Source: Butyribacter intestini
Lineage (GTDB): Bacteria; Bacillota; Clostridia; Lachnospirales; Lachnospiraceae
Direction of reading: 5' to 3'
DNA: 64,000 nucleotides
Assembly: GCA_001414325.1 (NCBI GenBank)
Contig: LLKB01000005.1
Location: forward strand, 722,912-786,911
Both the position numbers and the translations under genes were made by a program. How positions within the stretch are numbered: the first letter of the stretch is position 1; the number at the start of each line of letters is the position of its first letter. The notes below the pieces were generated by a model. It did not search any database. It was not told the DNA's origin and saw only the letters and a program-made list of their open reading frames with translations. Of this stretch, positions 1 through 64,000 are shown piece by piece.

Positions 1-142
1 TACTGTTATGTAGGATTTTGAAAGGTTTTCCTACGAATTGTTGGTTTGGAAGTGCTATAGACATCCAGGAGAAGTCAGCACCGACATCAATACCAACAGA
101 GATGAATAGTTCATCAAGATTAAAAATAACTTTGTTTGACAT
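1..142 (-). CDS. IS110 transposase, N-terminal part (cut by window edge)
   Basis: The minus-strand frame opens with an ATG at 140-142, preceded by AAGGAG at a spacing of 9, and encodes the same first 47 residues as the complete transposase at 34196-35512, including the GIDVG motif that carries the first acidic residue of the DEDD RuvC-like domain. Only the N-terminus is present because the window begins here. Nothing in the visible part suggests damage. Confidence 0.85.
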   Translation of the reverse strand, partial: MSNKVIFNLDELFISVGIDVGADFSWMSIALPNQQFVGKPFKILHNS

Positions 143-197
143 GAGCAAAAGCTCCTTTCTGATAGGAATCCATTTCCAATCTGGCAGGTACACAACC

Positions 198-484
198 TAG
201 CGCGTTATTCGGGTATTGCCTTCCGGCTCCCAACCAGCTAAAACATAAAACCCTGTCGAATGGACTAATTGACTTAATTACAGGTATCCACAGATAATCA
301 GTGTCCCAAGGAGGAATACATTCTTTGTCCTATCCTAAGAGATGATACCTTATGTTTTATCTGGTGTCTATCAGGAACCGTCAGACATGATCATTATTAC
401 GGATAACATCTGATGAAGGAAGAATCCCTTCTTCTGTTATCTGATTTATAGAAATTTATTAACCAAGTAGTCTTGTTTGACTAC
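198..484 (-). ncRNA. Candidate bridge RNA of IS110 copy 1
   Basis: This is the mirror copy of the candidate described at 33854-34140 and identical to it. It begins just after the TATAAT that sits 5 bases inside the element end and contains the same perfect 6-bp stem GTAGTC/GACTAC, the GATAAC/GTTATC stem and the GCC-GGAA-GGC hairpin. Assignment as a bridge RNA rests on what is known of IS110 recombinases and on position, not on a covariance-model match. Confidence 0.5.
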
Positions 485-512
485 ATCATTATTATACTAG
501 GGAGGGATATAA

Positions 513-1247
513 ATGAGCAATAAACTAAAAGAAAATACAAGGATAAAATCAACAATTATTCTCTTAACAACAATAGTTTTAATTACTTTTATAAGCATCA
601 TAGTAATAAAATTAAATACATATATCAATCGAAATCCCTATCTTGATGAAATCAATGAAATAATACAACAAAAATACGGTGAGGATTTTTGGATTGATAA
701 TAATTGCACTAAAGATGATAAGATTTCAGAAATAACTATATATGCCTGTGAAAAAACATATCAATCGGATAATATTTTTGAGAAAACTAATATTATTCAA
801 AAAATCATATATAAGTATATAAATAACAATAAAAAACATTTTGATAAAATCAATCAGATAGTTGAAGAACAAGGAGGAATTAAAAAAACAAAACAAGAAG
901 GAGTCTCATTATTTTTTCGTAACAATGACCGAACTCAGTCTTCCGGCAGATTAAATGTTTTTTGCTTTTTTAATGATATTAAATATAAAACTACAACCGG
1001 ATTTAATTCACTTATAATTTGTGCTAAATCAAGTGATGCAGAATATTCCAATATAACATTCAGCAAAATTATTTATTTCGATAAAATAAAGTATTTGAAG
1101 TATTCCGGTACGAATATAGACGATATTTTTATATTGGAAAAAATGCAAAACCTAGAAGAATTAAGTCTTGAAATTTCAGATAATGATACTTTTTACAAAG
1201 CTAAATCCATAGCTAAAAAAATGGGGATAACCATCCATATCACATAA
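513..1247 (+). CDS. Hypothetical membrane-anchored protein
   Basis: A 244-residue protein with one hydrophobic segment at about residues 16-35 followed by an extracytoplasmic region of about 205 residues rich in Ile, Asn and Lys. No lipobox or known domain is recognisable. The segment near residues 180-225 (leucines and isoleucines at regular spacing, with NLEELSLEI) has a leucine-rich-repeat flavour but is too short to call. The ribosome binding site GGGAGGG at 500-506 lies directly against the IS110 end, so the gene's native promoter has been displaced by the insertion and any expression must come from inside the element or through it. The codons are more AT-rich than those of the genes to the right. 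Confidence 0.7.
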   Translation: MSNKLKENTRIKSTIILLTTIVLITFISIIVIKLNTYINRNPYLDEINEIIQQKYGEDFWIDNNCTKDDKISEITIYACEKTYQSDNIFEKTNIIQKIIYKYINNNKKHFDKINQIVEEQGGIKKTKQEGVSLFFRNNDRTQSSGRLNVFCFFNDIKYKTTTGFNSLIICAKSSDAEYSNITFSKIIYFDKIKYLKYSGTNIDDIFILEKMQNLEELSLEISDNDTFYKAKSIAKKMGITIHIT

Positions 1248-1335
1248 ATGTATTGTTTAAAATTTCATATAAAAACGGATATTGCATAAAAACCGCAAAA
1301 AATGTTTAACTTAACTATTATGCTCCCAAAACCAC

Positions 1336-1371
1336 AAAAACCTGACGGTTTAAAAATCCCATCAGGTTTCT
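1336..1371. terminator. Bidirectional rho-independent terminator
   Basis: AAAAACCTGA and TCAGGTTT form an inverted repeat around a short AT-rich loop between two converging genes (ends at 1247 and 1396), with A-rich and T-rich flanks on either side. Position and symmetry fit a terminator serving both genes. Confidence 0.7.
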
Positions 1372-1395
1372 GTTATCATATGTATTTTTATTTTC

Positions 1396-3537
1396 CTACG
1401 ACACGCTGTCATTCTTTTCATTTGTTGCCGCTGCTTCTGACCTTGCATTTTTATATGCCATAACTACATTTTGTACTCTATGCATGATTATGCGTGGATT
1501 GTACGGCTTTTCTACAAAGTCTGTCGCTCCGAGTGCAAATGATTTTTCTATGCTCTTGTCTCCGCCCTGTGAGGTGACGATTATCGGAATGTGTGCATAT
1601 TTGTTTTCCATCTTAAGCTGCTTCATCAATGTAAAGCCGTCCATAACAGGCATTACAAGGTCGAGCATGATAACATCTATCTCATCGGCATGGTCTTTGA
1701 TATATTCCAATGCCTCTGCACCATTCTCTTTTTCAACAATTTTAAAATATCTGCTAAATGATGCACTGAGTATCTTTCTGTTAAGCACAAGGTCATCAAC
1801 TATAAGCATTGTTCCCGGTGATTTTCTGAATGTCGCATCTGAGAAATTCATCTCAAGACCTTCCATATCGTTATTTAAGATACTGTGCTCAATAAGATGC
1901 TTTTCAAATTCTTCCGGTGGAAGCGGCTTTGCAAAATAATATCCCTGAACAAAATTGCAATCCATGTTTCTAAGCATCTGTATCTGTTCTTCCGTCTCTA
2001 TCCCCTCTGCGACTACGGCATAATCCATCCATTTTGCAAGGCTTATGATAAAACTCAAAATATTATTGCTGTTTGTGCTTAAATCTCCCTGAACAAATCC
2101 CATATCAAGTTTCAATATGTCTATCGGCAGTTCATTGAGCATATTTAAAGATGAGTAGCCTGAACCAAAATCGTCCATTTCTATTATAAATCCGAGAAGC
2201 TTAAGTTTTTTGACAACTTCTATTATCTGCTGCGGATTTTCGGTATATGCCGTCTCCGTAATCTCCAAGTGTATGTTTTCAGGTTCAAGCCCGTGCTTTT
2301 TAATGATTCCCATTATTATATCCATAAAATCAGGGTTATATATATCTGTTCTTGATACATTAACTGAAATAGGCACTACCGGATAGCCTTTTCTCTTCCA
2401 TTCCTCTATGTACTCACAGGTCTTGTCCCAGACAAACTTGTCAAGCTCAGTGATAAAACCGTTTGTCTCAAATAATGGGATAAATTCTGCCGGATTCATA
2501 AAGCCTTTCTCAGGATGTACCCATCTTACCAAAGCCTCAGCACCGGCAACTTTTTCAGAATTAAGGTCATACTTTGGCTGGAAATATACCTTAAACTGCT
2601 CTTTATCTATGGCATCCTCCATGCAGTTTAATATCTCCTGCTCATATACCTGCTTTTCCCATATCTTTTTGTCATAATATGCCATATATCTTCCATATCT
2701 GCCCCTGATGGTATCTACGGCAAGAATAGCTCTGTTTATCATTGCGTGCATCGACATCTTAGTGCCATCTGTAAGATATATGCCAAATCTGAGTCTTAAA
2801 TTCATATTGACCGGAAAATCATTTATTGTCTTTACTATATTGGCAAGCTGGTCATGCAATATCAGCTTGTCATATTTCTTGATAATGACAAAATGCTCAT
2901 TTTCTATTCTTCCACACACCTCATCATTATTTACATAATGCTTAAGCACCTTTGCCATAAATACTAATAGATTGTCACCTGTTTTTTCTCCGAATAAATC
3001 TTTTAAAAGCTGAAAGTTTTCAATATCAGAATATAATACGGCATACTGGACATCTTTATTTCTTTTCAAAAGCTCTTTTGCTTTTTTTGAAAATGTTTCT
3101 TTTGAATATACTCCGGTCAGTGTATCCATCTGAAGATAATTTACAAGTGATGCTGTCTCTTTAAGGTGAATGATATTTTGCAATCTTTTTTTGACTATTA
3201 TAGGATTGTAAGGCTTTCCAAGAAAGTCACTCGCACCCAGCGACAATGCCTTAAGTTCTGACTGCTCGTCTCCGTCTACTGATGTCACTATGACCGGTAT
3301 CTTCGGCAGCATTTTTCTGTATGCCATCTCGTTAAGCACACCATAGCCGTCAAGCCCCGGCATAATTATATCGAGTACAACTGCAGAAATCTTTTCCTTT
3401 TCTTTATCAAGAATTTCCAGAGCCTCATACCCATCACTTGCCTGAAGAATATTATAATCATCTTCTAACAGTCTTGTCAGACATTCTCTATTTACTTCCT
3501 TATCATCAGCAATAAGAATCGTATTTTTCTCTGACAT
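1396..3537 (-). CDS. REC-GGDEF(degenerate)-EAL-REC regulator, probable c-di-GMP phosphodiesterase
   Basis: A 713-residue cytoplasmic signalling protein. An N-terminal receiver (about 5-122) has the acidic pair IADD, the phospho-acceptor in VVLDIIMP and the lysine of GKPYNP. A GGDEF-fold domain follows (about 150-290), but the signature is RIENEHF, so cyclase activity is unlikely. The EAL domain (about 315-555) keeps EALVRW, the DDFGSGYSSL loop and EGIET, so c-di-GMP hydrolysis is expected. A second receiver (about 580-700) has IVDD, MLDLVMP and VEKPYNP. The ATG at 3537 is chosen because AAAGGAGG precedes it; a TTG 18 bases upstream would lie inside that site. It follows the LytTR regulator by 44 bases and is probably co-transcribed. 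No partner histidine kinase is nearby. Confidence 0.9.
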   Translation of the reverse strand: MSEKNTILIADDKEVNRECLTRLLEDDYNILQASDGYEALEILDKEKEKISAVVLDIIMPGLDGYGVLNEMAYRKMLPKIPVIVTSVDGDEQSELKALSLGASDFLGKPYNPIIVKKRLQNIIHLKETASLVNYLQMDTLTGVYSKETFSKKAKELLKRNKDVQYAVLYSDIENFQLLKDLFGEKTGDNLLVFMAKVLKHYVNNDEVCGRIENEHFVIIKKYDKLILHDQLANIVKTINDFPVNMNLRLRFGIYLTDGTKMSMHAMINRAILAVDTIRGRYGRYMAYYDKKIWEKQVYEQEILNCMEDAIDKEQFKVYFQPKYDLNSEKVAGAEALVRWVHPEKGFMNPAEFIPLFETNGFITELDKFVWDKTCEYIEEWKRKGYPVVPISVNVSRTDIYNPDFMDIIMGIIKKHGLEPENIHLEITETAYTENPQQIIEVVKKLKLLGFIIEMDDFGSGYSSLNMLNELPIDILKLDMGFVQGDLSTNSNNILSFIISLAKWMDYAVVAEGIETEEQIQMLRNMDCNFVQGYYFAKPLPPEEFEKHLIEHSILNNDMEGLEMNFSDATFRKSPGTMLIVDDLVLNRKILSASFSRYFKIVEKENGAEALEYIKDHADEIDVIMLDLVMPVMDGFTLMKQLKMENKYAHIPIIVTSQGGDKSIEKSFALGATDFVEKPYNPRIIMHRVQNVVMAYKNARSEAAATNEKNDSVS

Positions 3538-3581
3538 CCTGCCACCTCCTTTCAAATCGTATTTTCCGACTCCAACAAAAT

Positions 3582-4328
3582 TTAGTGTATTTTTTCCATA
3601 TGTGTATCGCTTTCATTGCGCTTATTATAAAATTTTTGAATTATCTCTTTTTTATCCCTCTTTCTGATAGGGACCAGCCTGTCCCCCGGCATATAAAAAT
3701 CATAATCTACTATATCACTTACCCAGAGGATATTGACGATATAGCTTTGATTACATCTCAAAAACATATCAAAATCAAGTTTTTCCTCAAGTTCTCCAAG
3801 CCTTGAATAAACCTTGAAAACACCATTTTTACAATAGATACTAACCACTCTGCCCATAGACTCTAAGAAATATATATCCCTTTGTCTTATAAAAATCTTC
3901 TTCTGCTGAATGGTAACTTCCAACATTTCTGTTTTCTCATCCTGTTTTTTCACATCATATTTTTTGAGGTAATATTCTAATGTCTCCCTTACCTTTTCGA
4001 CACGATAAGGTTTTAATAAATATGCAAGTGCGTGTATGTCATATCCCTCTTTCATATAAGCTTCACTGCTCGTCGCATATATGATTTCTACCTGCACATC
4101 CTTTTCTCTGATAGCCCTCCCCGTTTCAATGCCATCTAACTGTTTCATCTGAACATCTAAAAAAATAACATCATAATCTCCTCTTGAGTAATTTCTAAGA
4201 AGTTTCTCGCCTGAAGAAAACTCAAATACCTGAGCACTATATCCAATATCAATTAACAGTCCCTCAACGACATTTTTAAGGATGCCCCTCTCGATTTCAT
4301 TATCATCACATAACGCAATCTTAATCAT
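3582..4328 (-). CDS. LytTR-family response regulator
   Basis: A 248-residue AgrA/LytR-type regulator. The receiver domain has the acidic pair CDD at residues 7-9, the phospho-acceptor in IFLDVQM and the lysine of LLKPYR. The C-terminal LytTR DNA-binding domain (about 135-240) contains IYFLESMGRVVSIY and the typical FLRCNQSYIVN segment. LytTR proteins bind pairs of short direct repeats spaced about two helical turns apart. ATG 4328 is preferred over a GTG 18 bases upstream. It lies just upstream of the REC-GGDEF-EAL-REC gene, so the two probably form one operon. There is no sensor kinase beside it. It is one of two LytTR regulators in the window. Confidence 0.9.
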   Translation of the reverse strand: MIKIALCDDNEIERGILKNVVEGLLIDIGYSAQVFEFSSGEKLLRNYSRGDYDVIFLDVQMKQLDGIETGRAIREKDVQVEIIYATSSEAYMKEGYDIHALAYLLKPYRVEKVRETLEYYLKKYDVKKQDEKTEMLEVTIQQKKIFIRQRDIYFLESMGRVVSIYCKNGVFKVYSRLGELEEKLDFDMFLRCNQSYIVNILWVSDIVDYDFYMPGDRLVPIRKRDKKEIIQKFYNKRNESDTHMEKIH

Positions 4329-4537
4329 CCTATCACTCTCTTTCACAATTTTTAAATATACCTTTTACTACTGCTCACTCGTAATCCTTACATCGTTTGC
4401 AGGCTTATATATAATATTTAAAATCAATAGGTATTTGGATATACATATAATTTTATCAAAAAAAGCATATTATTTCAAAGGTAATATTGCATATCCCTAT
4501 CCCTTTTTCGCTATAATTCTACCATTTTTCGCCTTTT

Positions 4538-5362
4538 TCACTCACCCTCTGCACTTGAAAGCAATATACGGTCATTATCAAGGCTCTTTCCGGCATTATC
4601 CTTAAACTTTTCAAGCAGGTCATCTACAGTAAGTTTAGCTCTCTCCTCACCGCTTACATCAAACACTATATGACCCGAATCCATCATAAGCGTTCTGTTT
4701 CCAAGTTCAAGTGCCTGATGCATATTGTGAGTTACCATAAGGCAGGTTATGTTTCTGTCCTTTACTATCTCCTTTGTAAGTTTAAGTACCTTTTCCGCCG
4801 TAGCAGGATCAAGTGCCGCCGTATGCTCATCAAGAAGAAGAAGTTTTGGTGTTACCATTGTTGCCATAAGAAGTGTAAGTGCCTGTCTCTGTCCTCCTGA
4901 CAAAAGCCCGACCGGGTTTTTCATGCGGTCCTCAAGCCCCATTCCAAGTAATGAAAGATGCTCCCTGAATTTCTGCTTTTCTTTTTTGCTTATCCTGCTG
5001 AAAAATGCAGTCTTTGCAGTAGATGCCCTAAGGTAAGCAAGTGCCATATTTTCCTCTATCGTCATATGTGGTGCAGTTCCAAGAAGCGGGTCCTGAAAAA
5101 GATGACCTATATCTTTACTTCTGAAATGCTCTTTTTTAAAGGTTATATCCTCACCGTTAAGTATTATCGCACCTTCATCCGTAAAGAATGAGCCTGTTAT
5201 CGCATTAAACATTGTCGATTTGCCCGCACCGTTACTTCCGACTATCGTGGCAAAATCTCCATGTTTTAACGAAAGATTAAGCCCCGTAAGTGCCTTTTTT
5301 TCATTTACCGTACCCGGATTAAAGGTCTTGCATACATTTTTTAATTCAAGCATAGTATCCAT
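4538..5362 (-). CDS. ABC transporter ATP-binding protein (TrpZ-like)
   Basis: A 274-residue nucleotide-binding subunit with Walker A GSNGAGKS, signature LSGGQRQAL, Walker B LLLLDEHTAALD and the H-loop VTHN. It partners the permease immediately upstream, with stop and start fused as TAATG (one base shared), and the binding lipoprotein at 6418-7464. The three-gene order binding protein, permease, ATPase is that of the ABC_sub_bind importers, of which known members take up tryptophan or tyrosine in Firmicutes. The ligand here cannot be read from sequence. Confidence 0.9.
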   Translation of the reverse strand: MDTMLELKNVCKTFNPGTVNEKKALTGLNLSLKHGDFATIVGSNGAGKSTMFNAITGSFFTDEGAIILNGEDITFKKEHFRSKDIGHLFQDPLLGTAPHMTIEENMALAYLRASTAKTAFFSRISKKEKQKFREHLSLLGMGLEDRMKNPVGLLSGGQRQALTLLMATMVTPKLLLLDEHTAALDPATAEKVLKLTKEIVKDRNITCLMVTHNMHQALELGNRTLMMDSGHIVFDVSGEERAKLTVDDLLEKFKDNAGKSLDNDRILLSSAEGE

Positions 5363-6330
5363 TACATCGCACCTTCTTTCTTTCTTCTTGCAATCTCAGC
5401 ATATTTGTGTTTTGCAAATTTTACTTTTTCTTTTATATAAGGGAATGCTATCGCAACGGCTACTATGATAGCAGATACAAGTTTTAGACACTCCGCCGGA
5501 ACATTTATCCTTATTGCGACTGCTACTATAAAACGATAAAGACAGCTTCCGAATACAACACCTAATATTCTTTTAAACATCGTTCCTTTTCCGACAAATG
5601 TCTCACCGATAATAAGACTGGCAAGTGCTATGGTTACCATACCTGTTCCAAGATTTATATCGCATGATTTCTGATACTGTGCAAGTAATCCTCCTGACAG
5701 TGCAGTAAGAGCACTTGAAAGGCAAAGACCTACCGTTATCGTAAATTTAGGATTTATACTTGATGCTCTTACCATTGCATCATTGTCTCCGGTCGCTCTT
5801 ATCGAAAGCCCAAGTCTTGTTCCTAAAAATCCACTTAAAAGTACACTGACTATTATAACTATCACGGCTACAAGAATAAGCTTATACCATCCTTTTCTTA
5901 TAAGTATCTGAACTGCCGCATCTCCCATGTGTTCCTGTATAAAATCCCTGACTATCGTAAATATACTGTCACATTTAAAAAGGTTCATATTTGATGAAAA
6001 TCCCATTGCGGCAATATTTATCGTATATAATCCCGTATTTACTATGATTCCTGCAAGAATTGACTCCACGCCCATTCTGGTCTGTAAAAATGCCGTGACA
6101 AATCCCGATATAATACCCGCACCCATCGCAAGAAACAGTGCAAGTACCGGATGACCGGCTATCGTCACTGATGCTGCAACGGCACAGCCTAGAGTAAAAC
6201 ATCCGTCTGTTGAAAGGTCAGCAATATTTAATATGCTGAATGATACAAAGAGTGCAAGAACGACGAGCGAATATATAAATCCAAGCTCTAATGCACTTTG
6301 TAATATTGAAATAGTAAAAATTGAGCCCAT
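5362..6330 (-). CDS. ABC transporter permease, BPD_transp_2 family (TrpY-like)
   Basis: A 322-residue integral membrane protein with about eight hydrophobic segments and the glycine-rich loop ATGDNDAMVRA typical of the RbsC/LivH-like permease family that couples to the ATPase. ATG 6330 is chosen because GGAGG sits 6 bases upstream of it; that site overlaps another in-frame ATG at 6342, which lacks its own ribosome binding site. It is the membrane component of the importer encoded by 4538-7464. Confidence 0.9.
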   Translation of the reverse strand: MGSIFTISILQSALELGFIYSLVVLALFVSFSILNIADLSTDGCFTLGCAVAASVTIAGHPVLALFLAMGAGIISGFVTAFLQTRMGVESILAGIIVNTGLYTINIAAMGFSSNMNLFKCDSIFTIVRDFIQEHMGDAAVQILIRKGWYKLILVAVIVIIVSVLLSGFLGTRLGLSIRATGDNDAMVRASSINPKFTITVGLCLSSALTALSGGLLAQYQKSCDINLGTGMVTIALASLIIGETFVGKGTMFKRILGVVFGSCLYRFIVAVAIRINVPAECLKLVSAIIVAVAIAFPYIKEKVKFAKHKYAEIARRKKEGAM

Positions 6331-6345
6331 TTTTTCCTCCATGCC

Positions 6346-6379
6346 ATATCAAGCACGCCTAAAACAGCGTGCTTGATAT
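6346..6379 (-). promoter_or_regulatory. Perfect 13-bp stem-loop between binding-protein and permease genes
   Basis: ATATCAAGCACGC and GCGTGCTTGATAT pair perfectly around an 8-base loop. In the direction of transcription there is no T-run after the stem, so it looks less like a full terminator and more like a 3' stabilising or processing hairpin. Such hairpins are commonly found behind binding-protein genes that must be made in excess over the permease. On the plus strand the stem is followed by ATTTTTA. Confidence 0.65.
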
Positions 6380-6417
6380 ATTTTTATCCTGATAGTTTTT
6401 TTATTATGATAGTTTTT

Positions 6418-7464
6418 TTATTTTTCGTCAAATTCTTTTGCAGTCTTTGTCTCTACGACTTTTTCACACATATCCTTAAATCCGCTGTAATCAAGTCCTA
6501 TCTGCTCTGCTGTCTCGGTATTTACCGTAGCTATACCATTATTAAGCGTCTTTATCGCCATCTCGCCCGGTTTTGCACCGTTTACAAGAATGTCAGCTAC
6601 CATATCGGCAGTCTCTACACCAAGTTCTTTGTAGTTTACGCCATATCCGGCAAATGCTCCGTTAAGTGCAAATGAATCCGCTCCCGTATAATGAGGTATC
6701 TTTGCATTTACAAACTTCTCATATATGGCAAGCTCAGCTTTCATAATAGTGTTGTCAGTCGGTGTAAATACCGCATCTACTTTTGCTGCAACAAGTGCGT
6801 CAGCCGCAAGTGCTACCTCATCGTTTGTTGTACCTGTTTTCTCAACAACGGAAATACCGTTTTCCTCACAGAACTTTTTAGCATCTGCTATAGCCTGCTT
6901 TGATGAGTCCTGACTCTTATCATATAAAAGACCAAGTTTTTTAGTCTTGCTGTTTGCCTTTAAGATAAGCTTCATTATCGCATTTGTATCTATGGCATCA
7001 CTTGTTCCGGTAATATTTGCTCCCGGTGCATCCATACTTGCAACAAGTCCTGCTGATACCGGATCAGTAACCGCTGAAAACACAACCGGTATCTGATTGT
7101 CCTCTGTAACAGACTGTGCTATAAGTGCAGTAGGTGTAGCTATCGGAATTATTATATCGACGCCATCTGATACAAGTTCCGTCATTATCTGGTTTAATGT
7201 AGACTGGTCCGCCTGACCATTGAAAGTATAATCCTTATAATCAAACTTTACTCCGGCCTCTTTTCCCTTTTTGTCAAGCTCATCCTGAACTGACTTCTGT
7301 ATCTGGTTAAGCGATGCATCATCTACATATTGCACTATACCTACCTTATAAGTTTTTGTGCTGTCACCACTTTTTTCTGAATCCTGAGCTTTTTTAGAAC
7401 CGCATCCTGCCATACATAAAACAGCAAGTAAAGCTGTCAGTGCTAAAAGTAATTTCTTTTTCAT
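6418..7464 (-). CDS. ABC transporter substrate-binding lipoprotein (ABC_sub_bind, TrpX-like)
   Basis: A 348-residue lipoprotein. The signal peptide ends in the lipobox VLCMAGC with the acylated cysteine near residue 21, followed by a Ser/Lys/Asp-rich tether. The body matches the ABC_sub_bind family: VGIVQYVDDASLN at the start, IIIPIATPTALIAQ, VVFSAVTDPVSAGLV and a GVNYKELG segment near the C-terminus. It captures the ligand outside the membrane for the permease and ATPase at 4538-6330. The start has GAGG about 9 bases upstream. Known relatives bind aromatic amino acids; specificity here is not determined. Confidence 0.92.
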   Translation of the reverse strand: MKKKLLLALTALLAVLCMAGCGSKKAQDSEKSGDSTKTYKVGIVQYVDDASLNQIQKSVQDELDKKGKEAGVKFDYKDYTFNGQADQSTLNQIMTELVSDGVDIIIPIATPTALIAQSVTEDNQIPVVFSAVTDPVSAGLVASMDAPGANITGTSDAIDTNAIMKLILKANSKTKKLGLLYDKSQDSSKQAIADAKKFCEENGISVVEKTGTTNDEVALAADALVAAKVDAVFTPTDNTIMKAELAIYEKFVNAKIPHYTGADSFALNGAFAGYGVNYKELGVETADMVADILVNGAKPGEMAIKTLNNGIATVNTETAEQIGLDYSGFKDMCEKVVETKTAKEFDEK

Positions 7465-7541
7465 GTTATGTCCTCAACTTTCATTCATGTTATGTCACTA
7501 TTTTTAAGTAAACCATGATTATGCCATAAAGTCAAGTATCC

Positions 7542-10500
7542 TTATTTTTTCACGGTAACTTTTATCGTCTTTTTCTTTCCGTTAAAAGTCTTTATTGTAA
7601 TCTTTGCCCTTCCTTTCTTCAAAGCCTTAACTTTTCCCTTTGAATCAACTTTGACTATCTTTTTGTTTGATGACTTAAAAGAAATCTTATAGCTTGCCGT
7701 GTTTTTAGGAAGCGTAACCTTTATCTTCTTTGTTTTTTTCACCTTAAGTTTTATCTTTGACGGTGAAACTTTTTTTATTTTTTTAGGTGCCGCTTTTACC
7801 GTTACGGTATAAGTAATTATTTTTTTTGCCGTTGTGACAGTGACTGTTGATTTTCCCTTTTTCTTACCTTTGATAACACCTTTTTTAGAAACAGTAACAT
7901 ATTTCTTCTTACTGGTCTTATATTTTGCACCTTTTAAATAGAGTGAAACCGATTCTTTAAGTCCAATACTTATCTTCTTTTTGACTTTTGTTACTTTTTT
8001 AGTACCGCTGCTTCCATTATTTCCACTGTTTCCTCCATTGTTTGAATTATCGCCGGAAGTATTGTTATTGTCATCTTTTCCTCCATTGTTTGAATTATCG
8101 CCGGAAGTATTATTATCTTTTCCTCCATCAGCAGCTTTTACACTTTCTATCTTTGTAACCTTGTAACCCTGTTTTGAAAAATCATATGTTGGGTATGACG
8201 ATACATTGCTAAAAAGCATAAATGTCGCTTCATCACCATCAACCGTAATAGTCTTTCCTGAAAGTTCCGAACCTACATATGATGTCTTATTTCCATTTTT
8301 ATCCAAAACTGCAAGACTGCAATAATTTATGTTTTTATCAAAAAGCGTATCCTCACTAAATGTTATCTTAAGCTTTGATGCACCGTCAACTCTGTATGCA
8401 TAAAAACTATAACCGTCATCAGCTTTTGCCTGCGGAAGAGTATCTTTCAGATAAGTTCTTTTATATATGGTTGTTGTAAAGTCTTTTGTTTTTGTCACAT
8501 AACTTTCTTCCTTGCCGGCTTTTACTTCACATCTATATGTCATACTGCTCTTTGTTGCAGTGACCGCAGGAGCCAAAGCAATATAAATATCCTTATCCGC
8601 TCCTTTTACCGGGATAAAGTTACCATTGTCATCCTTTTTGTACCACTGGTATTTCGGTGTATCATTTGTGTTGTTCTTAAGTGTTGTTGTATAAACCGCT
8701 GCTTCATCATCAAATATCCATGTTCTGTCGGCAGTTCCGTTAAAATCAAATCTGTCGGCATTATAAACATAAAAAATTCTTTCTATATCAGATATTTCCG
8801 TAGATGCAATACACTTATACCTTGTATAGCCAAAATCAAAATCCGTTATTGCATCCGTCTTATATGATGAATCAGACGCACTTGCAATATCTTCGTATCT
8901 TTTTTCCGCTTCATTATATCTCTGCCACTTATAACTTATATTATAACCCGCCGCACAGACTGCCTTTGCCTGAAACTCGGCACATTCACCTGCATTTATA
9001 TACTTATCTCCACCTGTACTTTCCCATTTTAGCTCATCCGATACACCTCTTATTCCAAAATAGGCATACTTTGTCATAACTCCGTCAGTGACTTCGCAAA
9101 TATATGAACCATAATCATCTGCTTTTATATTTTCTATTTTTAATTCAGGATAAACCGCACCGGAAATGGCATTGTGTTCCGCTGTAGATGACTTAAACCA
9201 CCTGTACGCTATCTGTCTTCCCGTTTTACTTGATGCCTTTACAGAAAACTCAGCCGTATCTGTGAGAGCTTTTGTAAGGTAATAGTATGTTGTCCCTGCA
9301 TTATAATAATCAAATTCAAGTTCAAGTCCGGTATCAGTTTTCAGCTTAATATCTGTTGTCTGTACTGAATTCTCTCCACATCTGACAGCACAATAATATC
9401 TTCCATAATCATCATAATCTATATTTTCTATAGTAAGACTGCTGTTCGTCTGTCCAAAAATTGCAATTCCATCTTTATACCACTGATAATATACCGTGTC
9501 TTTGAGGTCAGTCTTGACTCCTATGTTAAAAGTTACGCTCTCCCCCTTTTTTCTGTAATATGTCGTGTAATTTCCTTTAGGAGCTGCCGAAAAATAACCT
9601 GTATATCTTGTTATCTTAAATGTATATGTCGTATAAGCATACGAAGTTCCCTTTTTATATATATTGAGCTGATATTCCCCAAACTGTTCCTCCGTGAGCG
9701 AATCAAAAGCTATAACCGTATTTTTCTCATCAAGCTTCACAGACTTAGATGCCATCTGCTTTTTACCGTTTACATATGACTCTGCAGTAAATGTCCACTC
9801 TACATCATACGACAATCCGGCTGTCTTTAAATCAACACCTATCGTCTCCTTACTTCCCAGATTTCTTGTTCCCTTATAAGTTCTGCCTGAACTTAAGCTA
9901 AGACCAGTATGGACACTTGTCGATATTGAATTTCTTCTTGACAAATAAAATGTGTACTTCGCTGTCTTTCCAGTATTTTTACTTGTTGCCACACATAAAA
10001 ATGTCGCATTTATATCATTTTCACTTACACTGTCTATCGTGTAATTCATATCTGTTGCACCATCTATCACACCACCGTTTCTGTACCACTGGTATGTTAT
10101 CGTATCTGACGCATCAGGAATTACTGCTCTAGCCTCCAAAGTAACTTTTTCACCATCCATTACTTTGTAAGTATTATTTCCTGTTACGCTCACGAGCTTA
10201 AATCTGTCTTCCGGAGCATTTACAAAATAATCTAAAATTGTTGCCTTAGAATTTAAACCGTCATTTATATAACACTCGTACTGTGTAAAATCATATTTGG
10301 ATAATGTTATCGTAAAATCCTTTGCTGAGCCGACTTTGACATATTCTCCATAATTTCCATCATAAGGATCGGCAACCTTTTTATACCATGCATATGTAAT
10401 TGGATATTCTTTGTCATCCACTGTACTTACATTGGCGGTAAGCGTAATCGTATCACCTGTATTTTTTCCATTTACATTAGTCTTAGACGGTGAATTCACC

Positions 10501-12770
10501 CTGTAGCCTGAGGCTTCATTTACCGTAAACTCCGCTGTTGCCTCTGCACTTTCCGTTTTTGCATAACTGTTTTCCTTTGCTTTTGCAGTTACCATGCAGG
10601 TATATTTTCCATAAAGTCCATATGCAAGTTTATCGACTGAATATGTAGGAGTATTATATGTATTTCCGTCTGCGTCATGAAGCTCCTCACCATTTAAAAA
10701 CCATGAATACGAAATATCATAACAGTCAGCATTATCACACTCAGCCTTTACCCCCATTGAAACAGGTTCACCGTCGTGCTTATAAAATGTATCATTTGTC
10801 GCATGGGAAACACTGAGATTGCTCTGTTTATCCCTGCCGTAATTATACACCCTGTAGATTTCCGTCTCTGAACCTCTGTGTGTTTCACTCTCCCCGTTGC
10901 GGTAAGCTTTTACATAATATCTATAGTTTGTTTCATCAGTATTTTTATGATCTTTTATCGTAAGAACATTTCCCGTTGTTCCCTCAATTTTTGTATTCTT
11001 ATAGCTCTTGCCGCCATCAAGAATATCATACCTGTACCATTCATAAACCAGTGTATAGTTTGAATTACACTTATATTTATTTGCGACAATTACCAGATCT
11101 TCTCCCTCTTTTAAATAAAAATCATTGTCGGAAGCACCAGAAGTATATACTTTTTCAATCTGCGGATCTTCCCATATCCTATAAGAATACTCATGAGTCT
11201 CACTATCTGATGCGTCATTTTCATTTGTGACAGTCATCTTTACAGAATACTTTGTGAAACTGTCAGCCGTCACATTAAGTTTATAAGAAGCCTCTGTTGC
11301 TCCGTCTATCATCTCCATTGTTGAATAATCTTTTCCCTGTTTAAACCATTGGAAGGAAGCCTTATAACCCGAATTTACTTTTACATCAAGTGAAAGCTCT
11401 GCCTCACTGTTTATAGGCTTATAAACAGGTACAGCGGAGTCTTCGTCTGTATCTGAAGTTTTATTAATCATAAATTTTTTCTTGTCTGTCAGATAATATG
11501 TAAGCGTTTTGGAAGTAATGTACTTTTTATCCTCACCAGTACCCTTGTACGCTTTAACCACACACCTGTAATCTCCAAAATCCTCTGATTTTATATTCTT
11601 TATCTCATACACGGCACTCTTGGCATCAGCAATATCTTCAAATGCATTTTCCTGACTGTTTAATTTCTGCCAGATATACTCTGCCTGATACCCTCTGTTT
11701 ATGCAGATGTCAGAATCAAGTACCACATCTTCACCAACTGCGGCATAAATATCATCACTCTTTAAACTCATATTTTCTGAAAATGGGCATTTTAAAAAAT
11801 TAAGAGTGACATATTTATAATCCGACTGATAGATAAGATCTTTATCATAACTATTATATGCATAATATAATGAAACTCTATATCTTGCTGTCTCATTTTT
11901 CTTTGCCTGAAATGCATATGTCTGGCTTTCACCCTCATATGCCGCAATATCCTTTTCAACACTCCACTTTTGTCTGCTTGTTGCATTATATTTTTCTATA
12001 CGGTACTTCTGCACTGTAATAGCATGATTTGTTGGAAAGTTTTTGTTTAATGTAAATCCAGGCAGTTTTAGATTGATGCTCTTGGATATCACATTATTGT
12101 TTGAACCTACAAGATTTCTCTCCTCGCTATCAAGCCCCGTAACCTCTGACACCGGATCTGTCCATGAAGTCACTTTCATAGTTATAGACTTATTTAATTC
12201 ACCGATACTATTACAAAAAATAACCTTAAACTCTGCCTCTTTTTCGTAAAAGTCAATATGCTCATGTAACGCTGTTGAAGTATTAAGGCTGTCTGTCGTA
12301 ACATCATCAATCTTTATACCATTTACACTCCAATTTGCCGTAAGTCTCAGTTTTGATTTGATGGCAAGCTTTGATGCATAAGCCACTTCCTCCTTAAGCT
12401 CTTTAGCCGTAAGCGTATCAACATCTTTATTTAAAGAAGCACTTATACTGCTGCCTGTCGCATTTGATACTGCAGAAATGCAGACATATTCAAATCCAAT
12501 ATTTCCACCTCTCTTAACAGACTGCTGTTTCTTGTACTTCGCATATGCAAGCATATCACTTCCGTTAGAAAAACCTTTTTTCACTTTGGTAATAAACTGG
12601 TACGAATACCCGTTTGAATCAACATCATCCGTACTCTGCACCGCCTGCACTGACACTTTATCTGCCGCACCGACATTAACACTACCCACCGGCATAAGAC
12701 TAATCACCATAGCTAATACCAGAATAAGCGACAATACCTTTACCCTTGATTTTTTGTTTTCTTCTTTCAA
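7542..12770 (-). CDS. Giant secreted protein with serial Ig-like domains and Lys-rich C-terminal repeats
   Basis: A 1742-residue exported protein. Residues 1-35 form a signal peptide (KKSRVKVLSLILVLAMVISL). The rest is a chain of roughly ten or more Ig-like beta-sandwich modules recognised by repeated YQWYK or YTWYKK strands and paired cysteines of the type YRCEVK and YTCMVT. A linker near 1545-1585 carries two copies of a Gly/Asn/Asp/Ser-rich unit containing TSGDNSNNGG, followed by strongly basic BIG2-like repeats (KKGVIKGKKKGKSTVTV, then DSKGKVKALKKGRAKI). There is no LPXTG motif; the basic tail could bind wall polymers by charge. The TTG start is supported by GGAGG 8 bases upstream; nearby ATG or GTG codons are out of frame. 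Likely an adhesin or structural surface protein, function unknown. Confidence 0.85.
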   Translation of the reverse strand: MKEENKKSRVKVLSLILVLAMVISLMPVGSVNVGAADKVSVQAVQSTDDVDSNGYSYQFITKVKKGFSNGSDMLAYAKYKKQQSVKRGGNIGFEYVCISAVSNATGSSISASLNKDVDTLTAKELKEEVAYASKLAIKSKLRLTANWSVNGIKIDDVTTDSLNTSTALHEHIDFYEKEAEFKVIFCNSIGELNKSITMKVTSWTDPVSEVTGLDSEERNLVGSNNNVISKSINLKLPGFTLNKNFPTNHAITVQKYRIEKYNATSRQKWSVEKDIAAYEGESQTYAFQAKKNETARYRVSLYYAYNSYDKDLIYQSDYKYVTLNFLKCPFSENMSLKSDDIYAAVGEDVVLDSDICINRGYQAEYIWQKLNSQENAFEDIADAKSAVYEIKNIKSEDFGDYRCVVKAYKGTGEDKKYITSKTLTYYLTDKKKFMINKTSDTDEDSAVPVYKPINSEAELSLDVKVNSGYKASFQWFKQGKDYSTMEMIDGATEASYKLNVTADSFTKYSVKMTVTNENDASDSETHEYSYRIWEDPQIEKVYTSGASDNDFYLKEGEDLVIVANKYKCNSNYTLVYEWYRYDILDGGKSYKNTKIEGTTGNVLTIKDHKNTDETNYRYYVKAYRNGESETHRGSETEIYRVYNYGRDKQSNLSVSHATNDTFYKHDGEPVSMGVKAECDNADCYDISYSWFLNGEELHDADGNTYNTPTYSVDKLAYGLYGKYTCMVTAKAKENSYAKTESAEATAEFTVNEASGYRVNSPSKTNVNGKNTGDTITLTANVSTVDDKEYPITYAWYKKVADPYDGNYGEYVKVGSAKDFTITLSKYDFTQYECYINDGLNSKATILDYFVNAPEDRFKLVSVTGNNTYKVMDGEKVTLEARAVIPDASDTITYQWYRNGGVIDGATDMNYTIDSVSENDINATFLCVATSKNTGKTAKYTFYLSRRNSISTSVHTGLSLSSGRTYKGTRNLGSKETIGVDLKTAGLSYDVEWTFTAESYVNGKKQMASKSVKLDEKNTVIAFDSLTEEQFGEYQLNIYKKGTSYAYTTYTFKITRYTGYFSAAPKGNYTTYYRKKGESVTFNIGVKTDLKDTVYYQWYKDGIAIFGQTNSSLTIENIDYDDYGRYYCAVRCGENSVQTTDIKLKTDTGLELEFDYYNAGTTYYYLTKALTDTAEFSVKASSKTGRQIAYRWFKSSTAEHNAISGAVYPELKIENIKADDYGSYICEVTDGVMTKYAYFGIRGVSDELKWESTGGDKYINAGECAEFQAKAVCAAGYNISYKWQRYNEAEKRYEDIASASDSSYKTDAITDFDFGYTRYKCIASTEISDIERIFYVYNADRFDFNGTADRTWIFDDEAAVYTTTLKNNTNDTPKYQWYKKDDNGNFIPVKGADKDIYIALAPAVTATKSSMTYRCEVKAGKEESYVTKTKDFTTTIYKRTYLKDTLPQAKADDGYSFYAYRVDGASKLKITFSEDTLFDKNINYCSLAVLDKNGNKTSYVGSELSGKTITVDGDEATFMLFSNVSSYPTYDFSKQGYKVTKIESVKAADGGKDNNTSGDNSNNGGKDDNNNTSGDNSNNGGNSGNNGSSGTKKVTKVKKKISIGLKESVSLYLKGAKYKTSKKKYVTVSKKGVIKGKKKGKSTVTVTTAKKIITYTVTVKAAPKKIKKVSPSKIKLKVKKTKKIKVTLPKNTASYKISFKSSNKKIVKVDSKGKVKALKKGRAKITIKTFNGKKKTIKVTVKK

Positions 12771-13098
12771 TTCACAATCCTCCCTGTAAAAAATTTATAA
12801 AACATCATTTAAATATCACTGTTCACATATATAATGCGAACAATATTCATAATATACACTATTTTACACATAAACTCAAATCAATTCAAAATAACTGCTG
12901 TCACTGATTACCATACAGTTTTGACCCCTGCACCAATATATGATATTATAAAGGATATATGTTTTTTGACAACTTATGTACTGTTACAGATGACAGTATA
13001 GCGAGAACGTGCCTACGGTACTATCTGTTATATTGGTTCAAGCAGCACGACATATCTTCCGACAAAAAACTAAAATTTACAAAAACGAAAGGAATACG
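12771..13098 (+). other. Divergent intergenic region with palindromic leader element
   Basis: Between the divergent Ig-protein and ABC genes there is no credible gene. The first half is AT-rich and probably holds both promoters. The second half, 12932-13037, is an inverted-repeat element described separately. A nominal open frame from 13009 in phase with the ABC gene is discarded because a good ribosome binding site lies just before 13099. Confidence 0.5.
12932..13037 (+). repeat. Palindromic intergenic element, copy 1
   Basis: The ends ACCAATATA and TATATTGGT are perfect inverted repeats, and inside them ACAGAT..AGTA pairs with TACT-ATCTGT. The core from about 12972 to 13030 (TTATGTACTG, CGTGCCTACGGTA) is clearly related to 45356-45412 although the outer arms differ. 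It lies in the probable 5' leader of the amino-acid ABC operon. It could be a structured RNA or a small non-autonomous mobile element. Confidence 0.5.
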
Positions 13099-14649
13099 AT
13101 GATGACCAGAAAGAAAAAAAATCTAATCAGCTATGTGGTATTCGCACTTGTCTGCGTTGCCATTATCATCGCTGGAATATGTTATAAAAACTATTCCAAT
13201 GAACAAAAAATCAAAAAAGCCGAAAAGAATGCTGTCACCTGTGTTGATGACTTAACAGGAAAGAAAATCGGTGTTCAAATCGGTACAACAGGTGACATAT
13301 ATGCATCTGATTACGAGGGTGACAAGAAGGGCACCGTTGTCGAGCGTTACAACAAAGGTACTGATGCCATCCAGGCACTCAAAGATGACAAGATAAACTG
13401 TGTTATCCTTGATGAACAGCCATCGCTTGCATATACTGAAAAAAACTCTGAACTTAAAATTCTAAAAGAAGAATTTGCCGTTGAGGACTATGCTATCTGT
13501 ATTGATAAGTCAAATACTGACTTAAAAAGCAAAATAAATGATGCCTTAAAGAAGCTTAAAGACGATGGCACTCTCGCAAATATAAAGAAAAACTATACCG
13601 GCAAAGACGAAGAAAAAGGAAAGTTTCCTTATAAAAAGAAAAATATCTCAGGTAAGAATGGTACATTGAAAGTCGGAACGAACGCTTCTTTCAAGCCTTA
13701 CGAATATTATGACAGCAATAAGATAACAGGTCTTGACATGGATATGATGCAGGCTGTCTGTGATGAGCTTGATATGAAACTCGAAATAGAGGACATGGAA
13801 TTTGACTCAATCATAGCTGCCGTTACATCAGGCAAAGTCGATGTCGGCTGTGCCGGAATGACCGTAACCAAAGACCGTCTTAAAAATGTTGATTTCACTG
13901 ACTCCTACACGACTGCAAAACAGGTAATAATCGTTAAGGATTACAATGCAGCAATAAAAGCACAGTCTTTATCACAGAGAATACATGACAACTTTGTTTC
14001 CGACCACAGATATAATTATCTTATAAAAGGTTTTTCAAACACAATCGTTATCACGATTTTTGCCGTTCTCATGGGAATCATACTCGGTGCCATCATTGCA
14101 CTTATCAGGACAACACATGACAACAACGGTACACTCCCTATCCCAAACCTTATATGTAAGATATATCTTACAGTTGTCCGTGGAACTCCTGCAATGGTAC
14201 AGCTTTTGATCTTCTACTATATAATACTTGTATCAGTCAATTCAAAGATACTTGTTGCCATTATAGCATTTGGTCTTAACTCAGCAGCATATGTTGCTGA
14301 AGTAATCCGTTCGGGTATAAATTCAATAGACAAGGGACAGTTTGAAGCCGGTCGAAGCCTTGGTCTTAACTACAGACAGACAATGACTTCTATCGTACTT
14401 CCACAGGCATTTAAAAATGCACTTCCTGCACTGTGCAATGAGTTTATAAGCCTTATAAAAGAAACTTCGATAAGTGGTTATATCGCCATCGTAGACCTCA
14501 CTAAAGCCGGTGACATTATCCGAAGCAATACATACGATGCGTTCCTGCCACTCATCACTGTTGCGATAATCTATCTCGTAATCGTTATTGCACTCACATC
14601 TGTTGCAAATGCACTTGAAAGGAGACTTAGAGCAAATGAACGACACTAA
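13099..14649 (+). CDS. Fused substrate-binding/permease protein of an amino-acid ABC transporter, binding domain apparently circularly permuted
   Basis: A 516-residue protein: membrane anchor at about 9-28, extracytoplasmic binding region at about 45-280, then a BPD_transp_1 permease (about 310-510) with the coupling EAA loop around [14 protein letters not shown]. In ordinary SBP_bac_3 proteins the order is N-lobe start (LKVGTNASF..), hinge, second lobe (DLKGKKVGVQ..), then the C-terminal helix. Here [15 protein letters not shown] is at 51-65 and the C-terminal helix-like [18 protein letters not shown] at about 149-166, both before [17 protein letters not shown] at about 188. The N-lobe half then runs into the permease. 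One binding domain's worth of sequence is therefore present in swapped order. ATG 13099 follows AAAGGA. The ATPase gene overlaps its end by 14 bases. Confidence 0.88.
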
Positions 14650-15394
14650 TATAAATACTGATACAACTCCATTGATAGAAGTAGATAAACTTTATAAATC
14701 ATTTGGTAAACATGAAGTTTTAAAAGGAATATCAACAACAATAAATAAAGGTGATGTCGTTGCCATCATTGGTCCGTCAGGCTGCGGTAAATCAACATTT
14801 CTTCGTTCCTTAAATCTTCTTGAAGATACGACTGACGGACATATATTATTTGAAGGAACCGATATAACCGATGATTCAGTCGATATAAACACGATAAGGG
14901 AAAAAATCGGTATGGTATTCCAGCAGTTCAACCTCTTTGAAAACATGACAGTTCTTGAAAATATAATGCTCGCACCTGTCAAGAGAAATAAAATGACAAA
15001 AGATGAAGCTGCTGCAAAAGCAAGAGAACTTCTAGGAAGAATAGGACTTGAAGATAAAGAAAATGCTTATCCTTCTACTTTGTCAGGAGGTCAGAAGCAG
15101 CGTATCGCAATCGTGCGTGCACTTGCGATGAACCCCGATGTAATGCTTTTTGATGAACCTACATCGGCACTTGACCCTGAAATGGTCGGCGAGGTACTTG
15201 AACTTATCAAAGAACTTGCCAAAGACGGCATGACAATGGTTATCGTTACACATGAGATGGGATTTGCAAGAGAAGTCGCAAACAGGGTAATGTTCTTTAA
15301 TGATGGTGTCATAACTGAAGAAAATGAACCTAATGAACTTTTCGGAAATCCACAAAATGCACGACTCAAAGAGTTCTTATCAAAAGTTTTATAG
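14636..15394 (+). CDS. Amino-acid ABC transporter ATP-binding protein (GlnQ-like)
   Basis: A 252-residue polar-amino-acid transporter ATPase with Walker [10 protein letters not shown]-loop VFQQFNLF, signature LSGGQKQR, Walker [13 protein letters not shown] and H-loop VTHEMG. The start is the ATG at 14636, inside the last codons of the fused binding/permease gene (14-base overlap), with GGAG about 12 bases upstream, so translation is probably coupled. It energises the transporter encoded by 13099-14649. It ends 75 bases before a strong terminator. Confidence 0.93.
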
Positions 15395-15468
15395 GCTTTA
15401 GATTGCAATTTAACTCTATCAAGAAAGTTTCCCACTTCTATTTTGCTTAGAGAACAAACTGATTGACT

Positions 15469-15500
15469 AAAAGGCACGGTATATACTGTGCCTTTTATTT
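15469..15500 (+). terminator. Rho-independent terminator of the amino-acid ABC operon
   Basis: AAAAGGCAC and GTGCCTTTT form a near-perfect stem with the inner GTATATAC also self-complementary, followed by ATTTTATATATTTT. It lies 75 bases after the ATPase stop codon. Confidence 0.88.
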
Positions 15501-15977
15501 TATATATTTTTCTATTATACATTAACAGCTCCTATAAGCAAGCCGCAGTCAATCTTTTGATAACCTCTTTGACATACTCCTCTGGTTTAGATGTTTGTCA
15601 ATATGTGATTTTTTATTGTCAGGGAAGTTTTTTCTGATATACTGTGATTGCCGTTAATAGTGTTGTGAGAAAACGGCATAGCGTACCACGAATATCCGCC
15701 TGAATTTGCTCCAATAACTTGACACCTATGTCACTTGCTATTATTATTACTATGTTATAGTGCAGTTTTTTACTGTCGATTTTACTATGGGATGAACAGT
15801 AATGTTTTGTGGGTTTATTCTTTTTAAATCATAAATCAATTACTATCTGCATATATAACATAATCGGTTTTCGTAATATACATATAAGTTAAAGGCATAT
15901 AACAATATCTTACAGTATATATTTTACAAAAACCGAAAATAAACATATATAACATTTATATAGGAAAGGATTTTTTG
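15501..15977 (+). other. Gene-free stretch upstream of the small exporter gene
   Basis: No convincing gene is present. A TTGACA-like -35 sequence occurs near 15719 within GACACCTATGTC, and separated copies of CGGTTTT and AAAACCG (about 15866 and 15933) could pair across the leader of the downstream gene. On the minus strand 15533-15592 reads as about 18 coding-like residues ending in a stop, possibly a gene relic, but this is too short to assign. Confidence 0.35.
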
Positions 15978-16451
15978 ATGCACTTTATTATTGTTTTTTT
16001 TATTTCGATGTTTCCGCTCATTGAACTCAGAGGAGCTATTCCATATGCAGTTGCACAGGGACTTCCTCTTGTTCCGTCTTACATTATAGCTATTATTGGA
16101 AATATGCTTCCTGTCCCTGTTATTTTTCTTTTTGCAAGGAAAGTTCTTGAGTGGGGGGCTGACAAGCCGGTTATCGGTGGTTTCTTTACTTTTTGTATCG
16201 AAAAAGGAGATAAGGGCGGCAAAAAACTTCAGGAAACGGCAGGTAAGGGACTTTTTATAGCACTATTGCTTTTTGTTGGTATTCCACTTCCGGGCACGGG
16301 GGCATGGACGGGGACTCTCGCCGCAAGTTTTCTCGATATGGATTTTAAGTCTAGTGTCATCGCTGTTATGCTCGGTGTTATGCTTGCAGGTGTCATTATG
16401 GGACTTGCTTCTGCCGGAGTGTTTGGTGCAATAAGTGCATTGATATTATGA
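15978..16451 (+). CDS. Small multidrug-export family membrane protein (COG2426)
   Basis: A 157-residue protein with four or five hydrophobic segments that fits the Sm_multidrug_ex family: it begins with FISMFPLIELRGAIPYA, has a middle basic loop EKGDKGGKK, and carries the PLPGTGAWTG motif characteristic of the family near residues 101-110. Family members are small inner-membrane proteins annotated as putative exporters; the substrate is unknown. ATG 15978 is preferred over the TTG just before it because AGGAAAGGA lies 7 bases upstream. It appears monocistronic. Confidence 0.85.
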   Translation: MHFIIVFFISMFPLIELRGAIPYAVAQGLPLVPSYIIAIIGNMLPVPVIFLFARKVLEWGADKPVIGGFFTFCIEKGDKGGKKLQETAGKGLFIALLLFVGIPLPGTGAWTGTLAASFLDMDFKSSVIAVMLGVMLAGVIMGLASAGVFGAISALIL

Positions 16452-16542
16452 TATAAAAATTTAAGCGGATATTTATGTTCTGCTCTGCCATTCGCCTGAT
16501 AATGTTAAAAAAAGTCATTTACAAGTTTTTCAAAAAAGTATA

Positions 16543-16596
16543 GTATTAGAAGTACCGTATAGCAAATAGGAAAATGGACTTGTACCCTTCTAATAC
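16543..16596 (+). promoter_or_regulatory. Inverted repeat in the leader of the DUF3783 gene
   Basis: GTATTAGAAG at 16543-16552 and CTTCTAATAC at 16587-16596 are perfect complements spanning a 34-base loop. The element ends about 29 bases before the start codon, so it could be a leader hairpin or an operator. Confidence 0.45.
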
Positions 16597-16624
16597 GATT
16601 TTTATAATGAAAGGATTTAAGAAG

Positions 16625-16996
16625 ATGGCAAAATTACTTCTTATAAATATTAGCGACCCCAAAAGCATAAGCAGACTTGTTTCTCCAATGAATGTTCATG
16701 TCGAAACAGTCTCTCCTGCTTTTTTTAACGAAACACTTGAAAGGCTTGCTTCAACAAATTTATCAAAAAAGGAAAATATCGCTGATTTAACTTTATCAGG
16801 CGATTCTGCATTTTTTAAAGAAAGTCTTATTATTTTTTGTGATGTTCCCGATAAAAAATTTGACAAAATTCTTTTTAAGCTGCGTCAGGCAAAGATTTCC
16901 GTCGATTATAAGGCTGTGCTTACAAATACAAGTTCAAAATGGAGTGTAAAAAGACTTTTCATTGAACTGGAACGCGAGCATAAATCCCTGCAATAA
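16625..16996 (+). CDS. DUF3783-like protein
   Basis: A 123-residue soluble protein. The N-terminus KLLLINISDPK and the C-terminal half, in which VDYKAVLTNTSSKW precedes SVKRLFIELEREHK, match the small DUF3783 family found in clostridia, whose function is unknown. The start is placed at the ATG with AAGGA 9 bases upstream; an in-frame ATG at 16607 has no ribosome binding site. It stands alone between the exporter gene and a decayed HTH gene. Confidence 0.75.
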   Translation: MAKLLLINISDPKSISRLVSPMNVHVETVSPAFFNETLERLASTNLSKKENIADLTLSGDSAFFKESLIIFCDVPDKKFDKILFKLRQAKISVDYKAVLTNTSSKWSVKRLFIELEREHKSLQ

Positions 16997-17050
16997 AAGC
17001 AAAATCCTACATACTTACCACCAGTACCAATTACCGTGGAGAATAAACAA

Positions 17051-17350
17051 ATGAAATATACAGAATTAAATGTAATCAAACTTTTGCAAATGCAGGCATT
17101 GACCCGGTCTACGGTTACCAGATTTTTAACGGCACAAAAAAGAATCCATCAAGAGATTTATTGCTTCTTCTTGCCTTTTCATTTCCACTAAGCATTGATG
17201 AGACAAGGCATCTTCTGTACTACGGACACTGCAAGGACCTGTATGCACGAAACAGGCGTGATGCCTATATTATGTTCTCGCTTCACAATAAATATCCTCT
17301 TATTAAAACGAATATATACCTTGCGAAAAACGATTTAAAACCGATTTATG
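17051..17350 (+). pseudogene. Decayed HTH (XRE-type) regulator gene
   Basis: A start region (ATG 17051 with GGAG 9 bases upstream) encodes MKYTELNVIKLL and then runs into a different frame. From about 17073 the second frame reads AGIDPVYGYQIFNG, then LLLLAFSFPLS, LYARNRRDAYIMFSLHN and IKTNIYL. This C-terminal part resembles the small XRE-type HTH proteins common in Lachnospiraceae, where the GYQIF-G-K-PSRD block belongs to the recognition region. The first helices are missing and the frame is broken. The 3' end is overwritten by the C-terminal codons of the opposite-strand gene at 17303, so two deletions or a rearrangement meet here. Confidence 0.65.
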
Positions 17351-18436
17351 ATATATCATATAAGAACCACTCTGTGCACCGTACAATTCAACCCTTGAGA
17401 CATCATCAAAAATAATATCGTCTGTCTTAACAGCATTGTCAGGCAATTTGATATTTATATCAACCTCAAATGACATTCCAGTCTTTTTATCAGTATAATC
17501 GACCATCGCCATTCCGACCCTGTTCGCAATATATTCATCACTGCCATCACTGCTCTCTATAAGACAGTCCTCCGGACTTCCGTTAATCGTACTCTTTCTG
17601 ATATTAAATTCATCTTTTGAAACCGCTCTGCCATCATAAAGTTTTTTTACTTCCGACAGACTTAACGGCTCAATCTTCTCTCCTAACGACAGAGCTTTAT
17701 TTATCCAGTAATGAGAATCCTGAACTTTTATCTCAACATTTTCTGTATTTCCATCACTATTTTTTAATCTGATGATTATATTATTGTAAAAAATGTACTG
17801 ATTATATGTATTTCTATCCATATATATAACCATCGTATCATCAGACTTTCCATCCATTGCGGCATATGCTTTCTCTGAGACTTCCATACCGCTTGCACTT
17901 ATAAGCTTTTTAGCTTCTCCCCAGGTCGTTGTCCCAACTGCCGTACCTTTGCTGTCCATGATACTTTCAACAGTCATACCGTCATCAGGCTCGACAGCTA
18001 TCCAGCCCAAATCCCATACAGACTTTCCGCCTATTGAAAACCTGTTTTTACTTTTGCTCCTGACCTGCGTTTCTGCATCAGGATAATCCTTTTTGTTTGC
18101 AAAATAAACACCTGTCAGTTTGCATTTGGCGTTTTGTGCACCAATCTCAAAATCCGTTGTGTCACTGTCCTGTACCGGATATGGTGTGACTAGCGGAGTT
18201 GCAATCGGTTCTGCAGCCGGGGTCTCCGTTGGTGTTATCGTCGGCTCAATCGTTGCCGCTGTTGCAGTTGTTACTGCATCACCCGTTGCAATTTCACTTT
18301 CCCCGCTCTGTGCTGCCGCACTTTTACTCTCCGCCTGATAATCTGCTGCCATGCCTGTGCTCTGTCCAAAGCAGCTAAAAATCATAACAAGTGCGAGCAG
18401 GTAGACCGTCAGCTTTCTTCTTTTTTTCCTGTTCAT
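17303..18436 (-). CDS. Secreted Thr/Pro-linker protein, C-terminus possibly truncated
   Basis: A 377-residue exported protein. The signal peptide ends around CFGQSTGMAA (residue about 31), followed by a low-complexity linker (about 45-90) rich in Thr, Ala and Pro with repeated TPxxTP units. The globular part (about 95-355) matches no family I recognise. The last roughly 15-20 codons run antisense through the decayed HTH gene, so the natural C-terminus may have been lost and replaced by read-through sequence ending in FSQGIYSF. The linker style is shared with the secreted proteins at 27081 and 59353. Confidence 0.7.
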   Translation of the reverse strand: MNRKKRRKLTVYLLALVMIFSCFGQSTGMAADYQAESKSAAAQSGESEIATGDAVTTATAATIEPTITPTETPAAEPIATPLVTPYPVQDSDTTDFEIGAQNAKCKLTGVYFANKKDYPDAETQVRSKSKNRFSIGGKSVWDLGWIAVEPDDGMTVESIMDSKGTAVGTTTWGEAKKLISASGMEVSEKAYAAMDGKSDDTMVIYMDRNTYNQYIFYNNIIIRLKNSDGNTENVEIKVQDSHYWINKALSLGEKIEPLSLSEVKKLYDGRAVSKDEFNIRKSTINGSPEDCLIESSDGSDEYIANRVGMAMVDYTDKKTGMSFEVDINIKLPDNAVKTDDIIFDDVSRVELYGAQSGSYMIYHKSVLNRFSQGIYSF

Positions 18437-18607
18437 ATGCTCTCCTCCGTTTTTAATATAATTTGTCTCATATCAGATTTTTATATTTTTATTCGTATTT
18501 AAAACCTGATAAGTATCTGTTATATGTTCAGTACATACAAAATATTTGCTTGACCTTTGACTTTTTCCTTAGAACACTATCTGCTTTTGTCCCTGACCCC
18601 ATAATAA

Positions 18608-18651
18608 TAAAAATACCGCGGCTCGTCAAATACGATACCGCAGTATTTTTG
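18608..18651 (-). terminator. Terminator of the sigma/anti-sigma operon
   Basis: AAAATACCGCGG and CCGCAGTATTTT form a 12-bp stem with one mismatch around a 16-base loop. On the minus strand the stem is followed by TTTTTATTATTAT. It lies about 30 bases after the stop codon at 18683. Confidence 0.85.
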
Positions 18652-18682
18652 TTTCCACAATATTTTTATTTCTATACTATTT

Positions 18683-19630
18683 TTATTGCAGCTCAAAGGT
18701 TGTAAACTCGTCTTTTTCATCTGCAAGTTGCTTTATTTTCTCATCAGTTTTTTTGCCTGAATATGCTTCTTTATATGTCATAGCCTTTTTCTTCACGGCA
18801 ATATCCGCTTTCTCCGATGTTCCATCTTTATATGTGATTTTGCAAGTCATAACAAGATTATCAAGTACATCATTCATGCCTTGAACTCTCTCATCTAATT
18901 TTTTTTCATCCTCACCATCTGAATTCCAGATTTTATCATATATTTTGTCGGACACTTTTTTTCTGTCACAAAGATATATATACACTTTTTTCTGGTCTTT
19001 TGCAGATATTGTAAAGGAAGAATATTCTTTTTCCAACATTTTAGTCTTTGAATCTTCCATTTCTATTTTAACACCACCATAATTTTTATTCTGTGCCACA
19101 CCTTTATACTCCGTTCCATCCAGCACATATTGTTTCCCATCCGGCTGAACAACTCTAAAACTTCCATGATTCAGAGAATATGTGACAGTGTCTATCTGTC
19201 TGCCCTCACAAACTATCGGAGATTGAATCTGATAACCGATTTCATTTGTAGTTTCTGTTCCACTCCATCCACTTGAAGCCATATCTTTCTGAGTAATAAC
19301 AGCAGTTTCCTTTCCCCTTTCTAACTTCTGTACTTCTGCTGCCTTTACTTTTACTGAAAAACCATTTTTAATATCTTCTGTTTTTCCCGTTGCAGAATTA
19401 TCAGACCCCGATGATAACATATGCGTGCCTATAATTTTTTCTGTGACATTTCCATATGAAATCCCAATGACCAATGCGGCACAAGCTGCCAATGCAACTA
19501 CAGGTTTTAAAATTTTTTTCTGTTTCCTCATAACACAATCCTCCATTTCAAATCTAATCTTCGTTTCATTGTCTTTAATATTTGGAATAAGGGCTTTTTT
19601 TAACATTTGATCCAGTTCTTTATCCTCCAT
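18683..19630 (-). CDS. Probable anti-sigma factor (membrane protein, DUF4179-like)
   Basis: A 315-residue protein with a short cytoplasmic N-terminus (about 1-40), one membrane segment (VVALAACAALVIGISYG, about 43-60) and a large extracytoplasmic domain. This topology, and its position directly behind an ECF sigma gene with an 11-base overlap, fit an anti-sigma factor that holds the sigma at the membrane and releases it on an external signal. The extracytoplasmic region resembles the DUF4179 proteins seen in such pairs. The signal is unknown. Confidence 0.8.
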   Translation of the reverse strand: MEDKELDQMLKKALIPNIKDNETKIRFEMEDCVMRKQKKILKPVVALAACAALVIGISYGNVTEKIIGTHMLSSGSDNSATGKTEDIKNGFSVKVKAAEVQKLERGKETAVITQKDMASSGWSGTETTNEIGYQIQSPIVCEGRQIDTVTYSLNHGSFRVVQPDGKQYVLDGTEYKGVAQNKNYGGVKIEMEDSKTKMLEKEYSSFTISAKDQKKVYIYLCDRKKVSDKIYDKIWNSDGEDEKKLDERVQGMNDVLDNLVMTCKITYKDGTSEKADIAVKKKAMTYKEAYSGKKTDEKIKQLADEKDEFTTFELQ

Positions 19631-20159
19631 ATCGAATAACCTCCAAATCTTTTTTCAGCATACTTTTTGCCTTACGCAGCCGGCTCTTTACAGCACTCTC
19701 AGTAATGTGCAGACATTTTGCAATCTCTTTAATCTTAAGATCCGCAGAATAATACAGATAAACAACCATTCGGTATTTCTCCGGTAATTCCTGTACTTTC
19801 TGCCTTACAAATTCATCCTCTTCTTTTTTAAGCAACTGTTGTTCCGGTTCATCAGATATCTTCCTGACACATTCTACTCCCCCACTTTCTATGTGCTTTT
19901 CATAGCTTTCAAATGCTGCTATCCTGTGCCGCCAGGCAAATTTTCTCCGCTTATTTTTCCATATAAGGATTGCGACAGAAAGTGCATAACTTTTGATTGA
20001 ATTTTCATTATCCAGCTTTTTTGCCTGTTCCCACAACTTTAACATTGTATCCTGATAAAGATCGTCTCCCTGTGCAGTCTCACCTGTAGTTATTCTGCAA
20101 AACCGAAGAATATCTTTTCCGTCACTGGATACAAATTCTTCAAATTCCTGTCTTGTCAC
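19620..20159 (-). CDS. ECF-type RNA polymerase sigma factor
   Basis: A 179-residue sigma-70 family protein. Region 2 is at about 10-75 (DDLYQDTMLKLWEQ) and region 4 at about 115-170 (LPEKYRMVVYLYYSADLKIKEIA, then an HTH with ITESAVKSRLRKAK). The GTG start has AAAGGA about 10 bases upstream. It is expressed with the overlapping anti-sigma gene. The leader contains a copy of the GCGGATTG element (20285-20320) that recurs in front of several accessory genes in this window. Confidence 0.92.
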   Translation of the reverse strand: MTRQEFEEFVSSDGKDILRFCRITTGETAQGDDLYQDTMLKLWEQAKKLDNENSIKSYALSVAILIWKNKRRKFAWRHRIAAFESYEKHIESGGVECVRKISDEPEQQLLKKEEDEFVRQKVQELPEKYRMVVYLYYSADLKIKEIAKCLHITESAVKSRLRKAKSMLKKDLEVIRYGG

Positions 20160-20284
20160 TACTGTCGTTCCTTTCTCTTCCTTTGACGTCTCGGGTAGAA
20201 CCCTTACACCTGTATATTGTAATAACTCAAAAAAAAGTTGCTTTTTTTCTAAAAATCATTTAAAAAATTTTATATTATAATCCA

Positions 20285-20320
20285 GGATACTCGCAATCCG
20301 CTTTACTACTTGCTAATATA
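20285..20320 (-). repeat. Conserved leader element (GCGGATTG motif), upstream of sigma gene
   Basis: Read on the minus strand it contains GCAAGTAGTAAAGCGGATTG followed by CGAGTATCC. Closely similar sequences occur at 26932, 30641 and 37726, each in the leader of a minus-strand gene. GGAT and ATCC can pair around a 7-base loop. Confidence 0.5.
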
Positions 20321-20413
20321 AAATTTGAAAGTCTATTTATAGTGCTGCTTTATTTTCTTATCAACAATTTTCAGGCTAATCCTCATTTCTGGACAAGTTT
20401 TTTTGTGCATAAT

Positions 20414-20455
20414 GAAAAAAGACACCTGCACCATAAGATACAGATGTCTTTTTTC
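20414..20455 (-). terminator. Terminator downstream of clpB
   Basis: GAAAAAAGACA and TGTCTTTTTTC are perfect complements, with inner CTG/CAG also able to pair. It lies about 105 bases past the clpB stop and has T-rich ends on both strands. Confidence 0.8.
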
Positions 20456-20473
20456 ATTTTATATTATTATGCC

Positions 20474-20520
20474 GTGGGTGCAAAATATATTTTCCCCCTT
20501 GTATTATATTTTGTGCCTAC
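20474..20520 (-). promoter_or_regulatory. Long inverted repeat in the clpB 3' region
   Basis: GTGGGTGCAAAATATA pairs with TATATTTTGTGCCTAC, 16 positions with G-T pairs, around a pyrimidine-rich loop. It lies between the clpB stop and the terminator and may be a 3'-UTR structure. Confidence 0.45.
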
Positions 20521-20560
20521 ATCAGCTCTTGCACGAGCAAACATTTTATATTGTGTTATT

Positions 20561-23143
20561 TTACTTCGTGCTTACAACAAAATCGTCTCCCGAAACACCT
20601 ATCGTTATCACATCACCCGTGTGAACCTTATCACCGAGGATTTCTTTTGCAAGAAGTGTCTCAATATTTTTCTGTAAGAAACGCTTCAGCGGACGCGCAC
20701 CAAATGCAGGCTCATATGCATTGTCGGCAATATATTTGACCGCTTCGTCAGTAAGCTCAACCTTAAGTTCCTTGTCTGCAAGACGCTTATTTAAGTCATC
20801 CATAAGTATTGAAATAATACCCTGAATGTTGTTCTTTGTGAGTGGCTTAAACATTACTATCTCATCGAGACGGTTAAGAAACTCCGGTCTGAAACTTGCC
20901 CTTAAGTCTGCCATCGCGTGTTCCCTTGCCTCATCACTTATACTTCCATCTTCCTCTATTCCATCAAGAAGATAAGAAGAACCAATATTTGATGTGAGAA
21001 TGATAATGGTATTTTTAAAGTCTACCGTTCTTCCCTGCGAGTCCGTCACACGACCGTCATCAAGCACTTGTAAAAGTACATTAAATACATCAGGATGTGC
21101 CTTTTCAATCTCATCAAAAAGTATTACCGAATATGGTTTTCTGCGAACTGCCTCAGTAAGCTGACCGCCCTCCTCATATCCTACATATCCCGGAGGTGCT
21201 CCAATAAGTCTTGACACTGAATATTTCTCCATGTATTCACTCATGTCGATACGAACCATATTGCTCTCATCATCGAAAAGACTTGCCGCAAGCGTCTTTG
21301 CAAGCTCTGTCTTACCTACACCTGTAGGACCTAAGAAAAGGAAAGAACCAATCGGTTTTGTAGGATCTTTGATACCTGCCTTTGAACGAAGGATTGCTTC
21401 TGAAACAAGTTTAACACCCTCCTCCTGACCGATAACTCTCTTGTGAAGTTCCTCCTCAAGATGAAGTGTCTTTTCTCTCTCGCCCTCATTCAGCTTTGTA
21501 ATAGGAATACCCGTCCATCTTGACACGATTTTGGCAATCTCATCATCTGTAACATTTTCCTGAACAAGTGTCCTATCCTCTTTCTTTACCTTTGCTTCTT
21601 CCATTTCAAGCTGTTTTTCAAGTTCAGGCAGTCTGCCATATTGTAGTTCTGCAAGTTTTTCAAGATTGTACTCTCTCTTTGCAGCGTCCATTTCCGTATG
21701 GAGTGCATCAATCTGTTCTTTCACTTTATTAACCTTATCGACAGAAGATTTCTCCTGATCCCATTTTGACTTCTGAGCCTTAAAGCTGTCTTTAAGTTCC
21801 GCAAGTTCTTTCTGGAGCGTTGCGAGTCTCTCTTTGGAAATATGGTCTGTCTCCTTTTTAAGTGCAGCTTCCTCAATCTCCATCTGCATTATTTTACGCT
21901 GTACTTCATCAAGCTCTGCCGGAAGTGAATCAAGCTCCGTTTTAATCATCGCACAGGCTTCATCGACAAGGTCTATTGCTTTGTCAGGAAGAAATCTGTC
22001 TGAAATATATCTGTTTGAGAGCGTTGCAGCTGCAACAAGAGCGGCATCCGTAATCTTAACACCGTGATATACTTCATATCTGTCCTTAAGACCACGAAGT
22101 ATTGAAATCGTATCTTCAACAGTCGGCTCACTAACCATAACCGGCTGGAAACGCCTTTCAAGTGCGGCATCCTTTTCAATATACATACGATATTCGTCAA
22201 GTGTTGTCGCACCGATACAATGAAGTTCACCTCTTGCAAGCATAGGCTTAAGCATATTTCCTGCATCCATCGCACCATCTGTTTTTCCTGCACCTACTAT
22301 CGTGTGCAGCTCATCGATAAAGAGGATTATCTGACCCTCACTCTTTTTTACTTCCTCAAGAACAGCCTTAAGTCTTTCCTCAAACTCACCTCTGTATTTT
22401 GCACCTGCAACAAGTGCTCCCATATCAAGAGCAAATATCTTCTTATCTTTAAGTTCACCCGGCACATCGCCTCTCACGATACGCTGTGCAAGTCCCTCAA
22501 CTGCTGCCGTTTTGCCGACACCCGGTTCACCGATAAGTACCGGATTGTTTTTATTTTTTCTCGAAAGAATACGGATAACATTCCTTATCTCGCTGTCCCT
22601 GCCAATAACAGGATCCATCTTTCCCTCTTTTGCCCTCTCGACAAGGTCAGTTCCGTATTTTTCAAGTGTATCATAAGTTGCCTCAGGATTGTCACTTGTC
22701 ACACGCTGGTTTCCCCTGACCTGTGAAAGTACCTGAAGAAATCTTTCTTTCGTTATCTGACACTGTTTAAAAAGTGCCTTTACTTCTCTGCTCGGATGTG
22801 CGAGAAGACTAAGGAACAAATGCTCAACTGAAACATACTCGTCTCCCATACGCTTAGCTTCGTCTTCCGCATAAATAAGAGTTTCATTAAGGTAACGGTC
22901 GATACGCATATCACCGCCCGTAACTTTCGGACGCTTATTTAAAAGTCCATCTATCTGTGCAAGAAATACTTCAGGCTCAATACCCATCTTCTCAATAAGC
23001 TTGCTTATAAGACTGTCATCAACTTTCATCATAGATGCAAGTAAATGTTCCTCGCCCATCTCCTGATGACCGTAATCCATAGCGATTTTTTCGCATCCCT
23101 GAACAACTTCCTGTGATTTCTGAGTAAATTTACTGATGTTCAT
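20561..23143 (-). CDS. clpB: ClpB disaggregase chaperone
   Basis: An 860-residue AAA+ protein that works with DnaK to pull polypeptides out of aggregates. It has the N-terminal repeat domain (1-150), first AAA+ module with Walker A GEPGVGKT and Walker [10 protein letters not shown], the coiled-coil middle domain (about 400-525) that defines ClpB, second AAA+ module with GPTGVGKT and [11 protein letters not shown], and the C-terminal D2-small domain. Length is normal for the family. A CIRCE operator lies about 155 bases upstream, indicating HrcA control and heat-shock induction. No dnaK or groEL is in the window. Confidence 0.97.
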
Positions 23144-23297
23144 ATAATCTCCCCCTCTCTGTGAGATTGCCGTTATTGTTCACATCTGCCGCGACATTAA
23201 CAGCTTGATAATTATTTTGTCCCAATATATAAAAATCTATAGATAAGTAACAAATAACTTTATTTTTCTTATCTGCAAGACATAATAGCACTGATTG

Positions 23298-23324
23298 TTA
23301 GCACTGTCAAGAGGTGAGTGCTAA
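23298..23324 (-). promoter_or_regulatory. CIRCE operator (HrcA site) upstream of clpB
   Basis: TTAGCACTG, a 9-base spacer and GAGTGCTAA reproduce the 9-9-9 CIRCE inverted repeat with a single mismatch in the left arm (G for C). It lies 155-181 bases before the clpB start, in or next to its promoter region. Confidence 0.9.
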
Positions 23325-23472
23325 TTTTTGAGATTTATTTTGCACCCCCTGATTTTACGGGGTTTGCAACACTTTTTCTTGATTTCATACCCATTGTAAA
23401 TGCAATATCACTACTTCTAATTGTGGACACTCATGTTAAATATGACTTAATCTTGATGTGGATAACAGAGGA

Positions 23473-23504
23473 AAAGCAGTCGATCATAAATGAAAGACTG
23501 CTTT
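23473..23504 (-). terminator. Terminator of the toxin-antitoxin operon
   Basis: AAAGCAGTC and GACTGCTTT are perfect complements around a 14-base loop; on the minus strand the stem is followed by TTTTCC. It lies directly after the intended stop of the toxin gene (23517). Confidence 0.8.
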
Positions 23505-23516
23505 AAATCATATCCT

Positions 23517-23845
23517 TTATTGCTTTGTATGGAGATTTAACTGATTGTCTATGTCCCGTCCGGCATACATTACTCTAAGTATTGTTACAACCTTTTTACG
23601 CTGTCTGGAATATAAAGTACCACATAATTGTCTACTGGTAATACACGAAGTCCACGGCTTTTCCACGGTTCTTTTTCATATTTTCGATAACGCTCCGGCA
23701 TCGTATCCAGACTTAATATCTGTTCTTCCAGACGGTCAAGCTGTCCGCTTGCATTTTCCGGCGATTGTAATTCAAAAGCAATATATTCAAAAATCCCTCT
23801 CAAATCACTGTCAGCCTGTTCGGATACTTCTACTTCATATATCAT
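23517..23845 (-). pseudogene. RelE/ParE-family toxin, frameshifted near the C-terminus
   Basis: The open frame 23585-23845 encodes 86 residues of a RelE/ParE toxin (VEVSEQADSDLRGIFEYIA at the start, SRGLRVLPVDNYVVLYIPD near the end) and stops at SVKRL. Inserting one base in the A5 run at 23593-23597 restores VKKVVTILRVMYAGRDIDNQL, the family's usual last strand, with a stop at 23517 next to the terminator. The toxin therefore appears inactivated by a single-base deletion in a homopolymer, unless this is a sequencing error or phase variation. The intact antitoxin gene overlaps its start by 4 bases. Confidence 0.75.
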
Positions 23846-24150
23846 AAGCCATAATCCTTGCGAATGTCAGCAAAGGCTTTCTTCGCATTTTTTGTCCGTC
23901 CAGCCTGCATATCCGCATATCCTTTCTCCAATTCTTCATTGAACTCTGCTTCTGATAATGTGCTGATGTCAACAGGTCTTGCAGATGGTATTTTCACTTC
24001 AAACGGAAGTCCTCTCTGTAAGATAATCTGTTTATAAAACATATTGATAGCACTGGAAGCAGGGATACCAAGTGTAGACAGGATACTTTCTGCTTTTTCT
24101 TTAACATCTGGTTCAATCCTTGCATATAAATTTGCTGATTTTGTAGCCAT
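23842..24150 (-). CDS. RelB/DinJ-family antitoxin
   Basis: A 102-residue antitoxin. The N-terminal ribbon-helix-helix region reads NLYARIEPDVKEKAESIL followed by LGIPASSAINMFYKQII, typical of RelB/DinJ dimers that repress their own operon; the acidic C-terminal half would wrap the toxin. The ATG at 24150 is chosen because AAAGGAG precedes it; a longer reading from 24240 has no support. It overlaps the toxin gene by ATGA, the usual coupling. The partner toxin is frameshifted, so the antitoxin may now act alone. Confidence 0.88.
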   Translation of the reverse strand: MATKSANLYARIEPDVKEKAESILSTLGIPASSAINMFYKQIILQRGLPFEVKIPSARPVDISTLSEAEFNEELEKGYADMQAGRTKNAKKAFADIRKDYGL

Positions 24151-24262
24151 ATAAAACATCTCCTTTCGTGAGTAGTGTTTCCATCTATCTTTATCATATG
24201 CAAATGTCCGCACAATAGCAATACTAATTTTACGCTCCAATAATCTTATTGAATAACTGTAA

Positions 24263-24480
24263 CTATATGTCTTTTACGCCGGACGCATTGAATACAAGAC
24301 CAACGACTACTAAGGCAACTACCAAAATCCGATGAGTTTGGAAAACTCACGCTTGAATCCCAAGTAGATACCGATAACTACAATCGCCATAAGCACAAGG
24401 CGCTGTGCGTTGCTTAAAAACCAGTTATAAATTTTCCTTTTAATCCAACTGCCATCTTCATCCGACTGATGTTTTATAAA
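24263..24480 (-). pseudogene. TcpD-like conjugation membrane protein, frameshifted relic
   Basis: The reading WFLSNAQRLVLMAIVVIGI then YLGFKREFSKLIGF matches the single-pass membrane proteins of TcpD type in Tn916-like conjugative elements. The frame then stops at FW, but the +1 frame continues VVALVVVGLVFNASGVKDI to a stop at 24263, as intact relatives do. A single-base change at about 24320 therefore breaks it. The N-terminal 20 or so codons of the open frame run through the neighbouring terminator and are unlikely to be native. With the RelBE pair it suggests the scar of a lost integrative element. Confidence 0.6.
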
Positions 24481-24504
24481 TTGTATAATAGCACCTAAAA
24501 AATT

Positions 24505-24537
24505 TAGGAGAGGGTGATAATTTATCATCCTCTCCTA
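24505..24537 (-). terminator. Terminator of the zinc-ribbon/DUF2752 operon
   Basis: TAGGAGAGGGTGATAA and TTATCATCCTCTCCTA pair with one G-T over 16 positions with a 1-base centre; on the minus strand it is followed by AATTTTTT. It lies 7 bases after the stop at 24544. Confidence 0.88.
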
Positions 24538-24543
24538 TTATTA

Positions 24544-25155
24544 TCAATAAAATCCATGAGCTCTATTATAAGCATTACATATCATATTTGAATTTTTTAT
24601 CAATATATACATTGCGATAAATGGACCTATTCCGCACAAAAGCAATCCAAAAAGAAGCCATAATAAAACCGTCGTACCATTTTCCTGAAAATTCATTCCA
24701 TATTTAGGTGCATTTGCTGCAAGTCTGTTTCCAAGTTTGTAATACCAATACCATGAATATATACCACAGGTTATAAATGATAATACGATAAACTGCACTA
24801 ATCCTGCCGTACTCTGACCGTCACCTTCGCAAGCGATATTTACATCATGTGCCATTTTATATAGAAAATAGTAACCATAAATGCCACAAGTTATAAGGTT
24901 AAGAAGTATGTATGAAATCAATCCTCTGTCGTCTTTTAATTTCTCTCCATTATAATATCCCTGCCCTGAATTCGGATTCGACCCATTAAAACTCTGACGC
25001 ACCTCATTGATTGCACTTCCCAATTCTTTTTCAGTAGAATTAAACATATCATTTGCAGCCTTTGAAAACGACTCCGCTGATGAAAACTGCGTCCCACAAT
25101 ATGGACAAAACTTTGTATTATCAGGAATCGGTTTTCCACAATTTTTACAATACAT
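24544..25155 (-). CDS. Zinc-ribbon DUF4234 membrane protein
   Basis: A 203-residue protein. An N-terminal zinc ribbon (CKNCG at 3-7, CPYCG at about 18-22) is followed by a polar linker and a DUF4234-type membrane region with two related blocks, LLNLITCGIYGYYFLYK and LSFITCGIYSWYWYYK. These blocks look like an internal duplication. ATG 25155 follows GGAGGAATGAT. It is co-transcribed with the DUF2752 gene 17 bases upstream. Function unknown; zinc-ribbon plus membrane architecture recurs through this region. Confidence 0.8.
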   Translation of the reverse strand: MYCKNCGKPIPDNTKFCPYCGTQFSSAESFSKAANDMFNSTEKELGSAINEVRQSFNGSNPNSGQGYYNGEKLKDDRGLISYILLNLITCGIYGYYFLYKMAHDVNIACEGDGQSTAGLVQFIVLSFITCGIYSWYWYYKLGNRLAANAPKYGMNFQENGTTVLLWLLFGLLLCGIGPFIAMYILIKNSNMICNAYNRAHGFY

Positions 25156-25172
25156 ATCATTCCTCCTCATTT

Positions 25173-25592
25173 TCATTTTTTGATTATTTTTAAAATTTGA
25201 AATATAATATTATGCTGTGGTTCAAAAACCACAATATCATTATTTCCGGCTATCATTCTATACAGATATACTGCACAAAATAACAACAAAACAAAACCTG
25301 TAAATACTTTATATATTACTGCATTTATTTTGTTTCTCATAAGAAAGACACAAACCATGCACGGTGGAAAAATAAATAATGGATGATAATAGAATGCCTT
25401 TTTAAAATCAAATCTCAGACAGGCTAACCATGCTCTCGACATACCACAGCCTGCACAGGATACTCCCGTGATAAATTTAATCGGGCAGGTTATCCCAAAA
25501 CATTCCAAAAAAATATATAAAATAACAACTGCCACAATAGCTGAAATCATTCCTCTTTTTTCTTTGATTAAATTTTTTACCATCATTGCCAT
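25173..25592 (-). CDS. DUF2752 membrane protein
   Basis: A 139-residue protein with about three membrane segments and the diagnostic block CPIKFITGVSCAGCGMSRA of DUF2752 proteins. No function is known for the family; the cysteines may bind metal or be redox-active. Several in-frame ATGs occur at the start and none has a strong ribosome binding site, so the exact N-terminus is uncertain. A pair of 21-bp-spaced direct repeats (25656-25690) lies just upstream with a TATAAT between it and the gene. Confidence 0.75.
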   Translation of the reverse strand: MAMMVKNLIKEKRGMISAIVAVVILYIFLECFGITCPIKFITGVSCAGCGMSRAWLACLRFDFKKAFYYHPLFIFPPCMVCVFLMRNKINAVIYKVFTGFVLLLFCAVYLYRMIAGNNDIVVFEPQHNIIFQILKIIKK

Positions 25593-25655
25593 ACCAGCCC
25601 ATATCAGTATTTATTAATCAGCATTTTACATTATATGTTACTGTCTGTTATATTT

Positions 25656-25690
25656 TGTAATTTTTAGCAACTATTTTGTAACTTTTGACA
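25656..25690 (-). promoter_or_regulatory. Direct-repeat operator, site 1
   Basis: TGTAATTTTTAGCA (25656-25669) and TGTAACTTTTGACA (25677-25690) are two direct repeats starting 21 bases apart. On the minus strand a TATAAT follows 20 bases after the second repeat. Two-turn spacing of short direct repeats is the mode of LytTR regulators; the regulator is not proven. Confidence 0.6.
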
Positions 25691-25698
25691 CTTTCACA

Positions 25699-26817
25699 TC
25701 AGTAAGCAGGATTTGCAAATCCCATAATATGTGCTCTCTTAAAATCTGAACGATACCAATATGAAGATGATTTATAATATGTATATATTTTTACTTTCCT
25801 TGTGGCATTAGTCCCAATGCCTGTATTTCCCTCTGCCATTGTCAATGAATTTCCATTTACTGCTATCACTATGCCTGTATGATCAGGTGTTATATCTTCA
25901 TCATTATCAATCGCCGCAAAATCCCCAACATTTGGTGTGTAATCATTTACTGTTGAATTTTTATTCATGCTTACACCTGTTCCTGAATTATACCATGACG
26001 CAAAACTGTGGTATCTTCCTAATGCATTATAATCTTTAGCCCACAATGATGTAGACGCATATTTTGGTACTATTGAATTTATTTTACTATTTGAATATCC
26101 TGCATTTGCCATTGCCGTTCTTGCAATATAATCGGCATAGATAACGCAATATGGTGTAAGATAACTTGCTCCATACCATTTCTGATAAAAGCGTCCCGCT
26201 GTTCCCACTGAAGCAACCGCAAGATTGTATATATTCTGTTGAACATTTCCATTTGGGGCAGACGGCTGTTGGATTTGCGGATTTTGTGACACCGTTGACT
26301 GCTGCTTGGATTTCAGATTATTTTCAACATCACTGCTTAACGCAAACGCATACTTATAACCACCTGATACCGGATATTTTATCTGTGTATAATTCCCTTT
26401 AGTTCCTAATATCATAACATTATCATTTTTTGCGACATAACCATAATATTTTCCACCGTTTCTTCTGTATGTATTAAATCTGCCATTTGATTTATATGTA
26501 CTTCCACCGGTAGCCGTCAAAATCCTGTTAGTAGCAATATATCCCGTTTTTGTTCTGTTTTTTGCAATCGGATATGTCACTTTTGAATACTTTCCGGTAA
26601 CAGTAATAACTTTAATCTCATCGGTCGCATATATCCAGCCATATCCTCTTGTTAATGCAGTATTAGAATAAACTCTCGTATTAGAGGTATTTATCGTATA
26701 ACATTTTCTGGTTGCTGCTCCCGCTTTTTTTGTATTTGTCCCTGCTATAAAAGAACCTGCCAAAATAATAAGTGCAAAACAAATAAATTTTAAATTTTCT
26801 CTCATAAACTTCTTCAT
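25699..26817 (-). CDS. Secreted SH3-domain protein with CHAP peptidase domain
   Basis: A 372-residue exported protein. Signal peptide about 1-35 (LKFICFALIILAGSF), two bacterial SH3-like repeats at about 38-165 (VYSNTALTRGYGWIY; GKYYGYVAKNDNVMILG), a Gln/Ser/Pro linker, and a CHAP-type amidase at about 200-365. Visible catalytic candidates are Cys in PYCVIYADYIA, His in PDHTGIVIAV and the following MAEGN. Such proteins cut peptidoglycan peptides or cross-bridges. ATG 26817 has AGGTGG 5 bases upstream. The first roughly 160 residues are nearly identical to the protein at 29463, whose catalytic end is different. Confidence 0.85.
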   Translation of the reverse strand: MKKFMRENLKFICFALIILAGSFIAGTNTKKAGAATRKCYTINTSNTRVYSNTALTRGYGWIYATDEIKVITVTGKYSKVTYPIAKNRTKTGYIATNRILTATGGSTYKSNGRFNTYRRNGGKYYGYVAKNDNVMILGTKGNYTQIKYPVSGGYKYAFALSSDVENNLKSKQQSTVSQNPQIQQPSAPNGNVQQNIYNLAVASVGTAGRFYQKWYGASYLTPYCVIYADYIARTAMANAGYSNSKINSIVPKYASTSLWAKDYNALGRYHSFASWYNSGTGVSMNKNSTVNDYTPNVGDFAAIDNDEDITPDHTGIVIAVNGNSLTMAEGNTGIGTNATRKVKIYTYYKSSSYWYRSDFKRAHIMGFANPAY

Positions 26818-26931
26818 AAAAACCACCTGTCCTTTCTTTTTTTTAAGAATATATCACGCTCTTTTGCATATCATATAAGCGTTTCCGGTCTTTTCATATA
26901 TTCTTACTGACCTTTTGTTCGTTAGCGTTAA

Positions 26932-27023
26932 GGATAGCCGCAATCCGGCTTACTGCCTGCTCATATAAAATAAAGACTTTGCCTACCAATTCCTTAACTT
27001 GAATTTAGTATAACAAAGTCTTT
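26932..27023 (-). repeat. Repeated hairpin plus leader element, copy 1
   Basis: AAAGACTTTG (26972-26981) pairs with CAAAGTCTTT (27014-27023); on the minus strand the stem is followed by ATTTTATATGAGC and the GCGGATTG-like leader (26932-26970). The block sits between operator site 2 and the SH3-CHAP gene and recurs at three other intergenic sites. Confidence 0.6.
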
Positions 27024-27039
27024 ATATAAAAATTTATAA

Positions 27040-27074
27040 TGCTCTTTTTATCAAAAATAATGTAACTTTTGACA
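27040..27074 (-). promoter_or_regulatory. Direct-repeat operator, site 2
   Basis: TGTAACTTTTGACA at 27061-27074 is the well-kept copy; TGCTCTTTTTATCA at 27040-27053 is degenerate but again starts exactly 21 bases away. It precedes the SH3-CHAP gene. Confidence 0.5.
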
Positions 27075-27080
27075 ACTCTT

Positions 27081-29267
27081 TTATTTAATTTTTACTTTTT
27101 TTACCGAACTCCACGCACCCGTATATGTCTTTCCGCCTATCTTTGCAACTTCTCTTATTCTAAAATAAAAAGTTTTCTTTCTCTTAAGCCCTTTTCCTGT
27201 CCACTTTCCGTTTTTCAGGTAAGGATATGTCTTTGATGACATTGATTTTTTAAACTTTGAATTATTTGCTGCCTGTATCTGGCATTTAACATTATTATAT
27301 TTTTGTTTCTTCCATGTACAATTTATTTTTCCTCCGGATAAAGCCTTTACTTTAAATTTTGAAACCTTTCCCGGCAATACGGTAACTTTTACATTCTTCT
27401 CCTTACCATAATATTCGTCTGTCTCATCAACAATTATGGTTATCGTCGCTTTTCCGCATCCTTTTATACTGACAAGACCATCTCTGCTTACTGTCACAAC
27501 TTTTTTATTTGAACATAAATAAGTAACCTCTCCAGTGCCGGTCACTCCTTCATCAATATAAAACTTTGAGTTTCCTATACGCTTAGTCACCGAACTCTTT
27601 GCATAAATCTGAGCATCCTCTTTGTCATCATCCGGACTTTCCGTCGGAGTCTGCGTCGGTGGTACAGTTATTTTAGCCGTAGGTATCGGTGTCGCTGTAG
27701 GACTTTTGGTCGGCATCACCGTCGGTGTAGGGCTTGGTGTTGCCGTAGGACTTGGTGTCGGCTTTACTGTTGGTGTCGGACTTGGCGTTGCCGTAGGTGT
27801 CGGACTCGGACTTGCTGTTATTGCCGGTGATGTTATGGCACAAGTCGGTGTTTTTGTTGGCACAGGTGTTTCTGTTGCAACACCTGTTGGCATATCATTT
27901 GCATTTGTATTATATTTATTCATCCCTGTTACAGTGAAATATACTTTTATAATATCGCCTTTTTTAACAGGACAGACACCCAGACCATCAATAGATGTTT
28001 TTGTGCTGTCAACAAGTGTTAAACAATCATCCTTAACCGGTCCTTTATATATATTTTTAATATTATATCTATAACTATATTCATCACTTGACCCTGCAAA
28101 AGACCATCCCCCCTCAGCATTTACTTTATACTTATCTGCTCCGACTGTCACATAAGTAGGCACAAGTTTAAAATCATAATTTAAGGCTCCCTTGTATAAA
28201 TTCGTTGAAAGTATCATTAAAAATATATTATCAGTATCACTTTCTGCTTCATAACTTATAGAATAACTTCCATCACCTATAACATCAACATTTTTATATT
28301 CCCATGTATCCTCAGTCCATTTATCATCTGATACATAGTTAAATCCAACATTAAATCTATCCATATTACCTTTTGTGGCATCTGTTACCGTCCCATCTGA
28401 TGCGACTGTTCCTGCATAAGACCATAAATTAATATTTGACAAATTTATATGCAAAGCGGGACGCACAGCCTCAACCGTAAAGTTCACATCACCAGAGTTG
28501 TAGCAGCCGTAGCCGTTGTACCCTACAAACGACGCACTGTACCCCGCTCCCCCCGGCGTACGCAGCCACCAATTTCCATTGCTAGAATATGAATTATCAG
28601 TACTTGTCCATGCCCCGCATTGTTTAGCATATTCCGTATTCTTAACTTCTCTTGTTTTACTGTCAGTTTGATAATTGCTGTTAAAACCATATAATATATT
28701 GCTTGCCTCAGAAACTGACAACAGATATACTTTATCCTCTGTATTATTTCCTCCATCTATTCCAGAATATGGATTATCTTCATTTACCACATAAGTCATC
28801 TTTATAGCACTCTGCTCTGCCACTGAAAACGCATTGTCTAAGAAATTGTCACTTATAAAACTTTTTTTATCCTTATTTACTGACGCATCATATCCATTAA
28901 GCCAGCTTCTTATTGTGCTGTTTTCCCATGTAACATCTGTTCTAGTTTCATTATACGCTTTTGCATCAAGGTTCTGGTCTGCAATAACAAACGCATTATC
29001 ACCGTTTACTGACAGCACATGCCACTTTATCGGCTGCTTTGCATCATTCTCATCTGCTACCCCGTCTCCGTTTGTATCGTTCTGCCAATAATTTCCGAAA
29101 TATATACAGTCCCATGTCAATACTCCGCTGCTGTCCGTTGTGGGATTGTTCAAACCATAATTCTGAACATTTTCCTTAGCCATTGTAGGAATATATGATA
29201 TATTTCCGAAAGCCATAGAACATACCAAAACTGATACTAATAATTTTTTAATTCTATTAATTTTCAT
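27081..29267 (-). CDS. Secreted DUF6273 / Thr-Pro linker / BIG2 protein
   Basis: A 728-residue exported protein. After the signal peptide (KKLLVSVLVCSMAFG) comes a DUF6273-like domain (about 40-270; WDCIYFGNYWQND, IKWHVLSVNGDNAFVIADQ, NGNWWLRTPG), a second beta-rich domain, a Thr/Pro linker with many TPSPTPT units (about 460-540), a BIG2-type domain (KVVTVSRDGLVSIKGCGKATI) and a C-terminal fibronectin-III-like module (KTFYFRIREV). The domain set is that of a surface or wall-associated protein. ATG 29267 has GAGG about 9 bases upstream. Three direct repeats of the operator type precede it. Confidence 0.82.
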   Translation of the reverse strand: MKINRIKKLLVSVLVCSMAFGNISYIPTMAKENVQNYGLNNPTTDSSGVLTWDCIYFGNYWQNDTNGDGVADENDAKQPIKWHVLSVNGDNAFVIADQNLDAKAYNETRTDVTWENSTIRSWLNGYDASVNKDKKSFISDNFLDNAFSVAEQSAIKMTYVVNEDNPYSGIDGGNNTEDKVYLLSVSEASNILYGFNSNYQTDSKTREVKNTEYAKQCGAWTSTDNSYSSNGNWWLRTPGGAGYSASFVGYNGYGCYNSGDVNFTVEAVRPALHINLSNINLWSYAGTVASDGTVTDATKGNMDRFNVGFNYVSDDKWTEDTWEYKNVDVIGDGSYSISYEAESDTDNIFLMILSTNLYKGALNYDFKLVPTYVTVGADKYKVNAEGGWSFAGSSDEYSYRYNIKNIYKGPVKDDCLTLVDSTKTSIDGLGVCPVKKGDIIKVYFTVTGMNKYNTNANDMPTGVATETPVPTKTPTCAITSPAITASPSPTPTATPSPTPTVKPTPSPTATPSPTPTVMPTKSPTATPIPTAKITVPPTQTPTESPDDDKEDAQIYAKSSVTKRIGNSKFYIDEGVTGTGEVTYLCSNKKVVTVSRDGLVSIKGCGKATITIIVDETDEYYGKEKNVKVTVLPGKVSKFKVKALSGGKINCTWKKQKYNNVKCQIQAANNSKFKKSMSSKTYPYLKNGKWTGKGLKRKKTFYFRIREVAKIGGKTYTGAWSSVKKVKIK

Positions 29268-29368
29268 ATTATAGCACCTCATTTCTAAAATAAATTCAAA
29301 CAAAAAAATATCTGCTAAAACAGTTCTACTCTCTTATTTTAACAGATATTTTTCCTTATAAATCACGA

Positions 29369-29425
29369 TGTAATTATTATCAATTTTTTTGTAAAATAAA
29401 GCAGGATTTTGTAATATTTTTAACA
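29369..29425 (-). promoter_or_regulatory. Direct-repeat operator, site 3 (three repeats)
   Basis: TGTAATTATTATCA (29369), TGTAAAATAAAGCA (29390) and TGTAATATTTTTAACA (29410) start 21 and 20 bases apart. Downstream on the minus strand AAATATCTG..CAGATATTT forms a hairpin before the gene at 29267, as at the other sites. Confidence 0.5.
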
Positions 29426-29462
29426 ATGTCAGACTTAAGCTATTATCTAAATTCCCATATTT

Positions 29463-30527
29463 TTATCCAACATATTTTTTGATATAGTACAATCCTCTTT
29501 TTCCATATTTACTGCTCACATATGAACTCCATGTATAAGTCGTTACTTTTATAGTATTTTTTCCGTCTGAATTTGCATCAGTTACCGTAAAACCTGAATC
29601 CGTAACATCTATTATTGACATTGAATGTTTACTCTGACCTATTCTGTTATTTGTTCTGATGTGAGCACCTACACCTGCGGCAGTTACGGCAGCTTTCATT
29701 TTCTGTGCCGTTAATTTTCCCGGTGCAACACGACCTGATACATCTTTAAATTTTCCCGTTGCACTCTTATCATGGCATCCGTACAATTTATATGCTATAT
29801 ATCTCGCATATCCGCAGCACTGGCTTCCTGCCATATAAACCTTTTTTCCGTTTACTTTTGCATAATAACTGTTTGTATATTTGCCGCCAATTCTGTAATC
29901 AGTCATTGCTACTCCATTAACTGTAAGCAGATTTCCTGAAATACTGTATGTACCTGTATTTGTCTGTGTGGTATTATTGTTGCTGTTGACATTGTTGTTT
30001 ACATTGTTATTTCCTGCTCCACCTTTCAGATAATTATTAACATCTGAAGTAGTTGCAAAAGCATACTTAAATCCTCCTGAAACCGGATATTTTATCTGTG
30101 TATAACCACCTCTTGTGCCTAATACCATAACTCTGTCATTTGCTGAAACATAACCATAGTAACTGCCGCCATCTCTTTTATATGTATTAAATTTTCCACG
30201 GGATGTGTATGTTGTTCCACCTGTTGCCGTAAGTATCGCACCTGTTGAAATATATCCTGTCTTTGTTCTGTTACCTGCCGGATATGATACCTTGGAATAT
30301 CTTCCTGTTACCGTAATAACTGTTACCTGATCGGTTGGATATATCCATCCATATCCTCTTGTTAATCCTGTGTTTGAATACACTCTGGTATTTGAAGTAT
30401 TAATCGTATAACATTTTCTGGTTGCTGCTCCTGCCTTTTTTACATTAGTTCCTATAGCAAATGAACCTGCTAAAATAATAAGTGCCAAACAAATAAATTT
30501 TAAATTTTCTCTCATAAACTTCTTCAT
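29463..30527 (-). CDS. Secreted SH3-domain protein with papain-like C-terminal domain
   Basis: A 354-residue exported protein. Signal peptide and two SH3-like repeats (about 1-165) are nearly identical to those of the protein at 25699. The C-terminal 160 residues differ: an N-terminal Cys in GSQCCGYARYIAYKL, His in SKHSMSIID and Asp/Asn in TVTDANSDGKN suggest a papain-fold cysteine peptidase or amidase. ATG 30527 has GG-rich sequence upstream as in the paralogue. Its promoter region carries the operator pair, hairpin and leader element. It probably acts on the cell wall or on host or competitor protein; the substrate is unknown. Confidence 0.8.
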   Translation of the reverse strand: MKKFMRENLKFICLALIILAGSFAIGTNVKKAGAATRKCYTINTSNTRVYSNTGLTRGYGWIYPTDQVTVITVTGRYSKVSYPAGNRTKTGYISTGAILTATGGTTYTSRGKFNTYKRDGGSYYGYVSANDRVMVLGTRGGYTQIKYPVSGGFKYAFATTSDVNNYLKGGAGNNNVNNNVNSNNNTTQTNTGTYSISGNLLTVNGVAMTDYRIGGKYTNSYYAKVNGKKVYMAGSQCCGYARYIAYKLYGCHDKSATGKFKDVSGRVAPGKLTAQKMKAAVTAAGVGAHIRTNNRIGQSKHSMSIIDVTDSGFTVTDANSDGKNTIKVTTYTWSSYVSSKYGKRGLYYIKKYVG

Positions 30528-30640
30528 AAAAAACACCTGTCCTTTCTTTTTAATAAAAATATATCATGTCATTTTGCATATTATATAAGCCTTGCTATGC
30601 GTAGCTGCTATACTCTTACTGACCTCTTGTTTGTATCAAC

Positions 30641-30731
30641 GGTATTCTCAATCCGCTTTGCTGTTTGCTTATATAAAATAAAGACTTTGTTTACCAATCC
30701 TTTATCTTGATTTAAGTATAACAAAGTCTTT
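30641..30731 (-). repeat. Repeated hairpin plus leader element, copy 2
   Basis: AAAGACTTTGTT (30680-30691) pairs perfectly with AACAAAGTCTTT (30720-30731). The minus-strand sequence after the stem contains AGCAAAGCGGATTGAGAATACC (interrupted here for brevity at the motif), the leader element at 30641-30679. Confidence 0.6.
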
Positions 30732-30747
30732 TAATAATTTATTTAAT

Positions 30748-30782
30748 TGTATTTTTTAGCAATAATAATGTAACTTTTAGCA
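30748..30782 (-). promoter_or_regulatory. Direct-repeat operator, site 4
   Basis: TGTATTTTTTAGCA (30748-30761) and TGTAACTTTTAGCA (30769-30782) start 21 bases apart, upstream of the SH3/papain-like gene. The gap 30528-30870 holds this site, the hairpin and the leader element and no gene. Confidence 0.6.
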
Positions 30783-30870
30783 CTTATTATTTATTGCTTG
30801 TTTTATTATAATTATTATTTTTCTTCTTAACTTTTATTAAAAAATAACGCTTGTTTTAACCCCTTATATA

Positions 30871-32697
30871 TTATTCAATAACAAATTTTTCCTTTGCCGG
30901 ATATGTTATCGCATATTCAAAAGCAATCTCTTTAACAGACAACGGTTTAACTTTTATATCCCATGTGCATTTGCCTGTAGCTTCATCAAGTACAACATCG
31001 TCAATTCTGTTCAACATAACTTCTACTCCATCCACCTGTGAAACCGGTATCCTGTCATAAAGTCGAAGTGCTATTGTGCATTGCAGATTATTTGTGACCT
31101 CAAATATATATTTATATCTTCTTATTATTTTTCCCTGCAGCTTTTTGCTGCTCACTTCATCTGCCACTTTCCTGCTGTTGATTTTTACTCCTTTAACGCT
31201 GCCCAAATCAATCTTTAAATTTTCTGCCTTGTCAACATTCAGGAAACATCTGCGTACATAATCAGAATCAAGATATATGTCAAGCCAGCCTGAAATCATA
31301 TCATATTCTTTCAAACCTTTAACATCAACATAAAAATATTCATTTTGTCCTTTTCTTGGAATTGCAAAATAATTTTTAAATATCTCTATTTTTTTCTGCC
31401 AGACCGCAACCTCATTTTCACATTTTGGAAGTAATGTCATTTTCCACGGTAATTCAAATTCATGTAATATATCAGAATTGTTTTCTCTTACATTTACCGG
31501 AGTCATTTCAAGCATATCTTCTTTAATTCCATGCCCCCTCCTTCTTTCCCCAGAGTCATTTGCCGGTAATGCCGTCATTCCCTCCTGCTTATCCACACCA
31601 AAATCATCAGTATATAGACTAAATGCATCTCCTGCATCTTGCATTTTCTTTATATATTGCGTATCTAATGCATCTTCAAGAAGATTATACTCATATGTAT
31701 TAATTCCACTTGATAAAGTAATTTTTACATTATCAAACCTTTCATCAGACTTTTGATTATTAATTTTTGCAAACATAGTCATTGTGGCATACGGTTCATC
31801 TGATTTAACATCAATTTTATAATATGGCTCCCATGAAATTCCAAATGTTTCATATCCAATTTCTATGAAATATTCTCCTCCGGGTTCAGCTATCATATCC
31901 AATATTAACATCCGTTTTCCTGCATACTTATCAGAACAATCGCTACATTCATCTTCATCATCCATGTTATGAGCAAGTTGATTTATACTATTCACCAGTT
32001 GATTTGCTTCATCCAAAAGGTTAGCATACATTTTTTTTATTTTGTCGCACTCTTCCTGCGTTTTATCTGTAAAATCAGATTCTAAAATATCTTTCTGCAT
32101 TTTCTTAACCAACTCATATCGGCTAAACAAATTATTTTGTTTTTGCTTCCTTGCCAATTCTTCATCACTTGGCAGCCCGGCTGGCTGTTTCATACACCTT
32201 ACTTCCGATTTAGAATAACAAAGCAAACCTTTTGAAGTTCTTACATTAACATTTCTCGTAGCATCACTTAATTCGATAAGGACATTTGTTCTCTGATTTT
32301 TTGGCACAAACTTTCCCCTTTTCAAAATTTTAGCTCTATTTCTGAAAATTTTCACATCCGCATATTCCATCTCAACAATGCAATCACTGTCATTAATAAG
32401 GTAATCCGTACTGCCCCAATTGGGTACTCCCATTCCCATATCCATTTCATATTCAGGCATTAACCCTGTTTTTACAGCGTCATATTCTTTATCTAAAATT
32501 TTCACCGGAGTTTCAACCTCTGTATTGCCCTCATCTTCTATGTCTAATTCCTCATCAATAAATGGATTTACTGTATCCTCGTCATCATCATCATTATCGT
32601 TGTCACCTTTAAACTCCATTATTCCGGCACAATATGGACACTTAAGAAACTGTTCCGCATTGTAAAAATGTCCCTTTTTACATCTTCTTAAATTCAT
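30871..32697 (-). CDS. Zinc-ribbon DUF4139 protein
   Basis: A 608-residue protein without signal peptide or membrane segment. An N-terminal treble-clef or zinc-ribbon (CKKGH at 6-10, CPYC at 20-23) precedes an acidic stretch (DNDNDDDDED). From about residue 265 to the end it follows the DUF4139 pattern of MuiA-like proteins: GISWEPYYKIDV, MTMFAKINNQKSDERFDNVKITLSSG, and at the end RLYDRIPVSQVDGVEV then IAFEYAITYP. A coiled stretch (about 190-240) lies between. Function is unknown; family members are linked to envelope traits. AGGAGGGT precedes the ATG. It follows the lipoprotein gene by 23 bases. Confidence 0.78.
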   Translation of the reverse strand: MNLRRCKKGHFYNAEQFLKCPYCAGIMEFKGDNDNDDDDEDTVNPFIDEELDIEDEGNTEVETPVKILDKEYDAVKTGLMPEYEMDMGMGVPNWGSTDYLINDSDCIVEMEYADVKIFRNRAKILKRGKFVPKNQRTNVLIELSDATRNVNVRTSKGLLCYSKSEVRCMKQPAGLPSDEELARKQKQNNLFSRYELVKKMQKDILESDFTDKTQEECDKIKKMYANLLDEANQLVNSINQLAHNMDDEDECSDCSDKYAGKRMLILDMIAEPGGEYFIEIGYETFGISWEPYYKIDVKSDEPYATMTMFAKINNQKSDERFDNVKITLSSGINTYEYNLLEDALDTQYIKKMQDAGDAFSLYTDDFGVDKQEGMTALPANDSGERRRGHGIKEDMLEMTPVNVRENNSDILHEFELPWKMTLLPKCENEVAVWQKKIEIFKNYFAIPRKGQNEYFYVDVKGLKEYDMISGWLDIYLDSDYVRRCFLNVDKAENLKIDLGSVKGVKINSRKVADEVSSKKLQGKIIRRYKYIFEVTNNLQCTIALRLYDRIPVSQVDGVEVMLNRIDDVVLDEATGKCTWDIKVKPLSVKEIAFEYAITYPAKEKFVIE

Positions 32698-32720
32698 GTT
32701 GTTTACCCTCCTTATTTTTA

Positions 32721-33824
32721 TTATCTCTGGTCTAATAACAATGATGAGTAATTTAAGTCTTCACCGTCATATTGGTCAAGATTTAAATCAGCCGTACTAT
32801 AATCACTATTTCCACTCTGCTTCTCCTCAAGTGCCATTTTCTGACCTTGTAATAATTTATCAAAAGCATATGTATCCATATAATACTCACCATCAACTTC
32901 ATAAATATATGATGCAACTGTTTGAGTATCCTCTCCTTTATCACCGCTCATTCTAAATGTCATATCTGACTTTATACATCTCTGCAAATTACAGCCCGTT
33001 TCTACAACATCTTTCATTGTTTTGTTCAATGTTTCTATTGTATCAACATCTCCGCCATCTTCATCATCATCTTCACTTAAAGCATTGTTTAATTTCTGAA
33101 CATCAAATTCTTCAAAACTGCTTTGTTCAAAACTTATCTCAACATTACTTCCATACACTTCCTGCAATGTTTTTTTCAATTCATTAAGCTCTTTTTGCAT
33201 ACTGCTTTCATCTTCAGGATATTCAAAATTTTCAATATTTTTATCAGGTGTCAGGTCATTTAGCTCTGTACCGGAATAATCCTGTATGGCTTTTAGATAT
33301 TTGCTCTGCACATCATATATCTGTGAGTCCTCGTCATAATAATCTTCATCCTGATTTTCTGAATTCTTAAAAGTTAAATCACTATAAGCAAATACTCCTT
33401 TTTCCCATGTACTCTCTTTATTATTCAAAAAATGTATACTAGAACTAATCTTATCCAAACTCTCTCCGGCAGTGTATGTACCGGCTATACTATTGTTTTC
33501 ATACCTAGTCAATTTGCCTTTTTTAATCGTAAAATATATTCCATTATCTACAAATATTTTACTATTCTTAAGTTCAAACTTTATAACATTTCCCTCAAAA
33601 TCAAAATCTCCTGAATAAGCAATACCTCGTGACATTTTTCCATCCTTGTTAATAAAAATATCATTCTCTCCTAAATCACTAATCCACAATCCCTTAAATT
33701 TTTCAATAGTATTACTTTGATTTTTACTTTCATAATTTCCACTATTTACAACTGAACTACCCACACCACATCCTGAAAATGCAAGCATACTACAACATAT
33801 AATACATAAAAATCTTTTTCTCAT
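32721..33824 (-). CDS. Hypothetical lipoprotein
   Basis: A 367-residue protein with a lipoprotein signal MRKRFLCIICCSMLAFSGC, acylated cysteine about residue 19. The body is acidic, rich in Ser, Asp and Glu, with no domain I recognise; residues 40-135 have the look of an eight-stranded lipocalin-like module (FKGLWISDLGENDIFINKDG). AGGAGG 8 bases before the ATG is retained, but the IS110 element sits directly against it, separating the gene from its original promoter, operator pair and hairpin at 35678-35837. It may therefore be silenced or driven from the element, together with the DUF4139 gene behind it. Confidence 0.75.
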   Translation of the reverse strand: MRKRFLCIICCSMLAFSGCGVGSSVVNSGNYESKNQSNTIEKFKGLWISDLGENDIFINKDGKMSRGIAYSGDFDFEGNVIKFELKNSKIFVDNGIYFTIKKGKLTRYENNSIAGTYTAGESLDKISSSIHFLNNKESTWEKGVFAYSDLTFKNSENQDEDYYDEDSQIYDVQSKYLKAIQDYSGTELNDLTPDKNIENFEYPEDESSMQKELNELKKTLQEVYGSNVEISFEQSSFEEFDVQKLNNALSEDDDEDGGDVDTIETLNKTMKDVVETGCNLQRCIKSDMTFRMSGDKGEDTQTVASYIYEVDGEYYMDTYAFDKLLQGQKMALEEKQSGNSDYSTADLNLDQYDGEDLNYSSLLLDQR

Positions 33825-33841
33825 ATAGTAATTCCTCCTAG

Positions 33842-33847
33842 TATAAT
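33842..33847 (+). promoter_or_regulatory. Consensus -10 box at the IS110 left end
   Basis: TATAAT lies 5 bases inside the element. On the linear element it lacks a -35; in a circular form the TTGACA at 35624-35629 would sit 17 bases upstream. This split-promoter arrangement is known for IS110 elements. Confidence 0.7.
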
Positions 33848-33853
33848 AATGAT

Positions 33854-34140
33854 GTAGTCAAACAAGACTACTTGGTTAATAAATTTCTATAAATCAGATA
33901 ACAGAAGAAGGGATTCTTCCTTCATCAGATGTTATCCGTAATAATGATCATGTCTGACGGTTCCTGATAGACACCAGATAAAACATAAGGTATCATCTCT
34001 TAGGATAGGACAAAGAATGTATTCCTCCTTGGGACACTGATTATCTGTGGATACCTGTAATTAAGTCAATTAGTCCATTCGACAGGGTTTTATGTTTTAG
34101 CTGGTTGGGAGCCGGAAGGCAATACCCGAATAACGCGCTA
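33854..34140 (+). ncRNA. Candidate IS110 bridge RNA
   Basis: The 350-base non-coding left end is fully conserved between copies. Starting 7 bases after TATAAT it holds a perfect 6-bp stem GTAGTC/GACTAC (33854-33871), a stem GATAAC/GTTATC (33897-33936) enclosing a 28-base loop with AGAAGGGAT and TTCCTTCATC, a further imperfect stem from about 33960, and GCC-GGAA-GGC (34111-34120). IS110 recombinases are known to use such left-end RNAs to pair with target and donor. The first loop can pair 8 of 9 positions (one G-T) with the left target ATTCCTCCT of this copy. The 3' end is a guess. Confidence 0.55.
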
Positions 34141-34195
34141 GGTTGTGTACCTGCCAGATTGGAAATGGATTCCTATCAGAAAGGAGCTTTTGCTC

Positions 34196-35512
34196 ATGTC
34201 AAACAAAGTTATTTTTAATCTTGATGAACTATTCATCTCTGTTGGTATTGATGTCGGTGCTGACTTCTCCTGGATGTCTATAGCACTTCCAAACCAACAA
34301 TTCGTAGGAAAACCTTTCAAAATCCTACATAACAGTATTGATTCCCTTACAACCGCTGTTTCTAAAATAAAAGAAGCAGAAGAGTTGTATTCTTTGGAAA
34401 GTCGCATTTTCCTCGAATCCACGGGAATTTATCATTACCCACTCTTCTGCTATCTTCGTGATAAGGGTTTTAACTGCTCGGTTATTAATCCTATCATCAC
34501 TAAGAATAGCACAAACATCAACATACGAAAAGTACATAATGATCGTTTTGATTCTAAAAAAGCTGCTTTAGTTGGCTTGAAACCTGATTTAAAGGTTTCA
34601 CTTATGCCATCAGACCTTGCTCTAAACTGCCGTAATCTGTGCCGTGAATACTACGATTTAATGGATAATCGCAGTGCCTATGTGAATAAACTTCAGGGTG
34701 AATTACGCATGGCGTTTCCTCAGTATCTTGGCATCTTTTCCAAGGTTACTATCAACACTTCTCTTACATTGTTGGAAACTTATACATCTCCATCAGCTTT
34801 TCTTGAAGCAGACAAGCAAGAGATTATTGATATCATCAAATCAACAGCTCGCTTTGGACTTACATATGCTCAGAATAAGTATAATGCCATAATTCAGGCG
34901 GCAACTGATGCAAATCAGTTTGGGTACATTATAGACAGTAACATCAAGCGTATTCGCCTTTATATCAGCTTCATACGTAAATATGATGAAGAAATCAACA
35001 GCATTCTTGAATCGCTCCATGAGCTTGTTGATGCTAATGAAGATACCGACTTTGTTAAGCAGATTCATTTGATTAAAACATTCAAAGGTGCTGGTTTCTT
35101 GTCTGCTGTATCCATCATGGGTGAGATTGGTGATTTTTCAGCATTTTCAAAGCCGAAACAACTTTTCGCTTATTTTGGTCTTGATCCAGCCGTAAAGCAA
35201 TCCGGTAAATTTGAAGGCACCAAGGTTCAAATGTCTAAGCGTGGTTCCGCCATCGCCAGACGTGTGATTCACACATTAACCCTACAAAGCATCAGTATCT
35301 CCCGTAATGGAGAAGCTAAAAATCCAGTTCTTCGCGAATACTATCTCAAGAAGTGTGACTCAAAACCAAAGCTCGTAGCAATGGGCGCTGTTTCACATAA
35401 GGTATGCAATATGATATTTGCAATACTCAGAGACAACAAACCATTCAAAATCATTGCTCCTCAGGAGCATATCAAACAATACAATGCTGCCAAATGCGAC
35501 ATGACTGCATAA
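34196..35512 (+). CDS. IS110-family transposase/recombinase
   Basis: A 438-residue recombinase. The RuvC-like DEDD domain has D19 (GIDVG), E74 (FLESTG), D116 and D119 (HNDRFDSKKA). A coiled linker follows, then the Transposase_20 domain with FKGAGFLSAVSIMGEIGDF and SKRGSAIARR, where a serine is the likely covalent nucleophile. All elements needed for activity are visible. ATG 34196 is preceded by AAGGAG at a spacing of 9; in-frame ATG 34145 has no ribosome binding site. The identical start in copy 1 implies recent movement. Confidence 0.95.
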   Translation: MSNKVIFNLDELFISVGIDVGADFSWMSIALPNQQFVGKPFKILHNSIDSLTTAVSKIKEAEELYSLESRIFLESTGIYHYPLFCYLRDKGFNCSVINPIITKNSTNINIRKVHNDRFDSKKAALVGLKPDLKVSLMPSDLALNCRNLCREYYDLMDNRSAYVNKLQGELRMAFPQYLGIFSKVTINTSLTLLETYTSPSAFLEADKQEIIDIIKSTARFGLTYAQNKYNAIIQAATDANQFGYIIDSNIKRIRLYISFIRKYDEEINSILESLHELVDANEDTDFVKQIHLIKTFKGAGFLSAVSIMGEIGDFSAFSKPKQLFAYFGLDPAVKQSGKFEGTKVQMSKRGSAIARRVIHTLTLQSISISRNGEAKNPVLREYYLKKCDSKPKLVAMGAVSHKVCNMIFAILRDNKPFKIIAPQEHIKQYNAAKCDMTA

Positions 35513-35623
35513 AATACTATGAACCCAATGAATCAATATCTTTCAAAAAACGATATTTTCACCAAGGGGAAAGTCCGCCCTTTTTTAGTCAAAAAACAAA
35601 ATAATTTTTTTCACATCTAACTA

Positions 35624-35629
35624 TTGACA
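35624..35629 (+). promoter_or_regulatory. Consensus -35 box near the IS110 right end
   Basis: TTGACA, 13 bases before the inferred CT core at 35643-35644. It would pair with the left-end TATAAT at 17-base spacing after circularisation. Confidence 0.6.
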
Positions 35630-35677
35630 TTTATTAGCTGGACTTGTATCTTGTAAATTAAATATCTCGCTGATTCG

Positions 35678-35711
35678 CTCGGATGAAACAAATTTATTTG
35701 TTCCATCCGAG
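35678..35711 (-). promoter_or_regulatory. Leader hairpin of the lipoprotein operon, cut off by the IS
   Basis: CTCGGATG and CATCCGAG, with inner AACAAAT/ATTTGTT, form a long stem-loop. Before the IS insertion it lay about 40 bases upstream of the Shine-Dalgarno of the lipoprotein gene now ending at 33824. Confidence 0.5.
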
Positions 35712-35733
35712 TTTTACCTTTGCGTAAAAAAGT

Positions 35734-35785
35734 AAAGACTTTGTATATTAAACTATTATTCCTAATTTAATATAACAAAGTCTTT
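35734..35785 (-). repeat. Repeated hairpin, copy 3
   Basis: AAAGACTTTGT (35734-35744) pairs with ACAAAGTCTTT (35775-35785). It has the same position relative to operator site 5 as at the other sites, but the GCGGATTG leader is not clearly conserved here. Confidence 0.6.
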
Positions 35786-35802
35786 TTTTTAAAATATTTA
35801 AT

Positions 35803-35837
35803 TGTAACTTTTGTCAATAAAAATGTAATTTTTAGCA
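35803..35837 (-). promoter_or_regulatory. Direct-repeat operator, site 5
   Basis: TGTAACTTTTGTCA (35803-35816) and TGTAATTTTTAGCA (35824-35837), 21 bases apart. It originally belonged to the lipoprotein operon now separated from it by the IS110 element. Confidence 0.6.
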
Positions 35838-35867
35838 CTTATATTTTTTATCTGTCATTGCAAAATT

Positions 35868-36510
35868 TTATTCGTCTGTTCCTATTAAAACTTTTTTTCC
35901 TTCAAATGCAAATCCATAATGTCTGATATTTTCTTTTTTCACTCCCGCTTTTAACAGTTCCGTATCGTATTTCTTTTCTTCTATCTGCTGCAATGCCGAT
36001 TTTACTGTTTCTTCTAGTGATTTTTCTACTGAATGATTGATAACTTTAAATTCGAGTATCAATCCCAGTAAACTGCTGTTTTTTGTATCTCTCGGTATCA
36101 TCATTACATCGTATCGTCCAAAACCACTCTCCTTATTTGACTTTATTATATAGTCATCTCTTTTATCGACCATAAGTCCAAGTACAAATCCATGGTAAAA
36201 ACACTTCTTCTTCAGAAAAATCAAAATATGTTTCATACTGTTCAGATGTTGTAGTTACTACCAACAGATTATTCAAATACGAAAATATACTTTCCTTAGA
36301 CACTCTTGTAATGCCTGTCATCATTGCCCTTTCAAGATATGGGTTTATCTTAAATGTTGAATTAAAAAAGTTTCTCGTAAAAGCAACAATCTCCTCCCAA
36401 TATCCATTTAAATATGCTTCCTACATTGGTGTATCGTATCATCCAAAGGGATTATAACATTTTTCTTATAATAACGACTGAGGTAACTTGACATATTTTT
36501 TAATAAATTC
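35868..36510 (-). pseudogene. Decayed copy of AAA-ATPase / PD-(D/E)XK protein gene
   Basis: Its 3' part (35868-36200) is nearly identical to the 3' end of the intact gene at 37939. Upstream it jumps from YHGFVLG directly to the EEEVF segment that in the intact protein lies about 230 residues earlier, out of frame, so a large internal deletion is present. Further upstream the Gln codon of the AYMQEAY-like segment has become TAG (at about 36421) and single-base losses occur near 36440-36450. The N-terminal Walker A region is absent. It is a tandem-duplication relic. Confidence 0.88.
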
Positions 36511-36540
36511 TGTGCCATAACATCACTCTTGAAAGTAAAT

Positions 36541-36619
36541 AAAAAAAGTCTGTACTTTTATATTAGATTTTAAATTTTGATACTCTGTCATAATCTAATA
36601 CTTATAAATACAAACTCTT
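36541..36619 (-). terminator. Long terminator-like hairpin downstream of the BIG2 protein gene
   Basis: AGTTTGTA..AGTATTAGATT pairs with AATCTAATAT..TACAGACT over about 25 positions with a few bulges; on the minus strand it ends in TTTTTTT. A near copy lies at 39864-39943, part of the same duplication. Confidence 0.7.
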
Positions 36620-36640
36620 TTCATTTATAATTCTATATAA

Positions 36641-37204
36641 TCAATACAAGACAATATCATCTCCAGAAAAAATACCCTCACAGAAAACAGTTCCATCTTT
36701 TGATACAAAGTAATATCCTAAGTTAGTAAAATGGTCTTGTACAAACTCACTTATTTTTATAGCCCAGTATTTTTTTCCTTTAAATTTATATGGAGTATCA
36801 GCAGTTGAAACATAGGCATATTCACTACCCATAAAAGTTTTTACTTTTTTTACAGCCTGCTTTTTCGTAATATTTCCCTTTGCTTTTTTTACTATAATAG
36901 TACACTTTAATATTTTACCATTTACTTTAGCTGATATACTTGTTTTTCCTACTCTGCGTCCAACAATTTTATTTACCTTTTCTGAAGTTTTTGATATATC
37001 TGAAATTCTTCCTGTGGCAATTTTACTGTTTTTGTAAGTCCATTTAATCTTTGAAGCATTTCCAATCAATTTTAACTTTTTACACTCACCAACTTTTACA
37101 ACAATCTTACTTTTGTTAAATTTATATGCCGCACTAGCTTTTGTATCACACAACAGAAATATTGTAAATATACACATTAAAAATATTATTCTTTTTAACT
37201 TCAT
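36641..37204 (-). CDS. Small secreted BIG2-like protein
   Basis: A 187-residue exported protein: signal peptide about 1-27 (LKRIIFLMCIFTIFLLC), a BIG2-like beta domain at about 30-105 (IKWTYKNSKIATG, VNKIVGRRVGKTSISAKV) and a C-terminal domain of about 80 residues (KYWAIKISEF, YYFVSKDGTVFCEGIF). ATG 37204 follows AGAGGTGAAAATT. A fragment of a second copy of its 3' end survives at 39963-40036, showing that the gene was once duplicated along with the ATPase gene. Function unknown. Confidence 0.75.
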   Translation of the reverse strand: MKLKRIIFLMCIFTIFLLCDTKASAAYKFNKSKIVVKVGECKKLKLIGNASKIKWTYKNSKIATGRISDISKTSEKVNKIVGRRVGKTSISAKVNGKILKCTIIVKKAKGNITKKQAVKKVKTFMGSEYAYVSTADTPYKFKGKKYWAIKISEFVQDHFTNLGYYFVSKDGTVFCEGIFSGDDIVLY

Positions 37205-37245
37205 AATTTTCACCTCTATATATTATAATATCAACATCTACTGTT

Positions 37246-37683
37246 TTATAATTTCGTTCCGCATGATTCACAGTAGCCGTCTCTCCATGATTTGTCACCA
37301 AGTACTCTACCACATGAAGAACAAAATTTTGGTTTTACCGAATTTTTTGCAGCAGTTACATTTGATATTTTTCGTTCTGACGAATTCATCGACATCATAT
37401 TCGCTTTGTATTCTGAATCTAAATCTAAATATCTCCTTATGTCATAATATACCCTTACCAAAAAACACCCTATTAAAAATAAATATAATAATGCCCATAT
37501 AGGTTTTCCATACATTTCCTGTCTCCATACCCTTAATACTGATTTTTCTTGTACATATGCATCAAATACAATCATAATGCTAATAAATCCACCAAAAGCC
37601 GCCGGAAACTTTAACCATGCAGGTCCATAATCTTTCTTGTGCTGTGGATTAAATATCTTCTTTTCATATTCTTTTTTAGTCAT
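37246..37683 (-). CDS. Membrane protein with C-terminal zinc ribbon
   Basis: A 145-residue protein with two membrane segments (FPAAFGGFISIMIVFDAY, about 27-44; ALLYLFLIGCFLVRVYY, about 64-80) and a C-terminal zinc ribbon, CSSCG and CESCG at the very end. Most zinc ribbons in this region are N-terminal, so the reversed order is unusual. AGGGAGG lies before the ATG. It sits downstream of the operator, hairpin and leader module at 37726-37908. No known family. Confidence 0.7.
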   Translation of the reverse strand: MTKKEYEKKIFNPQHKKDYGPAWLKFPAAFGGFISIMIVFDAYVQEKSVLRVWRQEMYGKPIWALLYLFLIGCFLVRVYYDIRRYLDLDSEYKANMMSMNSSERKISNVTAAKNSVKPKFCSSCGRVLGDKSWRDGYCESCGTKL

Positions 37684-37725
37684 TGAAATTCCCTCCTTAA
37701 CTTCTGTAAAATCATTAAGTTAAAC

Positions 37726-37856
37726 AGATATTCTCAATCCGCTCTGCTACTTAATCATAATACTATTCCTGTTTTGCCTAATATACTTACGTAAAATAAT
37801 AAATAAAGACTCTGTTTACTACATCCTTGTTTTAGATTTAGTATAACAAAGTCTTT
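37726..37856 (-). repeat. Repeated hairpin plus leader element, copy 4
   Basis: AAAGACTCTGTT (37805-37816) pairs with AACAAAGTCTTT (37845-37856) with one mismatch. The leader element (37726-37760) reads on the minus strand AGTAGCAGAGCGGATTG followed by AGAATATCT. Confidence 0.55.
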
Positions 37857-37873
37857 TTTGAAAAATATTTAAT

Positions 37874-37908
37874 TGTAACTTTTGTCAATAAAAATGTAAT
37901 TTTTAGCA
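37874..37908 (-). promoter_or_regulatory. Direct-repeat operator, site 6
   Basis: TGTAACTTTTGTCA (37874-37887) and TGTAATTTTTAGCA (37895-37908), 21 bases apart; almost identical to site 5, as expected if the flanking duplication copied it. Confidence 0.6.
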
Positions 37909-37938
37909 ATTATATTTTTTATCTGTCATTGCAAAATT

Positions 37939-39762
37939 TTATTCGTCTGTTCCTATTAAAACTTTTTTTCCTTCAAATGCAAATCCATAATGTCTGATAT
38001 TTTCTTTTTTCACTCCCGCTTTTAACAGCTCTGTATCATATTTCTTTTCTTCTATCTGTTGCAATGCAGATTTTACCGTTTCTTCTAGTGATTTTTCCAT
38101 CGAATGATTGATAACTTTAAATTCAAGTATCAATCCCGGTAAATTGCTATTTTCTGTATCTCTCGGTATCATCATTACATCGTATCGTCCAAAACCACTC
38201 TCTTTATTTGACTTTATTATATAGTCTTCTCTTTTATCGACCATAAGTCCAAGTACAAATCCATGGTAAAAACGCGATGACTTTCTAGTCATCGCATACA
38301 AGTTTGAACTATCGTTCAAACTTAAGCCATTAGCTACTCCTTTACAGTCGTAGCATGAGGCTAAATCCTCCGGGCGTATTCTTGATTCTTCTTTTCCTGC
38401 AACATCAAAACTGCTGAATGTATCAAGTGCTATATCATTCATATAACTGTTCATGGCATAAAGGTCACCCGCAAGCATTGCTTCAATAAAATCACCTGTC
38501 ATATTAGATCCATTGTCAAACCATTCTTCTATCATTATCTCGAACATTTGCTCAACTTCTTTATTTGTTAATTTTAATGTATAATATCTTTTTCTAAAAT
38601 CTCCTTCATATCTAATCTTGACAACCCTAAGATAACCACTTGCAAGCAACAGACTCCATACAGCATTTTCTCTCTTTTCAAGCTGATTATAAACTATCTG
38701 TTCGTCTATCCTTTTCTCTATAACTCCACCCTCAATAAGTATCTCCATTGTCTTTTTAAGATTTGGTGACCCTGTCTTTACTAACTTATTTACAAGTCCA
38801 TTTGAACTGGAGTCTGCCCAATATGAACCAAACTTTCTTACTTTAATAAAATTAAGTATCGACCACGGATTATATATATCATTTTTGTTTCCAAAAGTAA
38901 ATCCATCATACCACTCTTTTACGCTTTGCTTTTTTTCTGACAATTCATATTTATCAAGTGCTAAAAACACTTCTTCTTCAGTAAAACCAAAATCTATTTC
39001 ATACTGTTCAGATGTTGTAGTCACTACCAACAGATTATTCAAATCCGAAAATATACTTTCCTTGGACACTCTCGTAATACCTGTCATTATCGCCCTTTCA
39101 AGATATGGGTTTGTCTTAAATGTATAGTTAAAAAAACTTCTTGTAAATGCAACAATCTCATCCCAATATCCATTTACATATGCTTCCTGCATTGGTGTAT
39201 CGTATTCATCCAAAAGGATTATTACATTCTTTTTATAGTATCTGTTTAAAAAACATGAAAGATTGTTAATAGCTCTATATATGGTCTCACTTGAGATATT
39301 TTTATTTGCATTTATATCTTTTGAATACTCATCTAATTTCTTAAAGAAATTTTTTTCTGCTTCAGACAAAATATCACTCTCCAAAAGATACGCATGACTC
39401 TTATAGGTTTCGTTTATAATAGCAACCATATCATTCTTAGCATCTCTAAAAGTATGAGACTTTATCCCCGCAAAACTCATAAATATAACCGGATATGTTC
39501 CCTGAATTTCACGATATTTTTTTTCTTTCCAAATATCCAGTCCCTCAAATAACTCTCCCCTGTCCTTATATTCAACTGAAAAGAAACATTTTAGCATATC
39601 CATGTTTAATGTTTTTCCAAAACGGCGTGGTCTTGTTATTAGCGTAACATCATCCTGATTTTCCCACCATTCTTTTATAAACATCGTCTTATCTATATAA
39701 AAACAATCATTTTCAATTATCTTATCAAATCTCTGTTTTCCGATACCTACTACTTTCGCCAT
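37939..39762 (-). CDS. AAA-ATPase with C-terminal PD-(D/E)XK nuclease-like domain
   Basis: A 607-residue protein of the AAA-ATPase_like/PDDEXK_9 group. Near the N-terminus FIKEWWENQDDVTLITRPRR contains the start of the nucleotide-binding core; RPRRFGKT is the Walker A variant typical of the family and VIILLDEYDTPM the Walker B. The C-terminal domain has RYDVMMIPRD, LILEFKVIN and ALQQIEEKKY, the D, E-x-K and Q positions of the nuclease fold. Such genes are abundant in gut bacteria, often in multiple decaying copies; a role in mobile-element or defence biology is suspected but not shown. A damaged copy lies at 35868-36510. Confidence 0.9.
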   Translation of the reverse strand: MAKVVGIGKQRFDKIIENDCFYIDKTMFIKEWWENQDDVTLITRPRRFGKTLNMDMLKCFFSVEYKDRGELFEGLDIWKEKKYREIQGTYPVIFMSFAGIKSHTFRDAKNDMVAIINETYKSHAYLLESDILSEAEKNFFKKLDEYSKDINANKNISSETIYRAINNLSCFLNRYYKKNVIILLDEYDTPMQEAYVNGYWDEIVAFTRSFFNYTFKTNPYLERAIMTGITRVSKESIFSDLNNLLVVTTTSEQYEIDFGFTEEEVFLALDKYELSEKKQSVKEWYDGFTFGNKNDIYNPWSILNFIKVRKFGSYWADSSSNGLVNKLVKTGSPNLKKTMEILIEGGVIEKRIDEQIVYNQLEKRENAVWSLLLASGYLRVVKIRYEGDFRKRYYTLKLTNKEVEQMFEIMIEEWFDNGSNMTGDFIEAMLAGDLYAMNSYMNDIALDTFSSFDVAGKEESRIRPEDLASCYDCKGVANGLSLNDSSNLYAMTRKSSRFYHGFVLGLMVDKREDYIIKSNKESGFGRYDVMMIPRDTENSNLPGLILEFKVINHSMEKSLEETVKSALQQIEEKKYDTELLKAGVKKENIRHYGFAFEGKKVLIGTDE

Positions 39763-39863
39763 ACAGACACCCCCAAAAAATAAAATTTTTCACGCATTTG
39801 TTATTATTCACACATCATCACTTTGCTAATTATATTAGCATTTTGATAATAGAAAGTAAAGAA

Positions 39864-39943
39864 AAAGAGCCTGTACTTTTATATTAGATTTTAAAATTTT
39901 GATACTCTGTCATAATCTAATACTTATAAATACAAACTCTTTT
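39864..39943 (-). terminator. Long terminator-like hairpin, second copy
   Basis: Nearly identical to 36541-36619, with AAAAGAG/CTCTTTTT extending the stem. It now lies behind a gene fragment. Confidence 0.6.
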
Positions 39944-39962
39944 CATTATATTTCTATATAAT

Positions 39963-40036
39963 CAATATAAGACAATATCATCTCCAAGAAAAATGCCCTC
40001 ACAGAAAACATTTCCATCTTTTGATACGAAATAATA
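39963..40036 (-). pseudogene. 3' fragment of a second BIG2 protein gene
   Basis: The minus strand reads YYFVSKDGNVFCEGIFLGD then DIVLY and a stop, differing at two residues from the C-terminus of the gene at 36641. Upstream similarity ends abruptly at about 40040, so the rest of the gene has been lost. Confidence 0.85.
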
Positions 40037-40069
40037 TTATCTCTCTTTAATAACTTTATAAATTAAATA

Positions 40070-40483
40070 TTATTTCTTCTTATATTTCTTTATACTTGAA
40101 GCCATTATAGCATATCTTTCGCAGTAATATCCGGATGCCGCTCCCATAAATTCTCCTTTTACTGTAACTTTTTTTCCTACATACTTTGACATATTTGCCT
40201 TTAAATATGCGCATTGAATCATTATTCTTTTTTCACTTGACTTCTTTTCCCAAATTGAACATTTACACTTTATTTTTTTATTTAAAATCAAGTCATAATT
40301 CAATATCTTTTTTCCATTACCTGCTATAGCATGATGTTTTACCACTTTTCCGGTTAAAGTCACTATTTTAAGCTTATCACCGTCATATATCTTAGCTTCG
40401 GCACATTGAGTTTTTCCCATAACTCCAGTAAACAACACTGTAATTAACACAATATAATTTAGTATATTCTTTAGATTTTTCAA
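40070..40483 (-). CDS. Small secreted protein
   Basis: A 137-residue exported protein with a signal peptide of about 28 residues (NILNYIVLITVLFTGVMG) and a compact beta-rich body (KLKIVTLTGKVVKH, YVGKKVTVKGEFMGAASG) with the rhythm of an OB-fold, though no family is recognised. A TTG at 40483 is taken as the start since GGAGGAG lies 8 bases upstream; the longer open frame begins inside the preceding gene without a ribosome binding site. It follows the gene at 40503 by 19 bases and is probably in its operon. Confidence 0.65.
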   Translation of the reverse strand: MKNLKNILNYIVLITVLFTGVMGKTQCAEAKIYDGDKLKIVTLTGKVVKHHAIAGNGKKILNYDLILNKKIKCKCSIWEKKSSEKRIMIQCAYLKANMSKYVGKKVTVKGEFMGAASGYYCERYAIMASSIKKYKKK

Positions 40484-40502
40484 TTTTTCTTCTCCTCCCT
40501 CT

Positions 40503-41186
40503 TTACAAATACAAATCACGGTTATCTTCCGTATTTTTATATAATTGTATTTTTGTGTACTTTTTAGCCTTAAGCATCTTCTTTAATGCCGCCTTATATT
40601 TTTTATAACTTGTTTCCTTTCCATTTATCTTATAGGAAGTATAATATACAGTCATTCCGTAAAAAGATTCCTTATGTTTTGCCTGCTTTTTATATGACTT
40701 ATCGTCCGTTCCTGAATACTCCGCCTTTTTAACTATTTTTCCGTTATTTTTAATTTTATAATATGTCCCCCAATATGCACCTGTATGTGCATCGTTAACT
40801 AATATAATTTTTGATTTTTTATACCATTCAAATCCATGACATAATAAGACTTTTTTTACCTTACCTTTTACATATCTAAATATTTTTACACTCCCGTCAG
40901 CCCAGCAGGCTTCTGGATTTTCTACAACCAGTTCTTTTATTCCATCCCCGTTTAAATCAATGCAAGCAAATTTATAATTTTTTGTTTTATTGACATTAGG
41001 GGCACTGGAATAATCCTCTCTCCACTTATGTTTTTCTTTACTTAACAGCTTTCTATAGGCAGTTATGGCTTTTTTATTTGTATCTTTTGCATATGTCTTT
41101 ACAGTTTTTATATTAATTCCCGTTATCATAAGTGCTGCAATCAATATAAGTGATAATATTTTTTTACTTTTCTTCATTCTGTTCAT
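40503..41186 (-). CDS. Secreted protein with calcium-loop-like motif
   Basis: A 227-residue exported protein. Signal peptide about 1-34 (KKILSLILIAALMITG), then a domain beginning KFACIDLNGDGIKELVV, which resembles the D-x-N-x-D-G calcium-binding loops of FG-GAP or dockerin-like modules. The rest is basic and rich in Lys and Tyr. Similar to the next gene upstream (41219) in size and plan: both carry one DLNGDG/DIDNDS loop, so the two may share a fold. GGAC-type ribosome binding site about 8 bases before the ATG. Function unknown. Confidence 0.7.
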   Translation of the reverse strand: MNRMKKSKKILSLILIAALMITGINIKTVKTYAKDTNKKAITAYRKLLSKEKHKWREDYSSAPNVNKTKNYKFACIDLNGDGIKELVVENPEACWADGSVKIFRYVKGKVKKVLLCHGFEWYKKSKIILVNDAHTGAYWGTYYKIKNNGKIVKKAEYSGTDDKSYKKQAKHKESFYGMTVYYTSYKINGKETSYKKYKAALKKMLKAKKYTKIQLYKNTEDNRDLYL

Positions 41187-41218
41187 ATTCTTGTCCTTTC
41201 TTTAATCATATTTTTGCT

Positions 41219-41884
41219 TTACAACAAATCAGAATACTCAATTCTATATCCACCAGTATATAAAGTATGGTTATCCAATCCACATCTCAAACCAAAATGT
41301 GGATCTGCGTCCTCCCTCTCTCCTATTATATTTACCTTTAATTTTCCATTTTTTACGATAACTGTTTTCATCCATTCTGCCTGTTGTGCTCCACCATATA
41401 TGATAAATCCTTTATGTCCGATATAGGCATATACCTCACTATGTAACGCTTCTACACTTCCTATCTTTTTAATTTTTCCTTTTTTCCAGTCATATACATA
41501 AAATCTGGCATCTGCCTCTGAAGACCCTGCTCTTACTATCAATTCTGCAACACTATCGTTATCAATATCTGTCAGATAATAGCCGCTAATATACTTCTTT
41601 CCTAATGAGTTATCAGTATTATAGCTTTTTACTATCTTTCGATATGCTTTTTTTATTTTTGCAGGCATTTTTTTTACACACTTTTCTTTAACAATTTTAC
41701 TCAATTTTTTATTATATTTTTGTGCTTTTTTATATTGCCCTTTCTTATAATACTTTAAAACTTTTTCGATATTTTTTGTATCCGAACTCACTGAAGCAGC
41801 AAATACATTTACATTATTTGCTAACCCGTTAAAAAACAATATAACAGCTACTACAGCCGCTAATATCCTAATACTTTTTTTCAT
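41219..41884 (-). CDS. Secreted protein with calcium-loop-like motif
   Basis: A 221-residue exported protein: signal peptide about 1-30 (IRILAAVVAVILFFNGLA), a very basic helical region (YYKKGQYKKAQKYNKKL) and a beta domain starting YLTDIDNDSVAELIVRAG, again a D-x-D-x-D loop followed by a hydrophobic strand. ATG 41884 follows GGAGGAATTGTGATA; a GTG 6 bases earlier is too close to that site. It belongs to the run of small secreted proteins at 40070-42726. Confidence 0.7.
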   Translation of the reverse strand: MKKSIRILAAVVAVILFFNGLANNVNVFAASVSSDTKNIEKVLKYYKKGQYKKAQKYNKKLSKIVKEKCVKKMPAKIKKAYRKIVKSYNTDNSLGKKYISGYYLTDIDNDSVAELIVRAGSSEADARFYVYDWKKGKIKKIGSVEALHSEVYAYIGHKGFIIYGGAQQAEWMKTVIVKNGKLKVNIIGEREDADPHFGLRCGLDNHTLYTGGYRIEYSDLL

Positions 41885-41952
41885 TATCACAATTCCTCCT
41901 TACATCTTTTCTGCTTTTCTTAAGTTTCACATTTATAGTTCTTCCTTCAAAT

Positions 41953-42726
41953 TTAATACCATCCATATTTTTTAGGTATCTTTTTTACCCATCCCGTCAT
42001 GGCTTTCTTTTGTTTTCCGTTATATTTGCAGGTATATACTTTATATTTCCAGTCACTTTCACGAACTATAAAATAATATATTTTGTTATTTTCAAATTTA
42101 AGTAAACTGCCATCACATACTTTCTTTTTTCCTGTTCCATTTAACTTAAAGAAATTAATCGGATAATTACCTGCATCTCCCGAATTTGTACTTGTAACTA
42201 CATGATTTCTATCCACCAATACATTCGCAACTCCTGATGTCATATATTTTTTTCGTTTCTTTTTTAAATCATAAGCATATAATTTTATACCATCAGCTTC
42301 CATGTCTATTCCACAATATAAATACCTTCCACTGCAACCACATACAATATAAGATTTTCCCGATATAATTTTCGTATATTTACCTGTTTTAATATCATAT
42401 TTATAAATACAATTTTTAGTTTCATACGACGATATTTTTTTAACAACTACAGAGTAATAAATAATTTTTCCGTTTGTTGTAAAATCAGTAGTTGTATTTT
42501 TTGCAATGGTCTTTTTCACTCCGTTTTTCTTCATTATAATTTTATATTTATATATTCCTGCTTCTTCATATTGTTTTGCCACAACAGAAATCCCTTTAAT
42601 AGTTGTATTTCTATTTACACCTCGTTCAGTTATATATTTATCTTTTGCATCAGCATTTTTGCTCACTCCTAAAAATGCCATTACCATAAACAACATTATT
42701 ATAACCTTTGTAATTTTTTTATTCAT
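41953..42726 (-). CDS. Secreted beta-propeller-like protein (DUF5050 type)
   Basis: A 257-residue exported protein. Signal peptide about 1-27 (KVIIMLFMVMAFLGVS) followed by repeated four-strand units such as CIYKYDIKTGKYTKIISGK, KLYAYDLKKKRKKYMTSG and KVYTCKYNGKQKKAM, the pattern of DUF5050-like beta-propellers. About four to five blades are visible, fewer than the usual six or seven, so the propeller may be small or degenerate. ATG 42726 has AAAGGG about 10 bases upstream. Probably a surface binding or sensing module. Confidence 0.68.
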   Translation of the reverse strand: MNKKITKVIIMLFMVMAFLGVSKNADAKDKYITERGVNRNTTIKGISVVAKQYEEAGIYKYKIIMKKNGVKKTIAKNTTTDFTTNGKIIYYSVVVKKISSYETKNCIYKYDIKTGKYTKIISGKSYIVCGCSGRYLYCGIDMEADGIKLYAYDLKKKRKKYMTSGVANVLVDRNHVVTSTNSGDAGNYPINFFKLNGTGKKKVCDGSLLKFENNKIYYFIVRESDWKYKVYTCKYNGKQKKAMTGWVKKIPKKYGWY

Positions 42727-42779
42727 ATATATGAATCCCTTTCGTTTTTTATCCATTTGGCGTTCTATTAAAATTTCCA

Positions 42780-43757
42780 TTACAATCTGTACTGAATATC
42801 TGATACCTGCCTTTGCATATCCGCTAATATAAAATTTGTTACAAGGCTGTTAGCAACAGTCATTCTTTCATAGTCCTCACGCTTTTCCTGATTTCTTTCT
42901 ATTGCAAGTAAATGATTTATATTATCCATTCTGCTTCTCTCTGCTATCTCATTACTTTCAGACAACAATGCTATCTGTTCTCGCTGGTTTTCAAGTGCCT
43001 CATTCATTTTTCCAATAACACTTTTTAATTGTTCAATTATTTTTTCAAGCAGCATCGTCTGTATTATTTTATCCAAATCATCCTCTCTTGAAGTTGAAAA
43101 ATAATCATATAAATATGCTATCGGATATATGTTCCTAAAACGGCTCGGTATTATATTTATATCATATAAATCTTTACTTAACTCTGCTGCTTCTTTTCTT
43201 CTCTTAGCCAAGTATTGTCTTTGCTGTTCCAGTGCCGCTCCTCTTTCCTGATACTGCCTTACTATCCAATTATAATTCTTCTTAAAATCTGACAATTCCT
43301 GCCTGTATTTGTTCATATTCTGTTTATATTCTTCTTTTATATTTTTATTATATTTATAAACATCATATAATATAGAAAAACCAATCCAAAATAAAATTGC
43401 ATTAATAATAAAGAAAATAACAAGTAAAGTATATTTTCCAAATAATGTCATTATTCCAGTTATAATCGTTTCAAAAATTCCAGTTACTTCTTTATTTATA
43501 CAATTATAGATATATATATTTATAACAAGTGCTATAATTGCAACGACAACAACCATTATACCTCCATCCTCCGAATAAGAGGCTTTATTTTCCATCTGTG
43601 GTTTTTGTGGCGGTGTTATATGATTTAGCTCATAATTGTTTCTCTTAATATCGTTTTCCACTTCGCTTATTTCATTATTCAATCTGTTTCCAACACACTC
43701 GATATAATATACATCTCTAAGATATGGAACTAAAAAATCTCTATTGTATCTCGCCAT
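42780..43757 (-). CDS. Coiled-coil membrane protein
   Basis: A 325-residue protein without signal peptide. A helical N-terminus (about 1-50) precedes two membrane segments (GIMVVVVAIIALVINIYIY, about 66-84, and YTLLVIFFIINAILFWIGF, about 108-126) and a long coiled-coil cytoplasmic region (about 130-325) rich in Glu, Gln, Arg and Lys. No known family. Its place between zinc-ribbon and secreted genes suggests a scaffold for this locus, but that is inference. Confidence 0.68.
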   Translation of the reverse strand: MARYNRDFLVPYLRDVYYIECVGNRLNNEISEVENDIKRNNYELNHITPPQKPQMENKASYSEDGGIMVVVVAIIALVINIYIYNCINKEVTGIFETIITGIMTLFGKYTLLVIFFIINAILFWIGFSILYDVYKYNKNIKEEYKQNMNKYRQELSDFKKNYNWIVRQYQERGAALEQQRQYLAKRRKEAAELSKDLYDINIIPSRFRNIYPIAYLYDYFSTSREDDLDKIIQTMLLEKIIEQLKSVIGKMNEALENQREQIALLSESNEIAERSRMDNINHLLAIERNQEKREDYERMTVANSLVTNFILADMQRQVSDIQYRL

Positions 43758-43845
43758 ACTTCTCCTCCATTTAGTACATATTTTCTAATGTGATTTAACA
43801 AACACTCCCACCCACATTAATTTTAGTCTCTCTTGTATTACACTG

Positions 43846-44733
43846 CTAATTTACAAACAGATGATCTCTCTTTTTGTAATAAACATTATTTGCTGAGACC
43901 ATTGCAGAACAAAATATTACACACATACCAATGTCTATCGTATATTGCGTTATAATATCACCACCAAAATCTGTGCCCACTATAATCATTGCCAAAATCT
44001 TGGCTAAGCAATTTAACGCTGCAACTACAATTATAGAAACCAAGTATTTTTTCCAAGCGTTTTTCTTTTTTTGAAGCATTTCTCTCCATATATAAACAAG
44101 AAATACACTCAAAATAACATTTAAAATCACAAATACTATATCTATAATTTTTGCACTAGGATAAAATCCATAAAATATATATTGCTCTCCACCTTCATCA
44201 AACATTTCTATGATAGTTCTTGCAGCATTTCCTAAATTAATAAGTATTGAAAGCAAAAATCCTGCATAGACCAAGAAATTATGCCATTTCATCGGCAGCT
44301 CCTGCTGTCCGTTATTCATATACATATTTACATTTGGATTTATCTGCTGCCCCTGCTGCGGATATTGTCCGTTGTTTATATACATATTCCCATTTGGGTT
44401 TATCTGCTGTCCCTGCTGCGGATACTGTCCATTGTTTATTTGCATATTTCCGTTTGGATTTATCTGCTGTTGCTGATACGGTTGCTGCTGGTACAGCTGT
44501 TTCTGTCCGTTGCTCATTTGCATATTTCCGTTTGGATTTCCCGATTGTCCCTGCTGTGGGAACTGTTGCTGCTGATACGGCGGCTGTCCCTGCTGTCGGT
44601 TTTGATTATTCATAATGTTATTATAATTTCCTGCCTGTATTTTTTTTGCCGACTCAATTCCTAATCTGCTGCCACAATTAACACAAAATCTTGCACTTTT
44701 TTCATTTTCATATCCACATTTTAAACATCTCAT
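43846..44733 (-). CDS. Zinc-ribbon membrane protein with Gln/Asn/Pro-rich repeats
   Basis: A 295-residue protein: N-terminal zinc ribbon (CLKCG at 3-7, CVNCG at 17-21), a low-complexity segment (about 35-145) of repeated NPNGNMQINNGQYPQQGQQ-like units, then four membrane segments to the C-terminus. The C-terminal nine residues YKKRDHLFV recur as a gene relic at 47870-47908, so a paralogue once existed there. The architecture, ribbon plus disordered linker plus membrane domain, matches the gene at 47953. Start ATG with AGGAGG about 7 bases upstream. Confidence 0.72.
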   Translation of the reverse strand: MRCLKCGYENEKSARFCVNCGSRLGIESAKKIQAGNYNNIMNNQNRQQGQPPYQQQQFPQQGQSGNPNGNMQMSNGQKQLYQQQPYQQQQINPNGNMQINNGQYPQQGQQINPNGNMYINNGQYPQQGQQINPNVNMYMNNGQQELPMKWHNFLVYAGFLLSILINLGNAARTIIEMFDEGGEQYIFYGFYPSAKIIDIVFVILNVILSVFLVYIWREMLQKKKNAWKKYLVSIIVVAALNCLAKILAMIIVGTDFGGDIITQYTIDIGMCVIFCSAMVSANNVYYKKRDHLFVN

Positions 44734-44770
44734 GTTTTATTACCTCCTTTTATCTTTTATTATCAATACC

Positions 44771-45214
44771 TTACGCATAATTCTTTATAAGCCATTTAAT
44801 TCTGCTTTTTGTCTGTTTTGTGAGTGATAAATTATATATCATTGTATAACCACTTCCACCTTTCCAGCCTGACGCAGCTTTTTTTGCCGTTTTATCTCTT
44901 TTCTTTATCCATTTCAATTCTGATGCAACTAATTTTTTTACCTTATTATTCGGCAATGCTTTTTTTATCTTGTTATAATCTTTGTTTAATTCCTTATCCC
45001 ACAATTTATACTCCTCGCCAGAGTCCTTATTCATTTCATATTGCGAACCGGAATATGTAAATTTCTTTTTGCATTTCTTATCCAGCTTATTATAACTTTT
45101 CATATAACTTGATTTCGTTCCTGCATATGTTTTTACTGCCGAAAAATTAATTCCTGTAAATACAACTGCCATTACTAATATAATTGATAGTACCTTATGT
45201 GATTTCATTTTCAT
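44771..45214 (-). CDS. Secreted LprI/DUF1311-like protein
   Basis: A 147-residue exported protein with a signal peptide of about 30 residues (HKVLSIILVMAVVFTG). The body fits the DUF1311/LprI pattern KLWDKELNKDYNKIKKAL, then LKWIKKRDKTAKKAA; the family's cysteines are replaced here. LprI-type proteins include lysozyme inhibitors, though that activity is not implied by sequence alone. ATG 45214 is chosen because GGAGGGAGAGGAG lies upstream. A long palindrome lies between this gene and the next. Confidence 0.65.
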   Translation of the reverse strand: MKMKSHKVLSIILVMAVVFTGINFSAVKTYAGTKSSYMKSYNKLDKKCKKKFTYSGSQYEMNKDSGEEYKLWDKELNKDYNKIKKALPNNKVKKLVASELKWIKKRDKTAKKAASGWKGGSGYTMIYNLSLTKQTKSRIKWLIKNYA

Positions 45215-45253
45215 ATTTTTCTCCTCTCCCTCCTTTAACCTAATAATAGGCAT

Positions 45254-45451
45254 TTGCGAAACTATCATAATCAGTAATTAAATTGTGCATCTGTAACAAA
45301 TAATGTTAGCAGTGCACTTTGTCACCGTCAGCACTTAGTCAGCGTATTTTGCTGACTTATGTACTGCTACGAGTGACAAGTAGCAAAAGCGTGCCTGCGG
45401 TATTATTTGTTACAGGTGTGCAATTAACACAACATATAATTAGTTTCGCAA
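45254..45451 (-). repeat. Long palindromic intergenic element, copy 2
   Basis: Outer arms TTGCGAAACTA (45254-45264) and TAGTTTCGCAA (45441-45451) match perfectly; inner arms CTGTAACAAATAAT (45291-45304) and ATTATTTGTTACAG (45402-45415) match over 14 bases. Within the loop AGTCAGC..GCTGACT and GCTAC..GTAGC form two hairpins. The core 45356-45412 is related to 12972-13030. No coding potential. Confidence 0.65.
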
Positions 45452-45460
45452 TCAACCAAC

Positions 45461-46837
45461 CTAATAAGCAAAATTATTTGCTATATAATTAAAATCTTCG
45501 TAGCTGTATTCTTTTGCACCTGATGATATTCCAAGTTTTTTGCAATATTGATTTCTCTTTCTTCCGAAATTGTCAAAATTACTTTTCTCAGCAGATGTGA
45601 ATACACTTCGTATCTTATTTGGATCGTCCCCTAAATTTTGATACCATGACTTACTTCCAAAATATACTACAAGTGAATTTGTTGAAAATTGTGCTCCATA
45701 TCTTGCAGATATTTCATTTATCGCAAGCGTAAACCAGCAGGCTATCTCTCTGTCAGTTGCCCCTTTTCCTTTAAGCCATGTCTCTATTTCATCAACATCC
45801 ATAACATAATTACGGCTGTCATATGCTACAAATTCATTTCCATAACTGTCATAATTATCTCTGATACTTGGAAGATATTTGTATTTGTAGATAACTTTTT
45901 TCTTTGCTTCTGTATTATTTACAACATTTTTGTATTTTTTTACAGAAGTTATCAACTCATTTTTATATGTATTCAATTTTTGTTCCATGCCTGATTTTAT
46001 TGCATTTTCAAACTCCTGCAATGCCTCTAATGCACTATTTCTGTTCGTAATAATATTTTCGTTTCCGGATATATCCTTTCCGCTTGCTGTCTCGTCTATC
46101 TGCACTATATTGTCTTTGTACTTTTTCCAAACTGCATAATTCTCCTGTGCATCACCATATTTGTTGCACTGACTTACTACTTTCTTAAAGTCTTTTTCTA
46201 AGCTGTCCATGTCATTTGCTTTTATTGTATTTTTTAGTTTTTTTACGGCTTTTTCGCTTGCGGACTTATAACTGCGGCATTGTTTTGTCAGCTTATTTTC
46301 TTTTATTTTTTTATTGTATTCTTTTATTTTATCTGAATATTCTTTAACTTTACTATTATACTGTTTTAACTCCGTAACCACATTGTTTAAACTTTTTATG
46401 CTGTCTTTTATTTCTTCCTCATCTGATGAGTCAATATTTTTTATCATCGCCGTAAGTTCATCAAATTTTTCTTTATTGTCGCCTAAAAAACTTATTCCGG
46501 CTTTTTCTATATTTTCTTTCAACTGATTATAATCGTCGTTCAGGTAATCCTTAGATGAACTTCCTTTCATATTTGCAAAAACCGCAATAGCAAGCATAGC
46601 TGCCATAACAACTCCTAACAGAGCATTGCATATGTATATACCTTTTGAAGTTTTTACTGTCTCATAATCATGTGCTCCTTTTACATTGTTGTAATCTATA
46701 TTACTATTTCCATTTATATTGTTACCTTGAAAGTTTATATTACTGTTTCCATTTGCATTCCCCACATTAGCACCGCATTTTTCACAAAACATATCTGCAT
46801 CGCCAAGTATATTTCCGCAATTATAACATTTCTTCAT
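45461..46837 (-). CDS. Zinc-ribbon, single-pass, coiled-coil protein
   Basis: A 458-residue protein: N-terminal zinc ribbon (CYNCG at 4-8, CEKCG at 18-22), an Asn-rich linker (GNSNINFQGNNINGNSN), one membrane segment at about 70-90 (NALLGVVMAAMLAIAVFA), a long Lys/Glu-rich helical region (about 95-330) and a C-terminal domain with ATDREIACWFTLAINEISARYG. No enzyme motif is recognised. The topology puts the ribbon inside and the helical and C-terminal parts outside. The 3' flank shares TTAACACAACATATAATTA with the flank of the gene at 47953. Confidence 0.7.
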   Translation of the reverse strand: MKKCYNCGNILGDADMFCEKCGANVGNANGNSNINFQGNNINGNSNIDYNNVKGAHDYETVKTSKGIYICNALLGVVMAAMLAIAVFANMKGSSSKDYLNDDYNQLKENIEKAGISFLGDNKEKFDELTAMIKNIDSSDEEEIKDSIKSLNNVVTELKQYNSKVKEYSDKIKEYNKKIKENKLTKQCRSYKSASEKAVKKLKNTIKANDMDSLEKDFKKVVSQCNKYGDAQENYAVWKKYKDNIVQIDETASGKDISGNENIITNRNSALEALQEFENAIKSGMEQKLNTYKNELITSVKKYKNVVNNTEAKKKVIYKYKYLPSIRDNYDSYGNEFVAYDSRNYVMDVDEIETWLKGKGATDREIACWFTLAINEISARYGAQFSTNSLVVYFGSKSWYQNLGDDPNKIRSVFTSAEKSNFDNFGRKRNQYCKKLGISSGAKEYSYEDFNYIANNFAY

Positions 46838-46864
46838 TTCTGCCTCGCTTTCTATAGTTCCTCC

Positions 46865-47812
46865 CTATAAGATTTCCAGAATTTCTGAGCCATCTGCTAT
46901 TATCAGCTTTTCTTTCTGAGTCAGTTTTATTGTCTCTCCGTCCCGTATGATTTTCCCATCCTCAAAGCGTATGCCATTTTTTGAATAACATATAATACTT
47001 ATAAACGTTCCCGAAACATCCATAAAAATCGTGCAATGTTTTCTGCTTACTTTCGGGCTGCTAAGCACAAGATTACATTGCCCCGGGTCACGCCCGACCA
47101 CTATACTTTCTCCGGGACTTAATTGCAATGATGCCCCTTTAAATGTTCCCTCCGTACCTAATATCATCCCTTTAAGTGTTGTTCCGTAAACAGTCGGTGG
47201 TACCAGTATCGCATCTGGCTTATTTTCAAAAGCTCCCTGCTGAATATCATTGTCATAATAACCATATTGCTGCTGGATATTTTCCCCATAACCATTTCCA
47301 TTAAAATCACTTGAAACCGAATTGTTGTCATACACATTTTTTTGTATTTCATTTTCACTTTTTATGCACCCCATTACAATGTCATATACTAATATGCCTA
47401 TTGTGCTCAATAATATAAACAAAAATCCAAATTTTACTGAAATGCCTTTATCTCTGACTCCTGTTATTGATATGTAAGCAAACATTTCCATTATCAATAT
47501 ACAAACTGATGATATTATTGATATAACTGCCCCTGCCATAAACTGCTTATTAGCAAGTCCTATCACCAGAAAAGTTATTGCCATAATAAACAGCAAAAGC
47601 AATGTGACTATCACAAAATTTCTTAAAGAATTAAGTGCATTAACATATTCTTTTGAAAGGTCTATAGACGAATAAGATAATATTGTTATTCCATTGTAAA
47701 GTTTGTAACTGCCCGAATTGTAACTTACCAAAGGCATAAATAAACTTAGCAAAAGCATTATACATATCTCAATTCCCGGTAATGTAAAAATTATATTCAT
47801 CTTTTTCTTCAT
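46865..47812 (-). CDS. Membrane protein with C-terminal FHA domain
   Basis: A 315-residue protein with four membrane segments in the first 145 residues, a polar Asn/Gln linker and a C-terminal FHA domain (about 220-315). The phospho-threonine-binding residues are present: Arg in VVGRDPGQC, Ser and His in SRKHC, Asn in YSKNGI. FHA domains bind pThr peptides made by Hanks-type kinases, four of which are encoded 5-12 kb upstream in the same direction. It is a candidate membrane receptor for kinase substrates. Confidence 0.85.
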   Translation of the reverse strand: MKKKMNIIFTLPGIEICIMLLLSLFMPLVSYNSGSYKLYNGITILSYSSIDLSKEYVNALNSLRNFVIVTLLLLFIMAITFLVIGLANKQFMAGAVISIISSVCILIMEMFAYISITGVRDKGISVKFGFLFILLSTIGILVYDIVMGCIKSENEIQKNVYDNNSVSSDFNGNGYGENIQQQYGYYDNDIQQGAFENKPDAILVPPTVYGTTLKGMILGTEGTFKGASLQLSPGESIVVGRDPGQCNLVLSSPKVSRKHCTIFMDVSGTFISIICYSKNGIRFEDGKIIRDGETIKLTQKEKLIIADGSEILEIL

Positions 47813-47869
47813 TTGCTATTCCCCCTAAGTAACTTGTTATGATAAGGATTTTTTGATTGTATTACAACG

Positions 47870-47908
47870 CTAATTTACAAACAGATGGTCTCTCTTTTTG
47901 TAATAAAT
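47870..47908 (-). pseudogene. C-terminal relic of a zinc-ribbon membrane protein gene
   Basis: The minus strand reads IYYKKRDHLFVN and a stop, matching the last residues of the protein at 43846 (VYYKKRDHLFVN). Nothing upstream remains of the gene. It shows that a paralogue was lost between the FHA gene and the gene at 47953. Confidence 0.75.
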
Positions 47909-47952
47909 GTAATTTAACACAACATATAATTATTTTCACAATCACCTATATC

Positions 47953-49305
47953 TTATGAAAATAATCCTCTTAAAAGCCACCCACCTATACCGCTTATTGA
48001 ATCTGATATTGCCTGCTGGATAAAATAACCTAAAATCTTTCCAACTATCAGACTTACTATAAACAATACAATGTGCATTACCAGTATCTCATACAGTTTT
48101 ACAGATGGCTCTCTTTCAAGTACTTCAAAATATCCGTATAAAAAGATAAAGTTTGTAAACATAACTATAGGTATCACAAGCAACATTACTATCAGCATTA
48201 TTATTGCTCCAATATCTGAATTAAATATCTTTGCGACATACATCATTGCTATAAAAAATATTATATATGCTGTGAAAAGTATTACTCCAGCCAATGTCTT
48301 TACGGCTATTACCGCATAGGTCTGTATGAAAGTTATATTTTCATGGAACAGATATTTGCTCACGACAAACATTACTCCTGCAACAAGCAGCCCCCACAAA
48401 AACATCCCAATCAGTATCAGTATGGCATATTTCATTACACTATTGAGCATATCTTGAAATACACTTCCAAATATCTGATCCTCTAAATTTGCTCCTATTA
48501 TCGCACACGCTATAAGCAGTTCAATCAATAAGACAAACATTGATATGCCTGATATTATAAGCGACTCAGCTATTGAGTTTGAATTTCCAAGATTTTTTAC
48601 GGCATTTAACGGTGACCTGAATATATCTACTGCAGTAGACAATATTCTTTTTCCAATTCCCGATGCCATCTGGGAGATATTACCCTGATTTCCATTTGGC
48701 TGCGGCACCTGATTCCAACCGGAATAACCTCCGTTTATCGGCTGTTGTCCCGGATACCCTCCCGGATAATCTCCGTTTATCGGCTGCTGTCCAGGTGCTC
48801 CTCCCTGATAATTTCCGTTTATCGGCTGCTGTCCCGGATACCCTCCCGGATAGTTTCCTCTTATCGGCTGCTGTCCAGATGCTCCTCCCGGATAGTTTCC
48901 TCTTATCGGCTGCTGTCCAGGTACTTCTCCCGGATAATTTCCGTTTATCGGCTGCTGTCCCGGTACTCCTCCCGGATAGTTTCCTCTTATCGGCTGCTGT
49001 CCCGGTACTTCTCCCGGATAATTTCCGTTTATCGGCTGCTGTCCAGATACTCCTCCCGGATAGTTTCCTCTTATCGGCTGCTGTCCAGATACTCCCCCAA
49101 GATGATTTCCGTTTATCGGCTGCTGTCCCGGTACTCCTCCCGGATTATTTATTTTCCGATTCTGTTCTTTTTGTTTCTGCATATAATACTGTTTTCTTAA
49201 CTGTTCCTGTTCTTTTGCGAACTCAATCTCACGCTTTTTGCTCTGCTCGCAGTTACATTTCTCACCGTTTTTTAATTGCTTTCCGCAATATCTGCAAAAT
49301 GCCAT
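47953..49305 (-). CDS. Zinc-ribbon membrane protein with ten 14-residue tandem repeats
   Basis: A 450-residue protein: zinc ribbon (CRYCG at 4-8, then CNC), a charged helix ([19 protein letters not shown]), ten tandem copies of PGG(V/Y/A)PGQQPI(N/R)GNY (about 54-193), a Gly/Asn linker and five or six membrane segments. The membrane part resembles Yip1-like proteins but is not clearly assignable. ATG 49305 follows AAAGGAG. The repeats encode a disordered, proline-rich, cytoplasm-facing linker that could bind partners multivalently. It lies between two FHA genes. Confidence 0.75.
48724..49143. repeat. 42-bp tandem minisatellite, ten units
   Basis: Ten in-frame 42-base units, each with CCG/CCTCTTATCGGCTGCTGTCC as core, encode the 14-residue protein repeats. 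Two types alternate (INGNY and IRGNY units), suggesting growth by doubling of pairs. Copy number is likely to vary between strains. Confidence 0.9.
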
Positions 49306-49382
49306 TTTTATCTCTCCTTTCCGTTTGCCGTTCATCGCTGCCATGCTGTCAGCAATGATTACATTCACTCTTTTTCTTATGT

Positions 49383-49751
49383 TTATCTAAGCTTATACAA
49401 GTTGTCCTCATTTCCCATATACAACTCCTCTGCTGATGAAAGATAATATTCCTTTTCTCTTTCAAGCCTTGCTCCGTTTCCTAGAAATGTTCCATTTTTT
49501 GAATAATCCACTACACGATACTTATTTAATGCTCCTACATATGTTATCTCGCAATGCTTTCTACTCACCTGTGCATCTGTTATCGCATATGTGCATTGTG
49601 TCGCATCCCTGCCAAATATCACCTTTTGGTCACTTGGCAGAGGTATCAGCTTTCCGATATGCGTTCCTCTTATACATATCAAACCTCCCTGTTTATCCTC
49701 AGATAAAGCAAGGCTTCTTGTCACCTGCATTGTCAATATATCATTTTTCAA
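49383..49751 (-). CDS. Stand-alone FHA-domain protein
   Basis: A 122-residue soluble protein that is essentially one FHA domain: [17 protein letters not shown] and [12 protein letters not shown] carry the Arg, Ser/His and Asn expected to hold phospho-threonine. A TTG start at 49751 is supported by AGGGGGG 6 bases upstream; a nearby ATG is out of frame. It directly follows the LytTR regulator gene by 11 bases, so the two are co-transcribed. It could act as an adaptor between kinases and their partners. Confidence 0.87.
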
Positions 49752-49762
49752 TTCAATCCCCC

Positions 49763-50449
49763 CTATAATATTTTTTTGATTTCTTCCTGATAGCGTCTGC
49801 TTATCGGTAATACACTTTCACCTACTTTTATCTCTGTTCTCGAACTTCCCGTTATATATTTTTTGTTTACCAGATAACTCTGATGACACCTTACAAATCC
49901 ATACTGTTTAAGCATTTCTTCAAGCTCGTTCATTTTGGCATAAAAGCTTATACTCTCGCCTTTCTGGTATATTTTTATTTTTCTTTTTTCGCCTTCAAAA
50001 TAATAGACTTTATCAAGAAGTATCTGCTCTTTTTTTCCATTTACCGATATATGCAGGCAGTTTGTGCATTTCGACCGTTCTGTCATGTACCTGCCTATTT
50101 CATCATCTAGACGCTTTTTGTCTACAGGCTTTAATATGTATGAAAATGCCTTATAAGTATATCCGTCAAATATATGCTCCGCAGATACAGTTATAAATAT
50201 AATATCCACATCAACATTGTTTTCCCGTATATATTTTGCAGTATTCAATCCGTCATATTCCGGCATATTTATGTCTAAAAGCAACAGGTCAATGTCAAAT
50301 TCTTCTTTTTCTATATCATCAACCACCTGTTTTCCCGACATATAATGTACTACTTGTGCATCGTCATAAGAAAATATTGAATGTATCACTAAATCATGTA
50401 TCTTTTCTCTATACTCTCTGTCATCATCACATATTCCTATCCGTAACAT
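49763..50449 (-). CDS. LytTR-family response regulator in the kinase/FHA cluster
   Basis: A 228-residue regulator: receiver with CDDD at 7-10, phospho-acceptor in LLLLDINMP and Lys of LKPVDK, then a LytTR DNA-binding domain (about 125-228) with YYFEGEKRKIKIY and FVRCHQSYLVN. No histidine kinase is nearby, but four Ser/Thr-kinase-like genes lie directly upstream on the same strand. It may be phosphorylated by an unlinked sensor or respond to the Ser/Thr kinases. The 21-bp-spaced direct repeats at 25-38 kb are candidate sites for it. Confidence 0.9.
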   Translation of the reverse strand: MLRIGICDDDREYREKIHDLVIHSIFSYDDAQVVHYMSGKQVVDDIEKEEFDIDLLLLDINMPEYDGLNTAKYIRENNVDVDIIFITVSAEHIFDGYTYKAFSYILKPVDKKRLDDEIGRYMTERSKCTNCLHISVNGKKEQILLDKVYYFEGEKRKIKIYQKGESISFYAKMNELEEMLKQYGFVRCHQSYLVNKKYITGSSRTEIKVGESVLPISRRYQEEIKKIL

Positions 50450-50559
50450 ATCCTACCTCATACTTCACCCTGACTGTTCATCCTCCGCACCAGTTTTTTT
50501 GCGTTACCATCCACACTGTAAATGTGAACAATAATGCTTTGCTTTTGCGGCTGATAACT

Positions 50560-52152
50560 TTATCCCAGTTTTATTGCTTCATGTCTTCCTGCCATATACA
50601 ATATTGTTCCCGGTGCAACACTTACATACTGACCTTTTATTGCTTTTGTTCCATCCGAAAATTCAATTCCATTTGATGAATAATCTATAACATAATATCT
50701 TTGCTCTGTACCGTTATATCTTATTCCACAATGTCTTCTGCTTATCTTCGGATAACTAAATACAAGTGTCGCACACTTCGGATCTCTGCCGAGTATCACT
50801 TCATCTCCGTCATTCATCACAAGTTCGGAAGAACTGTATTCTCCCTCCATTCCATATAAGCATCCTGATTTTGGAAGCATGCCCGGTGTAGGTTTATATC
50901 CTCCCGGCTCTGGCTCTGCACCAGTGCCTATATCATCACCTGCAACTGTCATATCTCCTGCATAATTTCCTGACACGAAATCCACCGGCGGCATTCCCGT
51001 CATATAATGCTTTCCGTCTTCACCAACATAACCATCCGGATTTGGTGGCATCGGCGGTGTTAAAATTTGATTTTTTCCATCATCATGCTGTGGCGGCATC
51101 GGCGGGTCATATGGATATTGTGGATTTATCGGCTGTGGCGGTATCGGTGGTATCGGAAAATCCCATTCTTCCTCTGACTCCTCCTTTTCCATTTCAGGTT
51201 TTAATGCCGTCATAAAGAGTATTCCTGCTACAATGAGAAACACTCCTGCCACAAGTGTTACATATACACCTGCTCCCGTGCAGTTGCTCATTATTTTTGA
51301 CACGGCATATTTGCCTACACCGTCTATATCAAACAATCTTGCATCGACAAGCGTGATACTTTTTACATAATCGTCTATCTTGTCCCATATCATTCCCGGT
51401 ATCATAAATGAATAGATAAGCCTTGCAACAACAGTCACTGCTCCCGTGGCTATAATCATTATCTGGTTTGTCTTTCCTGTGACAGCAATGACTATAAGCG
51501 ATGCTACTGCCAAAAGTACAGGAATTAACAATAATATTGCCATAATCTTAAATACATTCTTTACATCACTGTCACTCAGCTTTTTTGCCGATTTTTTAGC
51601 GGAATTGCTTTTTTTAGCCGTCGATTTTTTTGCCTTATTTTTACTTTTTGAACTTTTCTGTTTCGTTGTTGTCTTTTTGGTTGATTTCTTTGTTGACTTC
51701 TTTGAAGATTTTTTCATCTTTGCCGATGCTTTCTGTGCCGAGAGAATACCTGTATTTTGGGCACTCTTACTGCCTGATTTTTTTTCACCGGCTTTTTTTG
51801 TTATTCCCTCTATATCGTCAATCTCATCATCAGCAGTAAAGAGCCATTTGACTAACATTATCTGTGAGATAGAACTTCCTTTGTCTTTCTTATCAATCTT
51901 ATCATCAAATTCTTTTACCTTATCATCCCATTTACTTGTATTTTCTTTGTATTTGTCTATGACTTTTTTATCAACCTGTGCCTTTTTTGCTGTTTTTGAG
52001 TCCTCGTCTTTTGCATACTTATTTATCTGTACTGCCGTTTTCAGATATTTTTCTCCCGAAATGCTCATTGACGGCAAAAACAGTGATATTATTATGATTA
52101 TCATAAAAACAGCACCGACACACATCTGCCATTTAAAACCTTTTTTCTCCAT
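50560..52152 (-). CDS. Multi-pass membrane protein with Lys-rich segment and C-terminal FHA domain
   Basis: A 530-residue protein. One N-terminal membrane segment, an outside-facing helical region, a strongly basic block (about 140-185, KKSTKKSTKKTTTKQKS), three more membrane segments (about 200-310), a Pro-rich linker (PPIPPQPINPQYPYDPPMP) and a C-terminal FHA domain (about 435-530) with LGRDPKC, SRRHCG and DYSSNGIEF. Ser/Thr-rich, Lys-rich stretches are possible kinase targets. It sits between the LytTR gene and the kinases, 9 bases from the latter. Confidence 0.83.
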   Translation of the reverse strand: MEKKGFKWQMCVGAVFMIIIIISLFLPSMSISGEKYLKTAVQINKYAKDEDSKTAKKAQVDKKVIDKYKENTSKWDDKVKEFDDKIDKKDKGSSISQIMLVKWLFTADDEIDDIEGITKKAGEKKSGSKSAQNTGILSAQKASAKMKKSSKKSTKKSTKKTTTKQKSSKSKNKAKKSTAKKSNSAKKSAKKLSDSDVKNVFKIMAILLLIPVLLAVASLIVIAVTGKTNQIMIIATGAVTVVARLIYSFMIPGMIWDKIDDYVKSITLVDARLFDIDGVGKYAVSKIMSNCTGAGVYVTLVAGVFLIVAGILFMTALKPEMEKEESEEEWDFPIPPIPPQPINPQYPYDPPMPPQHDDGKNQILTPPMPPNPDGYVGEDGKHYMTGMPPVDFVSGNYAGDMTVAGDDIGTGAEPEPGGYKPTPGMLPKSGCLYGMEGEYSSSELVMNDGDEVILGRDPKCATLVFSYPKISRRHCGIRYNGTEQRYYVIDYSSNGIEFSDGTKAIKGQYVSVAPGTILYMAGRHEAIKLG

Positions 52153-52161
52153 GTGTACCTC

Positions 52162-53505
52162 CTAACTCAATTCATCAATTCTTTCTAACACCGTATATGA
52201 CTCCTGTATCCTCTTTGTCCTATCAAGTTCCATGCAGTCACACGCCAGTTTTATCCACTTTTTTCTGTCACGGAGCTTAAATCTGTGTTCTACTTTTATC
52301 TTATCTGTTCCGCTTTCAAGTCTTTTTATCACATCCGGTGCTTTCTCCAATGTAAGACAATGATACATTGTCGCACCGACGGCATATATGTCCGTCCATG
52401 TCCCCTCGTTGCCTGCCTTGCCCGATTTTGCCGTCTGATATTGTTCAGGAGCGGCATAATCCGGCTTTAAGAATGACGCCGTAAATGTCATTTTCTTATC
52501 ATATATATACTTTGCCGCCCCCATATCTATAAGAACAATCTCACCGTTTTTCTTCCTTATTATGTTTGCGGGTGATATGTCGCAATGTATCATTTTCCTT
52601 TCGTGCATATTAGAAAGTGCTTTTAATACCGGAACAAATATCTCTTTTATCTCTTGCGTATCATACAATTTATTTTTTCTCTTTCTAAGCTCTCTGCCTA
52701 TGCTCTCCCCCTGTATGTACTCCATTACCATGTATGCAGTATCATTTTCAAAAAAGGCATCGGTTACCGTCACGATATTTTCAGTGTGTATAAATTTAGC
52801 TGTCATTTTTATCTCACTGACAAAGGATTTAAGTCCGTATTTAAACGGCTCAACCATGCCCGAATGTCTTATTGATACATAATTTTGTTCTCTTTGAACC
52901 CACTGTTTAGGAAAATATTCCTTAACGGCTACATTTCTCAAAAGATTTATATCTTTTGCAAGATAAGTAATTCCAAATCCGCCAATCCCTACGATACCTA
53001 ATATCTGATACCTGTCATTTAAAAGAGTATCCGCAGGCAATATATCATTTTTATCTGTATTTCCATTGTCGATATGGGATATTATGTCTTTTTCGCCCCA
53101 GACATTTTCTTTTATGCAAAGCTCATCTTCCTTAATATCAGTTCTGTCTGCCGAAATACATAAAACTTTCCTGTCAAGCACAATCCCTGCCGACAATATC
53201 TTAAAATCAATGTCATTTTCTTTCGATAAGACTGCTATATCCCAAAGAGCCATGTCGCTGTCATCATTAAGCACGAGCAAAAAGCATTTTATCTCCAGCA
53301 CACTGTCCCATGCTCTCCATATCGTATATGTATCGCTTTGACTGAAACGGCATCCCAAAAGCCATCTCTTTTCTATGACCGCACCCTGACACCATTTTTG
53401 AACTTCCCTCTTTATGGTTTTGTTGTCAAATCCACATATACTGCATACCGTGGCATCGTCGGGCAGTTCCTCAAAGCATCCCATACAAATCTTTGTCTTT
53501 TCCAT
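52162..53505 (-). CDS. Zinc-ribbon Ser/Thr protein kinase
   Basis: A 447-residue soluble kinase. Zinc ribbon CMGC/CSIC near 6-27, a variable domain of about 120 residues, then the kinase domain (about 165-447): glycine loop GIGGFGITYLA, the Lys of VAVKEYFP, catalytic HCDISPANI and metal-binding DMGAAKY, activation end YAAPEQY. Asp, Asn and Lys are all present, so activity is expected in spite of HCD and DMG for HRD and DFG. There is no membrane segment. ATG 53505 follows GAGG; it begins 1 base after the preceding kinase gene's stop. Confidence 0.9.
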   Translation of the reverse strand: MEKTKICMGCFEELPDDATVCSICGFDNKTIKREVQKWCQGAVIEKRWLLGCRFSQSDTYTIWRAWDSVLEIKCFLLVLNDDSDMALWDIAVLSKENDIDFKILSAGIVLDRKVLCISADRTDIKEDELCIKENVWGEKDIISHIDNGNTDKNDILPADTLLNDRYQILGIVGIGGFGITYLAKDINLLRNVAVKEYFPKQWVQREQNYVSIRHSGMVEPFKYGLKSFVSEIKMTAKFIHTENIVTVTDAFFENDTAYMVMEYIQGESIGRELRKRKNKLYDTQEIKEIFVPVLKALSNMHERKMIHCDISPANIIRKKNGEIVLIDMGAAKYIYDKKMTFTASFLKPDYAAPEQYQTAKSGKAGNEGTWTDIYAVGATMYHCLTLEKAPDVIKRLESGTDKIKVEHRFKLRDRKKWIKLACDCMELDRTKRIQESYTVLERIDELS

Positions 53506-53506
53506 A

Positions 53507-54646
53507 TCAATCCTCACTGTGCTGTTTTAAATATTGCATTGCTGCTTCTTCTCTTGTAATATCAGGTATTGGCATTATCTCAGGCATTGTCTTTTGCCTC
53601 ACTGCCTCGGCAGCTGGTTTTTGCGGTCTCTCTCCCGGCAGATACTCATGATAAAGTTCATAATACAACTCTGCCATTGACTGGTATCTGTCCTCTATCT
53701 GCACATTAAGACCTTTTAATATAGCATTTGCCTGATAATCTTCTATTTCTATATTGAACATATTAAGAGGTATTGTCTTATCTTCTGCGACACGCTCATA
53801 AGCTTTTTGCAATTTTATCCCCGTCAGCAGATAATACATTGTGGCACAAAGACTATACACATCTGTCCACGGTCCCTGATTTCCGTTTCTGTCATACTGC
53901 TCTATAGGTGCATAACCATGTTTCAGAAAAATGGATGTCTCCTGTCCTGCTCCACTGTGTTTTGCAGCTCCAAAGTCTATCAGTTTTGCCTTAAATTTGT
54001 CGTTGAGCATAATATTGTCAGGACTTATGTCCCTATGTATCACACCAGCCTTGTGCACGCTGTTCAATGCCTTAATAACATCTTTTAAAAGTTCAAACAA
54101 TATATAACTCTGTAAAACTCCACCTGAGCTTTTTGCAAACTGCCTGAAATTTATCCCGTCTATATATTCCATAACTATATATGCCGTCTTGTTTCCGTAA
54201 AAGAAATCCCTTACGGAAACTATTCCCGGCATACCATAAAATTTTGAGAGTGTTTCTGCTTCTTTTATATATCCCTTAAGACCGCCAAGATAAGCAGCCT
54301 TTTTTGTATTTACCGTAAACACATCCATACTGTATGTACTATATTCCGTGGAATAGGTTGTCGTCTGCTCTCTCTTTGCCACGCCTTTTGGAAAATATTC
54401 TTTTATACATACCTTTTTGCTCTGGTAAAAATCCCATCCTATATAGGTAATGCCAAAACCACCTATTCCTATGACTTTTCCGACAAGATATTTGCCGTTG
54501 AGTATCTCGTACGGTGGCATACCATTTTCCGGCTGTTGATAATCTTTTAATGAAAATCCGCATTTTGGACATGGCACACCGGTGTTTTCCAATAACTCCA
54601 TACATCCCATACAAAGCCTGTTGGGGTCAACAAGTGTTTTGTCCAT
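53507..54646 (-). CDS. Zinc-ribbon Ser/Thr protein kinase
   Basis: A 379-residue soluble kinase: zinc ribbon CMGC/CPKC at about 12-30, kinase domain about 45-320 with GIGGFGITYIG, the Lys in VCIKEYFPKG, HRDISPDNIML, LIDFGAAKH and YAPIEQY, then a short Pro/Glu-rich tail. All catalytic residues are intact. ATG 54646 has AGGAGG 8 bases upstream. The residues EYFPKG after the ATP-binding Lys and the insert before the C-helix are shared by all four kinases of the cluster, which therefore form one subfamily. Confidence 0.92.
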   Translation of the reverse strand: MDKTLVDPNRLCMGCMELLENTGVPCPKCGFSLKDYQQPENGMPPYEILNGKYLVGKVIGIGGFGITYIGWDFYQSKKVCIKEYFPKGVAKREQTTTYSTEYSTYSMDVFTVNTKKAAYLGGLKGYIKEAETLSKFYGMPGIVSVRDFFYGNKTAYIVMEYIDGINFRQFAKSSGGVLQSYILFELLKDVIKALNSVHKAGVIHRDISPDNIMLNDKFKAKLIDFGAAKHSGAGQETSIFLKHGYAPIEQYDRNGNQGPWTDVYSLCATMYYLLTGIKLQKAYERVAEDKTIPLNMFNIEIEDYQANAILKGLNVQIEDRYQSMAELYYELYHEYLPGERPQKPAAEAVRQKTMPEIMPIPDITREEAAMQYLKQHSED

Positions 54647-54756
54647 TTTTACCACCTCCTTCTATATTTAAAGATATTTAATAAAGCGTACATTCGCAAT
54701 CAGCCTTATCCACCGCTTAATACTTCACAAAAAGCGGGTAAATTCTTATTCTACAT

Positions 54757-56832
54757 TTAAAAACCAAAGTCACTGTCATCTCTTACAAACTCATCAGCTC
54801 TTGATTTTTTCTTTGTTTTTTTCTTGTCTGACTTTTTACCTGTATTTTTTTTCTTACTGCTTCCGTCCAAACCCGAACTTTTTCCTTTCGACTTATCCGA
54901 TTTTTTGCTGCTGTCAGGCTTCGGTGCCGCAGGTGCAGGCGGTTCAATAGGTGCAGGAGTAGGTGTCGGTGCACCGAGACTTACCACAATACTTACTTTT
55001 TTAGGAACTTTTTCCTTTTTAGGGATATTTTTGTCTTTGCTGTTACTGTTATATTTTTTTCCTGACTTTGGTTCCTGGCTTATTATGTCGCCCTTAGCAA
55101 CACTTTCGCTTATAACCTGGTCTTTTGTCGTAAGTTTTATCTTGCACTTATACTTTTTATTCAGCTTATCCATAACAGATTTTGCCTCATCAAGATTTTT
55201 GTCCTTTAAGTTTGGCAGTTTGAACACATACTTGTCCTTTTTGCCCCATGATATATAAAATTTAAGTTTGTCTATATCTTTTGATGAAACATCGCCGCTC
55301 TTGCTTTGTTTGAAGCACTTGTCTTTTGAAGCCGAATTGTAGTCATATTTAAAACTTATGTCTGATGTGACACCTGCATTTTTAAGGTTTGTCTCTATCT
55401 CACTTTTTGACATTTTAGTCATTTTTTCTATGGTGACTTTCCCGGCACTTCTGACGGTCACTTTTACTACTTTATCATCCGGAATATCTGCTCCCTGTCT
55501 CGGCTCAGTGTCCTCCACTTTCTCGCTCTTACAGGCTTTATCATATATATATGTAACTTTTGCCTTGCAGCCTGCATCATCCAGATTTTTCTTATATTCT
55601 TCCCAAGTGGTGTTTCCTCTCTGATATGCTGCCATCTTTTCAACATTTGAACCGGAATTGTCACCTCTGTTTTTATTTATGACTCTGTTTGCAACACTTA
55701 CACCTGCAAATACCGCACCTGCACAAACAGCCATGCTGCCTGCAAGTATTGCTGCCCTCTGCCATGCCGCCATCGCCATAAACTTCTGCTTCAGACGGTT
55801 TCCGACCGTGTCCTGGTCGTCCTTTACTTTTGGCAAAATCCATTCCGGCTCATATACCGGAACGAAATTTTTGCCATCGAGTGCCTCCATGAAATCTTCC
55901 GCACATTGAAGCCTGAACTGTGGCTGTATATTAAGGCAGGTCATTATGGCAAGTTCTGCCTGCTCCGGAATATTTATCCCGACCTCAGACAATGTAAGCA
56001 GCTTATCCTCCTGTGTCCTGTCATTTGCAGGCTGAGGTTTTGCCCCCGTCAACATTCTGTAGAAAAGTGCCGCTACCGCATACAAATCCGTATATGGTCC
56101 CTGCACTGCTTTTCTTCCATACTGCTCGATAGGTGCGTAACCCTCTTTAAGCACAATTGCCGTATTTTCATTTTCAACACGCTCAGCATATTTTGCCGCT
56201 CCAAAATCTATAAGTTTGATAACACCTTCATTTGTAACAATAATGTTGTCAGGTGCTATGTCCCTGTGTATTACACCACGCTTATGTATTTCTTTAAGAG
56301 TGTAGAGTATCGTAAGCACAACTCGTCTTGCCCAGTCATACTCCACTCTGTTGCCCTTAAGTTTAAGGATATGTTTTACATCCATTCCTTCAAGGAACTC
56401 CATCACGATGTAACCGGTGTTGTTTTCCTCAAAGAAGCTGTAAACCTGAACAACACCTTTTACATCCTGCAGGTTTGCTATACTTCTCGCTTCTTCGAGG
56501 AAGTGACGGAGACCTATCTTAAAACGCTCATGCCTTACGCTCTCTGATATTACCGATACAGTGCCCGTAGTTCTCTCTCTGCCAGAAAGCTGCTTAGGAA
56601 AATACTCCTTTATGGCGACTTTGCATTGCAAAAGGTTGTTCCAGCCTATATAGGTATTTCCAAATCCACCTGAGCCAAGCAGTTTGCCGACGATAAACTT
56701 TCCCTGCAATACCGTACCCGGCTTGAGACACATATCAGCATTGTATTCTATATTTAATTTTTCTTTACAATACGGACAGATATCCTTTGTATTGTCAGCT
56801 ATCTGCCGCATACAGCTATAACAAAATCGCAT
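54757..56832 (-). CDS. Zinc-ribbon Ser/Thr kinase with membrane segment and PASTA-like repeats
   Basis: A 691-residue membrane kinase. Zinc ribbon CYSC/CPYC (4-24), kinase domain (about 40-310) with GSGGFGNTYIG, VAIKEYFPK, HRDIAPDNI and LIDFGAAKY, a membrane segment at about 363-383, and an extracytoplasmic part with three PASTA-like modules (e.g. VEDTEPRQGADIPDDKVVKV; ISQEPKSGKKY). It ends in a Pro-rich and very basic tail. PASTA kinases of the PknB/PrkC type sense muropeptides or lipid II; here a zinc ribbon precedes the kinase, which is not usual for PrkC. Confidence 0.9.
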   Translation of the reverse strand: MRFCYSCMRQIADNTKDICPYCKEKLNIEYNADMCLKPGTVLQGKFIVGKLLGSGGFGNTYIGWNNLLQCKVAIKEYFPKQLSGRERTTGTVSVISESVRHERFKIGLRHFLEEARSIANLQDVKGVVQVYSFFEENNTGYIVMEFLEGMDVKHILKLKGNRVEYDWARRVVLTILYTLKEIHKRGVIHRDIAPDNIIVTNEGVIKLIDFGAAKYAERVENENTAIVLKEGYAPIEQYGRKAVQGPYTDLYAVAALFYRMLTGAKPQPANDRTQEDKLLTLSEVGINIPEQAELAIMTCLNIQPQFRLQCAEDFMEALDGKNFVPVYEPEWILPKVKDDQDTVGNRLKQKFMAMAAWQRAAILAGSMAVCAGAVFAGVSVANRVINKNRGDNSGSNVEKMAAYQRGNTTWEEYKKNLDDAGCKAKVTYIYDKACKSEKVEDTEPRQGADIPDDKVVKVTVRSAGKVTIEKMTKMSKSEIETNLKNAGVTSDISFKYDYNSASKDKCFKQSKSGDVSSKDIDKLKFYISWGKKDKYVFKLPNLKDKNLDEAKSVMDKLNKKYKCKIKLTTKDQVISESVAKGDIISQEPKSGKKYNSNSKDKNIPKKEKVPKKVSIVVSLGAPTPTPAPIEPPAPAAPKPDSSKKSDKSKGKSSGLDGSSKKKNTGKKSDKKKTKKKSRADEFVRDDSDFGF

Positions 56833-56864
56833 ATATGTTTCCTCCTGAAAGATTTGTACTAAAT

Positions 56865-59237
56865 TTAGTTACTGCTAGGTCCAAAGTCATGAGCATATCC
56901 GGTATCCTTTTTACTGCTACCACTACCCTTTGAACTTCCATCAGACTTTTTAGGTGTGCTGTCGCTATTACCACCTCTGCTATTGCCACTTGGTTTTGTA
57001 GCTGTTTGAGGTTTCCTTGTCACTACCGGCTTTGGTGTAGGTTTTGGCTCAGCAGAAATCTTAAGCCTGTCGCCCTGCTTAAACTCAGTAACATTTGACT
57101 TTCCGTTTACCCATACTTTTTTGACAATATAATTGTCAGGATATTTTGTTCCAAGTAATGCACCGGCATTTGAAGCATATCTTTTTAGTCTTGCAACAGT
57201 AAGTGAACTGTTTATCGATACATGGCTTCTGACTGTGGCAAAAAGCTTTCCGTCACCGTTTTCAGAATCATCATTTCTTCCGTCATAGCCCTTTTTATTT
57301 TTAAGACTTTTAGAGAGAACTTTTACTATAGTTCCCCTGCCATATCTGAAACTTACATACTCACTTGAATATTTGTCCGATGACAGAGTGCGAAGTCTTG
57401 CCCTGTTTCCTGTTTTATGGTCTTTAGGATTTTTGCTGTAGACAAACTTAACTGACGATATACTCTTTCCTTCAAATGTACCGTATCTTCTACAGTTTGC
57501 TTTCGACATTGTGTAATATGCACCGGTATGGTATATAAACTGAATCTTCTTCTTGGAAGTATCCATTCCGTTTATCTTTGCAGTCTGTCTCTTTATCTCG
57601 CTGTCAGCTTTCGCCGTATCAGAAGCATATTTCTTTCTTATCGCATCAAGGTCTATTGTATTTTTGTCATATATTATCTTTGACAAAGTTCCGTAAGCCT
57701 GTGTATCATCACCTTTTTTCAGGCTGACTCCGTCAGGTATATAGCTCTGCATATATACATCTTTAGATGCTTTTATACGCTTTTTGACAGACGCACTTTG
57801 AGCCCACCTTGTGTTGGTGCAGTTTTTAAGCCACTTTTCTGAAAATGTTACATTCTTTGTACTTGCGACTATGACATTTGCATATACCGTCCTGTTTTTC
57901 TTTATGTCCGAGTTCACTTCATCCAAAGTTCTTCCGTCCTTAAGCACATCATTTGTCTTATCATTGTATTCAAGCACCGTACCCTCGGCATTGTTTGGGT
58001 CATATCTGTACTCAACAGTCCTGTTTTCTTTTTTAAGACCAAAATCTGTCCACTCTTTATCAAAATCAGCAAGCGTCATATCACCGCTTTTTACTTCGCT
58101 GACAATCTTAAATTTTTCCTGTGTCGCACCCTGGTTGCTGCTTCCTCCGTCATGCAGTCCCTTTATCACAACTGCACCTCCGGCAATAACAGCCACACCT
58201 ACAACTGCTACAAGACCTTTCACCCATATAGGCATTTTTCCCGTGTCACGCTTTGCACGCTTTACTTTGCGTCTTTTTGTATCGGAAGAATTAAGCTCTT
58301 TGTAAAACTCCTGTGCAGTCTTTGTCCTGTCATCCTGATACACATTTAAGGCATTCATAAGTGCGTTTTCCATCGACTGGCTTATACCTGTGTTTAATTT
58401 TGACGGCTCTGTTATCTCATCAGATAATGCTCTGTCTACAGACTCAGGCGGCACTTTTCCCGTTATCATCCTATACATGACTGCCGCAAGAGCATAAACA
58501 TCCGTCCACGGACCTCTTTTTCCCTGACTTCTGTACTGTTCTTCCGGTGCATAGCCCTGTTTTAATATGATGGCAAGACTTTTTGAATTTGCCGTCGTTA
58601 CATATCTTGTCGCACCAAAGTCTAACAGTTTCACTTCACCCTGCTCAGTTATAAAGATAGTCTCAGGTGCTATATCACAATGGATAATGTCAAGCGGATG
58701 CACTTTTATAAGTCCGATAAGTATCTGTGATATAAACTGTTTTGCCTCCTCAGGTTTATATACCTTTCCCGTATCAAGAACTTCTTTTAATGTCGTTCCC
58801 ACAAGGTACTCAGATATAACATACCCTGTATCATTTTCAGCTATACAGTCATAAACTTTTGCAACTCCCTGCGTATCGGCAAGCTGCTGTATCTTGTTTC
58901 CCTCATTTAAAAATGTTTCAAGACCATGTGAAAACTGTTCGTACGCATCTCCTGAATATATAGTGACTTCACTCTCTCCGTCAGAACGTGTTGAAAAGTC
59001 ACTCGGAAGATACTCGCTTATTATGACTTTATGCTGTGCCTCGGCATCAAAGCCGAGGTATTTTACCGTATATCCGCCGTACTCCAACGCTTTACCTACG
59101 ATAAACTTTCCTCCGATAATAGTACCCGGATCCAGATAATATGATTTTTCCCTGACATTCGACTGGTCATATCCGCAAGCCGGACATATTTTGTCGTTGT
59201 CAGAAACCTGGTTCATACAACCCATACAAATTTTCAT
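56865..59237 (-). CDS. Zinc-ribbon pseudokinase with membrane segment and large extracytoplasmic domain
   Basis: A 790-residue protein with the layout of its neighbours: zinc ribbon CMGC/CPAC (4-21), kinase fold (about 42-310), membrane segment (about 338-360) and about 430 extracytoplasmic residues. Catalytic residues are altered: the glycine loop is LEYGGYT, the ATP-binding Lys of the VAIKEYFP block is S74 (VIISEYLP), and the catalytic-loop Asn is Thr (HCDIAPETI). DFG remains. It is therefore likely to be catalytically weak or dead and to act as a scaffold or sensor. The outer region has a first PASTA-like unit and then novel sequence. Confidence 0.85.
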   Translation of the reverse strand: MKICMGCMNQVSDNDKICPACGYDQSNVREKSYYLDPGTIIGGKFIVGKALEYGGYTVKYLGFDAEAQHKVIISEYLPSDFSTRSDGESEVTIYSGDAYEQFSHGLETFLNEGNKIQQLADTQGVAKVYDCIAENDTGYVISEYLVGTTLKEVLDTGKVYKPEEAKQFISQILIGLIKVHPLDIIHCDIAPETIFITEQGEVKLLDFGATRYVTTANSKSLAIILKQGYAPEEQYRSQGKRGPWTDVYALAAVMYRMITGKVPPESVDRALSDEITEPSKLNTGISQSMENALMNALNVYQDDRTKTAQEFYKELNSSDTKRRKVKRAKRDTGKMPIWVKGLVAVVGVAVIAGGAVVIKGLHDGGSSNQGATQEKFKIVSEVKSGDMTLADFDKEWTDFGLKKENRTVEYRYDPNNAEGTVLEYNDKTNDVLKDGRTLDEVNSDIKKNRTVYANVIVASTKNVTFSEKWLKNCTNTRWAQSASVKKRIKASKDVYMQSYIPDGVSLKKGDDTQAYGTLSKIIYDKNTIDLDAIRKKYASDTAKADSEIKRQTAKINGMDTSKKKIQFIYHTGAYYTMSKANCRRYGTFEGKSISSVKFVYSKNPKDHKTGNRARLRTLSSDKYSSEYVSFRYGRGTIVKVLSKSLKNKKGYDGRNDDSENGDGKLFATVRSHVSINSSLTVARLKRYASNAGALLGTKYPDNYIVKKVWVNGKSNVTEFKQGDRLKISAEPKPTPKPVVTRKPQTATKPSGNSRGGNSDSTPKKSDGSSKGSGSSKKDTGYAHDFGPSSN

Positions 59238-59352
59238 AGCGTTCCCTCATTTCCGTATATTTTTACACAAACTTTTCGGTGTTTAACAGGTCATACAGAC
59301 AGATAGCACACTGCATATAAACATACATTACTTTCTGCTTTTGACCTTTACA

Positions 59353-61161
59353 TTATTTCTGCTTAACTACATTAATTTTAGATTTATTATTGTGTTTCCA
59401 TGCCTTATAAGTATCAGCGTTCGTGTTTAATAAAAATTTCATTTCAAAGTTGGTTATTTTAACCGTATATCCTTTTATAATCACACTGTTTTTCTTTTTC
59501 TTAATAGGCAACTTAACCAGCCTGTAGCATCTTGAATTCCAATAATTATTACCTTTTGCCATAATATATACATGGCTTAGATTACTCATAACAAAGCTGT
59601 TAATTTTTACTTCCAACTGCTGTTTTTTCTTTGAATATGTTGCCGTATATTTAATCTGCGGAATTTTAGATTTCACCGTAATCTTAATCTTATTTTTTCC
59701 AATGACATATGTAACAACAGCCTTGCCTGAAAAATATTTCTTCACACTTATCTTTCCGTTCTTTGCATTTACAGAAAGATTTTTCTTGTATTTTGACGGC
59801 ACTGTGATTTTTTTAACATTAGGGCTTGTTCCAAATATTCCCTTTGAAGTAGCAGAACTTCCCCATGCAACCGTAATTACAGACTTATATACTTTCACCG
59901 TAAATTCACATTTAACAGTCTCGTATCCATCTGCTGATATTTCACAATAGTATGTGTATTTTCCTATTTTTGCTTTTTTAGGTGTCTTGTAGCTGCTCTT
60001 TTCAGACAATGATTTGTCACTGCCTTTTTTGTACCATTTATAAGTACACTGAGTATCTGTCTTTACAGTTACTTTTAAATTTAATGCCGTACCGCTTTTT
60101 ACATATTTGTCAGAGTTGTCATAATTTACTGAAAGTTTCTTATTAGGAGTTTTTGATGGCTCTACTGTAGGTGTCACCATAGGAGTCTGACTTGGCTCTG
60201 CAGTTGGTATTCCTGTAGGACTCTGGCTTGGCTCTGTTGTCGGTGCTCCTGTCGGGCTCTGACTTGGCGTTGCCATCGGGGTCGCTATTGGTGTTGCTGT
60301 CGGGGTTTCCGTTGGTGTTGCTGTTGGCGTCGCTGTCGGTGTTGCTGTCGGGGTTTCCGTTGGTGTTGCTGTTGGCGTCGCTGTCGGTGTTGCTGTCGGG
60401 GTTTCCGTTGGTGTTGCTGTTGGCGTCGCTGTCGGCGTCGCTGTCGGCGTTGCCGTTGGGGTCGCTGTTGGCGTTGCCGTTGAGGTCGCTGTTGGTGTTG
60501 CCGTTGGGGTCGCTGTTGGGGTTGCCGTTGGGGTCGCTGTTGGCGTTGCCGTTGGCGTCGCTGTTGGTGTTGCCGTTGGGGTCGCTGTTGGCGTCGCTGT
60601 CGGGGTCGCTGTCGGCGTTGCTGTCGGAGTTTCCATTGGAGTAACTTTTGCTATCTCGATAATTTCTGTGTGCAGATAAGCAACCTTTCCGTCTGATAAC
60701 TTAAATTTTGCATAAATTACTATCTGTTTTCCTGCATAATCTGATAATGTTATTTTTTGATTGCTATATTCAATCCAATGTGCAGCAGTACTACCATCTA
60801 AACTTTTCAACTCATTTAAATCTTTTACTTTATAAGCATCATCATTCATTTCATCTATGTAGTAATGGAACTCGTTTGTCGTACTACTATCATCACTACC
60901 TGTAATAGTAAATGCAGCTTTAGATACTGCCACTGTTTCTTTTTCTGCCGTGCCTGTATATTCACTATATTTTCCGTTCCAATCCTTTGCGTCATCACTA
61001 TTAGTTTCTCCGCTGACTTCTATCGCACATTTTGATGCTGCTACAATTCCTTCTAGATTTGTCACTTCTGCCTGTGCTTTTACTGTCCCAAAGTTTATCC
61101 CGGTAAATAAAGAAAAAATCATTGCTATTGCAACCAGCATTGCCATATTTTTTTTATTCAT
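59353..61161 (-). CDS. Secreted protein with long TPTA repeat tract
   Basis: A 602-residue exported protein. Signal peptide about 1-31 ([15 protein letters not shown]), an N-terminal domain (about 35-165), a tract of about 135 residues made of TPTA and TPTE units, a looser Thr-Pro-Ser linker, an Ig-like domain (CTYKWYKKG, about 365-410) and a C-terminal basic beta domain. The repeat tract (DNA 60245-60640) is a minisatellite and could be O-glycosylated. It is only 12 bases from the FHA-ABC exporter gene, so the two are probably expressed together and the exporter may serve the same envelope process. Confidence 0.8.
60245..60640. repeat. 12-bp/6-bp coding minisatellite
   Basis: Repeats of GTTGCTGTCGG-like 6- and 12-base units encode the TPTA tract. 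The antisense strand is open as well, which is an outcome of the repeat and not a second gene. The tract is a likely site of length variation. Confidence 0.85.
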
Positions 61162-61173
61162 GTCTTTTACCTC

Positions 61174-63561
61174 CTATCGTGTATCTTTCTTAAGATTTCT
61201 AAGTACAATTACACTTATCACTCCGCATACTGCCATCATTAAAAATAATATCAGCCATGTATTAGTCAGATGTGATGCTCCTCTATTGTATAAATCATTA
61301 TGTTCATGTGGCATTCCTGTCACTTTCATATTCAGTTTATTTAAGTTTGTGATATTTCCAAGACACTCCATAGACCATCTGCTGACAGTAATGTAAGATA
61401 TTTTGTCTGCCGCACCTTTTAACTCAAATAATACGCCTGAGAATAAAAGCTGTATTATAAGTACAAATGGTGCAAGTGCCATAGCCCTGTCACTGTTTCT
61501 TACACATGATGACACTATAAGTCCCAATGCTGCAGACGCATATATCGTAAGGAATATCGTGAGCCATATCTCAAGCTGCGGAGTTGGAAGTACCTGTTCC
61601 TTTTTAGGTGCGTGTTTCATAAGCACCAGAAACAGTCCCGTCAATATGGTAGTCTGCATAAAGCATACAACCGCCTGCACTATATATTTTGACAATATAT
61701 ATGTCCATAGTCGCAGATTTCCCATGTATTCACGCTTCAGTATAGGTCTTTCCTTACATACTTCCTGTATCGTGTTGAACAAGCCTATCCATATTCCGGA
61801 GCAGGCAAGTGCAAACATTATCGACTGTGTCGAGTCATATATCTTAAAAACATCTTTTTTTGCCACTACTTTTAACAAAAGAGCGATTATGAACGGCTGC
61901 AATAAAAGCAATAAAAGTCTTTGTCTGTCATTAAAAACAAGTTCAAAATATCTCTTTGTGAGAACTCCAAGCTGCTTTAACGGTGATGTTTTCTTTCCTG
62001 AGTCTTTTATCATGTCTGATATTTTTTCATTCTCATTTACTTCAGGTATCTCCGTGTTCTTGTCAAGATGCTGCTCTTTATAAAGCATAAGATATTTCAT
62101 ATTCCACATATCAACATTCGAAGCAAGCTCGCTATACACATCCACAAGACTGTCTTTTCCAAAATATTCATACATTTTGTCCGGTTTGCCACAGTAACAG
62201 ATTTTTCCTCCCGGTCCCATAAAGATAACTTTGTCACAAAGGTTTATGTTCTGCACTGTATGTGTTACCATGATTATTGTCTTATTCTCTGTTTTTGACA
62301 GTTTTGCAAGCGTGTTCATAAGACTTTTCTCTGTATCAGGGTCAAGACCTGATGTAGGTTCATCAAGGAAGAACAGTCCGGGGTCTGCGAGAAGCTCAAC
62401 TGCTATACTCGCTCTCTTTTTCTGGCCTCCACTGAGTTTTCTTATATATTCATTTGCTCTTTCCTCAAGTCCCACCATCTGTAAGACTTTTTGTATTCTC
62501 TCGTCTCTCTCTCCCTTTGTCGTATCTGGCGGCATCTTTAACTGTGCCGTATATTCCAACATTCTTCTCAATTTGAGATTTTCATATATTATGTCCTGCT
62601 GCGGCACAAAACCTATAATATTTTTAAGTGACTGAAAATTCTTTCTGAGGTCTATTCCATTGCAATAAACTTTTCCGGAAATGTCATAGTCAAATCCACT
62701 CATCGCATTCATAACCGTGGTCTTGCCTGCTCCCGAACCACCTATAATGGCTACGAACTCATTGTTTCCTATGTCACAAAAAACATGATTTAATATTTTT
62801 CTTCTGTCATCAGCCTTGCCGACAATCTTGTTTACATTGTGCAGCTCCAATGATGCTCCGCCTGCCGCCTGCTGGTATATGACACTGTTTTCCGAGAGGA
62901 ACATAGTTATGCCGGCAATCTGTATTATGTCGCCGTCATGTACTTCCATACTGCCTGCCCTTTGCACGATTTCGCCGTTTACATAAATACTGTTCACACT
63001 GTTGTTGTCATATATCACATAGCCGTTTGCACTATTTACAAGAAGTGCGTGTTTCCTTGACACACCTGGATTTTCAAGCACTATGTCATTGCGGCTGTCA
63101 CGCCCTATCGTTGTCTGAGGTTTTGTAAGTTTTTTTGTGCTCCAGACTGAATTTCTTGAAATACTTGAAAATACAAGTATTACATTTTTGCCGCTGTAAC
63201 TGCTGCTCCCTGCTATCCTGATAAACATATCACCCGGCTGTTTTACATAATATTTTTTGGCAAACATCGGATGGTAATTTCTGTCACGATACAGATACAT
63301 TTTTCCACTGTCATCCATATCCCCGACATAGACCATATCATTTACAAGTTTTATTTTTCCCTGTATTTCTGAAATCACCGGGTCATTTATAACTATGTCA
63401 CACTGCATCGAACTTCCAAAAAACAGTCTATCTTTTTTCATCCCGGCAAGGTCATACTCTGTTATCTGTCCGTTACTCAAAACGATAAGTTTATTAGAAG
63501 AACCGTAATACTTTGTGTTATCCACATAAACCGTTGATTGTAATCTGTCACTGTTCTGCAT
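61174..63561 (-). CDS. FHA-FHA-ABCG exporter (Rv1747-like architecture)
   Basis: A 795-residue half-transporter. Two N-terminal FHA domains: the first (about 20-105) lacks the SRxH core, the second (about 140-225) keeps IGRDSRND, SRKHA and NSVNSIYVNG. The ABC domain (about 235-460) has GGSGAGKT, LSGGQKKR, LFFLDEPTSGLD and VTHT; then an ABC2-type membrane domain with six segments. Mycobacterial Rv1747 has the same order and is regulated by kinase phosphorylation read through its FHA domains. By analogy this exporter is probably controlled by the neighbouring kinases; its cargo is unknown. Confidence 0.92.
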   Translation of the reverse strand: MQNSDRLQSTVYVDNTKYYGSSNKLIVLSNGQITEYDLAGMKKDRLFFGSSMQCDIVINDPVISEIQGKIKLVNDMVYVGDMDDSGKMYLYRDRNYHPMFAKKYYVKQPGDMFIRIAGSSSYSGKNVILVFSSISRNSVWSTKKLTKPQTTIGRDSRNDIVLENPGVSRKHALLVNSANGYVIYDNNSVNSIYVNGEIVQRAGSMEVHDGDIIQIAGITMFLSENSVIYQQAAGGASLELHNVNKIVGKADDRRKILNHVFCDIGNNEFVAIIGGSGAGKTTVMNAMSGFDYDISGKVYCNGIDLRKNFQSLKNIIGFVPQQDIIYENLKLRRMLEYTAQLKMPPDTTKGERDERIQKVLQMVGLEERANEYIRKLSGGQKKRASIAVELLADPGLFFLDEPTSGLDPDTEKSLMNTLAKLSKTENKTIIMVTHTVQNINLCDKVIFMGPGGKICYCGKPDKMYEYFGKDSLVDVYSELASNVDMWNMKYLMLYKEQHLDKNTEIPEVNENEKISDMIKDSGKKTSPLKQLGVLTKRYFELVFNDRQRLLLLLLQPFIIALLLKVVAKKDVFKIYDSTQSIMFALACSGIWIGLFNTIQEVCKERPILKREYMGNLRLWTYILSKYIVQAVVCFMQTTILTGLFLVLMKHAPKKEQVLPTPQLEIWLTIFLTIYASAALGLIVSSCVRNSDRAMALAPFVLIIQLLFSGVLFELKGAADKISYITVSRWSMECLGNITNLNKLNMKVTGMPHEHNDLYNRGASHLTNTWLILFLMMAVCGVISVIVLRNLKKDTR

Positions 63562-63584
63562 AAGCCTTTTGTCCTTTTCAAATA

Positions 63585-64000
63585 TTACTTTTCATTTATC
63601 TTCCCATCATTTGTATTTAACATAATGCAAGGTGTATGAATTTCTTTTATCATTTTCTCAAGACTTCTCTGTCCTGAGATGGCTGTTGCCGCCTCAAGTC
63701 CGTTTGAACTTAAAACTAGCGGATAGTTCTGTATCTCGCCATCTTCAAAATCATCCTGTGCTACCATGTAGTATAATAATCTTTCAGATGCAAGCTTTTT
63801 GTCTTTGTCATCATTGTCAAAGATTGAGAAAGTTCCCGTGTATCTCACAAGCATCTTTCCGTCAATAACAGGTATAAGCAGTCTGTAGCCGTCACTTTCT
63901 GCCGCCTGTGTCTTATAAAGTTCCTTGCGGTACTCTATTCCTGAAATGATATTTATTCCTTTCAGATAATTCTCACTATTACTTTCAAACTGCTTTTTTC
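63585..64000 (-). CDS. Unknown protein, C-terminal part (continues beyond window)
   Basis: An open minus-strand frame runs from the window edge to the stop at 63585 without interruption, giving at least 138 residues. The ATG at 63854 is internal, since in-frame codons continue upstream of it (GYRLLIPVIDGKMLVRY). The part visible is a compact alpha/beta sequence with no motif I recognise and no membrane segment. It lies 23 bases upstream of the FHA-ABC gene and is likely part of that operon. Confidence 0.7.
   Translation of the reverse strand, partial: KKQFESNSENYLKGINIISGIEYRKELYKTQAAESDGYRLLIPVIDGKMLVRYTGTFSIFDNDDKDKKLASERLLYYMVAQDDFEDGEIQNYPLVLSSNGLEAATAISGQRSLEKMIKEIHTPCIMLNTNDGKINEK

Follow-up and report, generated by a model that had tools for sequence, protein, structure and literature searches.

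The stretch of DNA analyzed here (the window, 64,000 nucleotides of Butyribacter intestini) carries at its end a run of kinase, FHA and exporter genes, continued past it by phosphatase and further genes. As relatives keep many of its parts in similar order, the run gives the impression of a genuine, little-studied signalling system that joins the cell surface to the interior. The features are collected in Table 1. An earlier reading of the sequence alone had placed these genes on a single strand, mostly at operon spacing, and our analysis confirmed it: between the first PP2C gene (L003:9287-10021) and position 45461 the gaps ranged from -34 to +140 nt, and the next one, after the end of the cluster at 45461, was 192 nt. 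The cluster reaches ~9 kb beyond position 64000 and comprises ~20 genes in 27.7 kb. The PP2C and vWA genes that the same reading had proposed to look for past 64000 were found there, as two PP2C genes and a vWA-TM-FHA gene, together with a kinase-FHA gene, three further FHA genes and most of a fifth zinc-headed kinase. Six of the 11 kinase matches of the 3.61-Mb genome fall inside the cluster, as do nine of the ten FHA genes found, a count that may miss FHA genes elsewhere since the genome scan overlooked one cluster FHA gene that hmmscan caught.

Table 1. Genes at the end of the window and in the adjoining stretch
Position	Strand	Feature	Evidence and details
40070-45268	-	seven more genes	signal- or TM-like segments in all; one LprI, one zinc-ribbon membrane protein
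45461-46837	-	ribbon-headed one-TM protein	YARHG-like C-terminus, 26.1 bits vs cut-off 27
46865-47812	-	multi-pass membrane FHA protein	FHA 42 bits; four predicted TM segments
47953-49368	-	ribbon-headed, repeat-rich five-TM protein, one CxxC	TM prediction
49383-49751	-	small soluble FHA protein	FHA 54 bits
49763-50449	-	receiver + LytTR response regulator	Pfam; same family in L060 and G031
50560-52152	-	multi-pass membrane FHA protein	FHA 39 bits; four predicted TM segments
52162-53517	-	zinc-headed soluble kinase	Pkinase; ~140 aa between ribbon and kinase domain
53507-54655	-	zinc-headed soluble kinase	Pkinase; motifs intact
54757-56832	-	zinc-headed kinase, one TM, three PASTA repeats	Pfam; TM prediction; motifs intact
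56865-59237	-	zinc-headed kinase-fold protein, one TM, ectodomain	Pkinase 94 bits
59353-61161	-	secreted protein	signal-like N-terminus, long T-A-T-P stalk, Ig-like part sub-threshold
61174-63561	-	FHA-FHA-ABC_tran-ABC2_membrane protein (Rv1747-like ABCG half-exporter)	Pfam
63585-64000	-	fifth zinc-headed kinase, C-terminal end	whole gene L003:496-2790, 764 aa

The seven genes at 40070-45268, which start 192 nt after the cluster, are a possible continuation of its transcript. One protein in that stretch (43846-44733), just outside the region first noted, is ribbon-headed and membrane-bound and resembles 45461-46837 and 47953-49368. The latter two bear out the earlier mention of several ribbon-headed membrane proteins, and the second of them had no match in Pfam or NCBIfam. 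Promoter-like (85 vs 64.6 and 36 vs 32.1 in shuffles) and terminator-like counts (18 vs 11.0 and 7 vs 5.9) were not used for operon structure. The GC content of the cluster was 0.387 vs 0.355 for positions 1-40000 of the window, which is not decisive on mobility, and a search of 72,556 plasmid records with the vWA-FHA protein gave nothing at 1e-10.

The window had been said to hold four kinase-fold proteins headed by zinc ribbons. All four proteins have a Pkinase domain (94-119 bits vs a Pfam cut-off of 31.7) and all start with CxxC...CxxC at the N-terminus; Pfam zinc-ribbon models gave sub-threshold matches (E 0.007-0.09) in three of them and none in 53507-54655. One of the four is probably inactive. 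In 56865-59237 the glycine loop is absent, the VAIK lysine is replaced by Ser and the catalytic-loop Asn by Thr, and because of these lost catalytic residues we consider it a probable pseudokinase. In 52162-53517 HCD replaces HRD and DMG replaces DFG. Over the whole cluster, H[RC]D..N and D[FM]G are retained in five of six kinases, and the Asp, DG and DN motifs of PP2C are kept in 16 of 16 aligned sequences. Three of the zinc-headed kinases combine a TM helix with an ectodomain. That of the fifth (one TM, ectodomain ~400 aa, orthologues in L065, L152 and L154) had been taken by eye for a solute-binding protein, an idea that was not supported. Its AlphaFold2 pLDDT was 33 (two sequences), one PDB profile search gave a phage protein at E 0.29 and a second came back empty, and the ectodomains of three orthologues had no Pfam match. 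Compared by hhalign with a putative binding protein encoded nearby, it scored 0.3%, this comparator being a poor yardstick as it has no binding-protein match in Pfam itself.

The four FHA proteins announced for the window were all found, two of them multi-pass, one soluble and one fused to the exporter. Reading the residues of the ten FHA domains of the cluster, GR, SxxH and N are all kept in seven. The cluster's FHA proteins also include zinc-knuckle FHA adaptors. In the vWA-FHA protein the FHA residues GR, S, H and N and the metal-site residues D, S, T and D are kept in five of five sequences, and its topology is predicted to leave the vWA domain outside and the FHA domain inside. The vWA-FHA protein of this cluster shares only 20-28% identity with those of four relatives. 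In relatives, a membrane helix links FHA domains to vWA, trypsin-like, subtilase-like or thermolysin-like domains on the outside, and the outside domains attached to either FHA or kinase include trypsin, subtilase, M4-vWA, LRR, SH3, PASTA and adhesin-like ones.

The exporter has two N-terminal FHA domains, an ABC ATPase and an ABC2 membrane domain in a single chain, with a kinase gene linked to it, the layout of Rv1747. Its AlphaFold2 model (mean pLDDT 80) was most similar in Foldseek to ABCG2, ABCG25 and ABCG5/8; among the 50 matches listed 48 were labelled ABCG and two just 'ABC transporter'. In a sequence-only PDB search the ATPase part had ABCA lipid transporters on top and ABCG25 lower. 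The first FHA domain has lost R, H and N, keeping G and S, while R, S, H and N are at least 90% conserved at this domain in an alignment of 21 sequences. Judged by these residues, FHA-I would not be able to bind pThr. FHA-II keeps G-R, S-x-x-H and N.

We then compared the neighbourhoods in other genomes. PP2C and kinase genes lie no more than 6-7 genes away from the vWA-FHA gene in 13 of 13 loci, in similar order, with PP2C at most three genes downstream in all of them; the co-occurrence that the sequence-only reading had set as its check is thus conserved. A zinc-knuckle FHA gene (by regex) appears in 12 of the loci and a kinase-FHA gene in eight. Local insertions and losses are seen in these loci. 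The 13 loci do not form a single unbiased sample, 10 of them (window and G031 included) having come from the family search and three (L060, L072, L075) from the exporter search. The core is sporadic, occurring in 10 of 200 family genomes and not in the one genome of the same genus; one of the ten, G125, whose match ends at a contig edge, was left out of the locus set. In a class-wide scan for vWA-FHA 9 of 393 genomes passed 1e-30, eight aligning to the vWA part only (model positions 43-341), so that the window genome alone is full-length in that scan.

ABCG was found in five of the 13 loci and was absent from the stretch examined in eight. Only two of the ten loci reached through the vWA-FHA search have it, the window being one, and for four of the five ABCG-bearing loci the exporter search was the route, or one of the routes, that led there. 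The exporter has the Rv1747 layout and is not the constant core of the module, of which it is an optional component.

Starting from the exporter, a kinase was found within 11 kb in 26 of 35 FHA-ABC loci, PP2C in 20 and other FHA genes in 12, and at control ABC loci none of these was near (0/50). The nine remaining loci had no kinase within 11 kb, some of their contigs ending early. From a set of 80 loci, 22 (L060-L080 and L084) were kept in the 35 and 50 (L090-L139) served as controls; the eight distant ABCG relatives outside the 35 (L081-L083, L085-L089) had no kinase or PP2C by profiles. In five of the 35 the exporter is split into two genes, L064 is truncated and does not cover the FHA part, and L065 is short; G107, on the same contig as L063, was dropped, and further split or partial matches (e.g. 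G134, G159, G175, G066, G190, G151, G136) were left out. The cluster supplied the training sequences for the kinase, FHA and PP2C profiles, which were then iterated on the compared loci. The controls are mostly from other phyla, centred on the locus and not the gene, and some are short; despite these weak points they yielded LytTR in 12 of 50. As a cross-check, 11 kinase matches per 3.61 Mb correspond to ~0.07 expected per 22-kb window.

The LytTR regulator reported before is present (REC-LytTR), and a small FHA gene adjoins it in three loci (the window, L060 and G031). That the kinases drive it was not upheld. The argument was adjacency, LytTR near the exporter (6/35) is not enriched over control ABC genes (12/50), and no LytTR-type repeat site was seen over 83 kb with a degenerate direct-repeat pattern.

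The reading that we favor, and hold to be probable, is a conserved membrane-spanning pThr switch that would sense the envelope and, in some strains, control an ABCG exporter. The ectodomains would act as sensors of the envelope or of a surface ligand, and the kinases would put pThr marks on one another and on the tails of the FHA proteins. FHA domains would read these marks, assembling the membrane proteins into a single complex, and PP2C would remove them. Where the exporter is present, FHA-II may dock it into the complex and gate or cluster it, as PknF does with Rv1747; its cargo is probably an envelope molecule, lipid-like or small. The LytTR-FHA pair may pass the state on to transcription.

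Precedents come from Rv1747 and PknF of Mycobacterium tuberculosis. Parts of the published accounts describe FHA-I of Rv1747 bound by Rv2623 pT237 (PMC5549992) and condensates of its FHA region promoted by PknF and reversed by PstP (PMC9312465). Both systems have kinase genes adjoining the exporter and a PP2C-type phosphatase as a possible reset. Unlike that pair, the cluster has several receptor-like kinases, a pseudokinase, vWA-TM-FHA, adaptors, two local PP2C and LytTR among its ~20 genes, its exporter FHA-I is degenerate, and its pThr module also appears in loci where the exporter was not seen. In TerY-type triads vWA, PP2C and kinase families stand side by side, as in the cluster; these are cytoplasmic and linked to tellurium stress. 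The type VI secretion pathway of PpkA, PppA and Fha, as far as portions of PMC3953482 present it, resembles our proposal in that a transport machine is under post-translational control by kinase, phosphatase and FHA reader, with one of each vs many FHA readers and kinases here. Those cluster proteins that were scanned showed no T6SS domain. The actinobacterial GAP1-N2 sets also have adjacent zinc-ribbon kinase, PP2C and vWA genes, although in the relevant passages of PMC7159879 they centre on GTPases, none of which was seen among the Pfam-scanned cluster proteins, and their vWA is standalone, not FHA-fused.

More tentatively, the cluster may encode a new surface complex on an inner pThr scaffold, where receptor-like kinases would write, two PP2C would erase, and FHA tails would tether extracellular vWA and protease modules and an ABCG exporter. 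The kinase ectodomains (PASTA, LRR, SH3, adhesin-like) would be exchangeable, strains swapping ectodomain and effector over a fixed inner FHA/kinase/PP2C core.

A duplicated cell-wall homeostasis pathway of the PASTA-kinase style, with the exporter as an unrelated passenger, would account for the PASTA repeats of 54757-56832 and for the wall-related CHAP, choline-binding and SH3_3 domains of core neighbours in relatives. We consider it unlikely, as PASTA occurs in only one of six kinases, all six score 124-191 bits against the 450-bit cut-off of the NCBIfam PknB/Stk1 model (NF033483), and 26 of 35 loci have a kinase or PP2C close to the exporter.

Slightly less likely still is that the cluster serves to regulate or assemble a type VII secretion system (T7SSc-T7SSj), with kinase, phosphatase and FHA controlling secretion. 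Sections of PMC11217815 describe TM kinase, PPM phosphatase, vWA and FHA encoded together in these variants, mostly in Bacillota, and suggest pThr control as possible. In G122 the core lies ~7 kb downstream of WXG100 genes on the same contig, with a DUF4176 gene and a short ORF that we read as YukD-like. However, the window assembly, 99.6% complete, has the core with no WXG100 match and a sole EssC-type match of 111.5 bits vs a cut-off of 778.4. Six of the ten core-bearing genomes lack a WXG100 match, and among the other four, in draft contigs, only G122 has WXG100 on the contig of the core. Besides, the T7SSc vWA is described there as cytoplasmic (PMC11217815), whereas that of the cluster is predicted outside and TM-fused to FHA.

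An anti-phage or conflict system with kinases, vWA and FHA as sensors appears improbable. Conflict systems do include vWA, kinase and PP2C sets (PMC7159879, in part), a TIR-FHA gene adjoins the exporter in L061, and the four kinases scanned match the PADLOC PD-T4-6 and mad6 models. Yet among the ten cluster proteins scanned such matches fall on the fold common to kinases or on the core of the ABC ATPase, with no system-specific component beyond these generic folds; one PP2C hits PDC-M21C, a model for a candidate system, at 64.3 bits, and the two FHA proteins scanned, vWA-FHA and the second PP2C had no PADLOC match. Pfam also reported no nuclease domain for the scanned proteins of 45461-63998 and L003:496-10021. 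That functionally unrelated signalling genes came together here by chance, as the patchy distribution and the local insertions and losses could suggest, is very improbable, being largely refuted by the similar order in 13 loci despite low protein identity and by kinases near 26 of 35 FHA-ABC vs 0 of 50 control loci.

To our knowledge, Ser/Thr kinase signalling is poorly mapped in gut Clostridia, and a literature search by titles and abstract openings found no account of such a system. A conserved module in which writers, erasers and readers are encoded side by side, and in which domains outside the cell are fused to readers inside it, offers a defined parts list. It could be used to test how a pThr signal passes across a bacterial membrane and what gates an ABCG exporter. 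It would be unusual for bacteria to have extracellular proteases tethered by FHA and receptor-type LRR kinases in shared neighbourhoods.

All the kinase, FHA, ABC, ABC2_membrane, receiver and LytTR genes of the sequence-only reading were recovered at their claimed places on the minus strand, above the curated Pfam cut-offs. The N-terminal zinc ribbons that it attributed to the kinases are visible as CxxC...CxxC, with matches of Pfam ribbon models below cut-off to three of the four. A fifth zinc-headed kinase, overlooked there, ends at 63585-63998. The cluster continues on the same strand into L003 (C5:786001-806000, the next stretch of the contig), and the PP2C and vWA genes sought just beyond 64000 are both present there (see table). 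Operon-like spacing, also claimed before, runs from the first PP2C gene through 45461 with intergenic distances of -34 to +140 nt, the operon limits being judged from gene spacing only.

Genes of the cluster in L003, the continuation past the window
Feature	Location
Kinase with TM and ectodomain	L003:496-2790
Four-TM FHA protein	L003:2811-3860
Zinc-knuckle FHA protein	L003:3870-4751
PP2C	L003:4755-5627
Kinase-FHA fusion	L003:5630-6856
vWA-TM-FHA protein	L003:6840-8657
Zinc-knuckle FHA protein	L003:8624-9262
PP2C (first PP2C gene)	L003:9287-10021

Counted together, the 27.7 kb contain nine genes for FHA proteins, six for kinase-fold proteins and two for PP2C. Scanning the whole assembly (completeness 99.64%; window at G000:C5:722912-786911) gave 10 FHA matches in nine genes, eight in the cluster and one elsewhere, hmmscan adding the ninth cluster gene; six of 11 kinase matches were inside the cluster. 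The sole FHA gene found outside (DUF6382-FHA, L004:2910-4184) adjoins small genes with TadE-like N-termini, as judged by eye.

An array of ~141 AGCAG copies (L003:10326-11029, 99% match) lies ~9.4-10.1 kb beyond the end of the window, on the upstream side of the first PP2C gene. Four exact units matched 133 times genome-wide, and the 100 matches listed were all inside the array. AEQSR repeats are encoded from an ATG at its beginning, which has a ribosome-site-like AAGGAG (judged by eye); a single altered unit brings a stop into the reading frame as it now stands, and between the array and the PP2C gene there is a strong hairpin (z -6.7). The array is possibly a phase-variable leader, or else an assembly curiosity. 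On its other side, divergent from the cluster, are a second LytTR regulator and a GHKL histidine kinase (L003:11328-13348). Directly downstream of the cluster is an LprI-type (lysozyme-inhibitor family) secreted protein (44771-45268), and the window also codes for a predicted AAA-ATPase with a C-terminal PD-(D/E)XK nuclease (37939-39762; PF09820, PF08011).

The kinases starting at 52162, 53507 and 54757 and the fifth kinase have the glycine loop, VAIK-like lysine, H[RC]D...N and D[FM]G. In the kinase-FHA fusion the glycine loop, HRDISPDN and DFG are present, and its lysine is invariant across five sequences. Because the motif sites of 56865-59237 read EYGGYT, VIISEY and HCDIAPET, this protein is probably a pseudokinase. 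Kinase motifs and the vWA metal-site motif are given here under their customary names. The PP2C Asp, DG and DN motifs are kept in 16/16 sequences. The pThr-contacting FHA residues (GR, SxxH and N, according to PMC1262709 and PMC5549992) were complete, by our reading, in seven of the 10 cluster domains. Both zinc-knuckle FHA proteins have SRxKH without a clear NG, and FHA-I, one of the exporter's two N-terminal FHA domains, has lost R, H and N, residues at least 90% conserved in the 21-sequence family alignment.

Long single-chain, stop-free matches to the FHA-ABC protein were found in nine of 200 family genomes (own included), with split or partial matches in others. A scan over named genomes yielded 22 clear relatives, and their titles are mostly those of Lachnospiraceae, Oscillospiraceae and other Clostridia MAGs. 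The predicted conserved co-occurrence held: within 11 kb of 35 FHA-ABC loci (L063 sharing a contig with genome G107) we found a kinase at 26, PP2C at 20, another FHA at 12 and a vWA match at six, using profiles trained on the cluster itself and with some contigs stopping within the neighbourhoods. Kinase plus PP2C or another FHA occurred at 24 loci, and no kinase was found within this distance at nine. Near 50 control ABC loci each of the four scored 0 over the same distance. LytTR was not enriched (6/35 versus 12/50 control loci). At three loci (own, L060, G031) the gene after LytTR is a small FHA gene, a hint of a transcription branch. A TIR-FHA fusion (L061:9428-10516) was found immediately upstream of an exporter gene.

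The vWA-FHA alignment matched 10 of 200 family genomes but not the one same-genus genome; four aligned relatives shared 20-28% identity with the window genome's protein. Thirteen loci, ten from this search (including own and G031) and three from the exporter search, were read over ~14-40 kb each. The usual order is PP2C, zinc-knuckle FHA, vWA-TM-FHA, (kinase-FHA), PP2C, zinc-knuckle FHA, then more FHA and kinase genes. L151 and L158 have kinases inserted ahead of the first zinc-knuckle FHA, and in L157 the kinases lie upstream instead; G031 is without the upstream PP2C, L156 without zinc-knuckle FHA, and L072 is cut at its start. All 13 have PP2C and kinase, 8/13 have kinase-FHA and 5/13 have ABCG, which is present in 2/10 of those reached through vWA-FHA (own, G031). 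The pThr module therefore seems to be the core, with the exporter a partner of some copies. At L158:8806-10302 the vWA-FHA gene splits into three ORFs and is apparently disrupted, with an unbroken copy on another contig of the same genome.

Kinase, phosphatase, FHA and vWA are shared with T7SS variants on record in PMC11217815. By the tests run the cluster is nonetheless not a T7SS, since the window genome gave no WXG100 and no EssC-level match. In genome G122 the core is ~7 kb from T7SS-type genes and may be tied to type VII secretion; there, WXG100 genes, DUF4176, trypsin-TM-FHA and DUF6382-FHA are upstream of it (L152:281-7677 and L159). PADLOC gave no system-specific match for 10 cluster proteins, and no title or abstract opening among the open-access matches listed described the module.

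The AlphaFold2 model of the exporter (21 homologues) had mean pLDDT 80.3 and pTM 0.78. Foldseek matches listed from the PDB included ABCG2, ABCG25, ABCG5/8, ABCG16 and ABCG1 at 18-23% identity; by sequence alone, phmmer put ABCA transporters top over the ATPase part and ABCG25 lower. ABCG transporters carry lipids and small amphipathic molecules, so a protein cargo seems unlikely.

We infer every functional step of the proposed mechanism. Signals at the ectodomains would determine how active the kinases are, FHA proteins would be drawn to pThr marks on kinase, vWA-FHA and linker segments, FHA-II would dock the exporter and PP2C would reset the pThr state. Precedents are Rv1747-PknF (PMC5549992, PMC9312465, PMC3908365) and T6SS PpkA/Fha (PMC3953482).

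By simple hydropathy, predicted topology is compatible with FHA and kinase inside and the remaining domains outside. A kinase-TM-BspA-type leucine-rich repeat protein adjoining an FHA-ABC exporter (L068:6613-9900) is reminiscent of plant LRR receptor kinases. Across a predicted TM helix from FHA there are trypsin-like domains (L075, L072, L076, L152) and a subtilase (L072), and one protein combines a thermolysin-like (M4) protease, Ig-like, vWA, TM and FHA (L156:1059-4949). Kinases bear PASTA (window), LRR (L068, L076), SH3 (L080) or adhesin-like (L076) domains, and FHA-less neighbours carry CHAP, lectin, choline-binding and carbohydrate-binding modules. These outside domains and wall- or carbohydrate-type neighbours point to a system that senses the envelope or surface.
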